Shown here: positions 1-41,841 of the stretch, in pieces
Layout: each line of letters opens with the position of its first letter
Position numbering within the stretch: the stretch's first letter is position 1
Virus record (IMG/VR): IMGVR_UViG_3300033156_001223
Span: 1 to 41,841 of that record
Direction: 5' to 3' (one strand)
DNA: 41,841 nt
DNA from: a virus
The notes under the pieces: model-generated
Databases searched by the model: none
Seen by the model: only the letters and a program-made list of their open reading frames with translations
Told to the model about the DNA's origin: nothing
Position numbers and translations under genes: made by a program

Positions 1-68
1 TTCTCATATTTACGGAGGAATAGTCTTCTTCCTTGCTCTGTCTCATGCCCGTGCGAAACTACTTTCAT
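1..68 (-). CDS. Array 1 paralogue A0, N-terminal part only
   Basis: Partial gene cut by the left edge; only about 22 codons are visible. It starts MKVVSHGHETEQGRR, matching the leader of its neighbours (M-[KR]-V-x-x-H-G-x-E), followed by a basic patch and an F-x-x-x-Y segment as in A2 and A4. The SD GGAGGGGG lies just upstream and overlaps the TAA stop of the preceding gene. It shows the array runs past the window and has at least seven members. Function unknown. Confidence 0.8.
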   Translation of the reverse strand, partial: MKVVSHGHETEQGRRLFLRKYE

Positions 69-77
69 ACCCCCTCC

Positions 78-527
78 TTATGAAATATGTATTTCTTCTA
101 CTTCGAATCCATACCTCCCCAAAATCTCACGAACTTGTGCCCAAAACAGAGGAATTTCTACATCATCTGATATGTATTGATGATAACTTAGTAATTCCAG
201 AAGGGAAGCGGCTAAATCTATCATTTCTTGAAGATCATCAAGACTAAGGTCTCCTTGTAAATAATAATGCACATGTTGCACCACATCACAGCATAAGACT
301 AATGCCCTAGTCTGGGCAATTTTGGAATCTGTTATCCCAAAAAGCCCGGCTTTCTCATTTTTACGTAGCCAAAATCCAGTCGTACCTTCAAGTGCAGCAC
401 TAGTCAGTTGATAAGTATTGTGGCATATCCTAAACTCCTTCTTTACATTCTCTGGGCCTCTATAATGCCTAATAATTACTTTATTTGTTTGGTTATTTTT
501 TTCTTGATCATGAAGAACTACTTTCAT
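78..527 (-). CDS. Array 1 paralogue A1, unknown function (149 aa)
   Basis: I do not recognise the family. The protein has three parts shared along the array: the leader MKVVLHDQE; a middle segment with YQLTSAALEGTTGFW (consensus [YF]-x-[LF]-T-x-x-A-L-x-G-x-x-G-x-W); and a helical C-terminal part with DLQEMIDLAASLLELL. There is no signal peptide or membrane segment, so it is probably cytoplasmic. The start is taken at 527, behind a G-rich SD and downstream of the previous gene's TAG; an in-frame ATG at 548 lies inside that previous gene and has no SD. It is promoter-distal in the operon that begins near 7230. Confidence 0.85.
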   Translation of the reverse strand: MKVVLHDQEKNNQTNKVIIRHYRGPENVKKEFRICHNTYQLTSAALEGTTGFWLRKNEKAGLFGITDSKIAQTRALVLCCDVVQHVHYYLQGDLSLDDLQEMIDLAASLLELLSYHQYISDDVEIPLFWAQVREILGRYGFEVEEIHIS

Positions 528-537
528 CCTATCCCCC

Positions 538-987
538 CTACGAAACATCCCGAAATTCTATCTCAAACCCGGTCTTATTGAATAGGTCATATAATTTATG
601 CCAAAAATCGTCAAGATATGACGATCCAACTACATATCCCCAATGATATAGTAATCTACTAAGAGCTGCAGCTAGGTCTAATATCTCCTGCAAATCATGA
701 ATAGTTACTTTTCCGTTTAAATAGTCTACGGTCCGTGCCCGAATGATATCATACAAAGATTCTAACCGCTCTTTAATTTCGTCAATATCATCATTTACTT
801 CGAAGTAGGCTCCTCCTCCATGCATTACCCAGAATCCTGATTCTCCTTGGAGAGCCTTATCAGTTAAATAGTAGTGAACTCCGTCAACTATGAAGGGTGT
901 AAACATGCGAGGATTAATTTCATGATAATGCTTAAAAATGATCTTCTTTTCATGATCTCTTTCTTGTCCATGTTCTGCCACTCTCAT
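538..987 (-). CDS. Array 1 paralogue A2, unknown function (149 aa)
   Basis: Tandem paralogue of its neighbours. The leader is MRVAEHGQERDHEKK, very close to A4 (MKVVEHGEETKHDKK). The middle carries YYLTDKALQGESGFW and the C-terminal part carries HDLQEILDLAAALSRLLYH. It ends with an acidic and aromatic tail. The junction with the upstream gene reads GGAGGGTAGCATG, so one short stretch supplies the SD, the upstream stop and, after one base, this start. The same TAGCATG junction recurs twice more in the array, which suggests duplication of a whole gene-plus-junction unit. Function unknown. Confidence 0.87.
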   Translation of the reverse strand: MRVAEHGQERDHEKKIIFKHYHEINPRMFTPFIVDGVHYYLTDKALQGESGFWVMHGGGAYFEVNDDIDEIKERLESLYDIIRARTVDYLNGKVTIHDLQEILDLAAALSRLLYHWGYVVGSSYLDDFWHKLYDLFNKTGFEIEFRDVS

Positions 988-988
988 G

Positions 989-1450
989 CTACCCTCCTAC
1001 ATTTTCATGTTCTGTAGGAACACCTTCGATATCTATATCAACTCCCCCTCTTCTTAGTAGCTCACAAATTTCCGTCCAACAACAGTCACATTGATTCTCT
1101 GAAAAATAGTCGTGCCGAAAGAGGAGGCCGATGATGGCTACACATAAATCTACTGTGTTCTGTAGATCTGATAATGATAACCGGCCACGCAAAAATTCTG
1201 CAGTGAACTCTTTTATAGTAGTATACAAAGCTTTTACTGCATCAGTAACACAATGTTCGGAAATAGGGAAAGTACATAAAACACCATCCCGGGTGAGCCA
1301 AAAACCATCCCGCCCCCGCAGAGCAATATTTGCCAAAGAGTAGATAGATTGTCCTATTTCAAAACTAGTTTTTGAGTAATCAAAACTCTTATACCAACGA
1401 ACAGTAACTCTATATCTTGACTCTGAATTATGAGGATCTCCGAATCTCAT
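989..1450 (-). CDS. Array 1 paralogue A3, unknown function (153 aa)
   Basis: Paralogue with a variant leader, MRFGDPHN, which is intermediate between the M-[KR]-V-x-x-H leader of arrays 1 and 2 and the M-R-L-G leader of array 3. The middle motif is YSLANIALRGRDGFW. The C-terminal helix motif is SDLQNTVDLCVAIIGLL, followed by a pair of cysteines (CDCC) not seen in the sister proteins. The start at 1450 follows GGAGGAGAATAGC; an upstream in-frame ATG at 1477 lies inside the preceding gene. Function unknown. Confidence 0.86.
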   Translation of the reverse strand: MRFGDPHNSESRYRVTVRWYKSFDYSKTSFEIGQSIYSLANIALRGRDGFWLTRDGVLCTFPISEHCVTDAVKALYTTIKEFTAEFLRGRLSLSDLQNTVDLCVAIIGLLFRHDYFSENQCDCCWTEICELLRRGGVDIDIEGVPTEHENVGG

Positions 1451-1451
1451 G

Positions 1452-1907
1452 CTATTCTCCTCCCACGTGTAATGCATCAGTAATTTCGAACCCTAGATCA
1501 CGGAATAGCTTATGTAATTTGGGATAAAAATCGGTAACATCTGAAAAATCTGGTAGGTAATCATGATAGTTAAGTAGTGCAGTAAGTGAGAAGACCAAAT
1601 CTAGGAATTCTTGCAGATCCTCTACTGATAACTCACCATCTAAGTATCGGTCTGTATATATACAAGCAATATCATATAGAGTTAATAGACCTGCTTTAGC
1701 AGTTGTAGTATCTACTATTTTAAAGAAAGTGCCACCTGGATATAATACCCAACACTTTGGTTCTCCCAGAAACGCACTATCGAGTATGTGAAAATCAGCT
1801 CCTCCAACTTTAAAAGGTTCTCTCATTCGTGGGTGAATGCCTTGGTAAAAATTGAAGACAAGCTTTTTATCATGTTTGGTCTCCTCTCCGTGTTCTACCA
1901 CTTTCAT
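1452..1907 (-). CDS. Array 1 paralogue A4, unknown function (151 aa)
   Basis: Closest visible relative of A2. The leader is MKVVEHGEETKHDKK; the middle segment is partly degenerate (FHILDSAFLGEPKCW); the C-terminal helix reads EDLQEFLDLVFSLTALLNYH. The start at 1907 is chosen because it restores the shared leader and sits one base after the upstream TAG, behind GGGAGAG. The in-frame ATG at 1952 would overlap the preceding gene and has no SD. Function unknown; no membrane segments or cysteine motifs. Confidence 0.86.
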   Translation of the reverse strand: MKVVEHGEETKHDKKLVFNFYQGIHPRMREPFKVGGADFHILDSAFLGEPKCWVLYPGGTFFKIVDTTTAKAGLLTLYDIACIYTDRYLDGELSVEDLQEFLDLVFSLTALLNYHDYLPDFSDVTDFYPKLHKLFRDLGFEITDALHVGGE

Positions 1908-1908
1908 G

Positions 1909-2367
1909 CTACTCTCCCTCCCTATATAACTCATCAGTAAGTTGAAATCCACTATCAGAAAGCATGTCGTAGATCTCGATTCTACGGGCTAAGTAGTATG
2001 TTGATGAGATGTATGCATTGAACTTTAAGAGTCTTATAAAGGCAATGATTAGATCTATAGCGTTTTGTAGGTCTGCAATTCGCAACTCCCCGGTATTAAA
2101 GCGAGTCACTACTTTATCCAAAAATTTCAATGCTTTATCTATTTCTTTATGAACTTGCCTTATAGTTTCAACGAAGCCAAATGGTTCCACTTCTGTTCCT
2201 TCCAAGAGTGTTATCCATCGACCTGGTCTGCCCAACAATGCTGCTTCTGTGAATCGGAGATCATATCCATCTATTTTGAAGCTCTTATTCTTATTGAAAA
2301 TATCTATAATGTTTGGATAAGAAGGAAGACGGACAGACATACTCCGATGGTGATTTATTACTCTCAT
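1909..2367 (-). CDS. Array 1 paralogue A5, unknown function (152 aa)
   Basis: The leader is MRVINHHRSMS. The middle is LRFTEAALLGRPGRW and the C-terminal helix is ADLQNAIDLIIAFIRLLKF. It lacks the basic KK-x-x-F-x-x-Y segment that follows the leader in A2 and A4. The start overlaps the TGA of A6 (ATGA) behind a GGAGGAAGAGGT SD that also encodes the acidic C-terminus of A6. Its best match in the array is A6, since both contain an FG-hV-E block after the W motif (PFGFVETI and PFGLVERD). Confidence 0.86.
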   Translation of the reverse strand: MRVINHHRSMSVRLPSYPNIIDIFNKNKSFKIDGYDLRFTEAALLGRPGRWITLLEGTEVEPFGFVETIRQVHKEIDKALKFLDKVVTRFNTGELRIADLQNAIDLIIAFIRLLKFNAYISSTYYLARRIEIYDMLSDSGFQLTDELYREGE

Positions 2368-2759
2368 ACCTCTTCCTCCTCACAGTCTCTAAGAGATTCC
2401 ACACAAATCTCATGACTGGCTAGAAAATTAAGTATTACTGCTTTCCAAGCCAAATAAAATACCTCTGGTAAGTAACCATTAGCATATAAAAGCCAAATGA
2501 AGGCCATGGCAAGATCAAATGCATCCTGTAAATCTTGAAGCTGTATTTTCTGATTTAGAAAGTCTGATATTACTATTCCTAAAAATCTAATTACTTTTGC
2601 TACTTCTTTTTCAACATAAATAGGATCTCTCTCAACAAGCCCAAATGGATCTATAGGCATTACCCCCCTCAGTTCAATCCACCAGCCGGTTTCAGCATCG
2701 AAAGCTTCTCTAGTAAAACGAAAGCAACATTCCCCTACTTTAAAACTTCTCTCTCGCAA
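2364..2759 (-). CDS. Array 1 paralogue A6, leaderless form (131 aa)
   Basis: First gene of array 1 in transcription order and the odd member. It starts directly in the conserved core (SFKVGECCFRFTREAF), with no M-[KR]-V-x-x-H leader. The only usable start is TTG at 2759, without an SD; it lies 4 bases past the TAA of the upstream gene in TTTAATGATTTG, so translation probably depends on termination-reinitiation. The reading frame stays open upstream but has no ATG. The C-terminal helix is conserved (QDLQDAFDLAMAFIWLL), so the protein is probably still made. A lost or never-gained leader are both possible. Confidence 0.75.
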   Translation of the reverse strand: MRERSFKVGECCFRFTREAFDAETGWWIELRGVMPIDPFGLVERDPIYVEKEVAKVIRFLGIVISDFLNQKIQLQDLQDAFDLAMAFIWLLYANGYLPEVFYLAWKAVILNFLASHEICVESLRDCEEEEV

Positions 2760-2763
2760 ATCA

Positions 2764-3117
2764 TTAAAGTCGTGGAAACTCCAATAGGTGCCATAACATA
2801 GCTCTTAATCTTACTAACTCTTTGAAGGCAGCACAGTAATTCCCTCCACACTTTTCCGCTAGTGGACAATCGTTACAAACCATATTACCCATAACTTCCA
2901 CTTCCCCATCTATCTCCTTTGCAAGAAGATCATCATTTCCTACTAATTCTGATGGGTGATCCGAAGTCAGAACCTGTTTCAAAGAAGCTTTGAGCTTTAG
3001 TAGTTCTCCAAGGGCAGAACAAGGCCATTTGCCACACTGCCCCGCTAATTCACAGTTTTTACACATTTCATGCTTTTCAGCTACTCCATCAGTCTTCTGT
3101 GTAGTGTTTTCTGTCAT
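2764..3117 (-). CDS. Cys-rich protein with a duplicated C-x2-C-x5-C-x4-C module (117 aa)
   Basis: The protein contains two copies of a roughly 30-residue unit, CKNCELAGQCGKWPC and CNDCPLAEKCGGNYC. Each is followed by the same helix (ALGELLKLKASL and AFKELVRLRAML). Four cysteines per copy suggest two zinc knuckles or two small Fe-S sites; the sequence cannot decide which. The linker between copies is acidic. There is no signal peptide. It sits immediately upstream of array 1 in the same operon and has a good SD (GGAGGAAGAA). Family not recognised. Confidence 0.85.
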   Translation of the reverse strand: MTENTTQKTDGVAEKHEMCKNCELAGQCGKWPCSALGELLKLKASLKQVLTSDHPSELVGNDDLLAKEIDGEVEVMGNMVCNDCPLAEKCGGNYCAAFKELVRLRAMLWHLLEFPRL

Positions 3118-3248
3118 TTCTTCCTCCTTATCTTAAATTTTTTCTATATATCCTTGCAAAGTTCTTTGTTAGCCACGGTATGTCCTCAAAATCAATCGTA
3201 GGAGTAATAATATTCCCAAATATGGGCTATTTTTAATCTTCTCTACCT

Positions 3249-3662
3249 TCAAGGAAATCCTTGAAAGATATCTGAAGTCAACCCCTCGGCCATTAAAGTA
3301 ACTGTATGATGTTCATAACGTTTTGTTGCTTTGACAACACAATAACGCCCCTCATACCTATCCACCATACATTCAAATTCAAAATGATCATCAGCAAGAT
3401 CTTTAAATATTCCTACTTTACAATCTCTTCGAATAACATCTGGATCTACCTCTTCAAAGAAAGCATCATCAAAAACAGAGTTATAAGAAGTTGACAAATT
3501 ACGATCATCACTTACCATAACTTCCACAGCAAGCCCACTAGTTGGGTCCTTAAAGAACCCACCGACATAAAAGGATTGATCCAGCCTGAGTTTATGCTTT
3601 TTAAGAAACTTAGCCAGAAATTTTATTCTCCTATCCTTGCATTTACGATGTCTGAAAAGCAT
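3249..3662 (-). CDS. Unknown small protein with basic N-terminus (137 aa)
   Basis: Not recognised. The first 30 residues are strongly basic (RHRKCKDRRIK and similar), followed by an alternating pattern that looks like a beta-rich domain and an acidic middle (DDAFFEEVDPD). The SD AGGGGG lies 6 bases before the ATG. It is co-transcribed with the small proteins on both sides. The basic start could bind nucleic acid, but that is inference only. Confidence 0.75.
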   Translation of the reverse strand: MLFRHRKCKDRRIKFLAKFLKKHKLRLDQSFYVGGFFKDPTSGLAVEVMVSDDRNLSTSYNSVFDDAFFEEVDPDVIRRDCKVGIFKDLADDHFEFECMVDRYEGRYCVVKATKRYEHHTVTLMAEGLTSDIFQGFP

Positions 3663-3680
3663 AGCAAACCCCCTAATTGC

Positions 3681-4094
3681 TTACAAAAACTCTACTCGAA
3701 TCATGCGCCATAAGAACCGTTTATTATCCATATAGATACCACATGGTATTGCCAATACTAATCGACCTACTCTTTTTGTTGGATTCCAGCCTATTCCTCT
3801 CCAATTAGGTGAGTGATTCTCATAAACACAGTCTACTGCTCCATTATAACTCCCATGTAACTCACACATAGTCCACAAACGAGAGAATATTATATCTGAG
3901 ATAAGATGACGCAAGCAGCTTCTCTTCAGACCTCTATATCTACACCCAGCTGCCCGATTAATAATATCGTCTATTGTTTGTAGCTTTATTATTCTCTCAT
4001 CGATAGTCATATTCCCGTACAAAGCCTTCTCCAAAAACGAATCAGGAAAGGTCTTAAGAGTTTCTTTAACAATTTTATCTATAAATCCTTCCAT
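3681..4094 (-). CDS. Unknown small protein (137 aa)
   Basis: Not recognised. The start at 4094 (MEGFIDKIVKETL) is preferred over an in-frame ATG at 4124 because GGAGGAG lies 7 bases upstream of it. The N-terminal half is helical. The C-terminal half contains several Cys and Trp residues (CVYENHSPNWRGIGWNP) and ends in a basic, hydrophobic stretch. No clear domain. Confidence 0.75.
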   Translation of the reverse strand: MEGFIDKIVKETLKTFPDSFLEKALYGNMTIDERIIKLQTIDDIINRAAGCRYRGLKRSCLRHLISDIIFSRLWTMCELHGSYNGAVDCVYENHSPNWRGIGWNPTKRVGRLVLAIPCGIYMDNKRFLWRMIRVEFL

Positions 4095-4158
4095 AATTAC
4101 TCCTCCATATAGTGAGTAAGCCATGAGTGTAAATATTACATTTCATTGTATACAAAGT

Positions 4159-5037
4159 TCATAGTGATTCTAATTTATGAGTTAGCTGATCAACCCATCC
4201 TTCCAGAGTCTCTATCTCTTTCTTCAGATCATCATCAACCTCTAGCTTTATTTCCTGCAGCTTTCTCACTTCATTCCTTAAGAGGTTCGCTTCTAGAGAA
4301 GAAGTAATCTTTTTCTGTGGATGTGTTGGAGATTTTGCTTCATCAACTGCCTGAGTTGTTAAGGGCATGAGAACCTGATTTATCATTTTCAGTTGATTGA
4401 TCAAGCTGTTGGCCTCGTTTACCGTTTCCAACCCTTCTCTTAAGTCGTTAACCACTTCTTTTACACCCTCCACCCCTTCGAGATATTGCTTATAAGGGGA
4501 TCCGTCTACCAGGTTAACCAACTTCTGTGCATCGTCATGTAAAGATTTTAATGACTCATAATCCATCCCTAGTCCATCCCGCTCAGCTATGGATAGGCAA
4601 ATAGTAGTTAAACCTGCAACAATATACTTTAACAATATATCGGCTTCTTGGATGAGGGCAGCCACATCTTCAACTTCCCAAGTATGATTTACTAGCTCTT
4701 TGATGTCAGCTTCAGCTTTCGGGATGAGAAAATTAAGCACTTTCAGTATTCTATCTTCCCTACTCATCTCAGATGCCTTCAACCCCTCTTCTAAGACATT
4801 AGCTAACGTTTCTAATATTCGGCGTGCTACTTTTGCTTTACCACCCAATGGTATTTTTATACCTTCGAGCATTTCTCTTACTGTGGTGATTATTTGTCGC
4901 ATTTCTTCAAAATCAGTAGTTGGCTTAAACAGTGAGAGACCAAATGCAGCTGTTACATCTACTGATTCCTCTAAAATCTCTGCTACTTGTTCTTCACGAC
5001 TATTAGTTTCTTTGTTATTAGTGGTACATGTATCCAT
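4159..5037 (-). CDS. Long alpha-helical protein, unknown function (292 aa)
   Basis: Almost entirely helical and acidic, with heptad-like stretches throughout; the last 45 residues (LRNEVRKLQEIKLEVDDD onward) look like a coiled coil. There is one moderately hydrophobic segment near residue 135 (LLKYIVAGLTTICLSIA), short for a membrane span. The SD GGAGG lies 7 bases before the ATG. It is the largest protein of this operon. A scaffold or oligomerising role would fit but is not shown. Family not recognised. Confidence 0.75.
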   Translation of the reverse strand: MDTCTTNNKETNSREEQVAEILEESVDVTAAFGLSLFKPTTDFEEMRQIITTVREMLEGIKIPLGGKAKVARRILETLANVLEEGLKASEMSREDRILKVLNFLIPKAEADIKELVNHTWEVEDVAALIQEADILLKYIVAGLTTICLSIAERDGLGMDYESLKSLHDDAQKLVNLVDGSPYKQYLEGVEGVKEVVNDLREGLETVNEANSLINQLKMINQVLMPLTTQAVDEAKSPTHPQKKITSSLEANLLRNEVRKLQEIKLEVDDDLKKEIETLEGWVDQLTHKLESL

Positions 5038-5048
5038 TTTTATCCTCC

Positions 5049-5348
5049 TTAATTAGCTTTTTGTCGCACTAATTCAATCATCTTAGCTGCAGCCATTTCA
5101 CCAACCTGAGTAGCAATACTAGCAACCTGGGATGTAAATTCATCATAGTGTGTAGCATGCTGACAGGCAGTGATTATTTCACTCCTCTTCTCTTTTAACT
5201 CTGGATCTTCTAGGACTTTCTGTATTAGTTGTTCATCTTGTAACAAATCTTCATACCCCATCCGTGCAAGAGTATTCATTAGACTAAGGGTACTCCAAAC
5301 AGCTAATAAATGAGTAAACTCTTTAATTAATTTTTCTCTATCATCCAT
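5049..5348 (-). CDS. Small helical protein (99 aa)
   Basis: The start at 5348 (MDDREKLIKEFTHLL) is supported by AGGAGG 6 bases upstream; a longer in-frame reading to 5390 overlaps the preceding gene without an SD. The protein is all-helical, with an acidic middle and Ala-rich end. No recognised family. It overlaps the zinc-ribbon gene upstream by 8 bases, indicating translational coupling. Confidence 0.75.
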   Translation of the reverse strand: MDDREKLIKEFTHLLAVWSTLSLMNTLARMGYEDLLQDEQLIQKVLEDPELKEKRSEIITACQHATHYDEFTSQVASIATQVGEMAAAKMIELVRQKAN

Positions 5349-5550
5349 TTTGTTCCTCCTGTCCTTCAAATAAACTGAAAAAACAATCAAAACATAATTC
5401 GGTATATAAGGCTCCCTCTTCTATTAACACGTATACATGAGCAGGATTTTTGCCACACTTGCAGCACAAAGACTCAGGTTCCTTTCGTCTGAAGAGGGGA
5501 GCGAGACAGACAGACAAAAATCTTTTTACTTTGTAAATAATTTTCCTCAT
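5341..5550 (-). CDS. Small zinc-ribbon-like protein (69 aa)
   Basis: A basic N-terminal 25 residues (RKIIYKVKRFL) precede a compact two-CxxC unit: CCKCGKNPAHV, about 20 residues of beta-like sequence, then CFDCFFSLF. This is the usual spacing of a treble-clef or ribbon zinc site. Two ATGs stand in tandem (5553 and 5550); the second has the better distance from the AAGGGGG SD, so it is used. The stop of the upstream gene overlaps the start. Confidence 0.75.
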   Translation of the reverse strand: MRKIIYKVKRFLSVCLAPLFRRKEPESLCCKCGKNPAHVYVLIEEGALYTELCFDCFFSLFEGQEEQNG

Positions 5551-5933
5551 CATTCCCCCTTAATATCGACGTACAAGAGTGCATCACTCAAGCTCTGAGA
5601 AAGAAGAAGAATGGATTGGCTATCTTCAAGAGAAGGATTATCTACTAAGTAGGTGCTTAACAAAGACATAAGAGCATAGGCATGGAGTATATCAACTTGT
5701 GCAATTCCATCTACTATATCTCTTTCATCAATATCCAACTTTTCTATATCTATCTGTTCTACAAAAGTGGAATAAGCTGCTACTGACTGACTTAGTTTAC
5801 TTAGAGCTCCATAAAACTTATTAGCATTGTTCTTCTTCTTTAACCACAAACGTAATGCCTGAACAACACACCACTGTATCTCAAACCCTGCGTTTGCAAT
5901 TTCCCTCTGTAGATCCCCCAACCATTTCTTCAT
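5550..5933 (-). CDS. Unknown helical protein (127 aa)
   Basis: Not recognised. The start at 5933 (MKKWLGDLQREIANA) is chosen because AGGGA lies 7 bases upstream; a GTG at 5948 is in frame but poorly placed. The protein is helical, with an acidic centre (DIEKLDIDERDIVDG) and a hydrophobic run (LLLSQSLSDALLYV) too short to be a confident membrane span. Operon member between the zinc-ribbon gene and the 207-aa gene. Confidence 0.7.
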   Translation of the reverse strand: MKKWLGDLQREIANAGFEIQWCVVQALRLWLKKKNNANKFYGALSKLSQSVAAYSTFVEQIDIEKLDIDERDIVDGIAQVDILHAYALMSLLSTYLVDNPSLEDSQSILLLSQSLSDALLYVDIKGE

Positions 5934-5944
5934 TGTTCGTTCCC

Positions 5945-6568
5945 TCACTCAGGAATCTCATCCCATGAGATGGCCCCATCTTCAGATTCTTTTCTCGAAT
6001 TATAATAAACAGCAGCTGTAGTAGTATTGTCCTGAGAAAATGAACTACGCCGATATGTGTCTTCCCATTGGTACCAGTTCCAGTTCTCATCAGTTTCCAA
6101 GCCATCATAGGTATATTTAGGTGAGGATGTTTCCCTGTCTGTCTGTTCATCCTGATTGTCAGTTTCAAACTCAACAGTAACTATCTCAACCGGAGCTACC
6201 TCAAGAACATCATTAATCTGATCAATTACGGAAGATAAATTGAGTCGGAGGGTGTCCAAAGGAGTCATTTCGGTAATTGCATATTTTTCATTGAGAAAAT
6301 TAGATATCCCTGCTTCTAAATTGGATAGAAACCCACGTAATTCAATTAAATTCTGATACTCAAACACATCAAGATCAATTTCTCCATAACTCGGGTTAGG
6401 AAATTCTTGTATGACTCTCCTCAGCAGTTCATCAATTTCTTTCATAGCTTGTTTGTTTCTCTTTTTCATTAAATGTTCTGCGACTATTTTTCCAATAGTA
6501 TCTTTTAGACTCCAAATCTCAGACAGCATAATTTTTCCTTTAAGTTCTTGTGCTGCTCCTTCGGTCAT
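5945..6568 (-). CDS. Unknown protein with acidic aromatic C-terminus (207 aa)
   Basis: Residues 1-130 are helical. The last 60 residues are low in complexity, acidic and rich in Thr, Ser, Trp and Tyr (DENWNWYQWEDTYRR), probably disordered or a binding tail. The SD GGAGGAG lies 6 bases before the ATG. No recognised domain; operon member. Confidence 0.72.
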   Translation of the reverse strand: MTEGAAQELKGKIMLSEIWSLKDTIGKIVAEHLMKKRNKQAMKEIDELLRRVIQEFPNPSYGEIDLDVFEYQNLIELRGFLSNLEAGISNFLNEKYAITEMTPLDTLRLNLSSVIDQINDVLEVAPVEIVTVEFETDNQDEQTDRETSSPKYTYDGLETDENWNWYQWEDTYRRSSFSQDNTTTAAVYYNSRKESEDGAISWDEIPE

Positions 6569-6588
6569 TTTTTCTCCTCCTTATTAAA

Positions 6589-6753
6589 TTATTCTTCCAA
6601 ACCCCTTGAAAATCTTTCTAAAGATTTTTTAATGGTCAACAATATTTGTTCAAGATGCGTATGAACCATCTTCAAAAGTTGCTCAACTTGCTTAGTGAGT
6701 TCATTAATAGCGGCTTCCAAAGCATCTTTCTGATGTCTGGTATCATCATCCAT
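6589..6753 (-). CDS. Small coiled-coil protein (54 aa)
   Basis: Starts MDDDTRHQKDALEAA behind GGAGGAGTGAT, stops TAA at 6589. The whole peptide is one amphipathic, heptad-patterned helix (INELTKQVEQLLKMV) ending in a basic segment. It fills the gap between two genes and has typical operon spacing, so I consider it real. Possibly an oligomerising adaptor; function unknown. Confidence 0.75.
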   Translation of the reverse strand: MDDDTRHQKDALEAAINELTKQVEQLLKMVHTHLEQILLTIKKSLERFSRGLEE

Positions 6754-6763
6754 ATCACTCCTC

Positions 6764-7186
6764 CTACTCTTGATTTAATTTCTTATGTATCGTATCTGTC
6801 GACAACACTCGCCCACAAAAAGGGCATCTGGCCTCAACGTCCCCAACTAAAATATCTCCTTCAGAACAAACCACCAACTCAACCTTAATTTTCAAAACTT
6901 CTCCATTACAGTGACATTTGCTCGATTGCCAGATAGAGAAAAGATCCTCTCGAAGAATTGATGCTAATGATGAAAAGTAATTTGGCAACCCTATCAAGTC
7001 TACACACTCACTACAATCACCACAGTCCATCTTTGTTCCTTTTTCTTTATCATCCAATATTGCAAACAGACTATCAGATATTTCTGGTAGTGAAAGTTGA
7101 TTATTACCAGCGTGGTAAATATATTCAAGACTAACATATAGAGTATCTACAGGCATCTGTGCCTTTTTACAAAGAGGCATTGTCAT
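6764..7186 (-). CDS. Cys-rich putative zinc protein (140 aa)
   Basis: First gene after the promoter at 7234. Three cysteine clusters are visible: CGDCSEC near residue 55, CHC near residue 91 and a rubredoxin-like CPFCG near residue 122. The CHC and CPFCG clusters could form one zinc ribbon. The SD GGGGGAG lies about 7 bases before the ATG. Family not recognised. Its leading position in the operon might suggest an early or regulatory role, but nothing in the sequence proves that. Confidence 0.75.
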   Translation of the reverse strand: MTMPLCKKAQMPVDTLYVSLEYIYHAGNNQLSLPEISDSLFAILDDKEKGTKMDCGDCSECVDLIGLPNYFSSLASILREDLFSIWQSSKCHCNGEVLKIKVELVVCSEGDILVGDVEARCPFCGRVLSTDTIHKKLNQE

Positions 7187-7233
7187 CTTCGTTCTCCCCC
7201 TGGCTGGTAAGTTATTGCTTGCTATTCCTAATT

Positions 7234-7242
7234 GTTATAACA
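7234..7242 (-). promoter_or_regulatory. Extended -10 promoter A (TGTTATAAC)
   Basis: On the minus strand the site reads TG-T-TATAAC, one of seven TGnTATAA sites found directly upstream of transcription units here. It lies just past the stop of the 814-aa gene and about 50 bases before the 140-aa gene, giving a leader of roughly 40 bases. No -35 hexamer is recognisable 16-18 bases upstream. Confidence 0.65.
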
Positions 7243-7258
7243 GATTTATATAGGAGTT

Positions 7259-9703
7259 TTATGAGAAAGAGGCAGTAAAAATTAGAGGTCGATAGACATT
7301 GTCAGTAGAATCCCAGTAGCTACTTACTAAGTAGTAATTACTGTTACATCTTACCACCTTAGCACTAGCTACTGTCCTTTCACTTAAAAGAATCCTGTTT
7401 TCGAAATTATCTTGCCCGGTTAAGACATACAATCGATTATTTCTGTCAGTATGGGCTATTAGAGCTACTAACTCATCCTCCCTACCCCTAATCCCACAAT
7501 TCCTACTGGTAGAATAATTACAAGTGTAGAAAATAGAAGAAGAAATAAGATTTCCTGTAGAAAAAAGAAGTCTATATAGGTTGATCTGATTATCTGCAAC
7601 TGAAACCAAGACCCAAACCTCATCTCCTATCTTTTCTGCTCCTCCTATTGCATTTTCATCAGTGGAAACAACTGGATATGGTCCTCTCCATGTACTTGCA
7701 ATATCCTCGGAAATCATAAGCTCAATTCTATTAGCTGTAGATGAGTAGTAACATACCAAGAAGATTTCATCATAACATGCTATTTCAATCGGATGACCAG
7801 AAACAGACGGCCAGTTAGTATCTTCAACCCACCCATTAGGATCACTGGCATCAGGGGCTAAATAATTCTTAACATTTCCACCAACCTCAGCCCAGATATG
7901 GTATTTCTGGGTATAGGGGCAGTAAACTCCCATCAAACGATTGACGCCATTAACAGAATAGGAGAGAGACCAGTTAGTTAAATCTGTAGATTCAAACACT
8001 GAAGTTGTATTAGTATCAGTTTGCCAAAAAAGGTAATACTTCTCATCATCCTTACCAAGTGTAAAGATAGGAGAATTATAATAAACCTCATCTGGAAACG
8101 AGTCTCCTTCTCCAACATATTCATTTAGTATTTTGAAAGACTTAGCAGTTTCTAAAGTAGTTAATTCTGGCTCTTCCTCTAAAATCTCTTCTACTCTTTC
8201 CGGGCTAACATAATAAAAATAAGTATCCTTAGTATAAACATAATCTGCGGGAACTAGTGCTGCACTTCCAGCAACCAATAATACATCTGCATATTCCTTG
8301 TGGCCATTGGCATCATCAAACTGGAAGAGGGGAGTATTATCATCTCGGGCGATCGCCAAAGAAGTACCAGCTGGTTTGGCATTAGTTAAAAAGGCGGCTA
8401 CTGCTGGACTGACTAGAGTCCAATTGGCATGAATCTTCTGGAGTCTGACAATGAATGTGTAATATTTGCGCCATTCATCATACCCAAACCCCTCCCACCA
8501 ATCCGGCTCTTTAATATAATCAATAATATCTATTCCACCACTCAATGGAGTTCCAGCAGACAAAACATCTCCCACTGCTATCTCTCTATCTTTTTCTACT
8601 GGATGATTTGCTACTCCATAAGAAGAGGGGAATTCGAAGCTCTCGTAGTTACCATCAAAATATTGCACGACAATAACAATACTAGTAGCACTACGGTTAA
8701 TCCCCAACACTATTCCATCTTTACTCATAAAGGGAAGCCCTAACAATAATTTCAACCCGCTGGAAAGATTACCCAGAGTAGGCCCCTTCCAAAGAGCTCC
8801 CATAATTCCATAAATCATTCCCTTGTATTGATCAGTAGTATGTGACTTTTCCTCCAAAAGTATCCGGCATATTCTTCCAAAAGTATTGACCAATACTGTA
8901 TTGTCATAATAAATTCTTTCTGCCCAGCCTACATCAGGCCAGCTTGGATGGTAAAAATTAAGAGCAGAGCCCTTTCTCTCATAATGCACACCATCTCTTT
9001 GAGCAGGAAGTGGCAGAATCTCTCCTCGGTTCGGCAAAGAGTATATGGTAGGAACCAGCTGAACACGGGAGTGAAGAGTAGGATCTATATACTCTAAGTA
9101 ATCAATAGTAGCCCTCCCCCCATAGAAATTCACTGGATCAATCGCCTTCCAAATGTCTTCACATTCATATAAATCAACATTAGAAATACCAAAGCAATCC
9201 ACCGTAAAATTATCTACCTGAGGACCCAAAAGTTCAAACCCACCAGTAAGATTGGCCACTGTGTAAGTTACTGCAAATACTCCAGATACTGAACACGGAG
9301 CGTAGGATGCAGTGAAAGTTACTGCTTCTCCAACTTCTAATAACTCCTCTCCATAATGAACTACTACTTGGTTGCTATTTGCGAATCCTGCTACTAATTT
9401 TGACCCTACTCTTCCTACCCAGATTGAATTATGAAGATGAGGGGATTTTGTATAGAAATAACCAATTAATGGGCCATATCCTCCAGAGAGAGGTGTGAAA
9501 GTAGCTCCCCATTCAAGCCTCACATCTTCAGTAGCTTCAGATCTTAAAGGGAGATACGCCCGGTCAGATGCATATTTTAGCTGCCAGCTTCCCTCAATTC
9601 TTCCATACTCCGGGCTCCACTGAAGCGCAGAAATTCCTCCTTCTGCTAGACTAGCAGCATCTCCCCCTTCAATTTCCAGATTTATGCGATAATAGACACT
9701 CAT
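7259..9703 (-). CDS. Large tail or spike structural protein (814 aa)
   Basis: The N-terminal 170 residues are beta-rich and look like a concanavalin/LamG-type jelly roll. The middle (about 270-400) has the pattern GALWKGPTLGNLSSGLKLLL followed by LGLPF, which I associate with a conserved segment of large phage tail or baseplate-periphery proteins. The C-terminal 300 residues show repeating beta blades with Asp-box-like turns (STDLTNWS, SEDIASTWRG), suggesting a sialidase-type propeller. There is no signal peptide. The start overlaps the preceding stop (ATGA), so translation is coupled. It may be the displaced C-terminal part of the protein whose N-terminal piece lies at 16807-17136. Confidence 0.75.
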   Translation of the reverse strand: MSVYYRINLEIEGGDAASLAEGGISALQWSPEYGRIEGSWQLKYASDRAYLPLRSEATEDVRLEWGATFTPLSGGYGPLIGYFYTKSPHLHNSIWVGRVGSKLVAGFANSNQVVVHYGEELLEVGEAVTFTASYAPCSVSGVFAVTYTVANLTGGFELLGPQVDNFTVDCFGISNVDLYECEDIWKAIDPVNFYGGRATIDYLEYIDPTLHSRVQLVPTIYSLPNRGEILPLPAQRDGVHYERKGSALNFYHPSWPDVGWAERIYYDNTVLVNTFGRICRILLEEKSHTTDQYKGMIYGIMGALWKGPTLGNLSSGLKLLLGLPFMSKDGIVLGINRSATSIVIVVQYFDGNYESFEFPSSYGVANHPVEKDREIAVGDVLSAGTPLSGGIDIIDYIKEPDWWEGFGYDEWRKYYTFIVRLQKIHANWTLVSPAVAAFLTNAKPAGTSLAIARDDNTPLFQFDDANGHKEYADVLLVAGSAALVPADYVYTKDTYFYYVSPERVEEILEEEPELTTLETAKSFKILNEYVGEGDSFPDEVYYNSPIFTLGKDDEKYYLFWQTDTNTTSVFESTDLTNWSLSYSVNGVNRLMGVYCPYTQKYHIWAEVGGNVKNYLAPDASDPNGWVEDTNWPSVSGHPIEIACYDEIFLVCYYSSTANRIELMISEDIASTWRGPYPVVSTDENAIGGAEKIGDEVWVLVSVADNQINLYRLLFSTGNLISSSIFYTCNYSTSRNCGIRGREDELVALIAHTDRNNRLYVLTGQDNFENRILLSERTVASAKVVRCNSNYYLVSSYWDSTDNVYRPLIFTASFS

Positions 9704-10365
9704 GATTCAGCTACTGCAACATATAAATTATTCTCATCAAAAATTATCCCTTCTATTACATTATCAAATTCTCCTACCTGAACTAGGCTGCTTCCCTGAA
9801 GCATATAGGTCTTGTTTTCGGCAGTTACAAATACTAAATTTCTACAACTAGCTATACCAGTAATAATATCATTGAGAGTAGCAACCACTATAGCTTTATT
9901 ATCAATCAGACGGTATAAATAATGAGTAGTGGCTAGATAGAAATTGGAAGCAGCATAAACAATACCGACTGCTGATTCTCCTGAAAGTATTTCTGTAGTT
10001 TCGTAAGTATTACTATCGTATATTAATACTTTACTACCACTTTGGAGCAGAATTAGTTCTTTCTCCTCTCCTTTGCACCCTCCAACTGCTGGATAATTCA
10101 CAGTAGTAGTTAGACTTTTTGAAGTGGCTGTAAGACTGTACAAATAGCTCTTGTTGGATTTAACACTAATAACTCTAGTATGCTGATCGTCTAATTTATA
10201 GGTAGTAACCGGACTTCCTTCTACACTCCCCAAACTTTCATCACTCTCAAGGTCATAAATAGAGCCGTTGCAGGTAATAGCGAAGATAGTTGAACCCACT
10301 GCTCCAATGACTCTAAAATCTTTAAATTTATAAGTGGATTGTTTTGTAGTAGAAGTAGGTTGCAC
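9700..10365 (-). CDS. Beta-propeller-like tail protein, possible frameshifted continuation (221 aa)
   Basis: Seven or so short beta repeats (SKVLIYDSNTYETTEI, HYLYRLIDNKAIVVA, NKTYMLQGSS) resemble a WD- or NHL-like propeller. The only start near the 5' end is GTG at 10365 with no SD, inside the 3' end of the 514-aa gene. In the overlap, one +1 slip at AAAA (10342-10345) would join the two frames into a single protein of about 730 residues. It may therefore not be an independent gene. Probably part of the tail fibre or spike. Confidence 0.65.
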   Translation of the reverse strand: MQPTSTTKQSTYKFKDFRVIGAVGSTIFAITCNGSIYDLESDESLGSVEGSPVTTYKLDDQHTRVISVKSNKSYLYSLTATSKSLTTTVNYPAVGGCKGEEKELILLQSGSKVLIYDSNTYETTEILSGESAVGIVYAASNFYLATTHYLYRLIDNKAIVVATLNDIITGIASCRNLVFVTAENKTYMLQGSSLVQVGEFDNVIEGIIFDENNLYVAVAES

Positions 10366-11872
10366 AGTAATATATTGTCATATAATTAAGTTGCAGCCCA
10401 CCTTGAGCCTCAAAAGGTATTACCGCCGTAGTGGAATCTACATTCTGTAGCTGGGTGACTTCGACATGCTCTAAATTTTCTGTAGATTCATCAAACTGGA
10501 AATGATGAACTACCTGATAAGATATAGCCCTAGAAGCATAGTCTGAAGGGTACCCAGGATCACCAGATCTTGGTTCACAAACCAAAAAGATATCATTTCT
10601 AAATACAAGCAGCCCCACAGTACGACGTACTCTAGTACTACTATATTTGGTGTATTCTCCTACCGAAAAGTGCTTGATAGGAGTTTGCGAATTCTCTCTA
10701 CTCCATAAGGTAATAATTGTGTCAAAAGAAGCATCAGACTGATATCCAGTAACCCCCCAAATATATTCCTCAGTCGGGCATATCATATAGGAAAACTTCT
10801 CTCCATCATCATTGTAAGAATTGTTGATAATATCCTCTGATAACCAATCAAAATAAACTTCTCCCCAATTACTAGACTCCCAAGCCTTGGAAATAAATTC
10901 ATCAAGAGTATATAAATGCCAACCTCTTTGGGGTGGATCTGCTGCTATTGGCCCCTTTTTTAGCCACCACTTATTAGTCCAAGGATCGTAGATATGAAAC
11001 TGGCATTTATTTCTGGAATATAGCCATTCGTTTAAGTTTGGGTCATACATATCCAACCATCCCTTAAAAGAGGTGTTCGGGAATGAAGTGGGAAGAGAAA
11101 ATCTACCAATATACCTGCGGTCTGAATAATTAGTACTGAAACTACTAAACCAAGCAATTAGGTCGTTCTGGTAAGGATCAAATGCACACATAGCTGGGCC
11201 AGAAGGAAAGTCATAGAGACTTGGATGGTACGGATCATCTACAATCGCATCAAGTAGATTAATTCCATATATAGGCCTAATAATGTGAAGATACGTATTG
11301 ACTGTTGGAAGATGGGCAGGCCAGGTATGAGTACCTACATCACACCAATAAAAATATTCAGTCATAGCTTCCAAATAATCATCAGTAACCGTGCCAATTG
11401 AAACCCATTGTCTCTTGTTAGCTAGAAAGGCTCCTCCGTCGTCGACCCAGTTTCCGCCAACCCACAATATATCATCTCGCTGCGCCCCCAAATTCTGCCA
11501 ATCCAAGCCATACAATTTTCTGAATTTAGCTCTGTTTGTTCCATCACTACTACAAGTATCCGGGTTATCTTCCGTGTGGATTCCACTAGGCACATTTCCA
11601 TATCGATAATAAATATCGTTTTTGAAAATAGTAAGTTTCCCATTCAGCAATCCTATAGCAAAAATATATGAAGATAGTTGTCTATTTACTTGCTCACCAT
11701 GACTATAACAGCAATGAGTCTCCCAACTATATTTAATGCTTTCATTTGTTTGATAAGTCAATGGAGACAGATAGAACTCACCGGGAGTTATTTGATAGAC
11801 ATCGGCTTGCCAAGTAACAGACTCTAACGTACGAAGAATGTTATTATGGATGGTACCAGATCTAAACCTCAT
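10328..11872 (-). CDS. Large beta-rich, Trp/Tyr-rich spike protein (514 aa)
   Basis: Rich in aromatic residues with regularly spaced beta strands (DDILWVGGNW, NEWLYSRNKC, NKWWLKKG), consistent with a receptor-binding or propeller-type virion protein; no family recognised. The start is taken at 11872 (MRFRSGTIHNN), because a TGATATAAT box ends 7 bases before it, implying a leaderless mRNA. The in-frame ATG at 11986 lies inside the preceding gene and has no SD. The M-R-F start recalls the leaders of the arrays. The C-terminus overlaps the 221-aa frame (see that entry). Confidence 0.7.
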   Translation of the reverse strand: MRFRSGTIHNNILRTLESVTWQADVYQITPGEFYLSPLTYQTNESIKYSWETHCCYSHGEQVNRQLSSYIFAIGLLNGKLTIFKNDIYYRYGNVPSGIHTEDNPDTCSSDGTNRAKFRKLYGLDWQNLGAQRDDILWVGGNWVDDGGAFLANKRQWVSIGTVTDDYLEAMTEYFYWCDVGTHTWPAHLPTVNTYLHIIRPIYGINLLDAIVDDPYHPSLYDFPSGPAMCAFDPYQNDLIAWFSSFSTNYSDRRYIGRFSLPTSFPNTSFKGWLDMYDPNLNEWLYSRNKCQFHIYDPWTNKWWLKKGPIAADPPQRGWHLYTLDEFISKAWESSNWGEVYFDWLSEDIINNSYNDDGEKFSYMICPTEEYIWGVTGYQSDASFDTIITLWSRENSQTPIKHFSVGEYTKYSSTRVRRTVGLLVFRNDIFLVCEPRSGDPGYPSDYASRAISYQVVHHFQFDESTENLEHVEVTQLQNVDSTTAVIPFEAQGGLQLNYMTIYYCATYFYYKTIHL

Positions 11873-11879
11873 CCCTGCT

Positions 11880-11888
11880 ATTATATCA
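11880..11888 (-). promoter_or_regulatory. Extended -10 promoter H (TGATATAAT)
   Basis: A perfect extended -10 box (TG-A-TATAAT) on the minus strand, overlapping the end of array 3 gene C1. Only 7 bases separate it from ATG 11872, so the transcript would begin at or next to the start codon. C2 ends in a very similar sequence (CTTGATGATA) without the full box. Confidence 0.6.
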
Positions 11889-12281
11889 TCAAGAAGAAGG
11901 GTTAGAAATTGGGTAGAGTTTGGAATAGTAAAATCGAGGACTAATTTGATTGAGTTTGGCATGCAAGTAGGTAGAAACAATTGCATTTAAATATTCGCAA
12001 TTACTAGTATCAGTCAGAAGAGAGTGGCGAATAATTGCTACACAGCCACCATCCGGGGCCTCTCCAAAAGATATTTCCTTTGTTTCCTTATTAAATATTA
12101 GCCACAAACGCAACCAGCCGGAGAAAAGACTCACAGCAGACTCAATCACAGTCTCTACCTCAAAATACATAACTTCTCCCTTCTCATCCAACTGTTCAAC
12201 CTCTACAATATGGATATGTGTTACTCTGACTATTGGAAAGTCTAACAGGTCATTATTATTACTAGCTACTCCAAGATTCAT
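11889..12281 (-). CDS. Array 3 paralogue C1, unknown function (130 aa)
   Basis: Last gene of array 3. It starts MNLGVASNNNDLL behind GGGGGTGAAA; a GTG two codons earlier is too close to the SD. Family features are a beta-rich N-terminal half, the block LWLIFNKETKEISFG, an RHSLL segment, then CEYLNAIVSTYLHAKL. C1 and C2 share the N-terminal VASN and the C-terminal PSS, indicating a recent duplication. Not recognised; no signal or membrane segment. Confidence 0.82.
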   Translation of the reverse strand: MNLGVASNNNDLLDFPIVRVTHIHIVEVEQLDEKGEVMYFEVETVIESAVSLFSGWLRLWLIFNKETKEISFGEAPDGGCVAIIRHSLLTDTSNCEYLNAIVSTYLHAKLNQISPRFYYSKLYPISNPSS

Positions 12282-12356
12282 TTTCACCCCCTTTGTGTCA
12301 AATTGTTAAGTAGAGTAAAGTTTATAATAAGAGAAAAGAGGATACTACTCTTATCA

Positions 12357-12761
12357 TCAAGAGGAAGGTTCAGAAATGAGATGTGGCCACTTAACAGTAA
12401 GATTGAGATATTTGATATTGTGGAGCTTAGCATATAAATATGTAGCTACTACTCCATTAAGATGTGTGAAATAAAATGGTGCAAACGGATCTTGTATCTG
12501 CATGGGGATACGGGTTTCTACTATATGTTGGTTCTGTTGGTCTCCTGCTATTAGAGTATTGCTGTTTGCATTGAATAATACCCACACATGCACACCAGTC
12601 GCCTCCATAATTTTCTCTGCTTCTTTCGAGTCAAATAATGGAACAATGTCGGCATATTTCAAACCAATTTCTTTCCAAGCTTTCACGTCAAAAGTCTTTC
12701 CATAAGTTGTAGTGATTGTTAGTAGAAAGTCTCCTGGATTGCTAGCTACTGCGAACTCCAT
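12357..12761 (-). CDS. Array 3 paralogue C2, unknown function (134 aa)
   Basis: Starts MEFAVASNPGDFLL at 12761, 7 bases after AGGAG; a TTG two codons upstream is disregarded. Family blocks are VWVLFNANSNTLIAG, then PFYFTHLNGVVATYLYAKL. The gap of 75 bases to C1 contains only a weak 7-bp stem (ATAAGAG/CTCTTAT) and a TATTATAAA box lacking TG. Function unknown. Confidence 0.82.
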   Translation of the reverse strand: MEFAVASNPGDFLLTITTTYGKTFDVKAWKEIGLKYADIVPLFDSKEAEKIMEATGVHVWVLFNANSNTLIAGDQQNQHIVETRIPMQIQDPFAPFYFTHLNGVVATYLYAKLHNIKYLNLTVKWPHLISEPSS

Positions 12762-13140
12762 TTTCAACTCCTTGATACTTTCTAGTAAAGTCTAAGAACG
12801 GCTCATCCTGGGACATAGCTAGAAAATATGCAGCTATTGGACCAGATAAATATTTCAAGAAGCCAATTGTGGCTAAGATTGGATGGTAGAGTTTCACAGT
12901 TGGGCCATCACCAATGCTACTAATTAAAATAGTATTATCTGTGTAATTAAGTTTTCCGGTTATATGAGCCTCAAGAGCATCTCCAAGTAGGTTATCTATA
13001 CTATACACATTAAGGTCAAGCATCGCCTCAAAGAAAAGCACATCACCATCCTGCTCTCTTCTGAAAATGCGACCTCCATCTATTTCTATCAGTAATGAAT
13101 CATCGTCTATTCGAAAATTTAACCCAGTTCCCAACCTCAT
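12742..13140 (-). CDS. Array 3 paralogue C3, unknown function (132 aa)
   Basis: Starts MRLGTGLNFRIDDD with GGAGG 7 bases upstream; the start overlaps the TGA of C4. The beta-rich N-terminal half has an RIF-RREQDGD-VLFFEA pattern. The family block is reduced to KLNYTDNTILISSIGDGP, followed by YHPILATIGFLKYLSGPIAA. The C-terminal SS matches C1 and C2. The 3' end overlaps the SD and start of C2 by 20 bases. Function unknown. Confidence 0.82.
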   Translation of the reverse strand: MRLGTGLNFRIDDDSLLIEIDGGRIFRREQDGDVLFFEAMLDLNVYSIDNLLGDALEAHITGKLNYTDNTILISSIGDGPTVKLYHPILATIGFLKYLSGPIAAYFLAMSQDEPFLDFTRKYQGVENGVRSS

Positions 13141-13490
13141 GATATATCCTCCTGATTACACTCTTTTAGATACTTATATAACACTTTGGCTAAATATTCG
13201 TGGCAGTTATACGGAGCATTAGCAGCTAGTGAAGTATAGTGGAAAGGCATTAATGGCCCCCCAGGTAGCCCCTGTACTATTATTGAATTGGTGTATCTAT
13301 CAATAAATATCCTCATCGCAAATTTCCATTTTTCATCAGAATTACCATATTTGTATACAAGTGCTACTTCCCATCCAATACATGATGTATCATCGTTGAT
13401 GACATAATCTAACGTAGTATAGTCTAATACTATGATCCTATCCGAATTTTTTTCTTTTTCTTGCTTATTAGAAGACCCACCTAACCTCAT
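13137..13490 (-). CDS. Array 3 paralogue C4, unknown function (117 aa)
   Basis: Starts MRLGGSSNKQEKEKN behind TAGGAGGAAGAAG. It contains the clearest copy of the family block: MRIFIDRYTNSIIVQG, LPGGPLMPFHYTSL, CHEYLAKVLYKYLKE. C6 matches the same order (VFDRSSDLVVSQ, GGPKNVSIFHPAL, CGEYVADVLYNYI). The pattern suggests a small alpha/beta domain of about 110 residues. Function unknown. Confidence 0.83.
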   Translation of the reverse strand: MRLGGSSNKQEKEKNSDRIIVLDYTTLDYVINDDTSCIGWEVALVYKYGNSDEKWKFAMRIFIDRYTNSIIVQGLPGGPLMPFHYTSLAANAPYNCHEYLAKVLYKYLKECNQEDIS

Positions 13491-13501
13491 TCTTCTTCCT
13501 C

Positions 13502-13885
13502 CTATATTTCATAATGCAGTGGAGGCTCGTCATAAATATTTTTTACGTATAAGAAAATATATGCAGCAGTTATCTCTGCCAATAAATTGACAGGATGCTC
13601 AAATTTCCGTTTTACTCTAGACAAACCATCCATAATTATTATTGGATCGGTATGAAATCCCTCACCGACTACTACTCGATCATTTCTATGGTCAGCCATC
13701 ACCCAAATACTAATTTGTCCTTTGATATTGAAAAAATCCTCTTTAATTTCGTATTCGATATAGTATTGTTGGGTAAAACTATCAGGCCAATCAGGTAGTT
13801 TAGTAGGATAGAATGGTCTATGGACTAACATACTAAGCCCTCTTACACGGCATCGAAAGCTATGATCATCCTTCCCCAACTCCAT
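13502..13885 (-). CDS. Array 3 paralogue C5, unknown function (127 aa)
   Basis: Starts MELGKDDHSFRCRV behind GGAGAGGAGTA. The family block is IWVMADHRNDRVVVGEG followed by PVNLLAEITAAYIFLYVKN. The GGP-HP segment is degenerate. It is more diverged from its neighbours than C1, C2 or C4. Function unknown. Confidence 0.8.
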   Translation of the reverse strand: MELGKDDHSFRCRVRGLSMLVHRPFYPTKLPDWPDSFTQQYYIEYEIKEDFFNIKGQISIWVMADHRNDRVVVGEGFHTDPIIIMDGLSRVKRKFEHPVNLLAEITAAYIFLYVKNIYDEPPLHYEI

Positions 13886-13908
13886 TACTCCTCTCCTGAT
13901 CGCGCTCC

Positions 13909-14556
13909 TTAGAGTGTATATCTTCTGCCTATTGTTGCTTCATCTTTTATCAGACCTAGTCTGATCAGAAACCTAATGAACTTACCTTTCCAACTCAGTT
14001 GGTCATCACTTCTAGTATCTGTGGGTGTATTGTTGCTACTAGATGATGGATTGTTAGGAACTATCCAATCAAGATAATCATCTCCATCTTCCATTACTTG
14101 CGGCACAGGCACTGGTGCATCTATGTTATAGGCGAGTGTAGACGGATAAAGTATGGCATCAAGATTGCCATTATCCCGTACAATGGCATTATCTATGTAA
14201 TTGTATAGAACATCCGCTACATATTCACCGCATCCAAAAGGAGCACATTCAACTAATGCTGGGTGAAAGATACTAACATTCTTGGGGCCTCCCCAACATT
14301 GTGATACCACCAAATCACTTGATCTGTCGAAAACCATATCTAGGAAGATAGTCTTAAGTTGGTAGGAATCTTCTGCTTCATTATACACTTTGCAAGCTAA
14401 TTTTGTGCGCCAGTAAGCCTTTTCAGAATCACTCCTCCAATCTATAGTAAAATAAGCTAGTAATTTAACTTGAGGAGCACATACTGCATCAACCCTAAAT
14501 AGATCGGTGGTGAGTTCTTCCGATGGTGGTAAGTTATCAGATATCCCCATCTTCAT
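13909..14556 (-). CDS. Array 3 paralogue C6 with C-terminal extension (215 aa)
   Basis: First array 3 gene in transcription order. It starts MKMGISDNLPP; GGAGGAAAGA precedes the first ATG. Residues 1-130 match the family, with a block very close to C4 (GGPKNVSIFHPAL, CGEYVADVLYNYI). About 85 further residues are unique: a Pro/acidic stretch, a Ser/Asn/Thr linker (NNPSSSSNNTPTDT) and a hydrophobic basic helix (WKGKFIRFLIRLGLI). The extension could anchor the protein to a membrane or a partner; this is inference. Confidence 0.82.
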   Translation of the reverse strand: MKMGISDNLPPSEELTTDLFRVDAVCAPQVKLLAYFTIDWRSDSEKAYWRTKLACKVYNEAEDSYQLKTIFLDMVFDRSSDLVVSQCWGGPKNVSIFHPALVECAPFGCGEYVADVLYNYIDNAIVRDNGNLDAILYPSTLAYNIDAPVPVPQVMEDGDDYLDWIVPNNPSSSSNNTPTDTRSDDQLSWKGKFIRFLIRLGLIKDEATIGRRYTL

Positions 14557-15181
14557 TCTTTCCTCCTTGGTTTGAAGATTGTATTGACCCTCTCTTTAAA
14601 TCTAACCATGCATTATAAGTGAGAAGTGCTGTGAGAAGGTTGTAGAGACGAGGAAAATCTTCGTTAGTCCTCTGGGAAATTGATAGATACCAATGATGCT
14701 TCAAAGGAAAAAGAACAGCACCATAAGACTTAGCAACTCTTTTAAGAGTTTCTATATTAAAACCTCCCTCTCCTCTCATCAAATCATAAATTAATTCAGT
14801 AACACATAACCTCGCTCTAAAGGATCTATTTTGTTTCTCTATAATGACCTCAATATAGTCATTATGGGCGTCCAGAAAGGGAGTCTGTAATAACCATCTA
14901 TCTTCACCATATCTCTCAAGTTTAATATCTTTTCCTAATCGGCTTTGAACCTTCTCTTTCACTAGCACATCTTCGATCGTAAGCTCATTTTCTTTCGTTT
15001 TGATGCACCTCTTATACCATTCAGCAATAATCAATAATATTCCTAGCCAAACAGTCAACAGAATGATAATTAAGGGGTCTTTGGTGATGAAGAAAATACT
15101 CAACCAACAAGCGAACACTACTGAGTAAAGAAGTAATGTATTAACTGTTTGATTTTCCAAAATTCTGTTTATCTTCTTCAT
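14537..15181 (-). CDS. Membrane protein: two N-terminal TM helices and a cytosolic domain, perhaps DUF1828-like (214 aa)
   Basis: Residues about 15-33 and 36-53 are hydrophobic helices (LLLYSVVFACWLSIFF and IIILLTVWLGILLII), joined by a short KD turn, so both ends probably face the cytoplasm. The remaining 155 residues form a soluble domain whose order (TPFLDAHNDYIEVIIE, then ELIYDLMRGEG, then LKRVAKSYGAVL, then LYNLLTALLTYNAWL) reminds me of DUF1828-type proteins; this match is from memory. The SD GAGGAG precedes the ATG. It overlaps its neighbours on both sides and leads into array 3. Confidence 0.65.
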   Translation of the reverse strand: MKKINRILENQTVNTLLLYSVVFACWLSIFFITKDPLIIILLTVWLGILLIIAEWYKRCIKTKENELTIEDVLVKEKVQSRLGKDIKLERYGEDRWLLQTPFLDAHNDYIEVIIEKQNRSFRARLCVTELIYDLMRGEGGFNIETLKRVAKSYGAVLFPLKHHWYLSISQRTNEDFPRLYNLLTALLTYNAWLDLKRGSIQSSNQGGKNEDGDI

Positions 15182-15896
15182 TTTTCATCTCCTCTTGCAT
15201 TTTCTTAAACAATTTCGGTAGCTTTTTCAATGTCAGGGCTATTTCATCAGTCTCTTCTTGTTTCAAAACATGTATCAATCTCTTATTCACCATCCTCACA
15301 CACCTACCAATTAAATAGAGCTGCAAATATACGTGGTGATCTGGCTGAAAGAATTTCAATAGAGACAGTTTTTTCATTGCAATAAACGCAGATGTGGGGG
15401 AAGAGTAGATTTTCTCCAAAATCCCCCTCCAGTCAAACTTAAAGCCTGCTTTTAGAAGAAGTCTCATCAATTGGAAAACTTTGAACTTTGTCTCTTCGAC
15501 TGCTGAACATTCATTCATGACTGTATTGATAACAGAAGCGGCTAACCTAGTACGAGGTATCTCAGATCCTTCTAATAATGGTTCAACTCTTTTTATGATT
15601 AACTCTGGTTTGCGGCACAATGGATCTTCTAAATGGACTAGCTCATGGGCAACAGATTCAAAGAAACTAGGCAAATCAGTTGTTCGTATTATGATAGCAC
15701 CAAGATACCTTGAAAATTCTCCACCACTATATTCTACCTTCTCGGGGGCACTCCAGACATCCCAACAATATTGCCCATAAATAATAGGATACCCACATTC
15801 TTCTCGCAAATACTTTACCATCTTTTTAATTAATTTTACTTCTTCACTATTCACTCCCTCCTTCAAAGAAGTCCACCCTATTAGTGCCTTGCTCAT
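15141..15896 (-). CDS. Putative zinc metallopeptidase, HExxH (251 aa)
   Basis: The zinc motif HELVH is at residues 84-88 (SVAHELVHLED), preceded by beta strands (GAIIIRTTDLPSFFE) as in minigluzincin-type folds. A possible third ligand is Glu129 (MNECSAVEE). The rest is helical and ends in a highly charged tail. There is no signal peptide, so it would act inside the cell or be packaged. The SD GGAGGG lies just upstream. It overlaps its neighbours by 41 and 50 bases, suggesting tight coupling. It is one of two HExxH proteins in the window. Confidence 0.7.
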   Translation of the reverse strand: MSKALIGWTSLKEGVNSEEVKLIKKMVKYLREECGYPIIYGQYCWDVWSAPEKVEYSGGEFSRYLGAIIIRTTDLPSFFESVAHELVHLEDPLCRKPELIIKRVEPLLEGSEIPRTRLAASVINTVMNECSAVEETKFKVFQLMRLLLKAGFKFDWRGILEKIYSSPTSAFIAMKKLSLLKFFQPDHHVYLQLYLIGRCVRMVNKRLIHVLKQEETDEIALTLKKLPKLFKKMQEEMKNEEDKQNFGKSNS

Positions 15897-16752
15897 CTGT
15901 ACCCTCCATTTTCTTTTTAATTAGTTCGTAAGCTAACACTGCAATACTAGCATCAGCTTTAAGATGGCGTGGTGATCCTCCTACCTGTGGTTTGCCTCCC
16001 CACCCATACCCCCATTTCATTTCTTGACATATTCGATCAAGTTCACGATAAACATTATGAAGTCCACCAGAGCCAAACAATCTTTCTGCCGTACCAATGT
16101 CTTTCACTCCGATAGTCACTCTATGTTCTGCCTCCACATACGCAACTACTACATCAGCCCCATCTTCAGAATACCAAACATCAAACCCCCAAACTGGGCA
16201 GGATACAAACATGATTGTTCCTCTTTTCAGTTTATGAATTATTTTTACCCATTTCCTTGCCATTTCTATTCTTTTTTGGTCAGCTTCGTCTGAGATACGG
16301 TGTTGGGGGCCAATAAGAGAGGGCCATAGAAACACTCCTGTAATCCAAGCTTCTGAATCTGCTCCTCCCAATAGTCTTTTCCAACTTGTTACCAACTCAC
16401 TTTCCGGGGTCTTTTCGGAGAAGTCCCCTTCATCCAATTTCGCAATAGTTTCAGCCAGACGCTTCACATACAAATTTGGTTTGATTAACCCAATTAGAAG
16501 GGCAATACAATAGGTGGCGTCAGCGTCAGGGCTGCCAGCCACAACGAATCTGGGATCATCTTTCCTAATCCCAGCTAAATCCAGAGCTTGGATACAAACA
16601 GGGGGTTTGTGGCTATAGGGGCCATGGTGATCTAGTTCCAACTCATCTACTACCGACACGTCTCCATAACTACATTCCACAGGACATCTTCCTTCCTCCA
16701 GATACTTTCTAGCTTCTTCTGCCTTATTGGCTACTACAATATCAATTTTCAT
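15847..16752 (-). CDS. DHH-like putative phosphoesterase (301 aa)
   Basis: Motifs seen are DHHG at residues 41-44, GSPDADAT at 73-80 with two aspartates, and a Gly-rich end GGKPQVGGSPRH near residue 260, reminiscent of the GGGH substrate loop of DHHA1 domains. In classical DHH enzymes the Asp motif precedes DHH; here the order is reversed, so either the fold is permuted or the resemblance is only partial. If genuine it would hydrolyse a phosphodiester such as short RNA or a cyclic dinucleotide, which would fit counter-defence. It is the first gene behind promoter B; SD GGAGG. Confidence 0.55.
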   Translation of the reverse strand: MKIDIVVANKAEEARKYLEEGRCPVECSYGDVSVVDELELDHHGPYSHKPPVCIQALDLAGIRKDDPRFVVAGSPDADATYCIALLIGLIKPNLYVKRLAETIAKLDEGDFSEKTPESELVTSWKRLLGGADSEAWITGVFLWPSLIGPQHRISDEADQKRIEMARKWVKIIHKLKRGTIMFVSCPVWGFDVWYSEDGADVVVAYVEAEHRVTIGVKDIGTAERLFGSGGLHNVYRELDRICQEMKWGYGWGGKPQVGGSPRHLKADASIAVLAYELIKKKMEGTDEQGTNRVDFFEGGSE

Positions 16753-16784
16753 GGAACACCTCCATTAATAAGTTTTTCCTATTA

Positions 16785-16793
16785 GTTATAACA
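16785..16793 (-). promoter_or_regulatory. Extended -10 promoter B (TGTTATAAC)
   Basis: Minus-strand TG-T-TATAAC, identical in its core to promoters A and D. It lies about 35 bases upstream of the 301-aa gene and just past the stop of the baseplate operon. An A/T-rich stretch precedes it, with no clear -35. Confidence 0.65.
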
Positions 16794-16806
16794 AAAAATT
16801 AAGAGA

Positions 16807-17136
16807 TCAAGAAATCAAAGCCCAGCTGATTTCGACAATAGGTTCGGAAGTAGCAGTATATTGCATGGCTTGTCTTCCAATATATTGGAAGGGAACTGGG
16901 GAGGTGAGATCATAGGAATAACGAAATTGGATTTGCTGCCACAGTCTTGGTACTCTAACAGGGGCAGTAGAAATGGCTCTATTGAGCTCTGCTTCAAAAA
17001 TTTTAATCATTTCATTTGAGCCAAGCTGAAGATAGCCAAGCCATAGTTCAACGATCAGACGTCGGTCTTTGTCAGAGAGCATCCTCCAAACATCACCAAA
17101 ATAATCTAGAAGCTTATCTAAATATTCGATAATCAT
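16807..17136 (-). CDS. Short tail protein, probably the N-terminal module of a larger one (109 aa)
   Basis: The order YLDKLLDYFGDVW, then LIVELWLGYLQLG, then ISTAPVRVPRLWQQIQFRY, then PFQYIGRQAMQYT looks like the N-terminal domain of large baseplate-periphery tail proteins encoded just after baseplate J. Here it stops with TGA after 109 residues. The start overlaps the J gene stop (ATGA). The continuation expected from such proteins (LamG-like domain, then a GPTL-GLPF segment) appears in the 814-aa gene 7 kb away. It could equally be a complete small wedge protein. Confidence 0.6.
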   Translation of the reverse strand: MIIEYLDKLLDYFGDVWRMLSDKDRRLIVELWLGYLQLGSNEMIKIFEAELNRAISTAPVRVPRLWQQIQFRYSYDLTSPVPFQYIGRQAMQYTATSEPIVEISWALIS

Positions 17137-19121
17137 AGTTTTCTAGTGCTAATGGTTCCTAACATAAGATGAGCAGTCCTTGGAACAGTATAAGTATCAG
17201 TAACTATAATTGTCTCTATTTTTCTATCAGACCGATGATATTCTAGTAAAGCATATACTGGTAAAGATATATAAGTTGCACCGCTTTTGTACAAAAGATT
17301 AATTAAATCAGATATTTCTAAATCGCTTCCTGGAGTTAGAGAGATTAAAAAGTTTTGGATTAGTTGTACCGCATATTCTTCACTTAAGTTATCTCCTCGA
17401 TAGTCTACATGAGCATGGACATAAATTGGCTCGTAGGCTTTAGCTAGAGGATCAGATACTACACAGCGATACTCATCATTCTCTAAAAAGCTTTGTAAAT
17501 CAGCAACAGTCTCTGAGGTTTCATAAATAATCCTCACCGACAACCCTTCTACTGGAGTATTTAAGTCATCATAAGTCTCGGTGAATTTTAGAGTGATTCC
17601 TTCTTTTGTAGAAAAAGCATAAGATGAATCTTGAGTTTCCACCCACCAACCTTTAGCATCAATTCCTTCTACTGTGAAACTAGTATAAGCAGGAACATTA
17701 GTATTAGCATCACCAGCAGCCAAAGATTGCACTTGAATATCATAATAGTAATAAGTTATGTTTCCAAAAACTTCTCGTTGAGTGTCCATTTGTGAAGCAC
17801 TAATTACTTGCCCAGGCTGAGCAGAATCAGGATCCTGAGAGTAAGCACCTAAAGGAACATACTGATATCCATTTGATGCAGTGAAAACCATATCGGGGGT
17901 AATATTCAGATAAGTTGGTCTAGTGAAAAATAATCGTATAGTTCCCTGGGCTTTGCCAATTTCCCCACCAGTAAAATTAGTAATCGCTCTAATCCCAATT
18001 GGATCTCTTTTTGGAATGTAGATGCCAGTAGCTGATAATGTGGCTGGGTCTAGAATTTCTACGTCAATAATTCTAATTAAAGGCAGGTCAATAAGAGTAG
18101 TAACATTTCCACTATCATCTCTACTTGATAAGCTAATTTCGGTGGTGATACTAGCTAAATTAAGACTTCTCGGTTGATGATCTGAAGTTAAGGCATAAAC
18201 ATCAACCTTGTTACCAGTCTTAATATAATATTCTGGATAAGCTGCTTCTCCAGTAGCACCAGGAACATTGGTATAAATTGGGACCAAATCTCGGGTCATT
18301 TCTGGATCAGAAGCACCAACTACATTTACATATTGCACATAAGGAAAATTCTCCATTACCAGAGTTCTAATTCCTCTCTCTGTAGTGGGAGTACGTTCGG
18401 TAATGGAGTCAAGAATGCGCTGGTATAGCTCCGCATTAGTCTCCTTATCGGTTCCGTTGATAACCGGATTCGGATTGGTAACTTTTACATATCCAGTAAG
18501 ACCAGATGCGTTTACAATGGAATTAGTTCCTACATTATACTCAGTTCCGGCCTCCTCTGCTTCTACAGATACATCCACATAATAAAATCCATCCTCAAAA
18601 TTAAGAGCCATTTGATCGGAGGTTACTTGAACTGTGCTGGTAGGATAAAATTTGAGGCCATCTGAAGTACTAAAGTAGGCGGTGGGCAATATTATTACAT
18701 TAGTAGGGTTAACAAAGTAAACTCTAACGGTAGTAGTAGCTTTAGTTCCACTTCTTCTAGTAAGCAAGAAATTTGAGGCCAAAGCGTCCATTGCCTCTTC
18801 GGTGAGAGATTGATAAGCAGAAATGTCTCCACTGCGTCTTAAATTAGCTACCTCTCTACGTAAAGCAGAAATAATAAGAGACATTGGTCCTACTAGCAAA
18901 TCATAAATGGCTGTCCCAGGAACTGGGTTAATGCTTGAATCGAATGCCTTAATTTTTTCTTGTAGGAATGTGATTATATTAGTATTCTCTTCAAACGGGT
19001 CAGTCCCTAGATACTCCAAGAGAGGCTGAATTACTTTTTCATCGAACTCAGATCCTTCAGAAATATCTATTTCCGAGTTCCAATTGGAAATTAATTCTAT
19101 TATATAATCGCGAGTGCTCAT
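17133..19121 (-). CDS. Baseplate J family protein (662 aa)
   Basis: Wedge component of the contractile-tail baseplate (Baseplate_J, P2 gpJ / T4 gp6 relatives). Diagnostic features are an N-terminal helical part with a PGTAIYDLLVGP segment near residue 68, the core motif AEEAGTEYNVGTNSIVN near residue 190, and then TNPNPVINGTDKETNAELYQ. It is longer than the roughly 300-400 residues of simple J proteins; the extra length is a repeated beta module near 380-500 (NITPDMVFTASNGYQYVPLG resembles residues 150-165) and a final adaptor domain. Genes on both sides overlap it by four bases, marking a baseplate operon. Confidence 0.92.
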   Translation of the reverse strand: MSTRDYIIELISNWNSEIDISEGSEFDEKVIQPLLEYLGTDPFEENTNIITFLQEKIKAFDSSINPVPGTAIYDLLVGPMSLIISALRREVANLRRSGDISAYQSLTEEAMDALASNFLLTRRSGTKATTTVRVYFVNPTNVIILPTAYFSTSDGLKFYPTSTVQVTSDQMALNFEDGFYYVDVSVEAEEAGTEYNVGTNSIVNASGLTGYVKVTNPNPVINGTDKETNAELYQRILDSITERTPTTERGIRTLVMENFPYVQYVNVVGASDPEMTRDLVPIYTNVPGATGEAAYPEYYIKTGNKVDVYALTSDHQPRSLNLASITTEISLSSRDDSGNVTTLIDLPLIRIIDVEILDPATLSATGIYIPKRDPIGIRAITNFTGGEIGKAQGTIRLFFTRPTYLNITPDMVFTASNGYQYVPLGAYSQDPDSAQPGQVISASQMDTQREVFGNITYYYYDIQVQSLAAGDANTNVPAYTSFTVEGIDAKGWWVETQDSSYAFSTKEGITLKFTETYDDLNTPVEGLSVRIIYETSETVADLQSFLENDEYRCVVSDPLAKAYEPIYVHAHVDYRGDNLSEEYAVQLIQNFLISLTPGSDLEISDLINLLYKSGATYISLPVYALLEYHRSDRKIETIIVTDTYTVPRTAHLMLGTISTRKL

Positions 19122-19567
19122 AATTTACTAGCAATCTCATCTATTTTCTTACTAATTTTATCCAACTCTGTTAATACTTTGGCAGCCATCTTGGAGAACT
19201 CTTTAGTCACTTCCTGATCAGCACCAGATTCTTTCTCAATCGTAACATCTCTTGCAGGTAATACTCTTATTTCTTCCTCTTCCTCAGTAGCTTTTACCCA
19301 CCCCAAAATTTTTTCAGCTAGCTCTACCAGCTGTCTCTTTGGATCCGCCGCCTTCTTCAATACAACAATCTCCTCTTCAGTAATTGGAAAATCTTCCAAA
19401 AGCTCTTTATTATCACGCATCATTAGTAACATCGCAGCATTCATAAGACCACTAAGATTAAGACCATCGATCCACATATCTTCATCATCATCAAATTCGA
19501 AGTCTTCTTGCTCTGGATCTTCCCATATCCCAGCGTGCCTTGGGTTCCATTTTTTTGGCTTCATCAT
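19118..19567 (-). CDS. Acidic helical baseplate-operon protein (149 aa)
   Basis: Very acidic (DFEFDDDEDMWIDG near residue 25) with a C-terminal amphipathic helix (LTELDKISKKIDEIASKL). Two tandem ATGs exist at 19567 and 19564; the second is better spaced from AGGAGG. Wedged between the ClpP-like and J genes with four-base overlaps. Not recognised; an assembly factor or small baseplate part would fit. Confidence 0.7.
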   Translation of the reverse strand: MMKPKKWNPRHAGIWEDPEQEDFEFDDDEDMWIDGLNLSGLMNAAMLLMMRDNKELLEDFPITEEEIVVLKKAADPKRQLVELAEKILGWVKATEEEEEIRVLPARDVTIEKESGADQEVTKEFSKMAAKVLTELDKISKKIDEIASKL

Positions 19568-20088
19568 TCCTCCTCCTCTCCTTCAATTTCGAAGAAAGCC
19601 TCAATTGGCAACCCAGTAATTTCCTTATGGGCAATCCCCAACTTCAAGGCTTCCCCTTTGGTTATAATGCTACCATTTTTAAAATATTTTTCAACATCTT
19701 TTTTCTTCATTTTAGTCGACTTGCATAATATCGAGGTAATCCTACAAAAGTAATCATCTAGTTCTTTTTTTGCCCCCGGAGTCTCATTATAATCAATTTT
19801 CCCATGAACAAAGTAAGGAGAATGAAAATAGAAGACACAATGAGGTAGTGCCCATCTCTCACCACCTCCAAGATAAATAAATAAAGCAGCACTACCTACC
19901 ATGCCCCCAGCGATAGTAATCACTTTTCCGGGGTAAGCTCTTAGTAAGTCAAAGATAGCTGCTGCGATTTCGGAATCACCACCACTACTACAGATGAGAA
20001 TGTAGGCAGGATCTCCTTCGAGATCAGTTAGATAATCTACCACATATCGCAAAGTTTTTGCATCAATTTCTCCTTGGATGCTGATCAT
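19564..20088 (-). CDS. ClpP-like serine protease (S14-like fold, 174 aa)
   Basis: ClpP/crotonase-fold pattern: the SSGG oxyanion segment at residues 34-37 (ClpP SPGG), nucleophile Ser66 in GGMVGSAALFI, and catalytic His89 in VFYFHSP. The ending TKGEALKLGIAHKE equals the ClpP S-A-x-E-A-x-E-Y-G-L-I-D region. The third catalytic residue is doubtful: my alignment puts Tyr where ClpP has Asp171, with an Asp four residues earlier. Start is ATG 20088 after GAGG; a TTG two codons upstream is also open. It lies in the baseplate operon rather than beside a portal or capsid gene, so a prohead-protease role is unlikely. A Clp ATPase is encoded about 1.5 kb upstream. Confidence 0.8.
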   Translation of the reverse strand: MISIQGEIDAKTLRYVVDYLTDLEGDPAYILICSSGGDSEIAAAIFDLLRAYPGKVITIAGGMVGSAALFIYLGGGERWALPHCVFYFHSPYFVHGKIDYNETPGAKKELDDYFCRITSILCKSTKMKKKDVEKYFKNGSIITKGEALKLGIAHKEITGLPIEAFFEIEGEEEE

Positions 20089-20543
20089 AACCAAACCTCT
20101 AAAGGAAAATTAAGTCCTGCTTTAGTAATAACACTGACAATAATGTGGAGTTGGTCCTGTTCTAGAGAAAATTTTTCCAATACTAACTTCTCTAGAGTTT
20201 CTTCATCTTCCAATCCTGGGGTAAGTGCCTGCATTTCTTTGATTTTCTGTTCTAGATTGTATAGAAGTACTACAAAATCGGTTTGGATTGCTCCAATTAT
20301 TGCCGGAGATATTTGCATTCCTATCAAATCTATTAATCCTACTCCCATAGAAGTATTCATAATGTCAGACCCGGGAGCATCTAATAATCCTTTTAATATC
20401 ATCTGTACTAAAGACTGGATTCCGTCGGTAGGAGGTCGAGATGCTGTCAAGCTTATTTGGATTGGAATAGAAGTATTATCCTCCCGGGTTAGTAGTATCA
20501 ACCCGTTTTCTAAAGCATTGGAAAAGATTGGGAAGTCTTTCAT
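20085..20543 (-). CDS. gp25-like baseplate wedge candidate (152 aa)
   Basis: Contains LLDAPGSDIMNTSMGVGL followed by hydrophobic helices. This resembles the part of gp25/W-like wedge proteins in which an edge loop follows a G-x-G-L motif. Position one operon with baseplate J supports a wedge role. The EPR core motif of gp25 is not visible, so the call is tentative. The start and stop overlap the neighbours (ATGA junctions), with no independent SD. Confidence 0.5.
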   Translation of the reverse strand: MKDFPIFSNALENGLILLTREDNTSIPIQISLTASRPPTDGIQSLVQMILKGLLDAPGSDIMNTSMGVGLIDLIGMQISPAIIGAIQTDFVVLLYNLEQKIKEMQALTPGLEDEETLEKLVLEKFSLEQDQLHIIVSVITKAGLNFPLEVWL

Positions 20544-21133
20544 TTCACTAGCCTGGTATTATCTTTTTGTAAAGTTTTTTGAGCTGTTGTAGTTATCTCG
20601 GTCTCGACCTTTGTCTCAACCGGTTGAGTCATCCAATCCTTAAACTCTCCTTTCATTTGTTGCAAACATGCATTCACAGTAGATAACACAGTAACAACTA
20701 CAGCATCTGCTTGAGATATCAGAGTCAATATTCTCCGCAAATTCGATATCCCTTTGATTTTCTTTTGAGCTTCCGGCTTATTTTTCAGTTCCTCTTCGAT
20801 TTTCTCTTTCATTTTCCCTTCTATGCTCATAACAACCTTACCTGGGAGATTGGCTAAAAAATCTTGTACTTCCTGGGCGTTTTTCTCTATCTTTTGAGCA
20901 AATTCAACTGCATCTCCCAAAATATTATTTCGTAATTCAGTCAGTGGGTCAACAAACTTAGTTTGGAAATTGTGTACATGTTCTCTAACATCTGCTAATA
21001 ACTTAAGCTTTTGTGGGTTAATATGGCACTTCTCAAGCCAAGCCTCACGCAAAGCCTGAGTATCCAATTGTCCGTCTTTCCACAGCTGTAGCTTTTGATC
21101 TTGTACACTACTTTGCTGACCTTCGTCTGCCAT
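20540..21133 (-). CDS. Helical tail-operon protein (197 aa)
   Basis: Predicted mostly helical with heptad character at residues 50-130 and a Lys-rich middle (KMKEKIEEELKNKPEAQKK). No domain recognised. The SD GAGGAAGATAT precedes the ATG. It overlaps the membrane-protein gene upstream by 26 bases and the wedge candidate downstream by 4 bases. Could be a chaperone or scaffold for baseplate assembly; not shown. Confidence 0.7.
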   Translation of the reverse strand: MADEGQQSSVQDQKLQLWKDGQLDTQALREAWLEKCHINPQKLKLLADVREHVHNFQTKFVDPLTELRNNILGDAVEFAQKIEKNAQEVQDFLANLPGKVVMSIEGKMKEKIEEELKNKPEAQKKIKGISNLRRILTLISQADAVVVTVLSTVNACLQQMKGEFKDWMTQPVETKVETEITTTAQKTLQKDNTRLVK

Positions 21134-21554
21134 ATATCTTCCTCTCTAGTTTTTTAAATTGTTTATAATTAAGTAAAGCAGCTAATACTTCAGCAGATGC
21201 TAACAATGGCAACTGCCACAACAAACTCTTCAAATTTTTCGTTTTTACTTCTCCTTTCTTAATTTTTCTAAGAGCTTCAAACAAGGCTTTACTTTTAGTA
21301 GCCTTTTTTAGAGTTCTAGTAGTAGTATAACCAGCAGCTCCCGTAATTGCTACTGGTATTGCTGCAGTAATAGCCAAATTTTGTATTATATCCTTTTTGT
21401 ATTTGTCAAAGATTTCATCACCAAGCTTTTTCCCGTAATAATTTCTAAGATCTTGTCTGATAGCACTATAAAGAATGGGAGAGGCTATTACTACGTCTAG
21501 GGGCAGAGGAGATAAAGCTTGGCGGATAAGAGTATACGTAGTTGACTTCTGCAT
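21108..21554 (-). CDS. Basic membrane protein with two hydrophobic segments (148 aa)
   Basis: First gene of the baseplate operon. Hydrophobic segments lie at about residues 60-78 (LAITAAIPVAITGAAGY) and 110-127 (LWQLPLLASAEVLAALL), separated by a Lys/Arg-rich loop; the C-terminus is basic (ERKIYGRRRSAK). This topology is compatible with a holin or with a virion membrane-interacting protein, but neither can be chosen. There is no SD; the -10 box ends 8 bases before the ATG, so a leaderless transcript is likely. Confidence 0.7.
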   Translation of the reverse strand: MQKSTTYTLIRQALSPLPLDVVIASPILYSAIRQDLRNYYGKKLGDEIFDKYKKDIIQNLAITAAIPVAITGAAGYTTTRTLKKATKSKALFEALRKIKKGEVKTKNLKSLLWQLPLLASAEVLAALLNYKQFKKLERKIYGRRRSAK

Positions 21555-21562
21555 TATAGATA

Positions 21563-21571
21563 ATTATAGCA
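21563..21571 (-). promoter_or_regulatory. Extended -10 promoter E (TGCTATAAT), leaderless start
   Basis: Minus-strand TG-C-TATAAT, 8 bases before the ATG of the 148-aa gene and about 30 bases after the terminator of the Clp operon. A TTGATA lies only 9 bases upstream, too close to be a -35. No SD exists between the box and the ATG. Confidence 0.65.
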
Positions 21572-21597
21572 TAGCCGTATCAAGTGAGGTAGCTAAA

Positions 21598-21628
21598 AAG
21601 AAGGGGGAGATCACCCCTCCCCCTTCTT
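21598..21628 (-). terminator. Strong intrinsic terminator of the Clp operon
   Basis: A perfect 12-bp stem (AAGAAGGGGGAG pairing with CTCCCCCTTCTT) with a 7-base loop. On the minus strand it runs into a T tract (CTTCTTTTTAGC). The TGA stop of the Clp ATPase gene lies in the loop, so the terminator doubles as the end of the coding sequence. Confidence 0.88.
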
Positions 21629-23569
21629 AGTTACTATAAGTTCTCCATTATCCACCTTTACCTGAATATTCTCTACTACTTCACGTACCAAGATCCCTGC
21701 TGCAGGATTCAAAATCTTATCAGTTATTACCCGCAACAATGGTCTAGCTCCTAACTCTGGCTGATAACCATGTTCAATCAGGTAACCTACTACTTCATCG
21801 TCATACTCTAGAGCTACTCCTTCCCTACCCAACACTTCCGCAACCTTATTAAGATGGTATTTGGCAATCTCAGCAAGCACATCCCGGGTCAGACTCTTGA
21901 ACAGGATTACCGAATCAATCCTGTTCAAAAACTCCAATCTTAGGTTCTTAGATAAGAAAGTTAGAACTTTTTCGTATTGTTTATCATAGTTCTCGTCATT
22001 GACTTCTCCCAGAGTATTTGTCAAGAAGTTAGAGGTGAATATGATTATGCAGTTACTGAAATCAACCATGTTACCCCTACCATCCGTCATCCTTCCATCT
22101 TCTAGCATGTCTAACAAAGCAGAAGTAACTGTTGAGGCCGCCTTATCAATCTCATCTAACAACACTACACAGTAGGGGTTCTTGCGAACCGCTTCAGTAA
22201 GTTGGCCGCCTTCTTCGTAACCAACATAGCCAGGAGGAGAGCCATATAGACGAGAAACTGAGTGAGGTTCAATATACTCAGACATATCAATTCTCACTAG
22301 CTTTGTTTCATCTCCAAACATTGCTTCGGCCAAGGCTTTGGCAGTCTCAGTTTTCCCCACTCCAGTAGGCCCTACAAATAAGAAATTGGCTACAGGTCTG
22401 TGACGGTAGTGTAGACCAAGTCGTCCTCTTCTCACTGCATCTGCCAATCTCTCAATCGCATGATCCTGTCCTTTTACTCTTTCCTTTAATGTCTCTTCCA
22501 GCCTCGAGAGCTTCTCCTTTTCACTAGCGGTGATACGGTGGACAGGTATCTTCGACTTCTTAGCAACTACCCACGCTACATCCATACTAGTTACTGTAGA
22601 TTGGAAAACATTGGAACTGATATGATTCAGAATATCTTGGAAGATTTTTCTAGCTTTTTGTTCACTAACCTGTTTGGCTTCTTCCAACTTAGCAAACAGG
22701 TCACTATCTTGCACTCCATAATTGAGTAAGACCATTTCCAATGTTTCACAGATATCAGCGACTGTTATATCCTGATTTTCTATTAAAGATGGAATATCTA
22801 AATTGAGAAGTTGAGATCTCGTTCTAACTAAAGCCATAGATTGATCCATCACATCAATAGCCTTAGCTGGAAGATTGGCATCATGAATAAAACGAGAAGA
22901 TAAAGTAGCACATGTAACCAAAACCTCATCTGACACTGAGATGCCATGAAATTCCTCATAAAGATGTTTTATTCCACGAAGAATTTCAGTGCATTCGGCA
23001 ATGGACGGTTCATAAACAAAAACCGGCTGTAAACGGGCTACCAATGCTCTATCTTCTTGTAAATGCCTTCGGAAATCATCGTATGTAGTAGCAAATATCA
23101 TCTTTGAGGTATTAAAGGCCAATTTTGACTTGAACATTTCAGTAATAGGAAGATCACCCTTTGCTTTGGTTAACTGATGGAATTCGTCGATAAATAAAAC
23201 TGCATTTTCATTCAATCCCATCTGCTCAAACAGAGTATTGACCCGATTTTCTACTTCTCCTTTTGCACATGCTCCTGCTAGAATTGAAGAGGCGTCGATC
23301 TGGTATATTGTCCAATCTTTCATGTAAGAAGGAACTTTTCCCTCTAGAATTCGAAAAACTAGTGCATGTACCACACTAGTTTTACCTACTCCGTGCTCAC
23401 CCAGAATCAAGGGGATGTTCCTCTTTCTTCTGCTCAAAACGTGTATTAACTGATTAACCACTTCATCCATCCCAATTACTGGATCAATCAATCCATCTTG
23501 GCAGGCCTCATTCAAGTTTAAGCAGATTTGATCCAGATTCATTTGACCAAGCTTGGCCTCCAACTCCAT
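21611..23569 (-). CDS. Double-AAA+ Clp/Hsp100 ATPase without N domain (652 aa)
   Basis: Hsp100 (ClpA/B/C/E class) unfoldase. D1 opens almost at once (GLIDPVIGMDEVV, residues 26-38), with Walker A GEHGVGKT at 57-64 and Walker B FIDE at 126-129. D2 has Walker A GPTGVGKT at 400-407, the pore motif GSPPGYVGY at 443-451, Walker B VVLLDEID at 468-475 and sensor 2 GARPL near 615. The usual N-terminal substrate domain is absent, and the D1-D2 linker is much shorter than the ClpB middle domain. The expected ClpP-docking tripeptide position after TSN reads TNTLGEVN, so docking is unclear. It is placed between tail genes; the SD is strong. Confidence 0.95.
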   Translation of the reverse strand: MELEAKLGQMNLDQICLNLNEACQDGLIDPVIGMDEVVNQLIHVLSRRKRNIPLILGEHGVGKTSVVHALVFRILEGKVPSYMKDWTIYQIDASSILAGACAKGEVENRVNTLFEQMGLNENAVLFIDEFHQLTKAKGDLPITEMFKSKLAFNTSKMIFATTYDDFRRHLQEDRALVARLQPVFVYEPSIAECTEILRGIKHLYEEFHGISVSDEVLVTCATLSSRFIHDANLPAKAIDVMDQSMALVRTRSQLLNLDIPSLIENQDITVADICETLEMVLLNYGVQDSDLFAKLEEAKQVSEQKARKIFQDILNHISSNVFQSTVTSMDVAWVVAKKSKIPVHRITASEKEKLSRLEETLKERVKGQDHAIERLADAVRRGRLGLHYRHRPVANFLFVGPTGVGKTETAKALAEAMFGDETKLVRIDMSEYIEPHSVSRLYGSPPGYVGYEEGGQLTEAVRKNPYCVVLLDEIDKAASTVTSALLDMLEDGRMTDGRGNMVDFSNCIIIFTSNFLTNTLGEVNDENYDKQYEKVLTFLSKNLRLEFLNRIDSVILFKSLTRDVLAEIAKYHLNKVAEVLGREGVALEYDDEVVGYLIEHGYQPELGARPLLRVITDKILNPAAGILVREVVENIQVKVDNGELIVTKKGEG

Positions 23570-23622
23570 TATTTCCCTCCTTTAATTAATTTTTACCCAA
23601 ACAGACTTTCTGACTCTAAGAT

Positions 23623-25389
23623 TTAGCCAAGACTTTCTTTGATCTCTGAGGATATTAAATCCCACAGACTGTTAAGAGAGGTGAGATCGTTAATGGATAA
23701 ATTAAAAAGGTCTTGATACTTGCCATCAAACAATAAATCTTTAATGCGAGTAGCTCCCATGTCTTCCACGGACCATAATAAATTATTTACTTGGTGATTC
23801 TCTGGAATTAGAAATTCTTGACAGTACTGTCTAACGTCTTGGAGTAAAGTAAGCTTGCTATCTAAATCTGAAATGATTTCCGAACAATATCTATCTCTTT
23901 CTTCTTTATACTGCCTCCATGCATTGGACATCCGAAATTGGTTTTGGCTATTTTCCTCCTCATCAAGCATTTTTAGAGTAAAATTAATCATCCTAGTTAA
24001 ATTGTTTATCAATTTACTGAGCGAATTGGCTGTGAAAATGTCCAATATTTTATAACGAAAAATTCGAATAATTGACCAAAGGTGCCCCCAATATTTGCTT
24101 CCGTTTCTATAAACAATTGCTCCGTAAGTCCCGTTGGGTATTTCCAATACTCTATCTAAAACTATCACTCCTTCCTCTTCATCAATCGCTTTGACTTCGA
24201 ATGAGCCAACACTAAATTCCCTCTCCAAACTTACTCCGCTCACTGGATGAGTAGTAGTTGGGATTAATAAAGTTCCATCATCAAGTTTAAGACTACCAAC
24301 CATAAATCGGTCACCAACCTGAATATTCTCAGTAGATATTTTCACTATACTACTACCATCATAGCAAGAGCAGCTACCTTCATAAACTGTAATTCCTTTA
24401 ACACTTATTGGAGTACTTAATGTTTCCAAGGCCTGCTTCCCTGTTGCAAAATATTTCAAAATTTCCTCTACTCTCTCACTCACTTTATCAAAAGTATCTC
24501 CAGAAGATATTAAACTCATCAAGGAATCAAACTTAGGAAGAATAATGTTACTGATCCTTTTTGCTAGGCTCCCCCCAATTTCTTCAAATTCCTCCAAAGA
24601 TTTTTCTAATCTATCTACCAACTCTATTAAGGTTGCCCATTGTCTTTGGAGCTTGACAAGAAGATCACGAACATTAGTTAACCTAGTAATAAAAGATTGT
24701 AGTAACGATTGTAGTACCTCACTGGTATTACCTAATAAATTTACGACCGCTTGAAATCCAGTAGCAGTAGTCATTCCGGTCAGAAGTGAGGTTAGATTAA
24801 CTTGTCGGCGCAGAAATGTTGATTGTTTAGGAGTATCCAATCGGGATGATTTGAGTAGACTGGTAGCAGACTTAAGCTTCTGAATCGTATCAATAATCTC
24901 ATCCAGAAGGGGAATGATTTTGTGATGGAGTAGAATAGAGGCAAGATATACTGCGGCATGGGCTTCCCCATTCTCCTCCACATCAAAAGCGAAGACTGTA
25001 ACAATATTCTCCAACAACTCTTCAAGCTGTTCAGTGTAACCAGGAAGAGGACCAGGTGGTATTTCGATTACTTTAGAGACAAAAAACTGTAGAATCTCCT
25101 GTACTTTGCTCTTGGTGATATCTACTACGTTATTACTGGTGAGTTGGGTATAGATGTCATCTACTAATTTATCAACATTTTGAGGAGAGAAATTCTTTCG
25201 CTGGCTTTCTATTTCCCCAAACAAGGCTTCTAGTATTTTAATTTTGATATTTAAAAATTCTTGTAGTTTCCCCAGAGTTCCTGAAGAAAGTTGAGAAATA
25301 TCACGTAGTTGTACAAACTTACGAACTTGAGGGAGGGCCTGTTGAGCTTGAGCTAGTAATTGCTGTTCTAAATCCGATAGATCTAGCAT
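23623..25389 (-). CDS. Large structural protein, helical with an internal beta domain (588 aa)
   Basis: Residues 1-330 and 450-588 are helical with coiled-coil-like repeats (LIELVDRLEKSLEEFEEIGG). Between them, about 340-430, is a beta domain with a CSCYDG turn and a GDRFMVGSLKLDDGTLLI pattern. No family recognised. It is first in the Clp ATPase operon; a substrate or virion partner of the ATPase is an attractive but unproven idea. The ATG lies 11 bases after a TATAAT box with only a weak GGAA, so the leader is very short. Confidence 0.72.
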   Translation of the reverse strand: MLDLSDLEQQLLAQAQQALPQVRKFVQLRDISQLSSGTLGKLQEFLNIKIKILEALFGEIESQRKNFSPQNVDKLVDDIYTQLTSNNVVDITKSKVQEILQFFVSKVIEIPPGPLPGYTEQLEELLENIVTVFAFDVEENGEAHAAVYLASILLHHKIIPLLDEIIDTIQKLKSATSLLKSSRLDTPKQSTFLRRQVNLTSLLTGMTTATGFQAVVNLLGNTSEVLQSLLQSFITRLTNVRDLLVKLQRQWATLIELVDRLEKSLEEFEEIGGSLAKRISNIILPKFDSLMSLISSGDTFDKVSERVEEILKYFATGKQALETLSTPISVKGITVYEGSCSCYDGSSIVKISTENIQVGDRFMVGSLKLDDGTLLIPTTTHPVSGVSLEREFSVGSFEVKAIDEEEGVIVLDRVLEIPNGTYGAIVYRNGSKYWGHLWSIIRIFRYKILDIFTANSLSKLINNLTRMINFTLKMLDEEENSQNQFRMSNAWRQYKEERDRYCSEIISDLDSKLTLLQDVRQYCQEFLIPENHQVNNLLWSVEDMGATRIKDLLFDGKYQDLFNLSINDLTSLNSLWDLISSEIKESLG

Positions 25390-25400
25390 GCTAATTCCAT

Positions 25401-25406
25401 ATTATA
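25401..25406 (-). promoter_or_regulatory. Possible -10 box upstream of the Clp operon (TATAAT)
   Basis: Minus-strand TCT-TATAAT, lacking the TG extension of the other sites, 11 bases before ATG 25389. No good -35. Supported mainly by its position between array 2 and the Clp operon. Confidence 0.4.
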
Positions 25407-25426
25407 AGATATTAATGTCAGTGTTG

Positions 25427-25504
25427 CTAGCCGGTTAGAAGATCGTAGTGCTCAAGTAAGATATAACGAATTGGCTCAGTTAATATTGTTTTGCCACTTA
25501 TGTT
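25427..25504 (-). pseudogene. C-terminal remnant of a sixth array 2 paralogue
   Basis: In the gap after array 2, the minus strand encodes about 25 residues ending ILTEPIRYILLEHYDLLTG and a TAG. This matches the C-terminus of the adjacent gene (KLTKLLRDILLKHYDLLIY). An in-frame TAG at 25505-25507 cuts it upstream, and the roughly 20 further bases before the next gene show no homology and no start. This is the tail of a deleted paralogue. Confidence 0.8.
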
Positions 25505-25528
25505 CTATATGAAGGATCTGGGTGGTTC

Positions 25529-26212
25529 TTAATAAATCAAGAGGTCATAATGTTTGAGTAGGATATCACGGAGAAGTTTGGTTAGCTTAATTATGGAATT
25601 TTTATTATGATAGGCTAGAAGTTTATTAGCAAAAGCCTCATATGGATAGGGTAATAAATATCTACCTACACTCCTCCTAGTGCGTAGTATATAGGCTATA
25701 TCTGACTTACCAAACTTAATCGCAACTTTTCTGAACTCAGGCCACGGAGAAAAATTCCATACAATATATTCAATATATACTTCACACTCCTCTTTTCCTA
25801 CTTTTGAATATATGTCATATATTCTTATCATATTTGAATCTTCATCTTCAGGCCTATAGAAATTTTCGGGGGTAAGCTCAAAGTATTTACTAATAGAGTG
25901 ATGGGGTTCCTTCAGACTAATAGCACCTCGACAAATAGCGAAATAATATTTGTCTAATTGGTCTTTTGGCCGTGAAACAAGCCCAATTGGGTTAAACTTT
26001 GCCTCTTCATCTTTCAAATCCACATCCAGTAATAATAGGTAAGGATCGTTCGACTCAGTAAAGATATGAAGGGTGTCTTGTCTATAATTGTTATCAAATA
26101 GGTAGTCTACATGGATGGTTCGATGTTGATAGGATGGAGGAACACCACCTCTAGGTGGCTCCTCAATCATTTTTGTTATTATTGGGTATCGTCTGTGTTC
26201 CTCTACTCTCAT
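25529..26212 (-). CDS. Array 2 paralogue B1, unknown function (227 aa)
   Basis: Starts MRVEEHRRYPIITK at 26212 behind AGGAGGATTAAA; a GTG at 26236 sits inside the upstream gene. After the leader there is a beta-rich region (HRTIHVDYLFDNNY), a GLVSRP...DKYYFAICRGAI segment, a mixed domain, then PYEAFANKLLAYH and the C-terminal helix LLRDILLKHYDLL. B2 repeats the same order. No family recognised; no signal or membrane segment. Confidence 0.84.
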   Translation of the reverse strand: MRVEEHRRYPIITKMIEEPPRGGVPPSYQHRTIHVDYLFDNNYRQDTLHIFTESNDPYLLLLDVDLKDEEAKFNPIGLVSRPKDQLDKYYFAICRGAISLKEPHHSISKYFELTPENFYRPEDEDSNMIRIYDIYSKVGKEECEVYIEYIVWNFSPWPEFRKVAIKFGKSDIAYILRTRRSVGRYLLPYPYEAFANKLLAYHNKNSIIKLTKLLRDILLKHYDLLIY

Positions 26213-26222
26213 TTTAATCCTC

Positions 26223-26909
26223 CTATGGTAATGCACTTAATAGAAAATCATAATTATTGAAAAGAATGTCTCGTAAGAGTTCTGGAAGTATAAAGAATTG
26301 GTTATCTCTATAAGCTAGGAGCTTCCCGGCAGCTTCAATATATGGCATACCAAGAATCTGTACCTGACTCTTTTCCTTTACTCTCATATCACAGTAACTT
26401 GTAAAATCTGATCCGTCTACTGTAATAAATGCAAATGGCATACTTATAATTGCTTCGTAGTCATATATCTTATAATAAAACATAACCATTTTGAGCCGGT
26501 CATCATAAAGCTCAGTCTCTAATGTTGAAACTAGGATCCCAGAAAAATTTTTGTCTTCACATCGATAATACTCATTCAGATCGGTTATAGTTTGAGGCCT
26601 ATCAGATGACATATGGAAATGTGCAGTAACCGCAGCACGACAAACAGCAAACCGATGGGTTATATAGACTTCTTCAGCATCCAAAATATTCAATAGCTTA
26701 TAAGGATATGCTGTGTTCTCAGTAAAATAAAGCCAACTTACTATGGCCTTGTCAAAATATTTGTCTAATTTGAAACTAGCGCGAAAACCTTTACCTCTGT
26801 ACACATACTCAACATGGAAGACTTGATGAGAAGCACCATCTTCATCTGTCCTTTTTCTCTCTAGAATTACTTTTCGTAGGGCCAAACAGTTATGGTCTTC
26901 TACTCTCAA
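26223..26909 (-). CDS. Array 2 paralogue B2 with TTG start (228 aa)
   Basis: The best start is TTG at 26909, 8 bases after GGAGG; it yields (M)RVEDHNCLALRK and restores the shared leader. The in-frame GTG at 26918 directly abuts the SD and cannot be used. Shared blocks with B1 are QVFHVEYVYRGKGFR, HRFAVCRAAVTAHF, PYIEAAGKLLAYRDN and LLRDILFNNYDFLL. Function unknown. The TTG start may lower expression relative to its neighbours. Confidence 0.84.
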   Translation of the reverse strand: MRVEDHNCLALRKVILERKRTDEDGASHQVFHVEYVYRGKGFRASFKLDKYFDKAIVSWLYFTENTAYPYKLLNILDAEEVYITHRFAVCRAAVTAHFHMSSDRPQTITDLNEYYRCEDKNFSGILVSTLETELYDDRLKMVMFYYKIYDYEAIISMPFAFITVDGSDFTSYCDMRVKEKSQVQILGMPYIEAAGKLLAYRDNQFFILPELLRDILFNNYDFLLSALP

Positions 26910-26921
26910 TTTAGGCACCTC

Positions 26922-27608
26922 CTAATTGACACGATATAGGAAATCGAAAAAGTAGAGTAACATATTCCAAATCTCGATAGATATTCCTATTCTATTGTGA
27001 TAACGTGTGTGTTCCTTGATTTTATCTGCAAATACTTCATAGGGAATATCCACGATTTGAACCCTGCAATAGGGGCCTTTTGATACTGTTTGATGAAGAT
27101 GATCATTATCAAGCTTATTTACCACAAGAGAGGCCTTATGAAGTGAATCAAAGGAATCCCACGAACTTTTATATATAATATGGAACACAGAGTGATCTTC
27201 AGTAACCTTCTCTAAATCAGTCGCCCATATTTTAATATTTTGAATTGCCACATCTTTCTTGAGACTAGATATATCATTCTCTGTAAGGGTTCTATATTTA
27301 GAATCCATATTATTTAATACAGCTTTGCAATGTACTATTCCTCGATGTGAAACTCCAACTTCTAAACTCGCTGGCAGATCTACTACCTTCTGAAACCTTC
27401 GTATACACCCAGATTGGTAATCATATTCGATTATTCCCAATTCGTAGAGTTCTAAGCGGAAAGAATAGAAACTATATACGGTTTTACGATAAACTTCACC
27501 ACATTGTTTATATTCAGCATAGTAAATGGAGAGTGGATGAAACTCGTCATGAACTACTTTAGTTATCTTCGGGGTAGGCGACGGACCTATATGATTTTCT
27601 ACTCGCAT
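26922..27608 (-). CDS. Array 2 paralogue B3, unknown function (228 aa)
   Basis: Starts MRVENHIGPSPTPK and overlaps the 3' end of B4 by 10 bases; no SD is visible, so translation is probably coupled to B4. Shared blocks are SIYYAEYKQCGEVYR, VSHRGIVHCKAVL, IVDIPYEVFADKIKEH and a C-terminal WNMLLYFFDFLYRV. Function unknown. Confidence 0.83.
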   Translation of the reverse strand: MRVENHIGPSPTPKITKVVHDEFHPLSIYYAEYKQCGEVYRKTVYSFYSFRLELYELGIIEYDYQSGCIRRFQKVVDLPASLEVGVSHRGIVHCKAVLNNMDSKYRTLTENDISSLKKDVAIQNIKIWATDLEKVTEDHSVFHIIYKSSWDSFDSLHKASLVVNKLDNDHLHQTVSKGPYCRVQIVDIPYEVFADKIKEHTRYHNRIGISIEIWNMLLYFFDFLYRVN

Positions 27609-28276
27609 TTATAACTTGGTATAGGAGACAACAATACTGAAGTAGATAAATTTGTACCAAGACTAATTAACTCTGCAATGATATCATCATTTTCTTCGTT
27701 ATGAACCTCAAAGAGTTCAATTCCAAGATCATCTAATGAAAAAAGGCGTGGACGAAAAATCAATGAAGCCTCCCTTGTAGTAAAACTGGGAATTTCATGG
27801 TAGATGATAGTCAAACGAGTAGTTTCGGGCTCCTCATATCTGTATATAATATTGTGGATACAGATTATTTTATTGTTCTCATCTAACTCAATTGGTGGTG
27901 CATCAGCATCTACGACCCACAAAGCATCCTCACCAGACTCAGTTGATAATATCATTTGAAGGGTATACCCAAAATGCTTAAAGTAAACATCACGTTTATT
28001 AGTAGTAATTTTAGTTTGTAAATTCGGTGCAGAGGAAGGAGTGCTATAAACTACTCTTCCGAATTCTAATATATCATTATTCGGAGGTACAGGTTTATAC
28101 CATATTCTTTTGTAAATGCTAGCAATATTCTTATCTCCTTCCATGTCAATATACTCTATATGCCCGATTCGTACTTCTGATGATGTTTTTTCATCTTTTA
28201 CCCACGGCTCAAGAATCATGCCTTGAATTCTCTCTATTGTACGGAGATGTTTTTGGGTATGGTCAACAACTCGCAT
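27599..28276 (-). CDS. Array 2 paralogue B4, unknown function (225 aa)
   Basis: Starts MRVVDHTQKHLRTIE behind GGAGGGGAAATT. It is closest to B5: both have HTQ after the leader, an I-x-EPW segment (MILEPWVKDE and VISEPWRRIA), an RIGHIEYIDMEG / RIAHAQYIDDKG block and an LEFGRVVY / LVLGRVDF block. The C-terminus is diverged and lacks the LLRDIL helix of B1 and B2. Function unknown. Confidence 0.83.
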   Translation of the reverse strand: MRVVDHTQKHLRTIERIQGMILEPWVKDEKTSSEVRIGHIEYIDMEGDKNIASIYKRIWYKPVPPNNDILEFGRVVYSTPSSAPNLQTKITTNKRDVYFKHFGYTLQMILSTESGEDALWVVDADAPPIELDENNKIICIHNIIYRYEEPETTRLTIIYHEIPSFTTREASLIFRPRLFSLDDLGIELFEVHNEENDDIIAELISLGTNLSTSVLLSPIPSYKCE

Positions 28277-28320
28277 AATTTCCCCTCCAATCGTTATCTT
28301 GGAAAGAAATTGACAAGCCC

Positions 28321-29043
28321 CTATTCAAGTAGCCAGTAATAACATTGGAAGAGCAGCTGTCTCAAGGTTCCAGTCAATAAAGGAATGTTGCTCTTAAATA
28401 AAATTTCTTTTACTGTTGTAAGATTCTCAAAAGAATCACATTCACACTGGAGCTCGGTTCTGCAATTTCCTTGCTCATCAAAGATCCTACACATAAAGTT
28501 TCTTATACTCTCGGGGACTATAGCTAGTGTTACTTCCTCTTCGTCATCACCATTAGAAGGAATACAATAATACTTAAGATTTATCATAAAAAGCCCATCT
28601 GCTGCTGAAGATGGATTTTCATAATTTAGCTCAACGACATTGATAACTGGTATTACAAGGTGTTCATATTCCTGAAAAATATGTGGACCCAACTTCTCAG
28701 TTACTGGTAAGTCAATATTTTTATCTGCCTCCAAGCTCAATACTAATAAACAGACAATTGCTTGGTTAAACAGTATACCGGTGTTATGAGAGGCATGAGT
28801 CAGAATAAGTTTAGGGCGAAGAACTGGTACGACATGATCAAAATCTACTCTACCAAGCACCAACGTATCATTATAATTTTGCATTAATTTGTAGAAGCTG
28901 CCTTGGCGTCTCTTACCCTTATCGTCAATATACTGTGCGTGGGCAATTCTAATATCATCGATCAAACCATCACTAGCAATTCTTCTCCATGGTTCAGAAA
29001 TCACCTTCTCCAATCTTATTTGTGTATGACTCACTACTTTCAT
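28321..29043 (-). CDS. Array 2 paralogue B5, unknown function (240 aa)
   Basis: First gene of array 2, behind promoter F with a GGGAGGAAAGAGG SD. Starts MKVVSHTQIRLEKV. Contains the EPW and RIAH-QYIDDKG blocks shared with B4, two Cys-rich points (LQCECDSFE) and a C-terminal LRQLLFQCYYWLLE that matches the LLRDILLKHYDLL helix of B1. The leader MKVVSH is identical over six residues to that of array 1 gene A0, 29 kb away. Function unknown. Confidence 0.84.
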   Translation of the reverse strand: MKVVSHTQIRLEKVISEPWRRIASDGLIDDIRIAHAQYIDDKGKRRQGSFYKLMQNYNDTLVLGRVDFDHVVPVLRPKLILTHASHNTGILFNQAIVCLLVLSLEADKNIDLPVTEKLGPHIFQEYEHLVIPVINVVELNYENPSSAADGLFMINLKYYCIPSNGDDEEEVTLAIVPESIRNFMCRIFDEQGNCRTELQCECDSFENLTTVKEILFKSNIPLLTGTLRQLLFQCYYWLLE

Positions 29044-29075
29044 CCTCTTTCCTCCCTTAATAATTATTCCTCACC

Positions 29076-29084
29076 TTTATACCA
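29076..29084 (-). promoter_or_regulatory. Extended -10 promoter F (TGGTATAAA) for array 2
   Basis: Minus-strand TG-G-TATAAA, about 33 bases before B5. It shares a 91-base divergent region with the promoter of the plus-strand gene; the plus-strand -35 lies about 14 bases away from this box, so binding at one would interfere with the other. Confidence 0.6.
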
Positions 29085-29094
29085 CAAAATTGAT

Positions 29095-29122
29095 TTGACT
29101 TTTCATAAACTTTCGTTATCAT
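29095..29122 (+). promoter_or_regulatory. Sigma70-like promoter of the plus-strand gene
   Basis: TTGACT at 29095-29100, a 16-base spacer, then TATCAT at 29117-29122. This is the only promoter in the window with a convincing -35 and the only one on the plus strand. The ATG at 29135 is 12 bases past the -10, with no SD, so the mRNA is nearly leaderless. It probably uses the host sigma factor and could act early. Confidence 0.55.
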
Positions 29123-29134
29123 AATTGACAAATA

Positions 29135-29560
29135 ATGTGCTTTGACATCGACTATTTTTCATTCGATGTCTCGGCTGGTAGAAAGAAGGGAGATGATGGG
29201 TTATCAGAAATCAAAGCTTTATATGCCGCGATCATAGACCAGGCAATACGAGACTATCTTGCTTATAAGAATCCAAAAAATATAAACAAAAAATCAGTTG
29301 TAAAGAGAGGAGAAGAGGCAGAGATCTGGCTCTTCTATGAGACTGTAGACAATTTACCAGAATTATATCAGTTCGAAAATGAGAAAGAGATAAAGTTAGC
29401 AAGGTTTACTTGCTTTGAAAACCTATGCCAAATATTGGGATGGTCACCAGAATGGGTAAGAAGGAAAATATGGGAGCTCGAAGACAATGGACAATACTAC
29501 AAACTAGGAAGGAGAAGAGGTTGTGTGTTTGAGCCGGGTGAAGATGATTTCGAACTATGA
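29135..29560 (+). CDS. Putative helix-turn-helix regulator, lone plus-strand gene (141 aa)
   Basis: The C-terminal half holds a helix-turn-helix-like segment (ENLCQILGWSPEWVRRKIWE, about residues 93-112) with a basic recognition helix. The N-terminal half has IKALYAAIIDQAIRDYL and EAEIWLFYE, an arrangement I recall from small conserved proteins of bacteria and phages that pair an EA-x-x-W-[LIF] motif with an F-x-x-[VLI]-C-x-x-L-G segment. No SD; its own host-like promoter. Transcribed divergently from array 2 and convergently with the metallopeptidase gene. A repressor or switch protein is the simplest reading. Confidence 0.65.
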   Translation: MCFDIDYFSFDVSAGRKKGDDGLSEIKALYAAIIDQAIRDYLAYKNPKNINKKSVVKRGEEAEIWLFYETVDNLPELYQFENEKEIKLARFTCFENLCQILGWSPEWVRRKIWELEDNGQYYKLGRRRGCVFEPGEDDFEL

Positions 29561-29561
29561 T

Positions 29562-30140
29562 TCAGAAAGTTTTTTCTATTTCTTTCCAAGTTTGCCTACT
29601 AACTTCTCCTAGTCTTAAAAGAACTTCTTTTGGATTTGCTCTTGTTTCCTGTTGAATTTGACGCATGATTTTCTCATAAAGTTGTGGTGATTCCTTCCGC
29701 AGAAGTCTAAGGAACCTAATCAATGCCAAACTCTCCCCAAGATAGGCTTCTCTTTCCCACATTCGACTAAATTTTGATATTAAAATCTCTTCAGGTAACG
29801 AAATTCCCCGTCTTCGTAACTCTCGGGCTACTCGAGCATAAGTCTTGGTCGGCTGCTTAGTATGGATAGCTTCATGTAGCAGAATCCTAAGTTGTTCATG
29901 CGCTGGGAGACTCTTTACTATGTAAATACTTTTGCCACGAAGTTCTCCCCCAGAGGGGGATCCTGTTATGTATGATAAGTCTTTGATTCCGGCCTTTCTC
30001 AGCTCCTTTAATAGTTTCTTGCTGGGAGGTATCTGTTTCTTAAGTTTTATTTTTTTCACTCCACGAACTATCCCAAGCTCTTTTAAGATTTTGAAAACTT
30101 TTTTTATATCTTTTGGTGAAAGTTGTGATAATTTTTTCAC
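29562..30140 (-). CDS. Putative zinc metallopeptidase, HEAIH (192 aa)
   Basis: HEAIH at residues 89-93 follows a helix (AHEQLRILLHEAIH), and a likely third ligand is Glu131 in MWEREAYLGES. A basic N-terminal 55 residues may bind nucleic acid or a partner. The start is GTG, 5 bases after GGGGGA; the SD overlaps the amidase stop. There is no signal peptide. SprT/WSS1-like or minigluzincin families are possible. It is not visibly similar to the other HExxH protein beyond the motif. Confidence 0.72.
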   Translation of the reverse strand: MKKLSQLSPKDIKKVFKILKELGIVRGVKKIKLKKQIPPSKKLLKELRKAGIKDLSYITGSPSGGELRGKSIYIVKSLPAHEQLRILLHEAIHTKQPTKTYARVARELRRRGISLPEEILISKFSRMWEREAYLGESLALIRFLRLLRKESPQLYEKIMRQIQQETRANPKEVLLRLGEVSRQTWKEIEKTF

Positions 30141-30698
30141 TTAATTCCCCCAACAGTCAATGGCAAAAGCAATCGAATCCGCCAAAATTATTTGATTACC
30201 ACGATTATTAATCCACTTTTCTTCAAATGGGTTAGTAAGAAATAGTGGCTCTACCAATATTGCCGGTGAAATGGTATGTCGTAGCACATAGAAACTTTTC
30301 TCTGCCTTTACTCCTCTTGACGGGAATGGTAGCTGCTTTTTGAAGTATTTTGCTACTTGCTTTGCTAATTTCTCCCCAGGAATGCTTCCTGGATAATGGT
30401 AAACTTCCCAACCTCCTACCCCCTTATCATGGAAAGCATTGAAATGAATAGAGACAAAGCAAAATGTCTTAGATTTACTATGTTTAGATACTATTGTATT
30501 AGCAAAATTGGTTCTACTAGTTAAAGATACAAAAATATCTTCGTCTCTTGTCATATATACTATCCATCCCCACTCTTCCAAAATGTCTTTTACTTTCCTA
30601 GCAATAATTAAATTGATATCTTTCTCTAAGAATATTGCACCTCTGGCACCGGGGTCTTGGCCTCCGTGCCCAGGATCTAATATTGCTATTCTACTCAT
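30141..30698 (-). CDS. N-acetylmuramoyl-L-alanine amidase (Amidase_3), 185 aa
   Basis: Cleaves the lactyl-L-alanine bond of peptidoglycan; zinc-dependent. All landmarks are present: LDPGHGG (ligand His11), Glu25 in FLEKD, VSIHFNA (ligand His85) and catalytic Glu150 in ILVEPLF. The protein is only the catalytic domain: no signal peptide, no SPOR or cell-wall-binding domain. It could be the endolysin (released with a holin) or a virion-associated lysin, since it follows a structural gene and is co-transcribed with the helicase/sigma unit. The start overlaps the previous stop region; SD weak. Confidence 0.95.
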   Translation of the reverse strand: MSRIAILDPGHGGQDPGARGAIFLEKDINLIIARKVKDILEEWGWIVYMTRDEDIFVSLTSRTNFANTIVSKHSKSKTFCFVSIHFNAFHDKGVGGWEVYHYPGSIPGEKLAKQVAKYFKKQLPFPSRGVKAEKSFYVLRHTISPAILVEPLFLTNPFEEKWINNRGNQIILADSIAFAIDCWGN

Positions 30699-31644
30699 TG
30701 GTTAAATCTATTGGTTGATAATTATCAATTGCCAAGTCTAGAAGTTCTGTCAGAGAAATTACTTCCTGATCAGTTGGCACTCTGACAATCACTGAATTTT
30801 TCTTAGTAATAATTTCCACAAGGCTGTCTGGAACTAAAGGAAAAGTAATAGTTCCATCTATTCCACTATAATAGACTTTCTTATCCCCCATAATGAAGTT
30901 TTGACCAACCACTCTTCCAAAATCTCGATTAATGATGGTAACTGGAGCCCAGGCTTTAGGAGATCCATCAACATTAAGAAATCGCCCAGTGACTGCACAA
31001 GTATTTGTAGGAATAACTACTCCAAGTATTTCAATACTAATAGTCTTATATAAAACGGGGCGAGCTATTGAGACAAAAATACCAGTAGAAGTAATTTCGC
31101 TAGGTGAATAAGTGATTCCATATACTCCAGCTCCTTTTTCTTTGAAAACATCAGATTTTAAATATTTAGTATGAAGTACTCCATTACCAGTAATATACAT
31201 TGCTTCCACTTCATCATGAGTAAGCCCCAACAAAGGATTCCCATTATCATCTACTAGAGTATGTAAAACTTCAATTGGGCTTCCTAAAGTAATGTATTTT
31301 GTAACTTGTACGGCTTCTTCCTCTATTACTTCAAAAGCTTCAATAATAGTCGGATAAGGAATAATTGCCTCTCCGTTATAATTGGCATAGACCCTTGCTG
31401 TAACTGTGCCGAGGGAGTAATTCGAGATATCAATATTGGAAATGTAGAGATAGGCACCCTCTGAGTCTGTACCTTTCTGGATTGGTGGGGAGGAGTAAAT
31501 AGTAGCAGTAAATCTCGAGCTGCCATCACTGTCGTAGAACTCTACATAAAGAGTATTATCCCAGTCTGGAAAGATATAATTTCCAGAAGAATCCTGAATA
31601 CGAAAATCAAAGAATGCCTTTTGGTCTCTGGTGTATTGATTCAT
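30691..31644 (-). CDS. Beta-sandwich virion protein (317 aa)
   Basis: Composition and strand pattern indicate consecutive Ig-like beta domains: 1-105 (TATIYSSPPIQKG), 110-195 (PIEVLHTLVDDNGNPLLGLT) and 200-300, the last with NTCAVTGRFLNVDGSPKAWA resembling a carboxypeptidase-regulatory-like repeat. Such proteins decorate phage fibres, collars or capsids. SD AGGAG. It sits between sigma factor and amidase, away from the other tail genes. Confidence 0.65.
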   Translation of the reverse strand: MNQYTRDQKAFFDFRIQDSSGNYIFPDWDNTLYVEFYDSDGSSRFTATIYSSPPIQKGTDSEGAYLYISNIDISNYSLGTVTARVYANYNGEAIIPYPTIIEAFEVIEEEAVQVTKYITLGSPIEVLHTLVDDNGNPLLGLTHDEVEAMYITGNGVLHTKYLKSDVFKEKGAGVYGITYSPSEITSTGIFVSIARPVLYKTISIEILGVVIPTNTCAVTGRFLNVDGSPKAWAPVTIINRDFGRVVGQNFIMGDKKVYYSGIDGTITFPLVPDSLVEIITKKNSVIVRVPTDQEVISLTELLDLAIDNYQPIDLTNE

Positions 31645-32357
31645 TAAACACTCCTATATTGCAAATACCTTTGAATTTTAAGAGCTATATTCTTTTTTAT
31701 TCTGCTAACTGCAGATGGACTCTTTTTCAGTTTAGCTGCTATCTCTTGAGTAGACAATTGAGACCTACCACCTACTCCTAGAGTGTATTCATAGACCAAT
31801 CTCTCTTCAGGAGTAAGATCCCAGTAAATTAGTTGTAAAAGCTCTTCTGCTCTACTCTTTCCACCAATCTCTCCAACCATTTCTGGATCCAAAGTATGTG
31901 GAACATCTATCCCTCTGAGCTCAGATTCCATTCTTTCTACTTCCCGTATTGGCCACTTTAGCCTTTCGGACAATTCCTGAATGTTGGGCTCTCTTCCAAG
32001 AGTTTCTTGAAGTTCGGTGTAGGCATTGCGGTATAGTTGGATTCTTCTTCTCCTATGTTCTGGTATATGGAGAATGTTTTGATGAGTTCCTACATAGCGA
32101 GAAAGCCCCATAAGATGATAATAAACATGAGTACCAAGAGTAGTCCCCCGACGAGGGTTGTAGGTTTTAAAAGCGTTGATTGCCAGTCTCTTAGCCTCAA
32201 TTTCCAACAAATCTCTAGGAACAGCTGCACCATGGAATTTATTAACAGCCTTTTGTATCATAGGATGGAAACTATCCAATAATCTTTGGAGATTCTCGTC
32301 GGTAGGGTACCTCTTCCAGCGTTTCCATAATTCGAGCTGTCGTTCGGATCGAAGCAT
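31644..32357 (-). CDS. RNA polymerase sigma factor, sigma-70 family (237 aa)
   Basis: Region 2 is visible as RLAINAFKTYNPRRGTTLGT (the usual A-x-x-x-Y-d-P-x-x-G-x-x-F-x-T) followed by HVYYHLMGL. An ILHIPEHRRRR start of region 3 comes next, then LGREPNIQELSERL, and region 4 with a helix-turn-helix (STQEIAAKLKKSPSAVSRIK). It would redirect host RNA polymerase to phage promoters; the TGnTATAA sites here are the obvious candidates. The start overlaps the preceding small gene's end closely and has only a weak SD. Confidence 0.9.
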   Translation of the reverse strand: MLRSERQLELWKRWKRYPTDENLQRLLDSFHPMIQKAVNKFHGAAVPRDLLEIEAKRLAINAFKTYNPRRGTTLGTHVYYHLMGLSRYVGTHQNILHIPEHRRRRIQLYRNAYTELQETLGREPNIQELSERLKWPIREVERMESELRGIDVPHTLDPEMVGEIGGKSRAEELLQLIYWDLTPEERLVYEYTLGVGGRSQLSTQEIAAKLKKSPSAVSRIKKNIALKIQRYLQYRSV

Positions 32358-32362
32358 TATCT

Positions 32363-32530
32363 TTAAATTCTACCATAGATAACTTTACGCAACTTAGGGA
32401 TACTACGTCTATATTGCTTTATAGCCTTGGCAAGCCTTGCCTTCAAGGCCGCTTTTGGGTCCAAATATGCTTTCTGTAATAATAGTGCTTGAGCAAGCTT
32501 AATTAGAATTTCCTTCTTCGTATCAACCAT
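32363..32530 (-). CDS. Small basic protein (55 aa)
   Basis: Runs from ATG 32530 (MVDTKKEILIKLAQA) to TAA 32363. Strongly basic helix with KAALKARLAKAIKQYRRSIP. The start overlaps the upstream stop as TAATG, with a moderate AAGGA 12 bases upstream. It sits between the 147-aa gene and the sigma factor, so it may be a small partner of either; function unknown. Confidence 0.65.
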   Translation of the reverse strand: MVDTKKEILIKLAQALLLQKAYLDPKAALKARLAKAIKQYRRSIPKLRKVIYGRI

Positions 32531-32973
32531 TATATTATCTTTTCCTTTGACTGGTAGCTTTTTCTTCCTGTTGGAGACAATACCCTACCTTTACCGACAG
32601 GCTTGCTAGAGATTCCAGACTCTCGTAGCACTTTATACCCCTTTAGTTGTTTTTTGGCTGTTGGGTGGAGGGCTTCTTCAAGTCTCCTTGCCTCTTCCGG
32701 GTTTATCTTCCTAGCTCTAACAATTTTTTCATAATATGCTGCCACCTCCTCAACAGACTTGAATTTTTTACCCATTCCTAGAGCTCGTCTCAGAGGTGCT
32801 ATCGAGAAAGCTACTTTAGCACTAAAATCATCCAAAGTTTCAGCACTCTCAGCAGCCAGTTTGACTGCTTGTAAATAATCAAGTGCTAGAAAGAGATACT
32901 CTGGGTTGATCTGCCCAAAGATCTCTTGAGCGGTTTTAGCAAGTAGTTGATCAACAAAGTCTTTTTTCATCAA
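32530..32973 (-). CDS. Unknown helical protein (147 aa)
   Basis: Helical throughout (DQLLAKTAQEIFGQINPEYL, then PEEARRLEEALHPTAKKQL), with a basic, Ser/Gly-rich C-terminal tail (GKGRVLSPTGRKSYQSKEK). GGAGG lies about 10 bases before the ATG. Located between the helicase and sigma factor genes. Family not recognised. Confidence 0.7.
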   Translation of the reverse strand: MMKKDFVDQLLAKTAQEIFGQINPEYLFLALDYLQAVKLAAESAETLDDFSAKVAFSIAPLRRALGMGKKFKSVEEVAAYYEKIVRARKINPEEARRLEEALHPTAKKQLKGYKVLRESGISSKPVGKGRVLSPTGRKSYQSKEKII

Positions 32974-33009
32974 ACTCCTCCATTTTTATTTAACAATAAG
33001 TAGCTACAA

Positions 33010-34902
33010 TTAGCTAGTAGCCTCTTGCATTTCCTTCATTCTTTTCTCTTGCTCCTTTTTTTGTCTTTCTAACTCCTTCTTCCTTTTTTCCATTTCAATT
33101 ACTGTTTTAGGCCTCCTAGGTCGATATGGTCCTCTCTTCTTTCCTTTATCAGAGCGGGGTTTTCTTGGTTTCTTAAAGAAGTCTTTGAATTCTTCGCTAG
33201 TAAACCACTTCCTCCTCAAATATTTTTTGTAAGTACTTGGGGCCTCTCCAACTCCTAGCCCTGGTAGAGTAGTCTTATATTCCCCTTTAAACCTAAGACC
33301 TACTTCTCTACCTAATGCTTTTCTCATTGTCTCAATATTGATTTGAGGGGCCGCTGGTCTGAGAGTGAGAGGCTTAGCAGTATAGCGGAGCCTAAGTAGT
33401 TCTCTAAATTCGTTATCTAGCTTTGCTTTGTTTGCCGCGATAGTATACATCCATTCTTCCACAGTCTTCTTTCTTGGCTTTCCTAGAACTTTTGCTAAAA
33501 AAGAACGAGGAATTACTGTGTAATACCTTCTTACCAAGACTTTCCTTTTCTCTGGAGGAAGCCCCTTTAAACCTTTGATTCTTACTCCTCGAGCCTCCAT
33601 CTGTAGAATTCTCTCAGGATTGTAATGGGGATCAAATAAAGCTACAAAAGTAGTATTAGGTAAATCCAAACCTTCAGCTCCAGCTGGGCTTAGAATTAAG
33701 ACTCTAATATCTCCTTTTCGATAGGCTTCTACCGCTTTCTTTCTATCATTCTCTCCAAAGTATTCTCCCCCAGGCACATCAGAGCCAACAAATACTCCAA
33801 ATGGAATTCTCCTCGCATTTAATCCAGCAGCTAAAACATCTGCTCCACCTCGCAAAAAGTTTGTAAAAATTAATACTTTGCCATGTGGGGTAGTTTTGAG
33901 ATGTTGTTCAACATCGTTGATTACCGCTTTTACTTTTGGAGTCTGTTCGGCACTCTGCAGTAGAGGCACATCTACAACCGTGTGTACACCGTTCAATACT
34001 TGTCTAGCCTGTAATATCTTGGTAAGAATATGCTTTGCTTCTTTTTCAGTAACTGGAAGCCCTTTCTCAATTTTTCTTCTAGTAATTGGATCAATGTCTC
34101 TTAGGACATATTCATACAATTTCTTTTGGAAGTCATTTGCAGCTACTGGAACCCACTCAACTACTTTATCTGGCATATCCAATTTTTTCATAGCAGGATC
34201 AAGATAATAGGCATGATCTTTGAAGAGATCTTTTAAAATAGAGACATTTTTTAATACTCTTACTCTGCTAATAGATCCATCTGGATTTCTCTGAGTAATC
34301 ACCTTAGTAAACAATCGGTTGAATGTGGATTTGTCTGGTATAGGAAATCTTTGACCAGTAACCGCTACCATCAATGGAATAATATCAGCAGGAGTATTAC
34401 TAGCTACAGTCCCGGTTAGGCCAATGAAATTTCTGACTTTTCTCGAAGCGTATATTAAACTTCTAGTAGTAATTGCATCAAAATTTTTTGCTCTATGGAT
34501 TTCATCACATACTATAGTATCAATTGGCTCTCCAGTCGGAGTAGTAAGAAAGCGATCCGGATTGGTTCGAAAAAGAGCATAGGAAACAATATGAAAATTA
34601 ATTCCTTTGTCAGGATCACCAGATACCATCAGAGTAGGCCCTTTACCAGTCTCCCAAATGTAAACATTATGTCCTTCAGTGAATTTGTTGATATTTTTGA
34701 AAAAATTGTGTCGAAGGGCAGCTGGGGCTACTACTAGTACATTCCTTGCCTTACCCTGTTCAGCCAGTTTTTCTAGACTATAAAGAACTCCAAAGGTCTT
34801 ACCACTTCCTACTGAAGCAGCAATTAGGGCCCTACCATCATTATTGAGAATGGTTTGGCCCATTTCTTCCTGGTGGGGATAAGGCTTATACTCCTCCTTC
34901 AC
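33010..34902 (-). CDS. SF2 helicase/translocase, SNF2/DEAD-like (630 aa)
   Basis: ATP-dependent DNA or RNA translocase. Motif I SVGSGKT at residues 30-36, Q-like PHQEEMG at 9-15, motif II DEIH at 133-136, motif III LTGT at 162-165, motif V LILSPAGAEGLDLP and motif VI QMEARGVRIKG near residue 435. The arrangement resembles Swi2/Snf2-type phage helicases. The last 100 residues are Lys/Arg-rich (KKPRKPRSDKGKKRG) and probably disordered. The start codon is GTG at 34902, 6 bases after a TATAAT box; no SD precedes it, so the mRNA is probably leaderless. Confidence 0.93.
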   Translation of the reverse strand: MKEEYKPYPHQEEMGQTILNNDGRALIAASVGSGKTFGVLYSLEKLAEQGKARNVLVVAPAALRHNFFKNINKFTEGHNVYIWETGKGPTLMVSGDPDKGINFHIVSYALFRTNPDRFLTTPTGEPIDTIVCDEIHRAKNFDAITTRSLIYASRKVRNFIGLTGTVASNTPADIIPLMVAVTGQRFPIPDKSTFNRLFTKVITQRNPDGSISRVRVLKNVSILKDLFKDHAYYLDPAMKKLDMPDKVVEWVPVAANDFQKKLYEYVLRDIDPITRRKIEKGLPVTEKEAKHILTKILQARQVLNGVHTVVDVPLLQSAEQTPKVKAVINDVEQHLKTTPHGKVLIFTNFLRGGADVLAAGLNARRIPFGVFVGSDVPGGEYFGENDRKKAVEAYRKGDIRVLILSPAGAEGLDLPNTTFVALFDPHYNPERILQMEARGVRIKGLKGLPPEKRKVLVRRYYTVIPRSFLAKVLGKPRKKTVEEWMYTIAANKAKLDNEFRELLRLRYTAKPLTLRPAAPQINIETMRKALGREVGLRFKGEYKTTLPGLGVGEAPSTYKKYLRRKWFTSEEFKDFFKKPRKPRSDKGKKRGPYRPRRPKTVIEMEKRKKELERQKKEQEKRMKEMQEATS

Positions 34903-34908
34903 ACTTTC

Positions 34909-34918
34909 ATTATATCCA
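34909..34918 (-). promoter_or_regulatory. -10 promoter G (TGGATATAAT), leaderless start
   Basis: Minus-strand TATAAT preceded by TGGA (the TG is one base further away than at the other sites). The helicase GTG is 6 bases downstream, near the expected transcription start. An ATG embedded in TATAATG runs straight into a TGA, so GTG is the only workable start. Confidence 0.5.
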
Positions 34919-34947
34919 GTTAAGAAAACTTAAACAGTAGCTAAATA

Positions 34948-34972
34948 AGAAGGAGCACTACCGGCTCCTTCT
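34948..34972 (-). terminator. Probable intrinsic terminator after the 52-aa gene
   Basis: A perfect 9-bp stem (AGAAGGAGC with GCTCCTTCT) and 7-base loop. On the minus strand it is followed by TATTTAGC, a short imperfect T tract. It separates the 52-aa gene from the helicase promoter. On the plus strand no T tract follows. Confidence 0.6.
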
Positions 34973-34996
34973 GTAGACATAACAACATTTTCAATA

Positions 34997-35155
34997 CTAT
35001 TCCTTTCCTTTTTTCTTTCTCTCGAGAACTATATCGTCAAACCCTATAAATCTCTTGCGGACAGAGAAGCTTAGTAATCCATAGAAACAAAGTGCTGCAA
35101 ACACAAATGCCACACACAGAAATGGAAAAATTGCTGCAAGTATAATATCATTCAT
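34997..35155 (-). CDS. Small single-TM membrane protein (52 aa)
   Basis: Runs from ATG 35155 (MNDIILAAIFPFLCVAF) to TAG 34997. One membrane helix covers about residues 4-30, followed by a basic, charged cytosolic tail (IVLERKKKGKE), predicting N-out/C-in. GGGAGG lies about 10 bases upstream, with its own promoter (C) and its own terminator. Size and topology fit a small holin-like, spanin-like or superinfection-exclusion protein; no sequence signature decides between them. Confidence 0.75.
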   Translation of the reverse strand: MNDIILAAIFPFLCVAFVFAALCFYGLLSFSVRKRFIGFDDIVLERKKKGKE

Positions 35156-35180
35156 TTTCCGTTTTCCTCCCTTTTATCTT

Positions 35181-35189
35181 GTTATAGCA
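35181..35189 (-). promoter_or_regulatory. Extended -10 promoter C (TGCTATAAC)
   Basis: Minus-strand TG-C-TATAAC, about 26 bases before the 52-aa membrane protein gene. A small inverted repeat (TCACA-GA-TGTGA at 35213-35224) lies about 27 bases upstream of the box, where an operator or activator site could be. Confidence 0.6.
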
Positions 35190-35238
35190 AAAATAGTGGT
35201 TAGATAAAGAACTCACAGATGTGAAACCTAATCATTTT

Positions 35239-35586
35239 CTACCATGGAGTCACTTCCCATTCTGGGAAGTGTTTAAATTCACCTTCTACTTCAAGATACT
35301 TGTGTAGGTATACAAGTATATATCTTTTCTCTTTTTTGAGTTGTTCAAACAAACTATCCACATATTCCTCATATCTGCGTCTTTCAAGAAAGTCTGATTC
35401 ATCCCCAAAAAAAGATGGAGGGTGCATCTCAGAAAATAAGCTATCCTCTCCGCTGGCATTTTTAGCCCATATCTCAATTTTATGTACCCTACGATCATAC
35501 CATTTTAAAAACTCTTCAAACTCTTTCCTCTCATCAGATGTAAATCTAAAAACTTTTTCAATCCATACTTTTTTCTTTTGCTCCAT
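35239..35586 (-). CDS. Small charged protein (115 aa)
   Basis: The start at 35586 (MEQKKKVWIEKVFRF) is preferred because AGGGG lies 7 bases upstream. An in-frame ATG at 35652, overlapping the stop of the 36-aa gene (TAAATG), would add 22 very basic residues and run the coding sequence through a GC-rich hairpin. The protein is highly charged with aromatic residues (EFLKWYDRRVHKIEIW). Not recognised. Confidence 0.7.
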   Translation of the reverse strand: MEQKKKVWIEKVFRFTSDERKEFEEFLKWYDRRVHKIEIWAKNASGEDSLFSEMHPPSFFGDESDFLERRRYEEYVDSLFEQLKKEKRYILVYLHKYLEVEGEFKHFPEWEVTPW

Positions 35587-35616
35587 CTTAATCCCCTTTC
35601 TTTTTTTAAATTTTTT

Positions 35617-35636
35617 GGCGGGCCTCACGGCCCGCC
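35617..35636 (-). promoter_or_regulatory. Perfect 8-bp GC hairpin before the 115-aa gene
   Basis: GGCGGGCC, a 4-base loop, then GGCCCGCC. On the minus strand it is followed by an A-rich stretch and then the SD of the 115-aa gene about 20 bases on. It lacks a T tract in either direction. It could be an RNA processing or stability element, or an attenuating structure; its GC content stands out sharply from the AT-rich surroundings. Confidence 0.55.
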
Positions 35637-35652
35637 TCTGGAGTATGGTCAT

Positions 35653-35763
35653 TTACTTTGACTTCCTCTTTCCTTCTCTCTTCGAAGATTTCTTCCCCCT
35701 ACCCGACTTTTTGTCTCCGAGTCGGGCATAGGGAAGTGGCGTGAAACCATCATTTTTTCCCAT
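35653..35763 (-). CDS. Very small, highly basic protein (36 aa)
   Basis: Starts MGKNDGFTPLPYARLGD and ends in a Lys/Arg/Ser tail (KKSSKREGKRKSK). A strong SD GGGAGGTGA lies close upstream, and promoter D is about 17 bases before the ATG, so it is probably expressed. A 7-bp inverted repeat (CCCGACT/AGTCGGG, 35702-35726) lies inside the gene. It could be a nucleic-acid-binding or packaged peptide; function unknown. Confidence 0.65.
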   Translation of the reverse strand: MGKNDGFTPLPYARLGDKKSGRGKKSSKREGKRKSK

Positions 35764-35779
35764 GATTCACCTCCCTATA

Positions 35780-35788
35780 GTTATAACA
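35780..35788 (-). promoter_or_regulatory. Extended -10 promoter D (TGTTATAAC)
   Basis: Minus-strand TG-T-TATAAC, same core as A and B. It lies 17 bases before the 36-aa gene and about 20 bases after the stop of the 628-aa hub gene. No -35. Confidence 0.65.
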
Positions 35789-35805
35789 GAAAAGAAGGGT
35801 TGATT

Positions 35806-37692
35806 TTAAATTGTATGACCCTTATTTTGGATGGCAGCATATAGCTTGATGGCCTTTAAATAGCGAAGTATGAATGCACTTCTCACACTATCTAGTGCAA
35901 TATTTTCATTTTGAAGTTCTTTGAGCATAGTTTGTCGAGATATCTTTTCACCCTCATTATCTCCAAAGAAAAACTGTCGAATTTGGTCTTCAGTAGCTAT
36001 TGGACGCCAGATATAGGCCATTTGTTTGTTGATATCATACCCAGCAATTTCTTCTATTACTGGGAGGATCCTGTTCTTAGCTATTTCATACCAGTTACCT
36101 TTCAGAGCTTCCAAAAGATCTGATGCATCTTTGATTTGCTTTGCTAAACTTTCATCATCTTTTAATGTATCAGCAGGATTACCTAAAACGGATCCTACTT
36201 GTATTAACTTTTTATAAGTGTTGTGATAGAAAGACCAATCATCTTCTGTTCTATATGGCCGGAGCCAGGTAGCAAGCTCTGGAGTAATTTCTTCCCCTGT
36301 CACCCCAACACCAATAGCCAAATCTTCTCCTAGCACATGGCAATATGCTAGTTCTACACTAGTAGTAGCTCCACTAAATGCAGTGATATCGTGATTAATT
36401 CCAACTATCTGTCCGATATGAGGTATCAGCTTTCCATGATATTTAACAAGTATCAAAGCCGGCATACCAACTACTAAGTAAGGATTGAACACTAGTTCAG
36501 CAGTTCCTCTTCGATTTTTCAATCGTTCTAATACCGAATAATAAGCGGCAATACTGTGAAGAGGTGGGCGTCTATCCGAATTCATCATGGCCTGTACTAA
36601 CTGCCGAGATGCTTCATCTAATTGTCTTACTGCTGGGTTAGGTCCAGTAAACCATTCCCAGCTCAAAATATCTTGATGGGTCCATGGCCTTTCTTTCACT
36701 AAAGGCCAGCAACCAGCTATTACTGTCCAATCATATAATGGGGGTCTGTGGATACAAGCATATCTAGTTACTGGAATCTTGTATCTTGGTAGACTTAACC
36801 CCCGCAACATCGAAGGAGTTATAGTGTTACAGCGAGGTGGTACTCCCATGAAGAATAATGGAAGAGTGTAAACAGAGGCAGGTCCGTAACTAGAAAAATA
36901 TTCCTTACCACTCTTTTCTTCCACACGATAATCGGAGATATAGACAGAAATAGGGTTTGGAAATAGGACATATCCTATAGAATTCAAGAACTTCTGAAGT
37001 ATTTGTCTGGCATTGTAAATTGTAGTTGGAGGAGGCATATCATTGAAAAATTCCTTCCATAAAAGAGAACTCTGTACACCGAAAACATACTTCAATAAAT
37101 CATCGTTTGGTGCATAAATTATTTTGTGAAACTTACGATAAGCAATCATTTCTTTGAACCATCTTGGATGGCACTTATTTGCTATTTCTTCAATAACTTT
37201 CTGCAGACCACTAGTGAGATCATAAAAATAACCACTATAGCCTAATAATGCTTGCTGTGGTGAGTAAGTATATTTCCTAGCTCCAAGAAAATCTGCTTCC
37301 AATTTCATCGCCTGAATATCTGGGTCGAAAAGATTGAGATACAAAGAAATAGAAGAAAAAATTACTGGCATAGTAGCCCAATAATGGCTTAGGTCTATTA
37401 GAGTCCATCCTACTGAAGTGGTAGTACTATCATAAACTATAGAATCTTGAATTAGTTCCCCAGCAAATAACAGCTTCCATTCTTCATTATCTGAGTATCT
37501 GAAATATAAAGTTACTAGAGTACGCCCCGGGATTTCAGTTGCTTCCGGAACTGCTGGAATCGTAATACTAGCTTGGGCTGGTTGGTTCATTCCAGCAGTT
37601 ATTCTTGCCTCAATAACAGGTATTGGGTGATCAAACAGATCCTCAATAACTGCCTTGAGCTGAATTTTATGGGCTATTGCTTGAGGGCTCAT
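35806..37692 (-). CDS. Baseplate hub-like tail protein (628 aa)
   Basis: The N-terminal part (GMNQPAQASITIPAVPEATE, then RTLVTLYFRY) and the segment near residue 410-460 (VVGMPALILVKYHGK, then HIGQIVGINHDITAF, TSVELAYCHV) follow the pattern of gpD/gp27-type hub proteins: beta barrels that bind the tail tube and take the spike. The middle and C-terminal parts are helical and specific. The start is coupled to the previous stop. Call by pattern and by position beside tail genes; no enzymatic motif. Confidence 0.6.
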   Translation of the reverse strand: MSPQAIAHKIQLKAVIEDLFDHPIPVIEARITAGMNQPAQASITIPAVPEATEIPGRTLVTLYFRYSDNEEWKLLFAGELIQDSIVYDSTTTSVGWTLIDLSHYWATMPVIFSSISLYLNLFDPDIQAMKLEADFLGARKYTYSPQQALLGYSGYFYDLTSGLQKVIEEIANKCHPRWFKEMIAYRKFHKIIYAPNDDLLKYVFGVQSSLLWKEFFNDMPPPTTIYNARQILQKFLNSIGYVLFPNPISVYISDYRVEEKSGKEYFSSYGPASVYTLPLFFMGVPPRCNTITPSMLRGLSLPRYKIPVTRYACIHRPPLYDWTVIAGCWPLVKERPWTHQDILSWEWFTGPNPAVRQLDEASRQLVQAMMNSDRRPPLHSIAAYYSVLERLKNRRGTAELVFNPYLVVGMPALILVKYHGKLIPHIGQIVGINHDITAFSGATTSVELAYCHVLGEDLAIGVGVTGEEITPELATWLRPYRTEDDWSFYHNTYKKLIQVGSVLGNPADTLKDDESLAKQIKDASDLLEALKGNWYEIAKNRILPVIEEIAGYDINKQMAYIWRPIATEDQIRQFFFGDNEGEKISRQTMLKELQNENIALDSVRSAFILRYLKAIKLYAAIQNKGHTI

Positions 37693-39518
37693 TTGTTAGG
37701 AAGCCTCACATCATAGTCAAACATACTAATTCCCAGGTTTTTAGCAATTTTGTAATCTCTAGAAAAATTCTGGGCCTGCCCCCATGCTCCCCTCCATCCA
37801 AACTTTCTTATCCCTTCAAAGGCATTAGACAACTTTCTTATTGTTCGTGTATTCAATCCAGGAACAATCGCACTAAGTATTCTATCTACTATGCTTTTAT
37901 GTTTCAATCGCAAGATTGGAGTCTCTTTCTTATAACCAGCATAATCTCCATAGACTTTTGTCTCAGGTATTTCCCCAAGCTCCTGTTTTTCTAATTCATA
38001 ATTTCCCTCTGGTTCATTTACTATCTGCTGTGTAGTGCTTGGACTCGGGATATCTAATAGGGAAATAAAATTGAAAATGAAATCAGCGGCATTTTCTCTT
38101 TCAGCAGTATTTGTAATTTGTAGATTGGTTATAAAGCCTATATGTGCCCAGCCATCAAGCAGAAGCACTGCTACCTTTTCTTGTGGCACTAATGCTGAGC
38201 CTTTAAGAAGCATATCATAGTATAAAAGTAGGCGATCTTTCCAAGGGAAATCAGTAGTATTCATAACTATTCCATTAACAGATATGTTAGTCAATGGATT
38301 ATTCATAAAGAATAAATGAGTATCTCCAAAAGTTGGAAGAGTTTGAGTAGCATCTGCTTTATTACAAGTATACGATTGTACCAAAAAATCAGTATAAAAA
38401 GCGGCTTTAGCGGCATTGGCCGGATCTATAAAAGTTTCTTCTTCAATGGTTGGGGCCCTCAAATTTCCCTGTAGAATCTCACCAATCTTGGCTGTAGGAA
38501 GACTATAAATTCGGAGGCTAGCTGGTTTACTTTCCTCTTTATTAGCATGCCCAAATAAAGGACGATAATATCTTTCTTGTACTTTATCTGCGGAAAATAT
38601 CGCTTTTCTCCACTGATCTCTATCTGGCCATACAGCGAATATAGTGGATTTTCCATAAGAAACCTCAGCACTTCCGACATATTCTTTTGCTGGTGGAGCA
38701 GATGATGTTGCAGTGGCAATATCTATACATGGATCTGTGCCTCTAGATTTGCCTTTTAATTGACTTTCTACATAAGCTGATATTAAGTTAATTAAATTTG
38801 ATGGATTTACTTTCCCATTAGGAATAAACTCTTGTAGTATTTTCAGAACAGCCTTGGCAAGTGATACCGCTTTTTCACTTGGCAATATATAGGGAGATTT
38901 TTGTACCTCTTTTGTCAAATCAGTTAGTAAATCTTTCCATATTTGGGATGGGAAATAGAAATTATTCCCTGCCTTCTTTGAGTCCAATACGCCATAAATC
39001 TTTGGATCAACTTCAGTGCGTAGAATACCTTTTTCATCCCATAGCCGCAAATGAGGAGACGAGACAAGATAAGTAGCTCCTCCCTCAACCCATGTATCTA
39101 CACCAGTAGTACCTTTTGAAGGAGGATATACTATTTCCAAGAAAGGCTGGTATTTTTCTTCATTTACGCTGCGTTTATACTCCTTAATAGGAAGAAGAAG
39201 GAGCCCTTTAACTGATAAAGTCTTATTCAATGTACCCCCACGACAGTTAACTAATACCCACGCTGCAACTTCTTTTGCAATAAGCTTAAAAAAATGTGCA
39301 TTCAGTTTCTCTCCAACTTTATCACCAAAAATAGATTTTACATAATCAGGTAGACTTTTGGATTCGATTTGAAGCCCTGAATAAACCTTGTAAATTATAT
39401 CATCATATAATTTAAACCCTTTCTCAGGTGGATCTGAACGAAAAAAACAAGTGTAATAAGTATCACAATCAGCCTGTCCAGGTCGAAGTTCTTCTGCTGA
39501 TGTTTGCTCTTCAGCCAT
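37689..39518 (-). CDS. Tail/baseplate protein (609 aa)
   Basis: The N-terminal 300 residues are mixed and unassigned. Residues about 390-490 contain MNNPLTNISVNGIVMNTTDF, then LLLYYDMLLKGSALVPQ, then HIGFITNLQITNTAERENA, a pattern I associate with tail proteins in which a beta domain places a ligand-proof loop before an F-x-F strand. The C-terminal 100 residues are basic (RTIRKLSNAFEGIRKFGWRG). The SD GGAGG is 5 bases before the ATG and partly inside the 59-aa gene. Probably a tail-tube or hub adaptor. Confidence 0.55.
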   Translation of the reverse strand: MAEEQTSAEELRPGQADCDTYYTCFFRSDPPEKGFKLYDDIIYKVYSGLQIESKSLPDYVKSIFGDKVGEKLNAHFFKLIAKEVAAWVLVNCRGGTLNKTLSVKGLLLLPIKEYKRSVNEEKYQPFLEIVYPPSKGTTGVDTWVEGGATYLVSSPHLRLWDEKGILRTEVDPKIYGVLDSKKAGNNFYFPSQIWKDLLTDLTKEVQKSPYILPSEKAVSLAKAVLKILQEFIPNGKVNPSNLINLISAYVESQLKGKSRGTDPCIDIATATSSAPPAKEYVGSAEVSYGKSTIFAVWPDRDQWRKAIFSADKVQERYYRPLFGHANKEESKPASLRIYSLPTAKIGEILQGNLRAPTIEEETFIDPANAAKAAFYTDFLVQSYTCNKADATQTLPTFGDTHLFFMNNPLTNISVNGIVMNTTDFPWKDRLLLYYDMLLKGSALVPQEKVAVLLLDGWAHIGFITNLQITNTAERENAADFIFNFISLLDIPSPSTTQQIVNEPEGNYELEKQELGEIPETKVYGDYAGYKKETPILRLKHKSIVDRILSAIVPGLNTRTIRKLSNAFEGIRKFGWRGAWGQAQNFSRDYKIAKNLGISMFDYDVRLPNK

Positions 39519-39698
39519 TTAATCCTCCATTAAAAGAGTTTTAACATCTAATGACACAAGAGAATCTTCAGTATCTTGTTGGTATGCTTTTAACCACAAT
39601 TCACGAATAGTAGCCACCATCATAAACTCATAGATATCCGGTAACGAAATTGCAAAATCAAGTTTGTTAGATGGTAGCTGTAATTCCCATTTACTCAT
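39519..39698 (-). CDS. Small tail-operon protein (59 aa)
   Basis: Runs from ATG 39698 (MSKWELQLPSNKLDF) to TAA 39519. Its start overlaps the tape-measure-like stop (ATGA) and its end supplies the SD of the next gene. Acidic, mixed helix. Position between tape measure and hub genes suggests a small baseplate or assembly part; function unknown. Confidence 0.75.
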   Translation of the reverse strand: MSKWELQLPSNKLDFAISLPDIYEFMMVATIRELWLKAYQQDTEDSLVSLDVKTLLMED

Positions 39699-41833
39699 GA
39701 TTCTACCTCTAGATTAGCAGCTTTAATAATTACCTTAGACCCCCTAGCTGCTTCTATTACTAAATTTTCCATCACTTTAGCACCTTCACCAGTTACTTCT
39801 GTTTTACCGGCTTTTTCTGGTACAGCTTGCATTGATGCTATAGCAAACAACTCTTCTTTCGTCTCAGCTTTTAATAGCTGTTGAGCAATTTTTCTATATT
39901 GAGGAGAAAGACGTGGCATTGATTCTCGTATCAGTTCTTTAACACGAGAAAGAGGAATTTGCATTATATCTTCAGCACTGATACCTATTCCACCAGTTGT
40001 GAAGAATCCACGTAAAAATGCTACTGCAGCTGGCTGAGTTACTGCCGCGGTTTTGGCCTGTAATGAAGTCTCAGCTAGATCTATAATCCCTCCTTTATTA
40101 GTTTCAGCATCCCTTAATAGCTGTTCTGCTCTATCAATGCCAATTTTCTTATGCAATTTTAGATAGGCTTGATTACGGGTAAGTTCTCCACGGGCGAATT
40201 GTACTAAAGTAGCCGCAACTTCTGGATCTTCTCGAACGACTCCAAGTGGTACTCCTTTAAATCTTGCCCATCTAGTTATTCGATCTGCTTGTTTCTGTAG
40301 TGCTTTCACATCTTTAACTTTTGATTCTCTGTACAATTCTAATCCGAGCTTGCGATATTGCACATTCATGCCAGTAATTTCTTCAGGAGTTGCTCTTCCT
40401 GTAACAGCACGCTCTATTCGTCCAGATAGGTATTCTGCTTCTGCTCCTATAGCTCCTCCTAAGTATCTTCCAGGTCTTGCAATGATCGTTTCATACAATC
40501 CATGCCCAAACTCTCTAACTGGCTCCAATAGTGTGCCTGCTACTCCTAGTCTAGGCTCTGCCATATATTGTTGGTAAAGCTGCTGAACTCGTATTTGTTG
40601 TTGAACATTCTGTAGATCTAACGCCTGTAATTGTGTCCACTCCTCTTCTCTTAGGGGTCTTCCAACCATACCACTTATAGCCCAATATCTTTGAGTAGGA
40701 CTCCGCGGTAGAAATCGTTGAAGCATAGCAAAAGCCATCAAGGGATTTTGTGCCAAAACCTGTTGACCTCTAAAAATTGCTTCTGGAGTGGGAGCTCCTC
40801 CTATACCAACAAATCCAGCTGGTCCCCCAGCTCCTACCATCATAGCAATAGCTGGATTCATCAACAATTGACCACCAATTTGGGCTGCAACTGCTCCTCC
40901 TGCAGGACCCAAAATTCTAGTTAAAGCTTGAAGCTGGACAGCGGCTCTTGCTCCTCCAGTAGGACCTAACATCCCTCCAAACTGCTGAGCTCCTTGTAAA
41001 GCTATTTGTCCTAATTGTTCTGGGGATATCCCGAATGCCCTTCCAGTAGCTAATATCCTCGGTAAATTTCTTCGAATATTCTCTACTGATTCCCCCATCT
41101 GAGTAAATTCACCAACTATCTGAGTAGCAGATTCCATTGTAGTACGAAGTAATCTCATGACTTGTACACTAGTCTTTGTATACTCTTTCAAACGACGTCT
41201 CATCTCATCAAAATTTCTGGCTCCAATAAATGCACCAGATCTTGCAGCAGTAGTGAATGCAGTACCAACCTCTCCAAATCTTAATCTATTTCCCCAAGAT
41301 CGTCCCCCTTCCCATCTAAGTTCTTCAAGAGTATCAAGAATTTCCTCTCCTTGAGCAGGAGTCATTGTAGGCATCATTCCCTGCATTCCTCTGCTAAACT
41401 CAGATATTTCTCTAGCCATAGTTCTTCTGCGATATCCATATCTCAATTGGGCCATTAATATTTCAAGAGGGGCCATTAAGGCAGTATATATAGCTGTTGA
41501 AGCTAGTGCACCGGTAGCTAAACCGCCAAAAGCTCGGCCAAGGTTACCTATTCTTGCTGCCCTTGCAAAAGAACTAAGCCCTCCGATTAATCCTTGACCA
41601 GCTCCTTCAATCCCTGGTCCAGCTATAGCAGTAACTCCACGGTAGAAAGCACTAGTTCCTAATCTCCAGGCTGGCCCAAACCCCCAAGCAAGTTGAGCTG
41701 CCGCAATGGGTGCTCCCATAGTCCAATAAGCCATATGCTCCATACGGGGCCTAAACCACTGGCGGCTAAATTCGAGATTTGCCATAGTAGAAAATTGTGG
41801 GTTAGTGGATCCAGCAAAAGGAAGACTGATCAT
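39695..41833 (-). CDS. Tape-measure-like protein (712 aa or longer)
   Basis: Gly/Ala-rich hydrophobic helices near residues 35-125 (APIAAAQLAWGFGPAW, LATGALASTAIYTALMAP). Then comes a tape-measure-type segment (SATQIVGEFTQMGESVENIR, ILATGRAFGISPEQLGQIAL) in which helical repeats are separated by G-rich turns, and a long helical remainder. This protein would set tail length and may insert into the host membrane. No SD is visible before ATG 41833, and the frame is still open at the right edge, so the true start may lie outside the window. Confidence 0.65.
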   Translation of the reverse strand: MISLPFAGSTNPQFSTMANLEFSRQWFRPRMEHMAYWTMGAPIAAAQLAWGFGPAWRLGTSAFYRGVTAIAGPGIEGAGQGLIGGLSSFARAARIGNLGRAFGGLATGALASTAIYTALMAPLEILMAQLRYGYRRRTMAREISEFSRGMQGMMPTMTPAQGEEILDTLEELRWEGGRSWGNRLRFGEVGTAFTTAARSGAFIGARNFDEMRRRLKEYTKTSVQVMRLLRTTMESATQIVGEFTQMGESVENIRRNLPRILATGRAFGISPEQLGQIALQGAQQFGGMLGPTGGARAAVQLQALTRILGPAGGAVAAQIGGQLLMNPAIAMMVGAGGPAGFVGIGGAPTPEAIFRGQQVLAQNPLMAFAMLQRFLPRSPTQRYWAISGMVGRPLREEEWTQLQALDLQNVQQQIRVQQLYQQYMAEPRLGVAGTLLEPVREFGHGLYETIIARPGRYLGGAIGAEAEYLSGRIERAVTGRATPEEITGMNVQYRKLGLELYRESKVKDVKALQKQADRITRWARFKGVPLGVVREDPEVAATLVQFARGELTRNQAYLKLHKKIGIDRAEQLLRDAETNKGGIIDLAETSLQAKTAAVTQPAAVAFLRGFFTTGGIGISAEDIMQIPLSRVKELIRESMPRLSPQYRKIAQQLLKAETKEELFAIASMQAVPEKAGKTEVTGEGAKVMENLVIEAARGSKVIIKAANLEVES

Positions 41834-41841
41834 GGCCCGGA

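Follow-up and report, generated by a model that had tools for sequence, protein, structure and literature searches.

In phage T4, diverse internal proteins have only a capsid-targeting sequence in common (PMC3012670), a tag by which T4 loads proteins into its head and which Alt also carries. In the giant phage SPN3US, the inner-head paralogues gp53 and gp54 have identical N-termini on bodies that are 34% identical (PMC5694885). In phage P1, an N-terminal signal on DarB sends this accessory anti-restriction protein, as well as a reporter, into the head (PMC9024508). Another type of N-terminal signal is recognized by the protease ClpXP: N-motif-2 examples in Escherichia coli begin with Met and a basic residue, as in MRVVI or MKLPI (PMC9775585, Table 2).

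Here we describe a leader, M-[KR]-V-x-x-H, carried by at least 17 small-protein genes of a contractile-tail phage, the Gln variant MQVVPH included. The carriers belong to about six unrelated families and are distributed over seven genomic sites. As in T4, a short Met-basic N-terminus is found on diverse small accessory proteins whose bodies are otherwise different (PMC3012670; PMC5694885). The sequences do not match, however: T4 starts read as MKT[YF]xEF (three T4 genes found), versus the six residues M[KR]VxxH on 17 genes here. T4 and giant-phage propeptides, moreover, end at a Glu-type prohead-protease site, whereas no such site is fixed here. The SPN3US pair likewise has identical N-termini on diverged bodies, but these involve a 15-residue stretch with A/S-x-E cleavage motifs in one homologous pair, as opposed to unrelated families. 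P1 DarB also bears its N-terminal signal on an accessory protein; that signal requires more than 9 residues, and no N-terminal consensus is shared among the Dar proteins of P1. Because a fixed short N-terminus sits on unrelated, fast-diverging small proteins, we read the leader as a sorting tag: one common partner would recognize these accessory proteins, and their likeliest destination would be the assembling virion. We give this reading as a whole a probability of about 0.45.

The window, that is, the whole stretch of DNA analysed, is the opening 41,841 bases of a linear virus record 142,619 bases (142.6 kb) long. This record is incomplete, and array 1 runs off its end. Gene calling relied on a simple script that combined ORFs with a ribosome-binding-site score, so that start sites are predictions. 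Nearly all window genes lie on the minus strand, and they include a baseplate wedge protein, a tail sheath, a major-head-protein-like gene and a large terminase with distant named relatives, for example in Salmonella phage Arash. Terminase identity to the relatives is only 33-39%. Three arrays of tandem diverged paralogues are present (array 1, 1-2759; array 2, 25529-29043; array 3, 11889-14556), arrays 1 and 2 being located among tail and baseplate genes. The tail region also contains a ClpP-like protease (window 19564-20088) and a two-AAA Clp-type ATPase (window 21611-23569). Further along the record, a 469-aa gene at 60.1-61.5 kb has, among others, a weak match to a head-maturation-protease PHROG (E = 4e-5) and no Pfam match, and a TnpB-type OrfB_IS605 protein of 390 aa with a Cas12f1-like TNB domain is encoded at 52477-53649. 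A single-chain RNA polymerase of 1815 aa (82608-88055, minus strand) has both Rpb2-like and Rpb1-like domains and, at about residues 1388-1782, an intein with a LAGLIDADG homing endonuclease; related long genes are found in Arash, in Vibrio phage D69 and in a related record (L052).

Table 1. Leader-bearing genes and related features, in positions of the virus record (the window starts at its first base).
Feature	Coordinates	Strand	Leader and remarks
Array-1 A0, leader	51..68	-	MKVVSH; gene runs off contig end
Array-1 protein, 149 aa	78..527	-	MKVVLH at 510-527
Array-1 protein, 149 aa	538..987	-	MRVAEH at 970-987; structure modelled
Array-1 protein, 153 aa	989..1450	-	Variant start MRFGDPHN, nearer the array-3 leader
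Array-1 protein, 151 aa	1452..1907	-	MKVVEH at 1890-1907
Array-1 protein, 152 aa	1909..2367	-	MRVINH at 2350-2367
Truncated array-1 paralogue (N-terminal loss)	2364..2759	-	Without leader or linker; TTG start only
Array 3, six small genes	11889..14556	-	Second shared start M-x-[LMF]-[GA]-x-x-x-[NH]
Array-2 protein, 227 aa	25529..26212	-	MRVEEH at 26195-26212
Array-2 protein, 228 aa	26223..26909	-	(M)RVEDH at 26892-26909; TTG start
Array-2 protein, 228 aa	26922..27608	-	MRVENH at 27591-27608
Array-2 protein, 225 aa	27599..28276	-	MRVVDH at 28259-28276
Array-2 protein B5, 240 aa	28321..29043	-	MKVVSH at 29026-29043
Single carrier gene	start 70701		MKVVDH
105-kb family, three 76-80-aa proteins	104.6-105.4 kb		MKVNDH (start 104875), MKVLGH (start 105126), MKVVKH (start 105359)
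Array-1 homologue at 112.8 kb	start 113265		MQVVPH, Gln variant
CxxC zinc-ribbon protein, 81 aa, 125.6 kb	start 125585		MRVINH
Single carrier gene, 99 aa	130505-130804		MKVEEH (start 130804)

A sequence-only reading of this DNA had listed M-[KR]-V-x-x-H starts in arrays 1 and 2, and all of them are present: the leader opens all five genes of array 2 and five genes of array 1, the first of which is truncated by the contig end (Table 1). The search for further instances that it had proposed returned six more genes and the Gln variant elsewhere in the record. Some features speak against the sorting reading: the tagged proteins are mostly acidic, no called head, portal or sheath gene has the tag, and the neighbours of several carriers, away from the structural region, include a helicase, a thymidylate kinase and a lipoprotein-like gene. 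Two diverged leaderless paralogues look decayed, namely the truncated member of array 1 and a sequence at 131.8-132.0 kb (131779-132015) that may be a decayed duplicate of the tagged 99-aa gene at 130.8 kb. The spike gene does begin with MRFRSG, as had been noted, but the suggested link to the leaders is not supported: this start fits neither the leader nor the second pattern described below, and was not counted as a carrier. A 331-aa orphan gene beside the RNA polymerase (88094-89089) starts with MRFQPH, a near match that we excluded from the carrier count.

Chance was also considered as the origin of the leader, and was ruled out by column shuffles and by a pair test in relatives. V3 and H6 occur together in 16 of 201 called genes (hypergeometric p = 1e-15), while the best pair across 30 column shuffles reached p = 2e-6. 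In seven near-complete relatives, the pair test revealed no comparable signal of any kind, with a best p of 3.5e-5 versus 5.6e-14 in this phage; run on T4, the scan detected the phage's own tag weakly. All 13 automatically called genes starting with M[KR]V have His6, and the DNA form of the leader, ATGARRGTNNNNNNNCAY, occurs 13 times in this record versus once for a reversed control.

The bodies that follow the leader appear unrelated. Without trimming, the array-1 and array-2 profiles share an alignment of 39 columns at the protein start, with a probability of 20.6, which could be taken as a trace of distant homology, the arrays forming one superfamily of which the leader is merely the best-conserved part. 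Once six residues are trimmed, however, the same comparison is reduced to 5 aligned columns and a probability of 0.1. Similarly, the 105-kb family aligns with array 1 over the first 12 residues and with array 2 over the first 9 when untrimmed, and after trimming no pair among arrays 1-3 and the 105-kb family exceeds a probability of 0.5%. The carrier at 125.6 kb is a zinc ribbon and the array-1 model has a compact fold of its own, two further points against a common superfamily, which we regard as scarcely credible. Array 2 alone displays the same disparity between leader and body: V3 and H6 are 100% conserved on bodies that are 18% identical, and M1, V3 and H6 make up three of the five invariant columns. 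Thus arrays 1 and 2 are not detectably homologous without their first six residues, as the sequence-only reading had supposed, and the start, far from being general in this phage, is found on only about 8% of its genes, which belong to several unrelated families. Neither of the two conditions that this reading had named as refuting it therefore applies.

A shared start may be conserved as a peptide or as DNA, and the earlier reading had left both possibilities standing: a protein tag, or a start cassette in which a ribosome-binding site and first codons are copied by recombination before new genes. Following the check proposed in that reading, which decides for the tag, we compared codon diversity over the 17 leader starts of this record with genome codon use. 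V3 and H6 show zero diversity at codon positions 1-2, while third-position diversity is 0.62 for V3 (0.70 expected) and 0.44 for H6 (0.38 expected), that is, as diverse as genome codon use predicts. Codons 4, 5 and 7 onward vary at every codon position, and the bases upstream of the starts contain a ribosome-binding-site signal only. A0 and B5 are indeed identical over their first six residues (MKVVSH), but they encode these with different Val, Ser and His codons (GTT TCG CAC in A0 versus GTG AGT CAT in B5). The one observation in favor of a cassette is at codon 2, where A endings exceed the frequency expected from genome codon use (p = 0.011); A endings stand at about half in other genes with Lys or Arg at codon 2. 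With codons 4-5 and upstream bases free, and the V3 and H6 amino acids kept through synonymous change, a copied cassette is very improbable, and selection on the leader peptide is supported instead. We are accordingly highly confident that M-[KR]-V-x-x-H is a tag acting at the peptide level.

The array-1 protein at 538-987 was modelled with a mean pLDDT of 88. Its body is confidently predicted as an alpha/beta fold whose first strand begins at residue 15, and fold searches of PDB and BFVD with this model returned nothing significant. Since residues 1-9, below pLDDT 50, precede this confident body, the tag is likely on a flexible tail; in this single confident model the leader is disordered ahead of a folded domain. 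The array-2 model is poor (pLDDT 47), at most consistent with a flexible tail, and was left out of the fold searches.

Selection on the peptide rather than on DNA makes the leader a probable address tag read by one partner; recognition by a single common partner is the better-founded part of the sorting reading, and we consider it reasonably likely. The short linear tag would be exposed on its disordered tail, where one common phage-encoded partner would bind the Met-basic-Val...His end and thereby gather small, fast-diverging accessory proteins at one place. This place may be the assembling virion, from which the proteins would travel into the next host like the T4 internal proteins. Loading into the virion is more tentative than recognition by one partner. 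Late products directed to the virion would suit the position of arrays 1 and 2, which lie among tail genes, but several carriers lie outside the structural region and no Glu-type prohead-protease site (x-x-E) was found at a fixed distance after the leader: E9 is present in most array-1 members and in one 105-kb member, and absent from array 2 and from the single genes. Lacking a fixed prohead-protease site after the tag, the leader is not claimed as a member of the T4 system.

The spread of carriers across structural and non-structural regions would fit a docking tag that brings accessory proteins to a hub inside the cell instead of the virion, for example to the RNA polymerase or sigma factor of the phage, a replication complex or a membrane site. 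Both an RNA polymerase and a sigma-like factor are encoded by the phage itself, and the 331-aa gene adjoining the polymerase begins with MRFQPH, although this start may be chance. We consider such docking somewhat unlikely. Proximity of a phage ClpP and a two-domain Clp-type ATPase to array 2 raises another alternative, in which the leader is an N-terminal degradation signal that a phage or host Clp protease would use for timed turnover. In N-motif-2 of ClpXP, hydrophobic residues occupy positions 3-5 after a Met-basic start. The leader has the Met-basic start in common with E. coli N-motif-2 examples, some of which then continue with hydrophobic residues (PMC9775585), but the known motif has no conserved His6, and residue 5 is mostly polar here, 13 of the 17 leaders having D, E, N or S; position 4 is E or N in 5 of 17. 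Furthermore, the phage ATPase has neither a Pfam Clp_N match nor the I-G-[FL] tripeptide in its D2 loop, and a degradation signal appears distinctly improbable. A Cu/Ni-binding N-terminus, which requires His at position 3, was rejected on the position of the leader His.

Returning to the sorting tag, its distribution appears very narrow. Over 50 related records together, the DNA form of the leader occurs 7 times, no more than the reversed-pattern control, and the array-1 profile found nothing in these records. No homologue of any tagged protein was seen in the relatives examined, nor in named phages for the two tagged proteins tested, and the tagged families scanned have no significant Pfam or PHROGs match. 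Array or 105-kb proteins were recovered from a near-identical copy of this phage or from no relative at all. A virus-wide DNA scan for a ribosome-binding site followed by the leader returned single matches, with a convincing second leader start in none of 84 loci. As far as these collections show, the tag is special to this lineage.

Array 3, whose bodies have no detectable relation to arrays 1 or 2, displays another shared start. The M-x-[LF]-[GA] described earlier is present, but position 3 may also be M, and the pattern continues with x-x-x-[NH] (Table 1). For two of its genes the best start is an internal ATG that has a ribosome-binding site, which gives MNLGVASN and MEFAVASN. The MRFGD start previously reported for an array-1 gene is confirmed at 989-1450; this gene is without the first leader and fits the array-3 pattern. 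Seven matches to the pattern were counted versus 0.28 expected, but six of them come from adjacent genes of a single array, probably paralogues, so that a second leader common to array 3 and gene 989-1450 is suggestive only. If it is real, the start of gene 989-1450 would be a leader exchange. A fuller scheme can be drawn, in which lineage-specific sorting involves one receptor with at least 17 clients from about six families, and a second tag directs array 3 and gene 989-1450 to another destination; we regard this scheme as doubtful.

Sequence alone usually does not allow the accessory proteins of phages to be assigned, since they evolve fast. Here, a shared tag unites 17 orphan accessory proteins that are probably bound for one destination, and the six-residue peptide could serve to fish out the partner that reads it. 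If the destination is the virion, the tagged genes would list proteins that are injected along with the DNA, for which anti-defence functions are expected, and the leader would be a loading handle shorter than those of T4 or P1.
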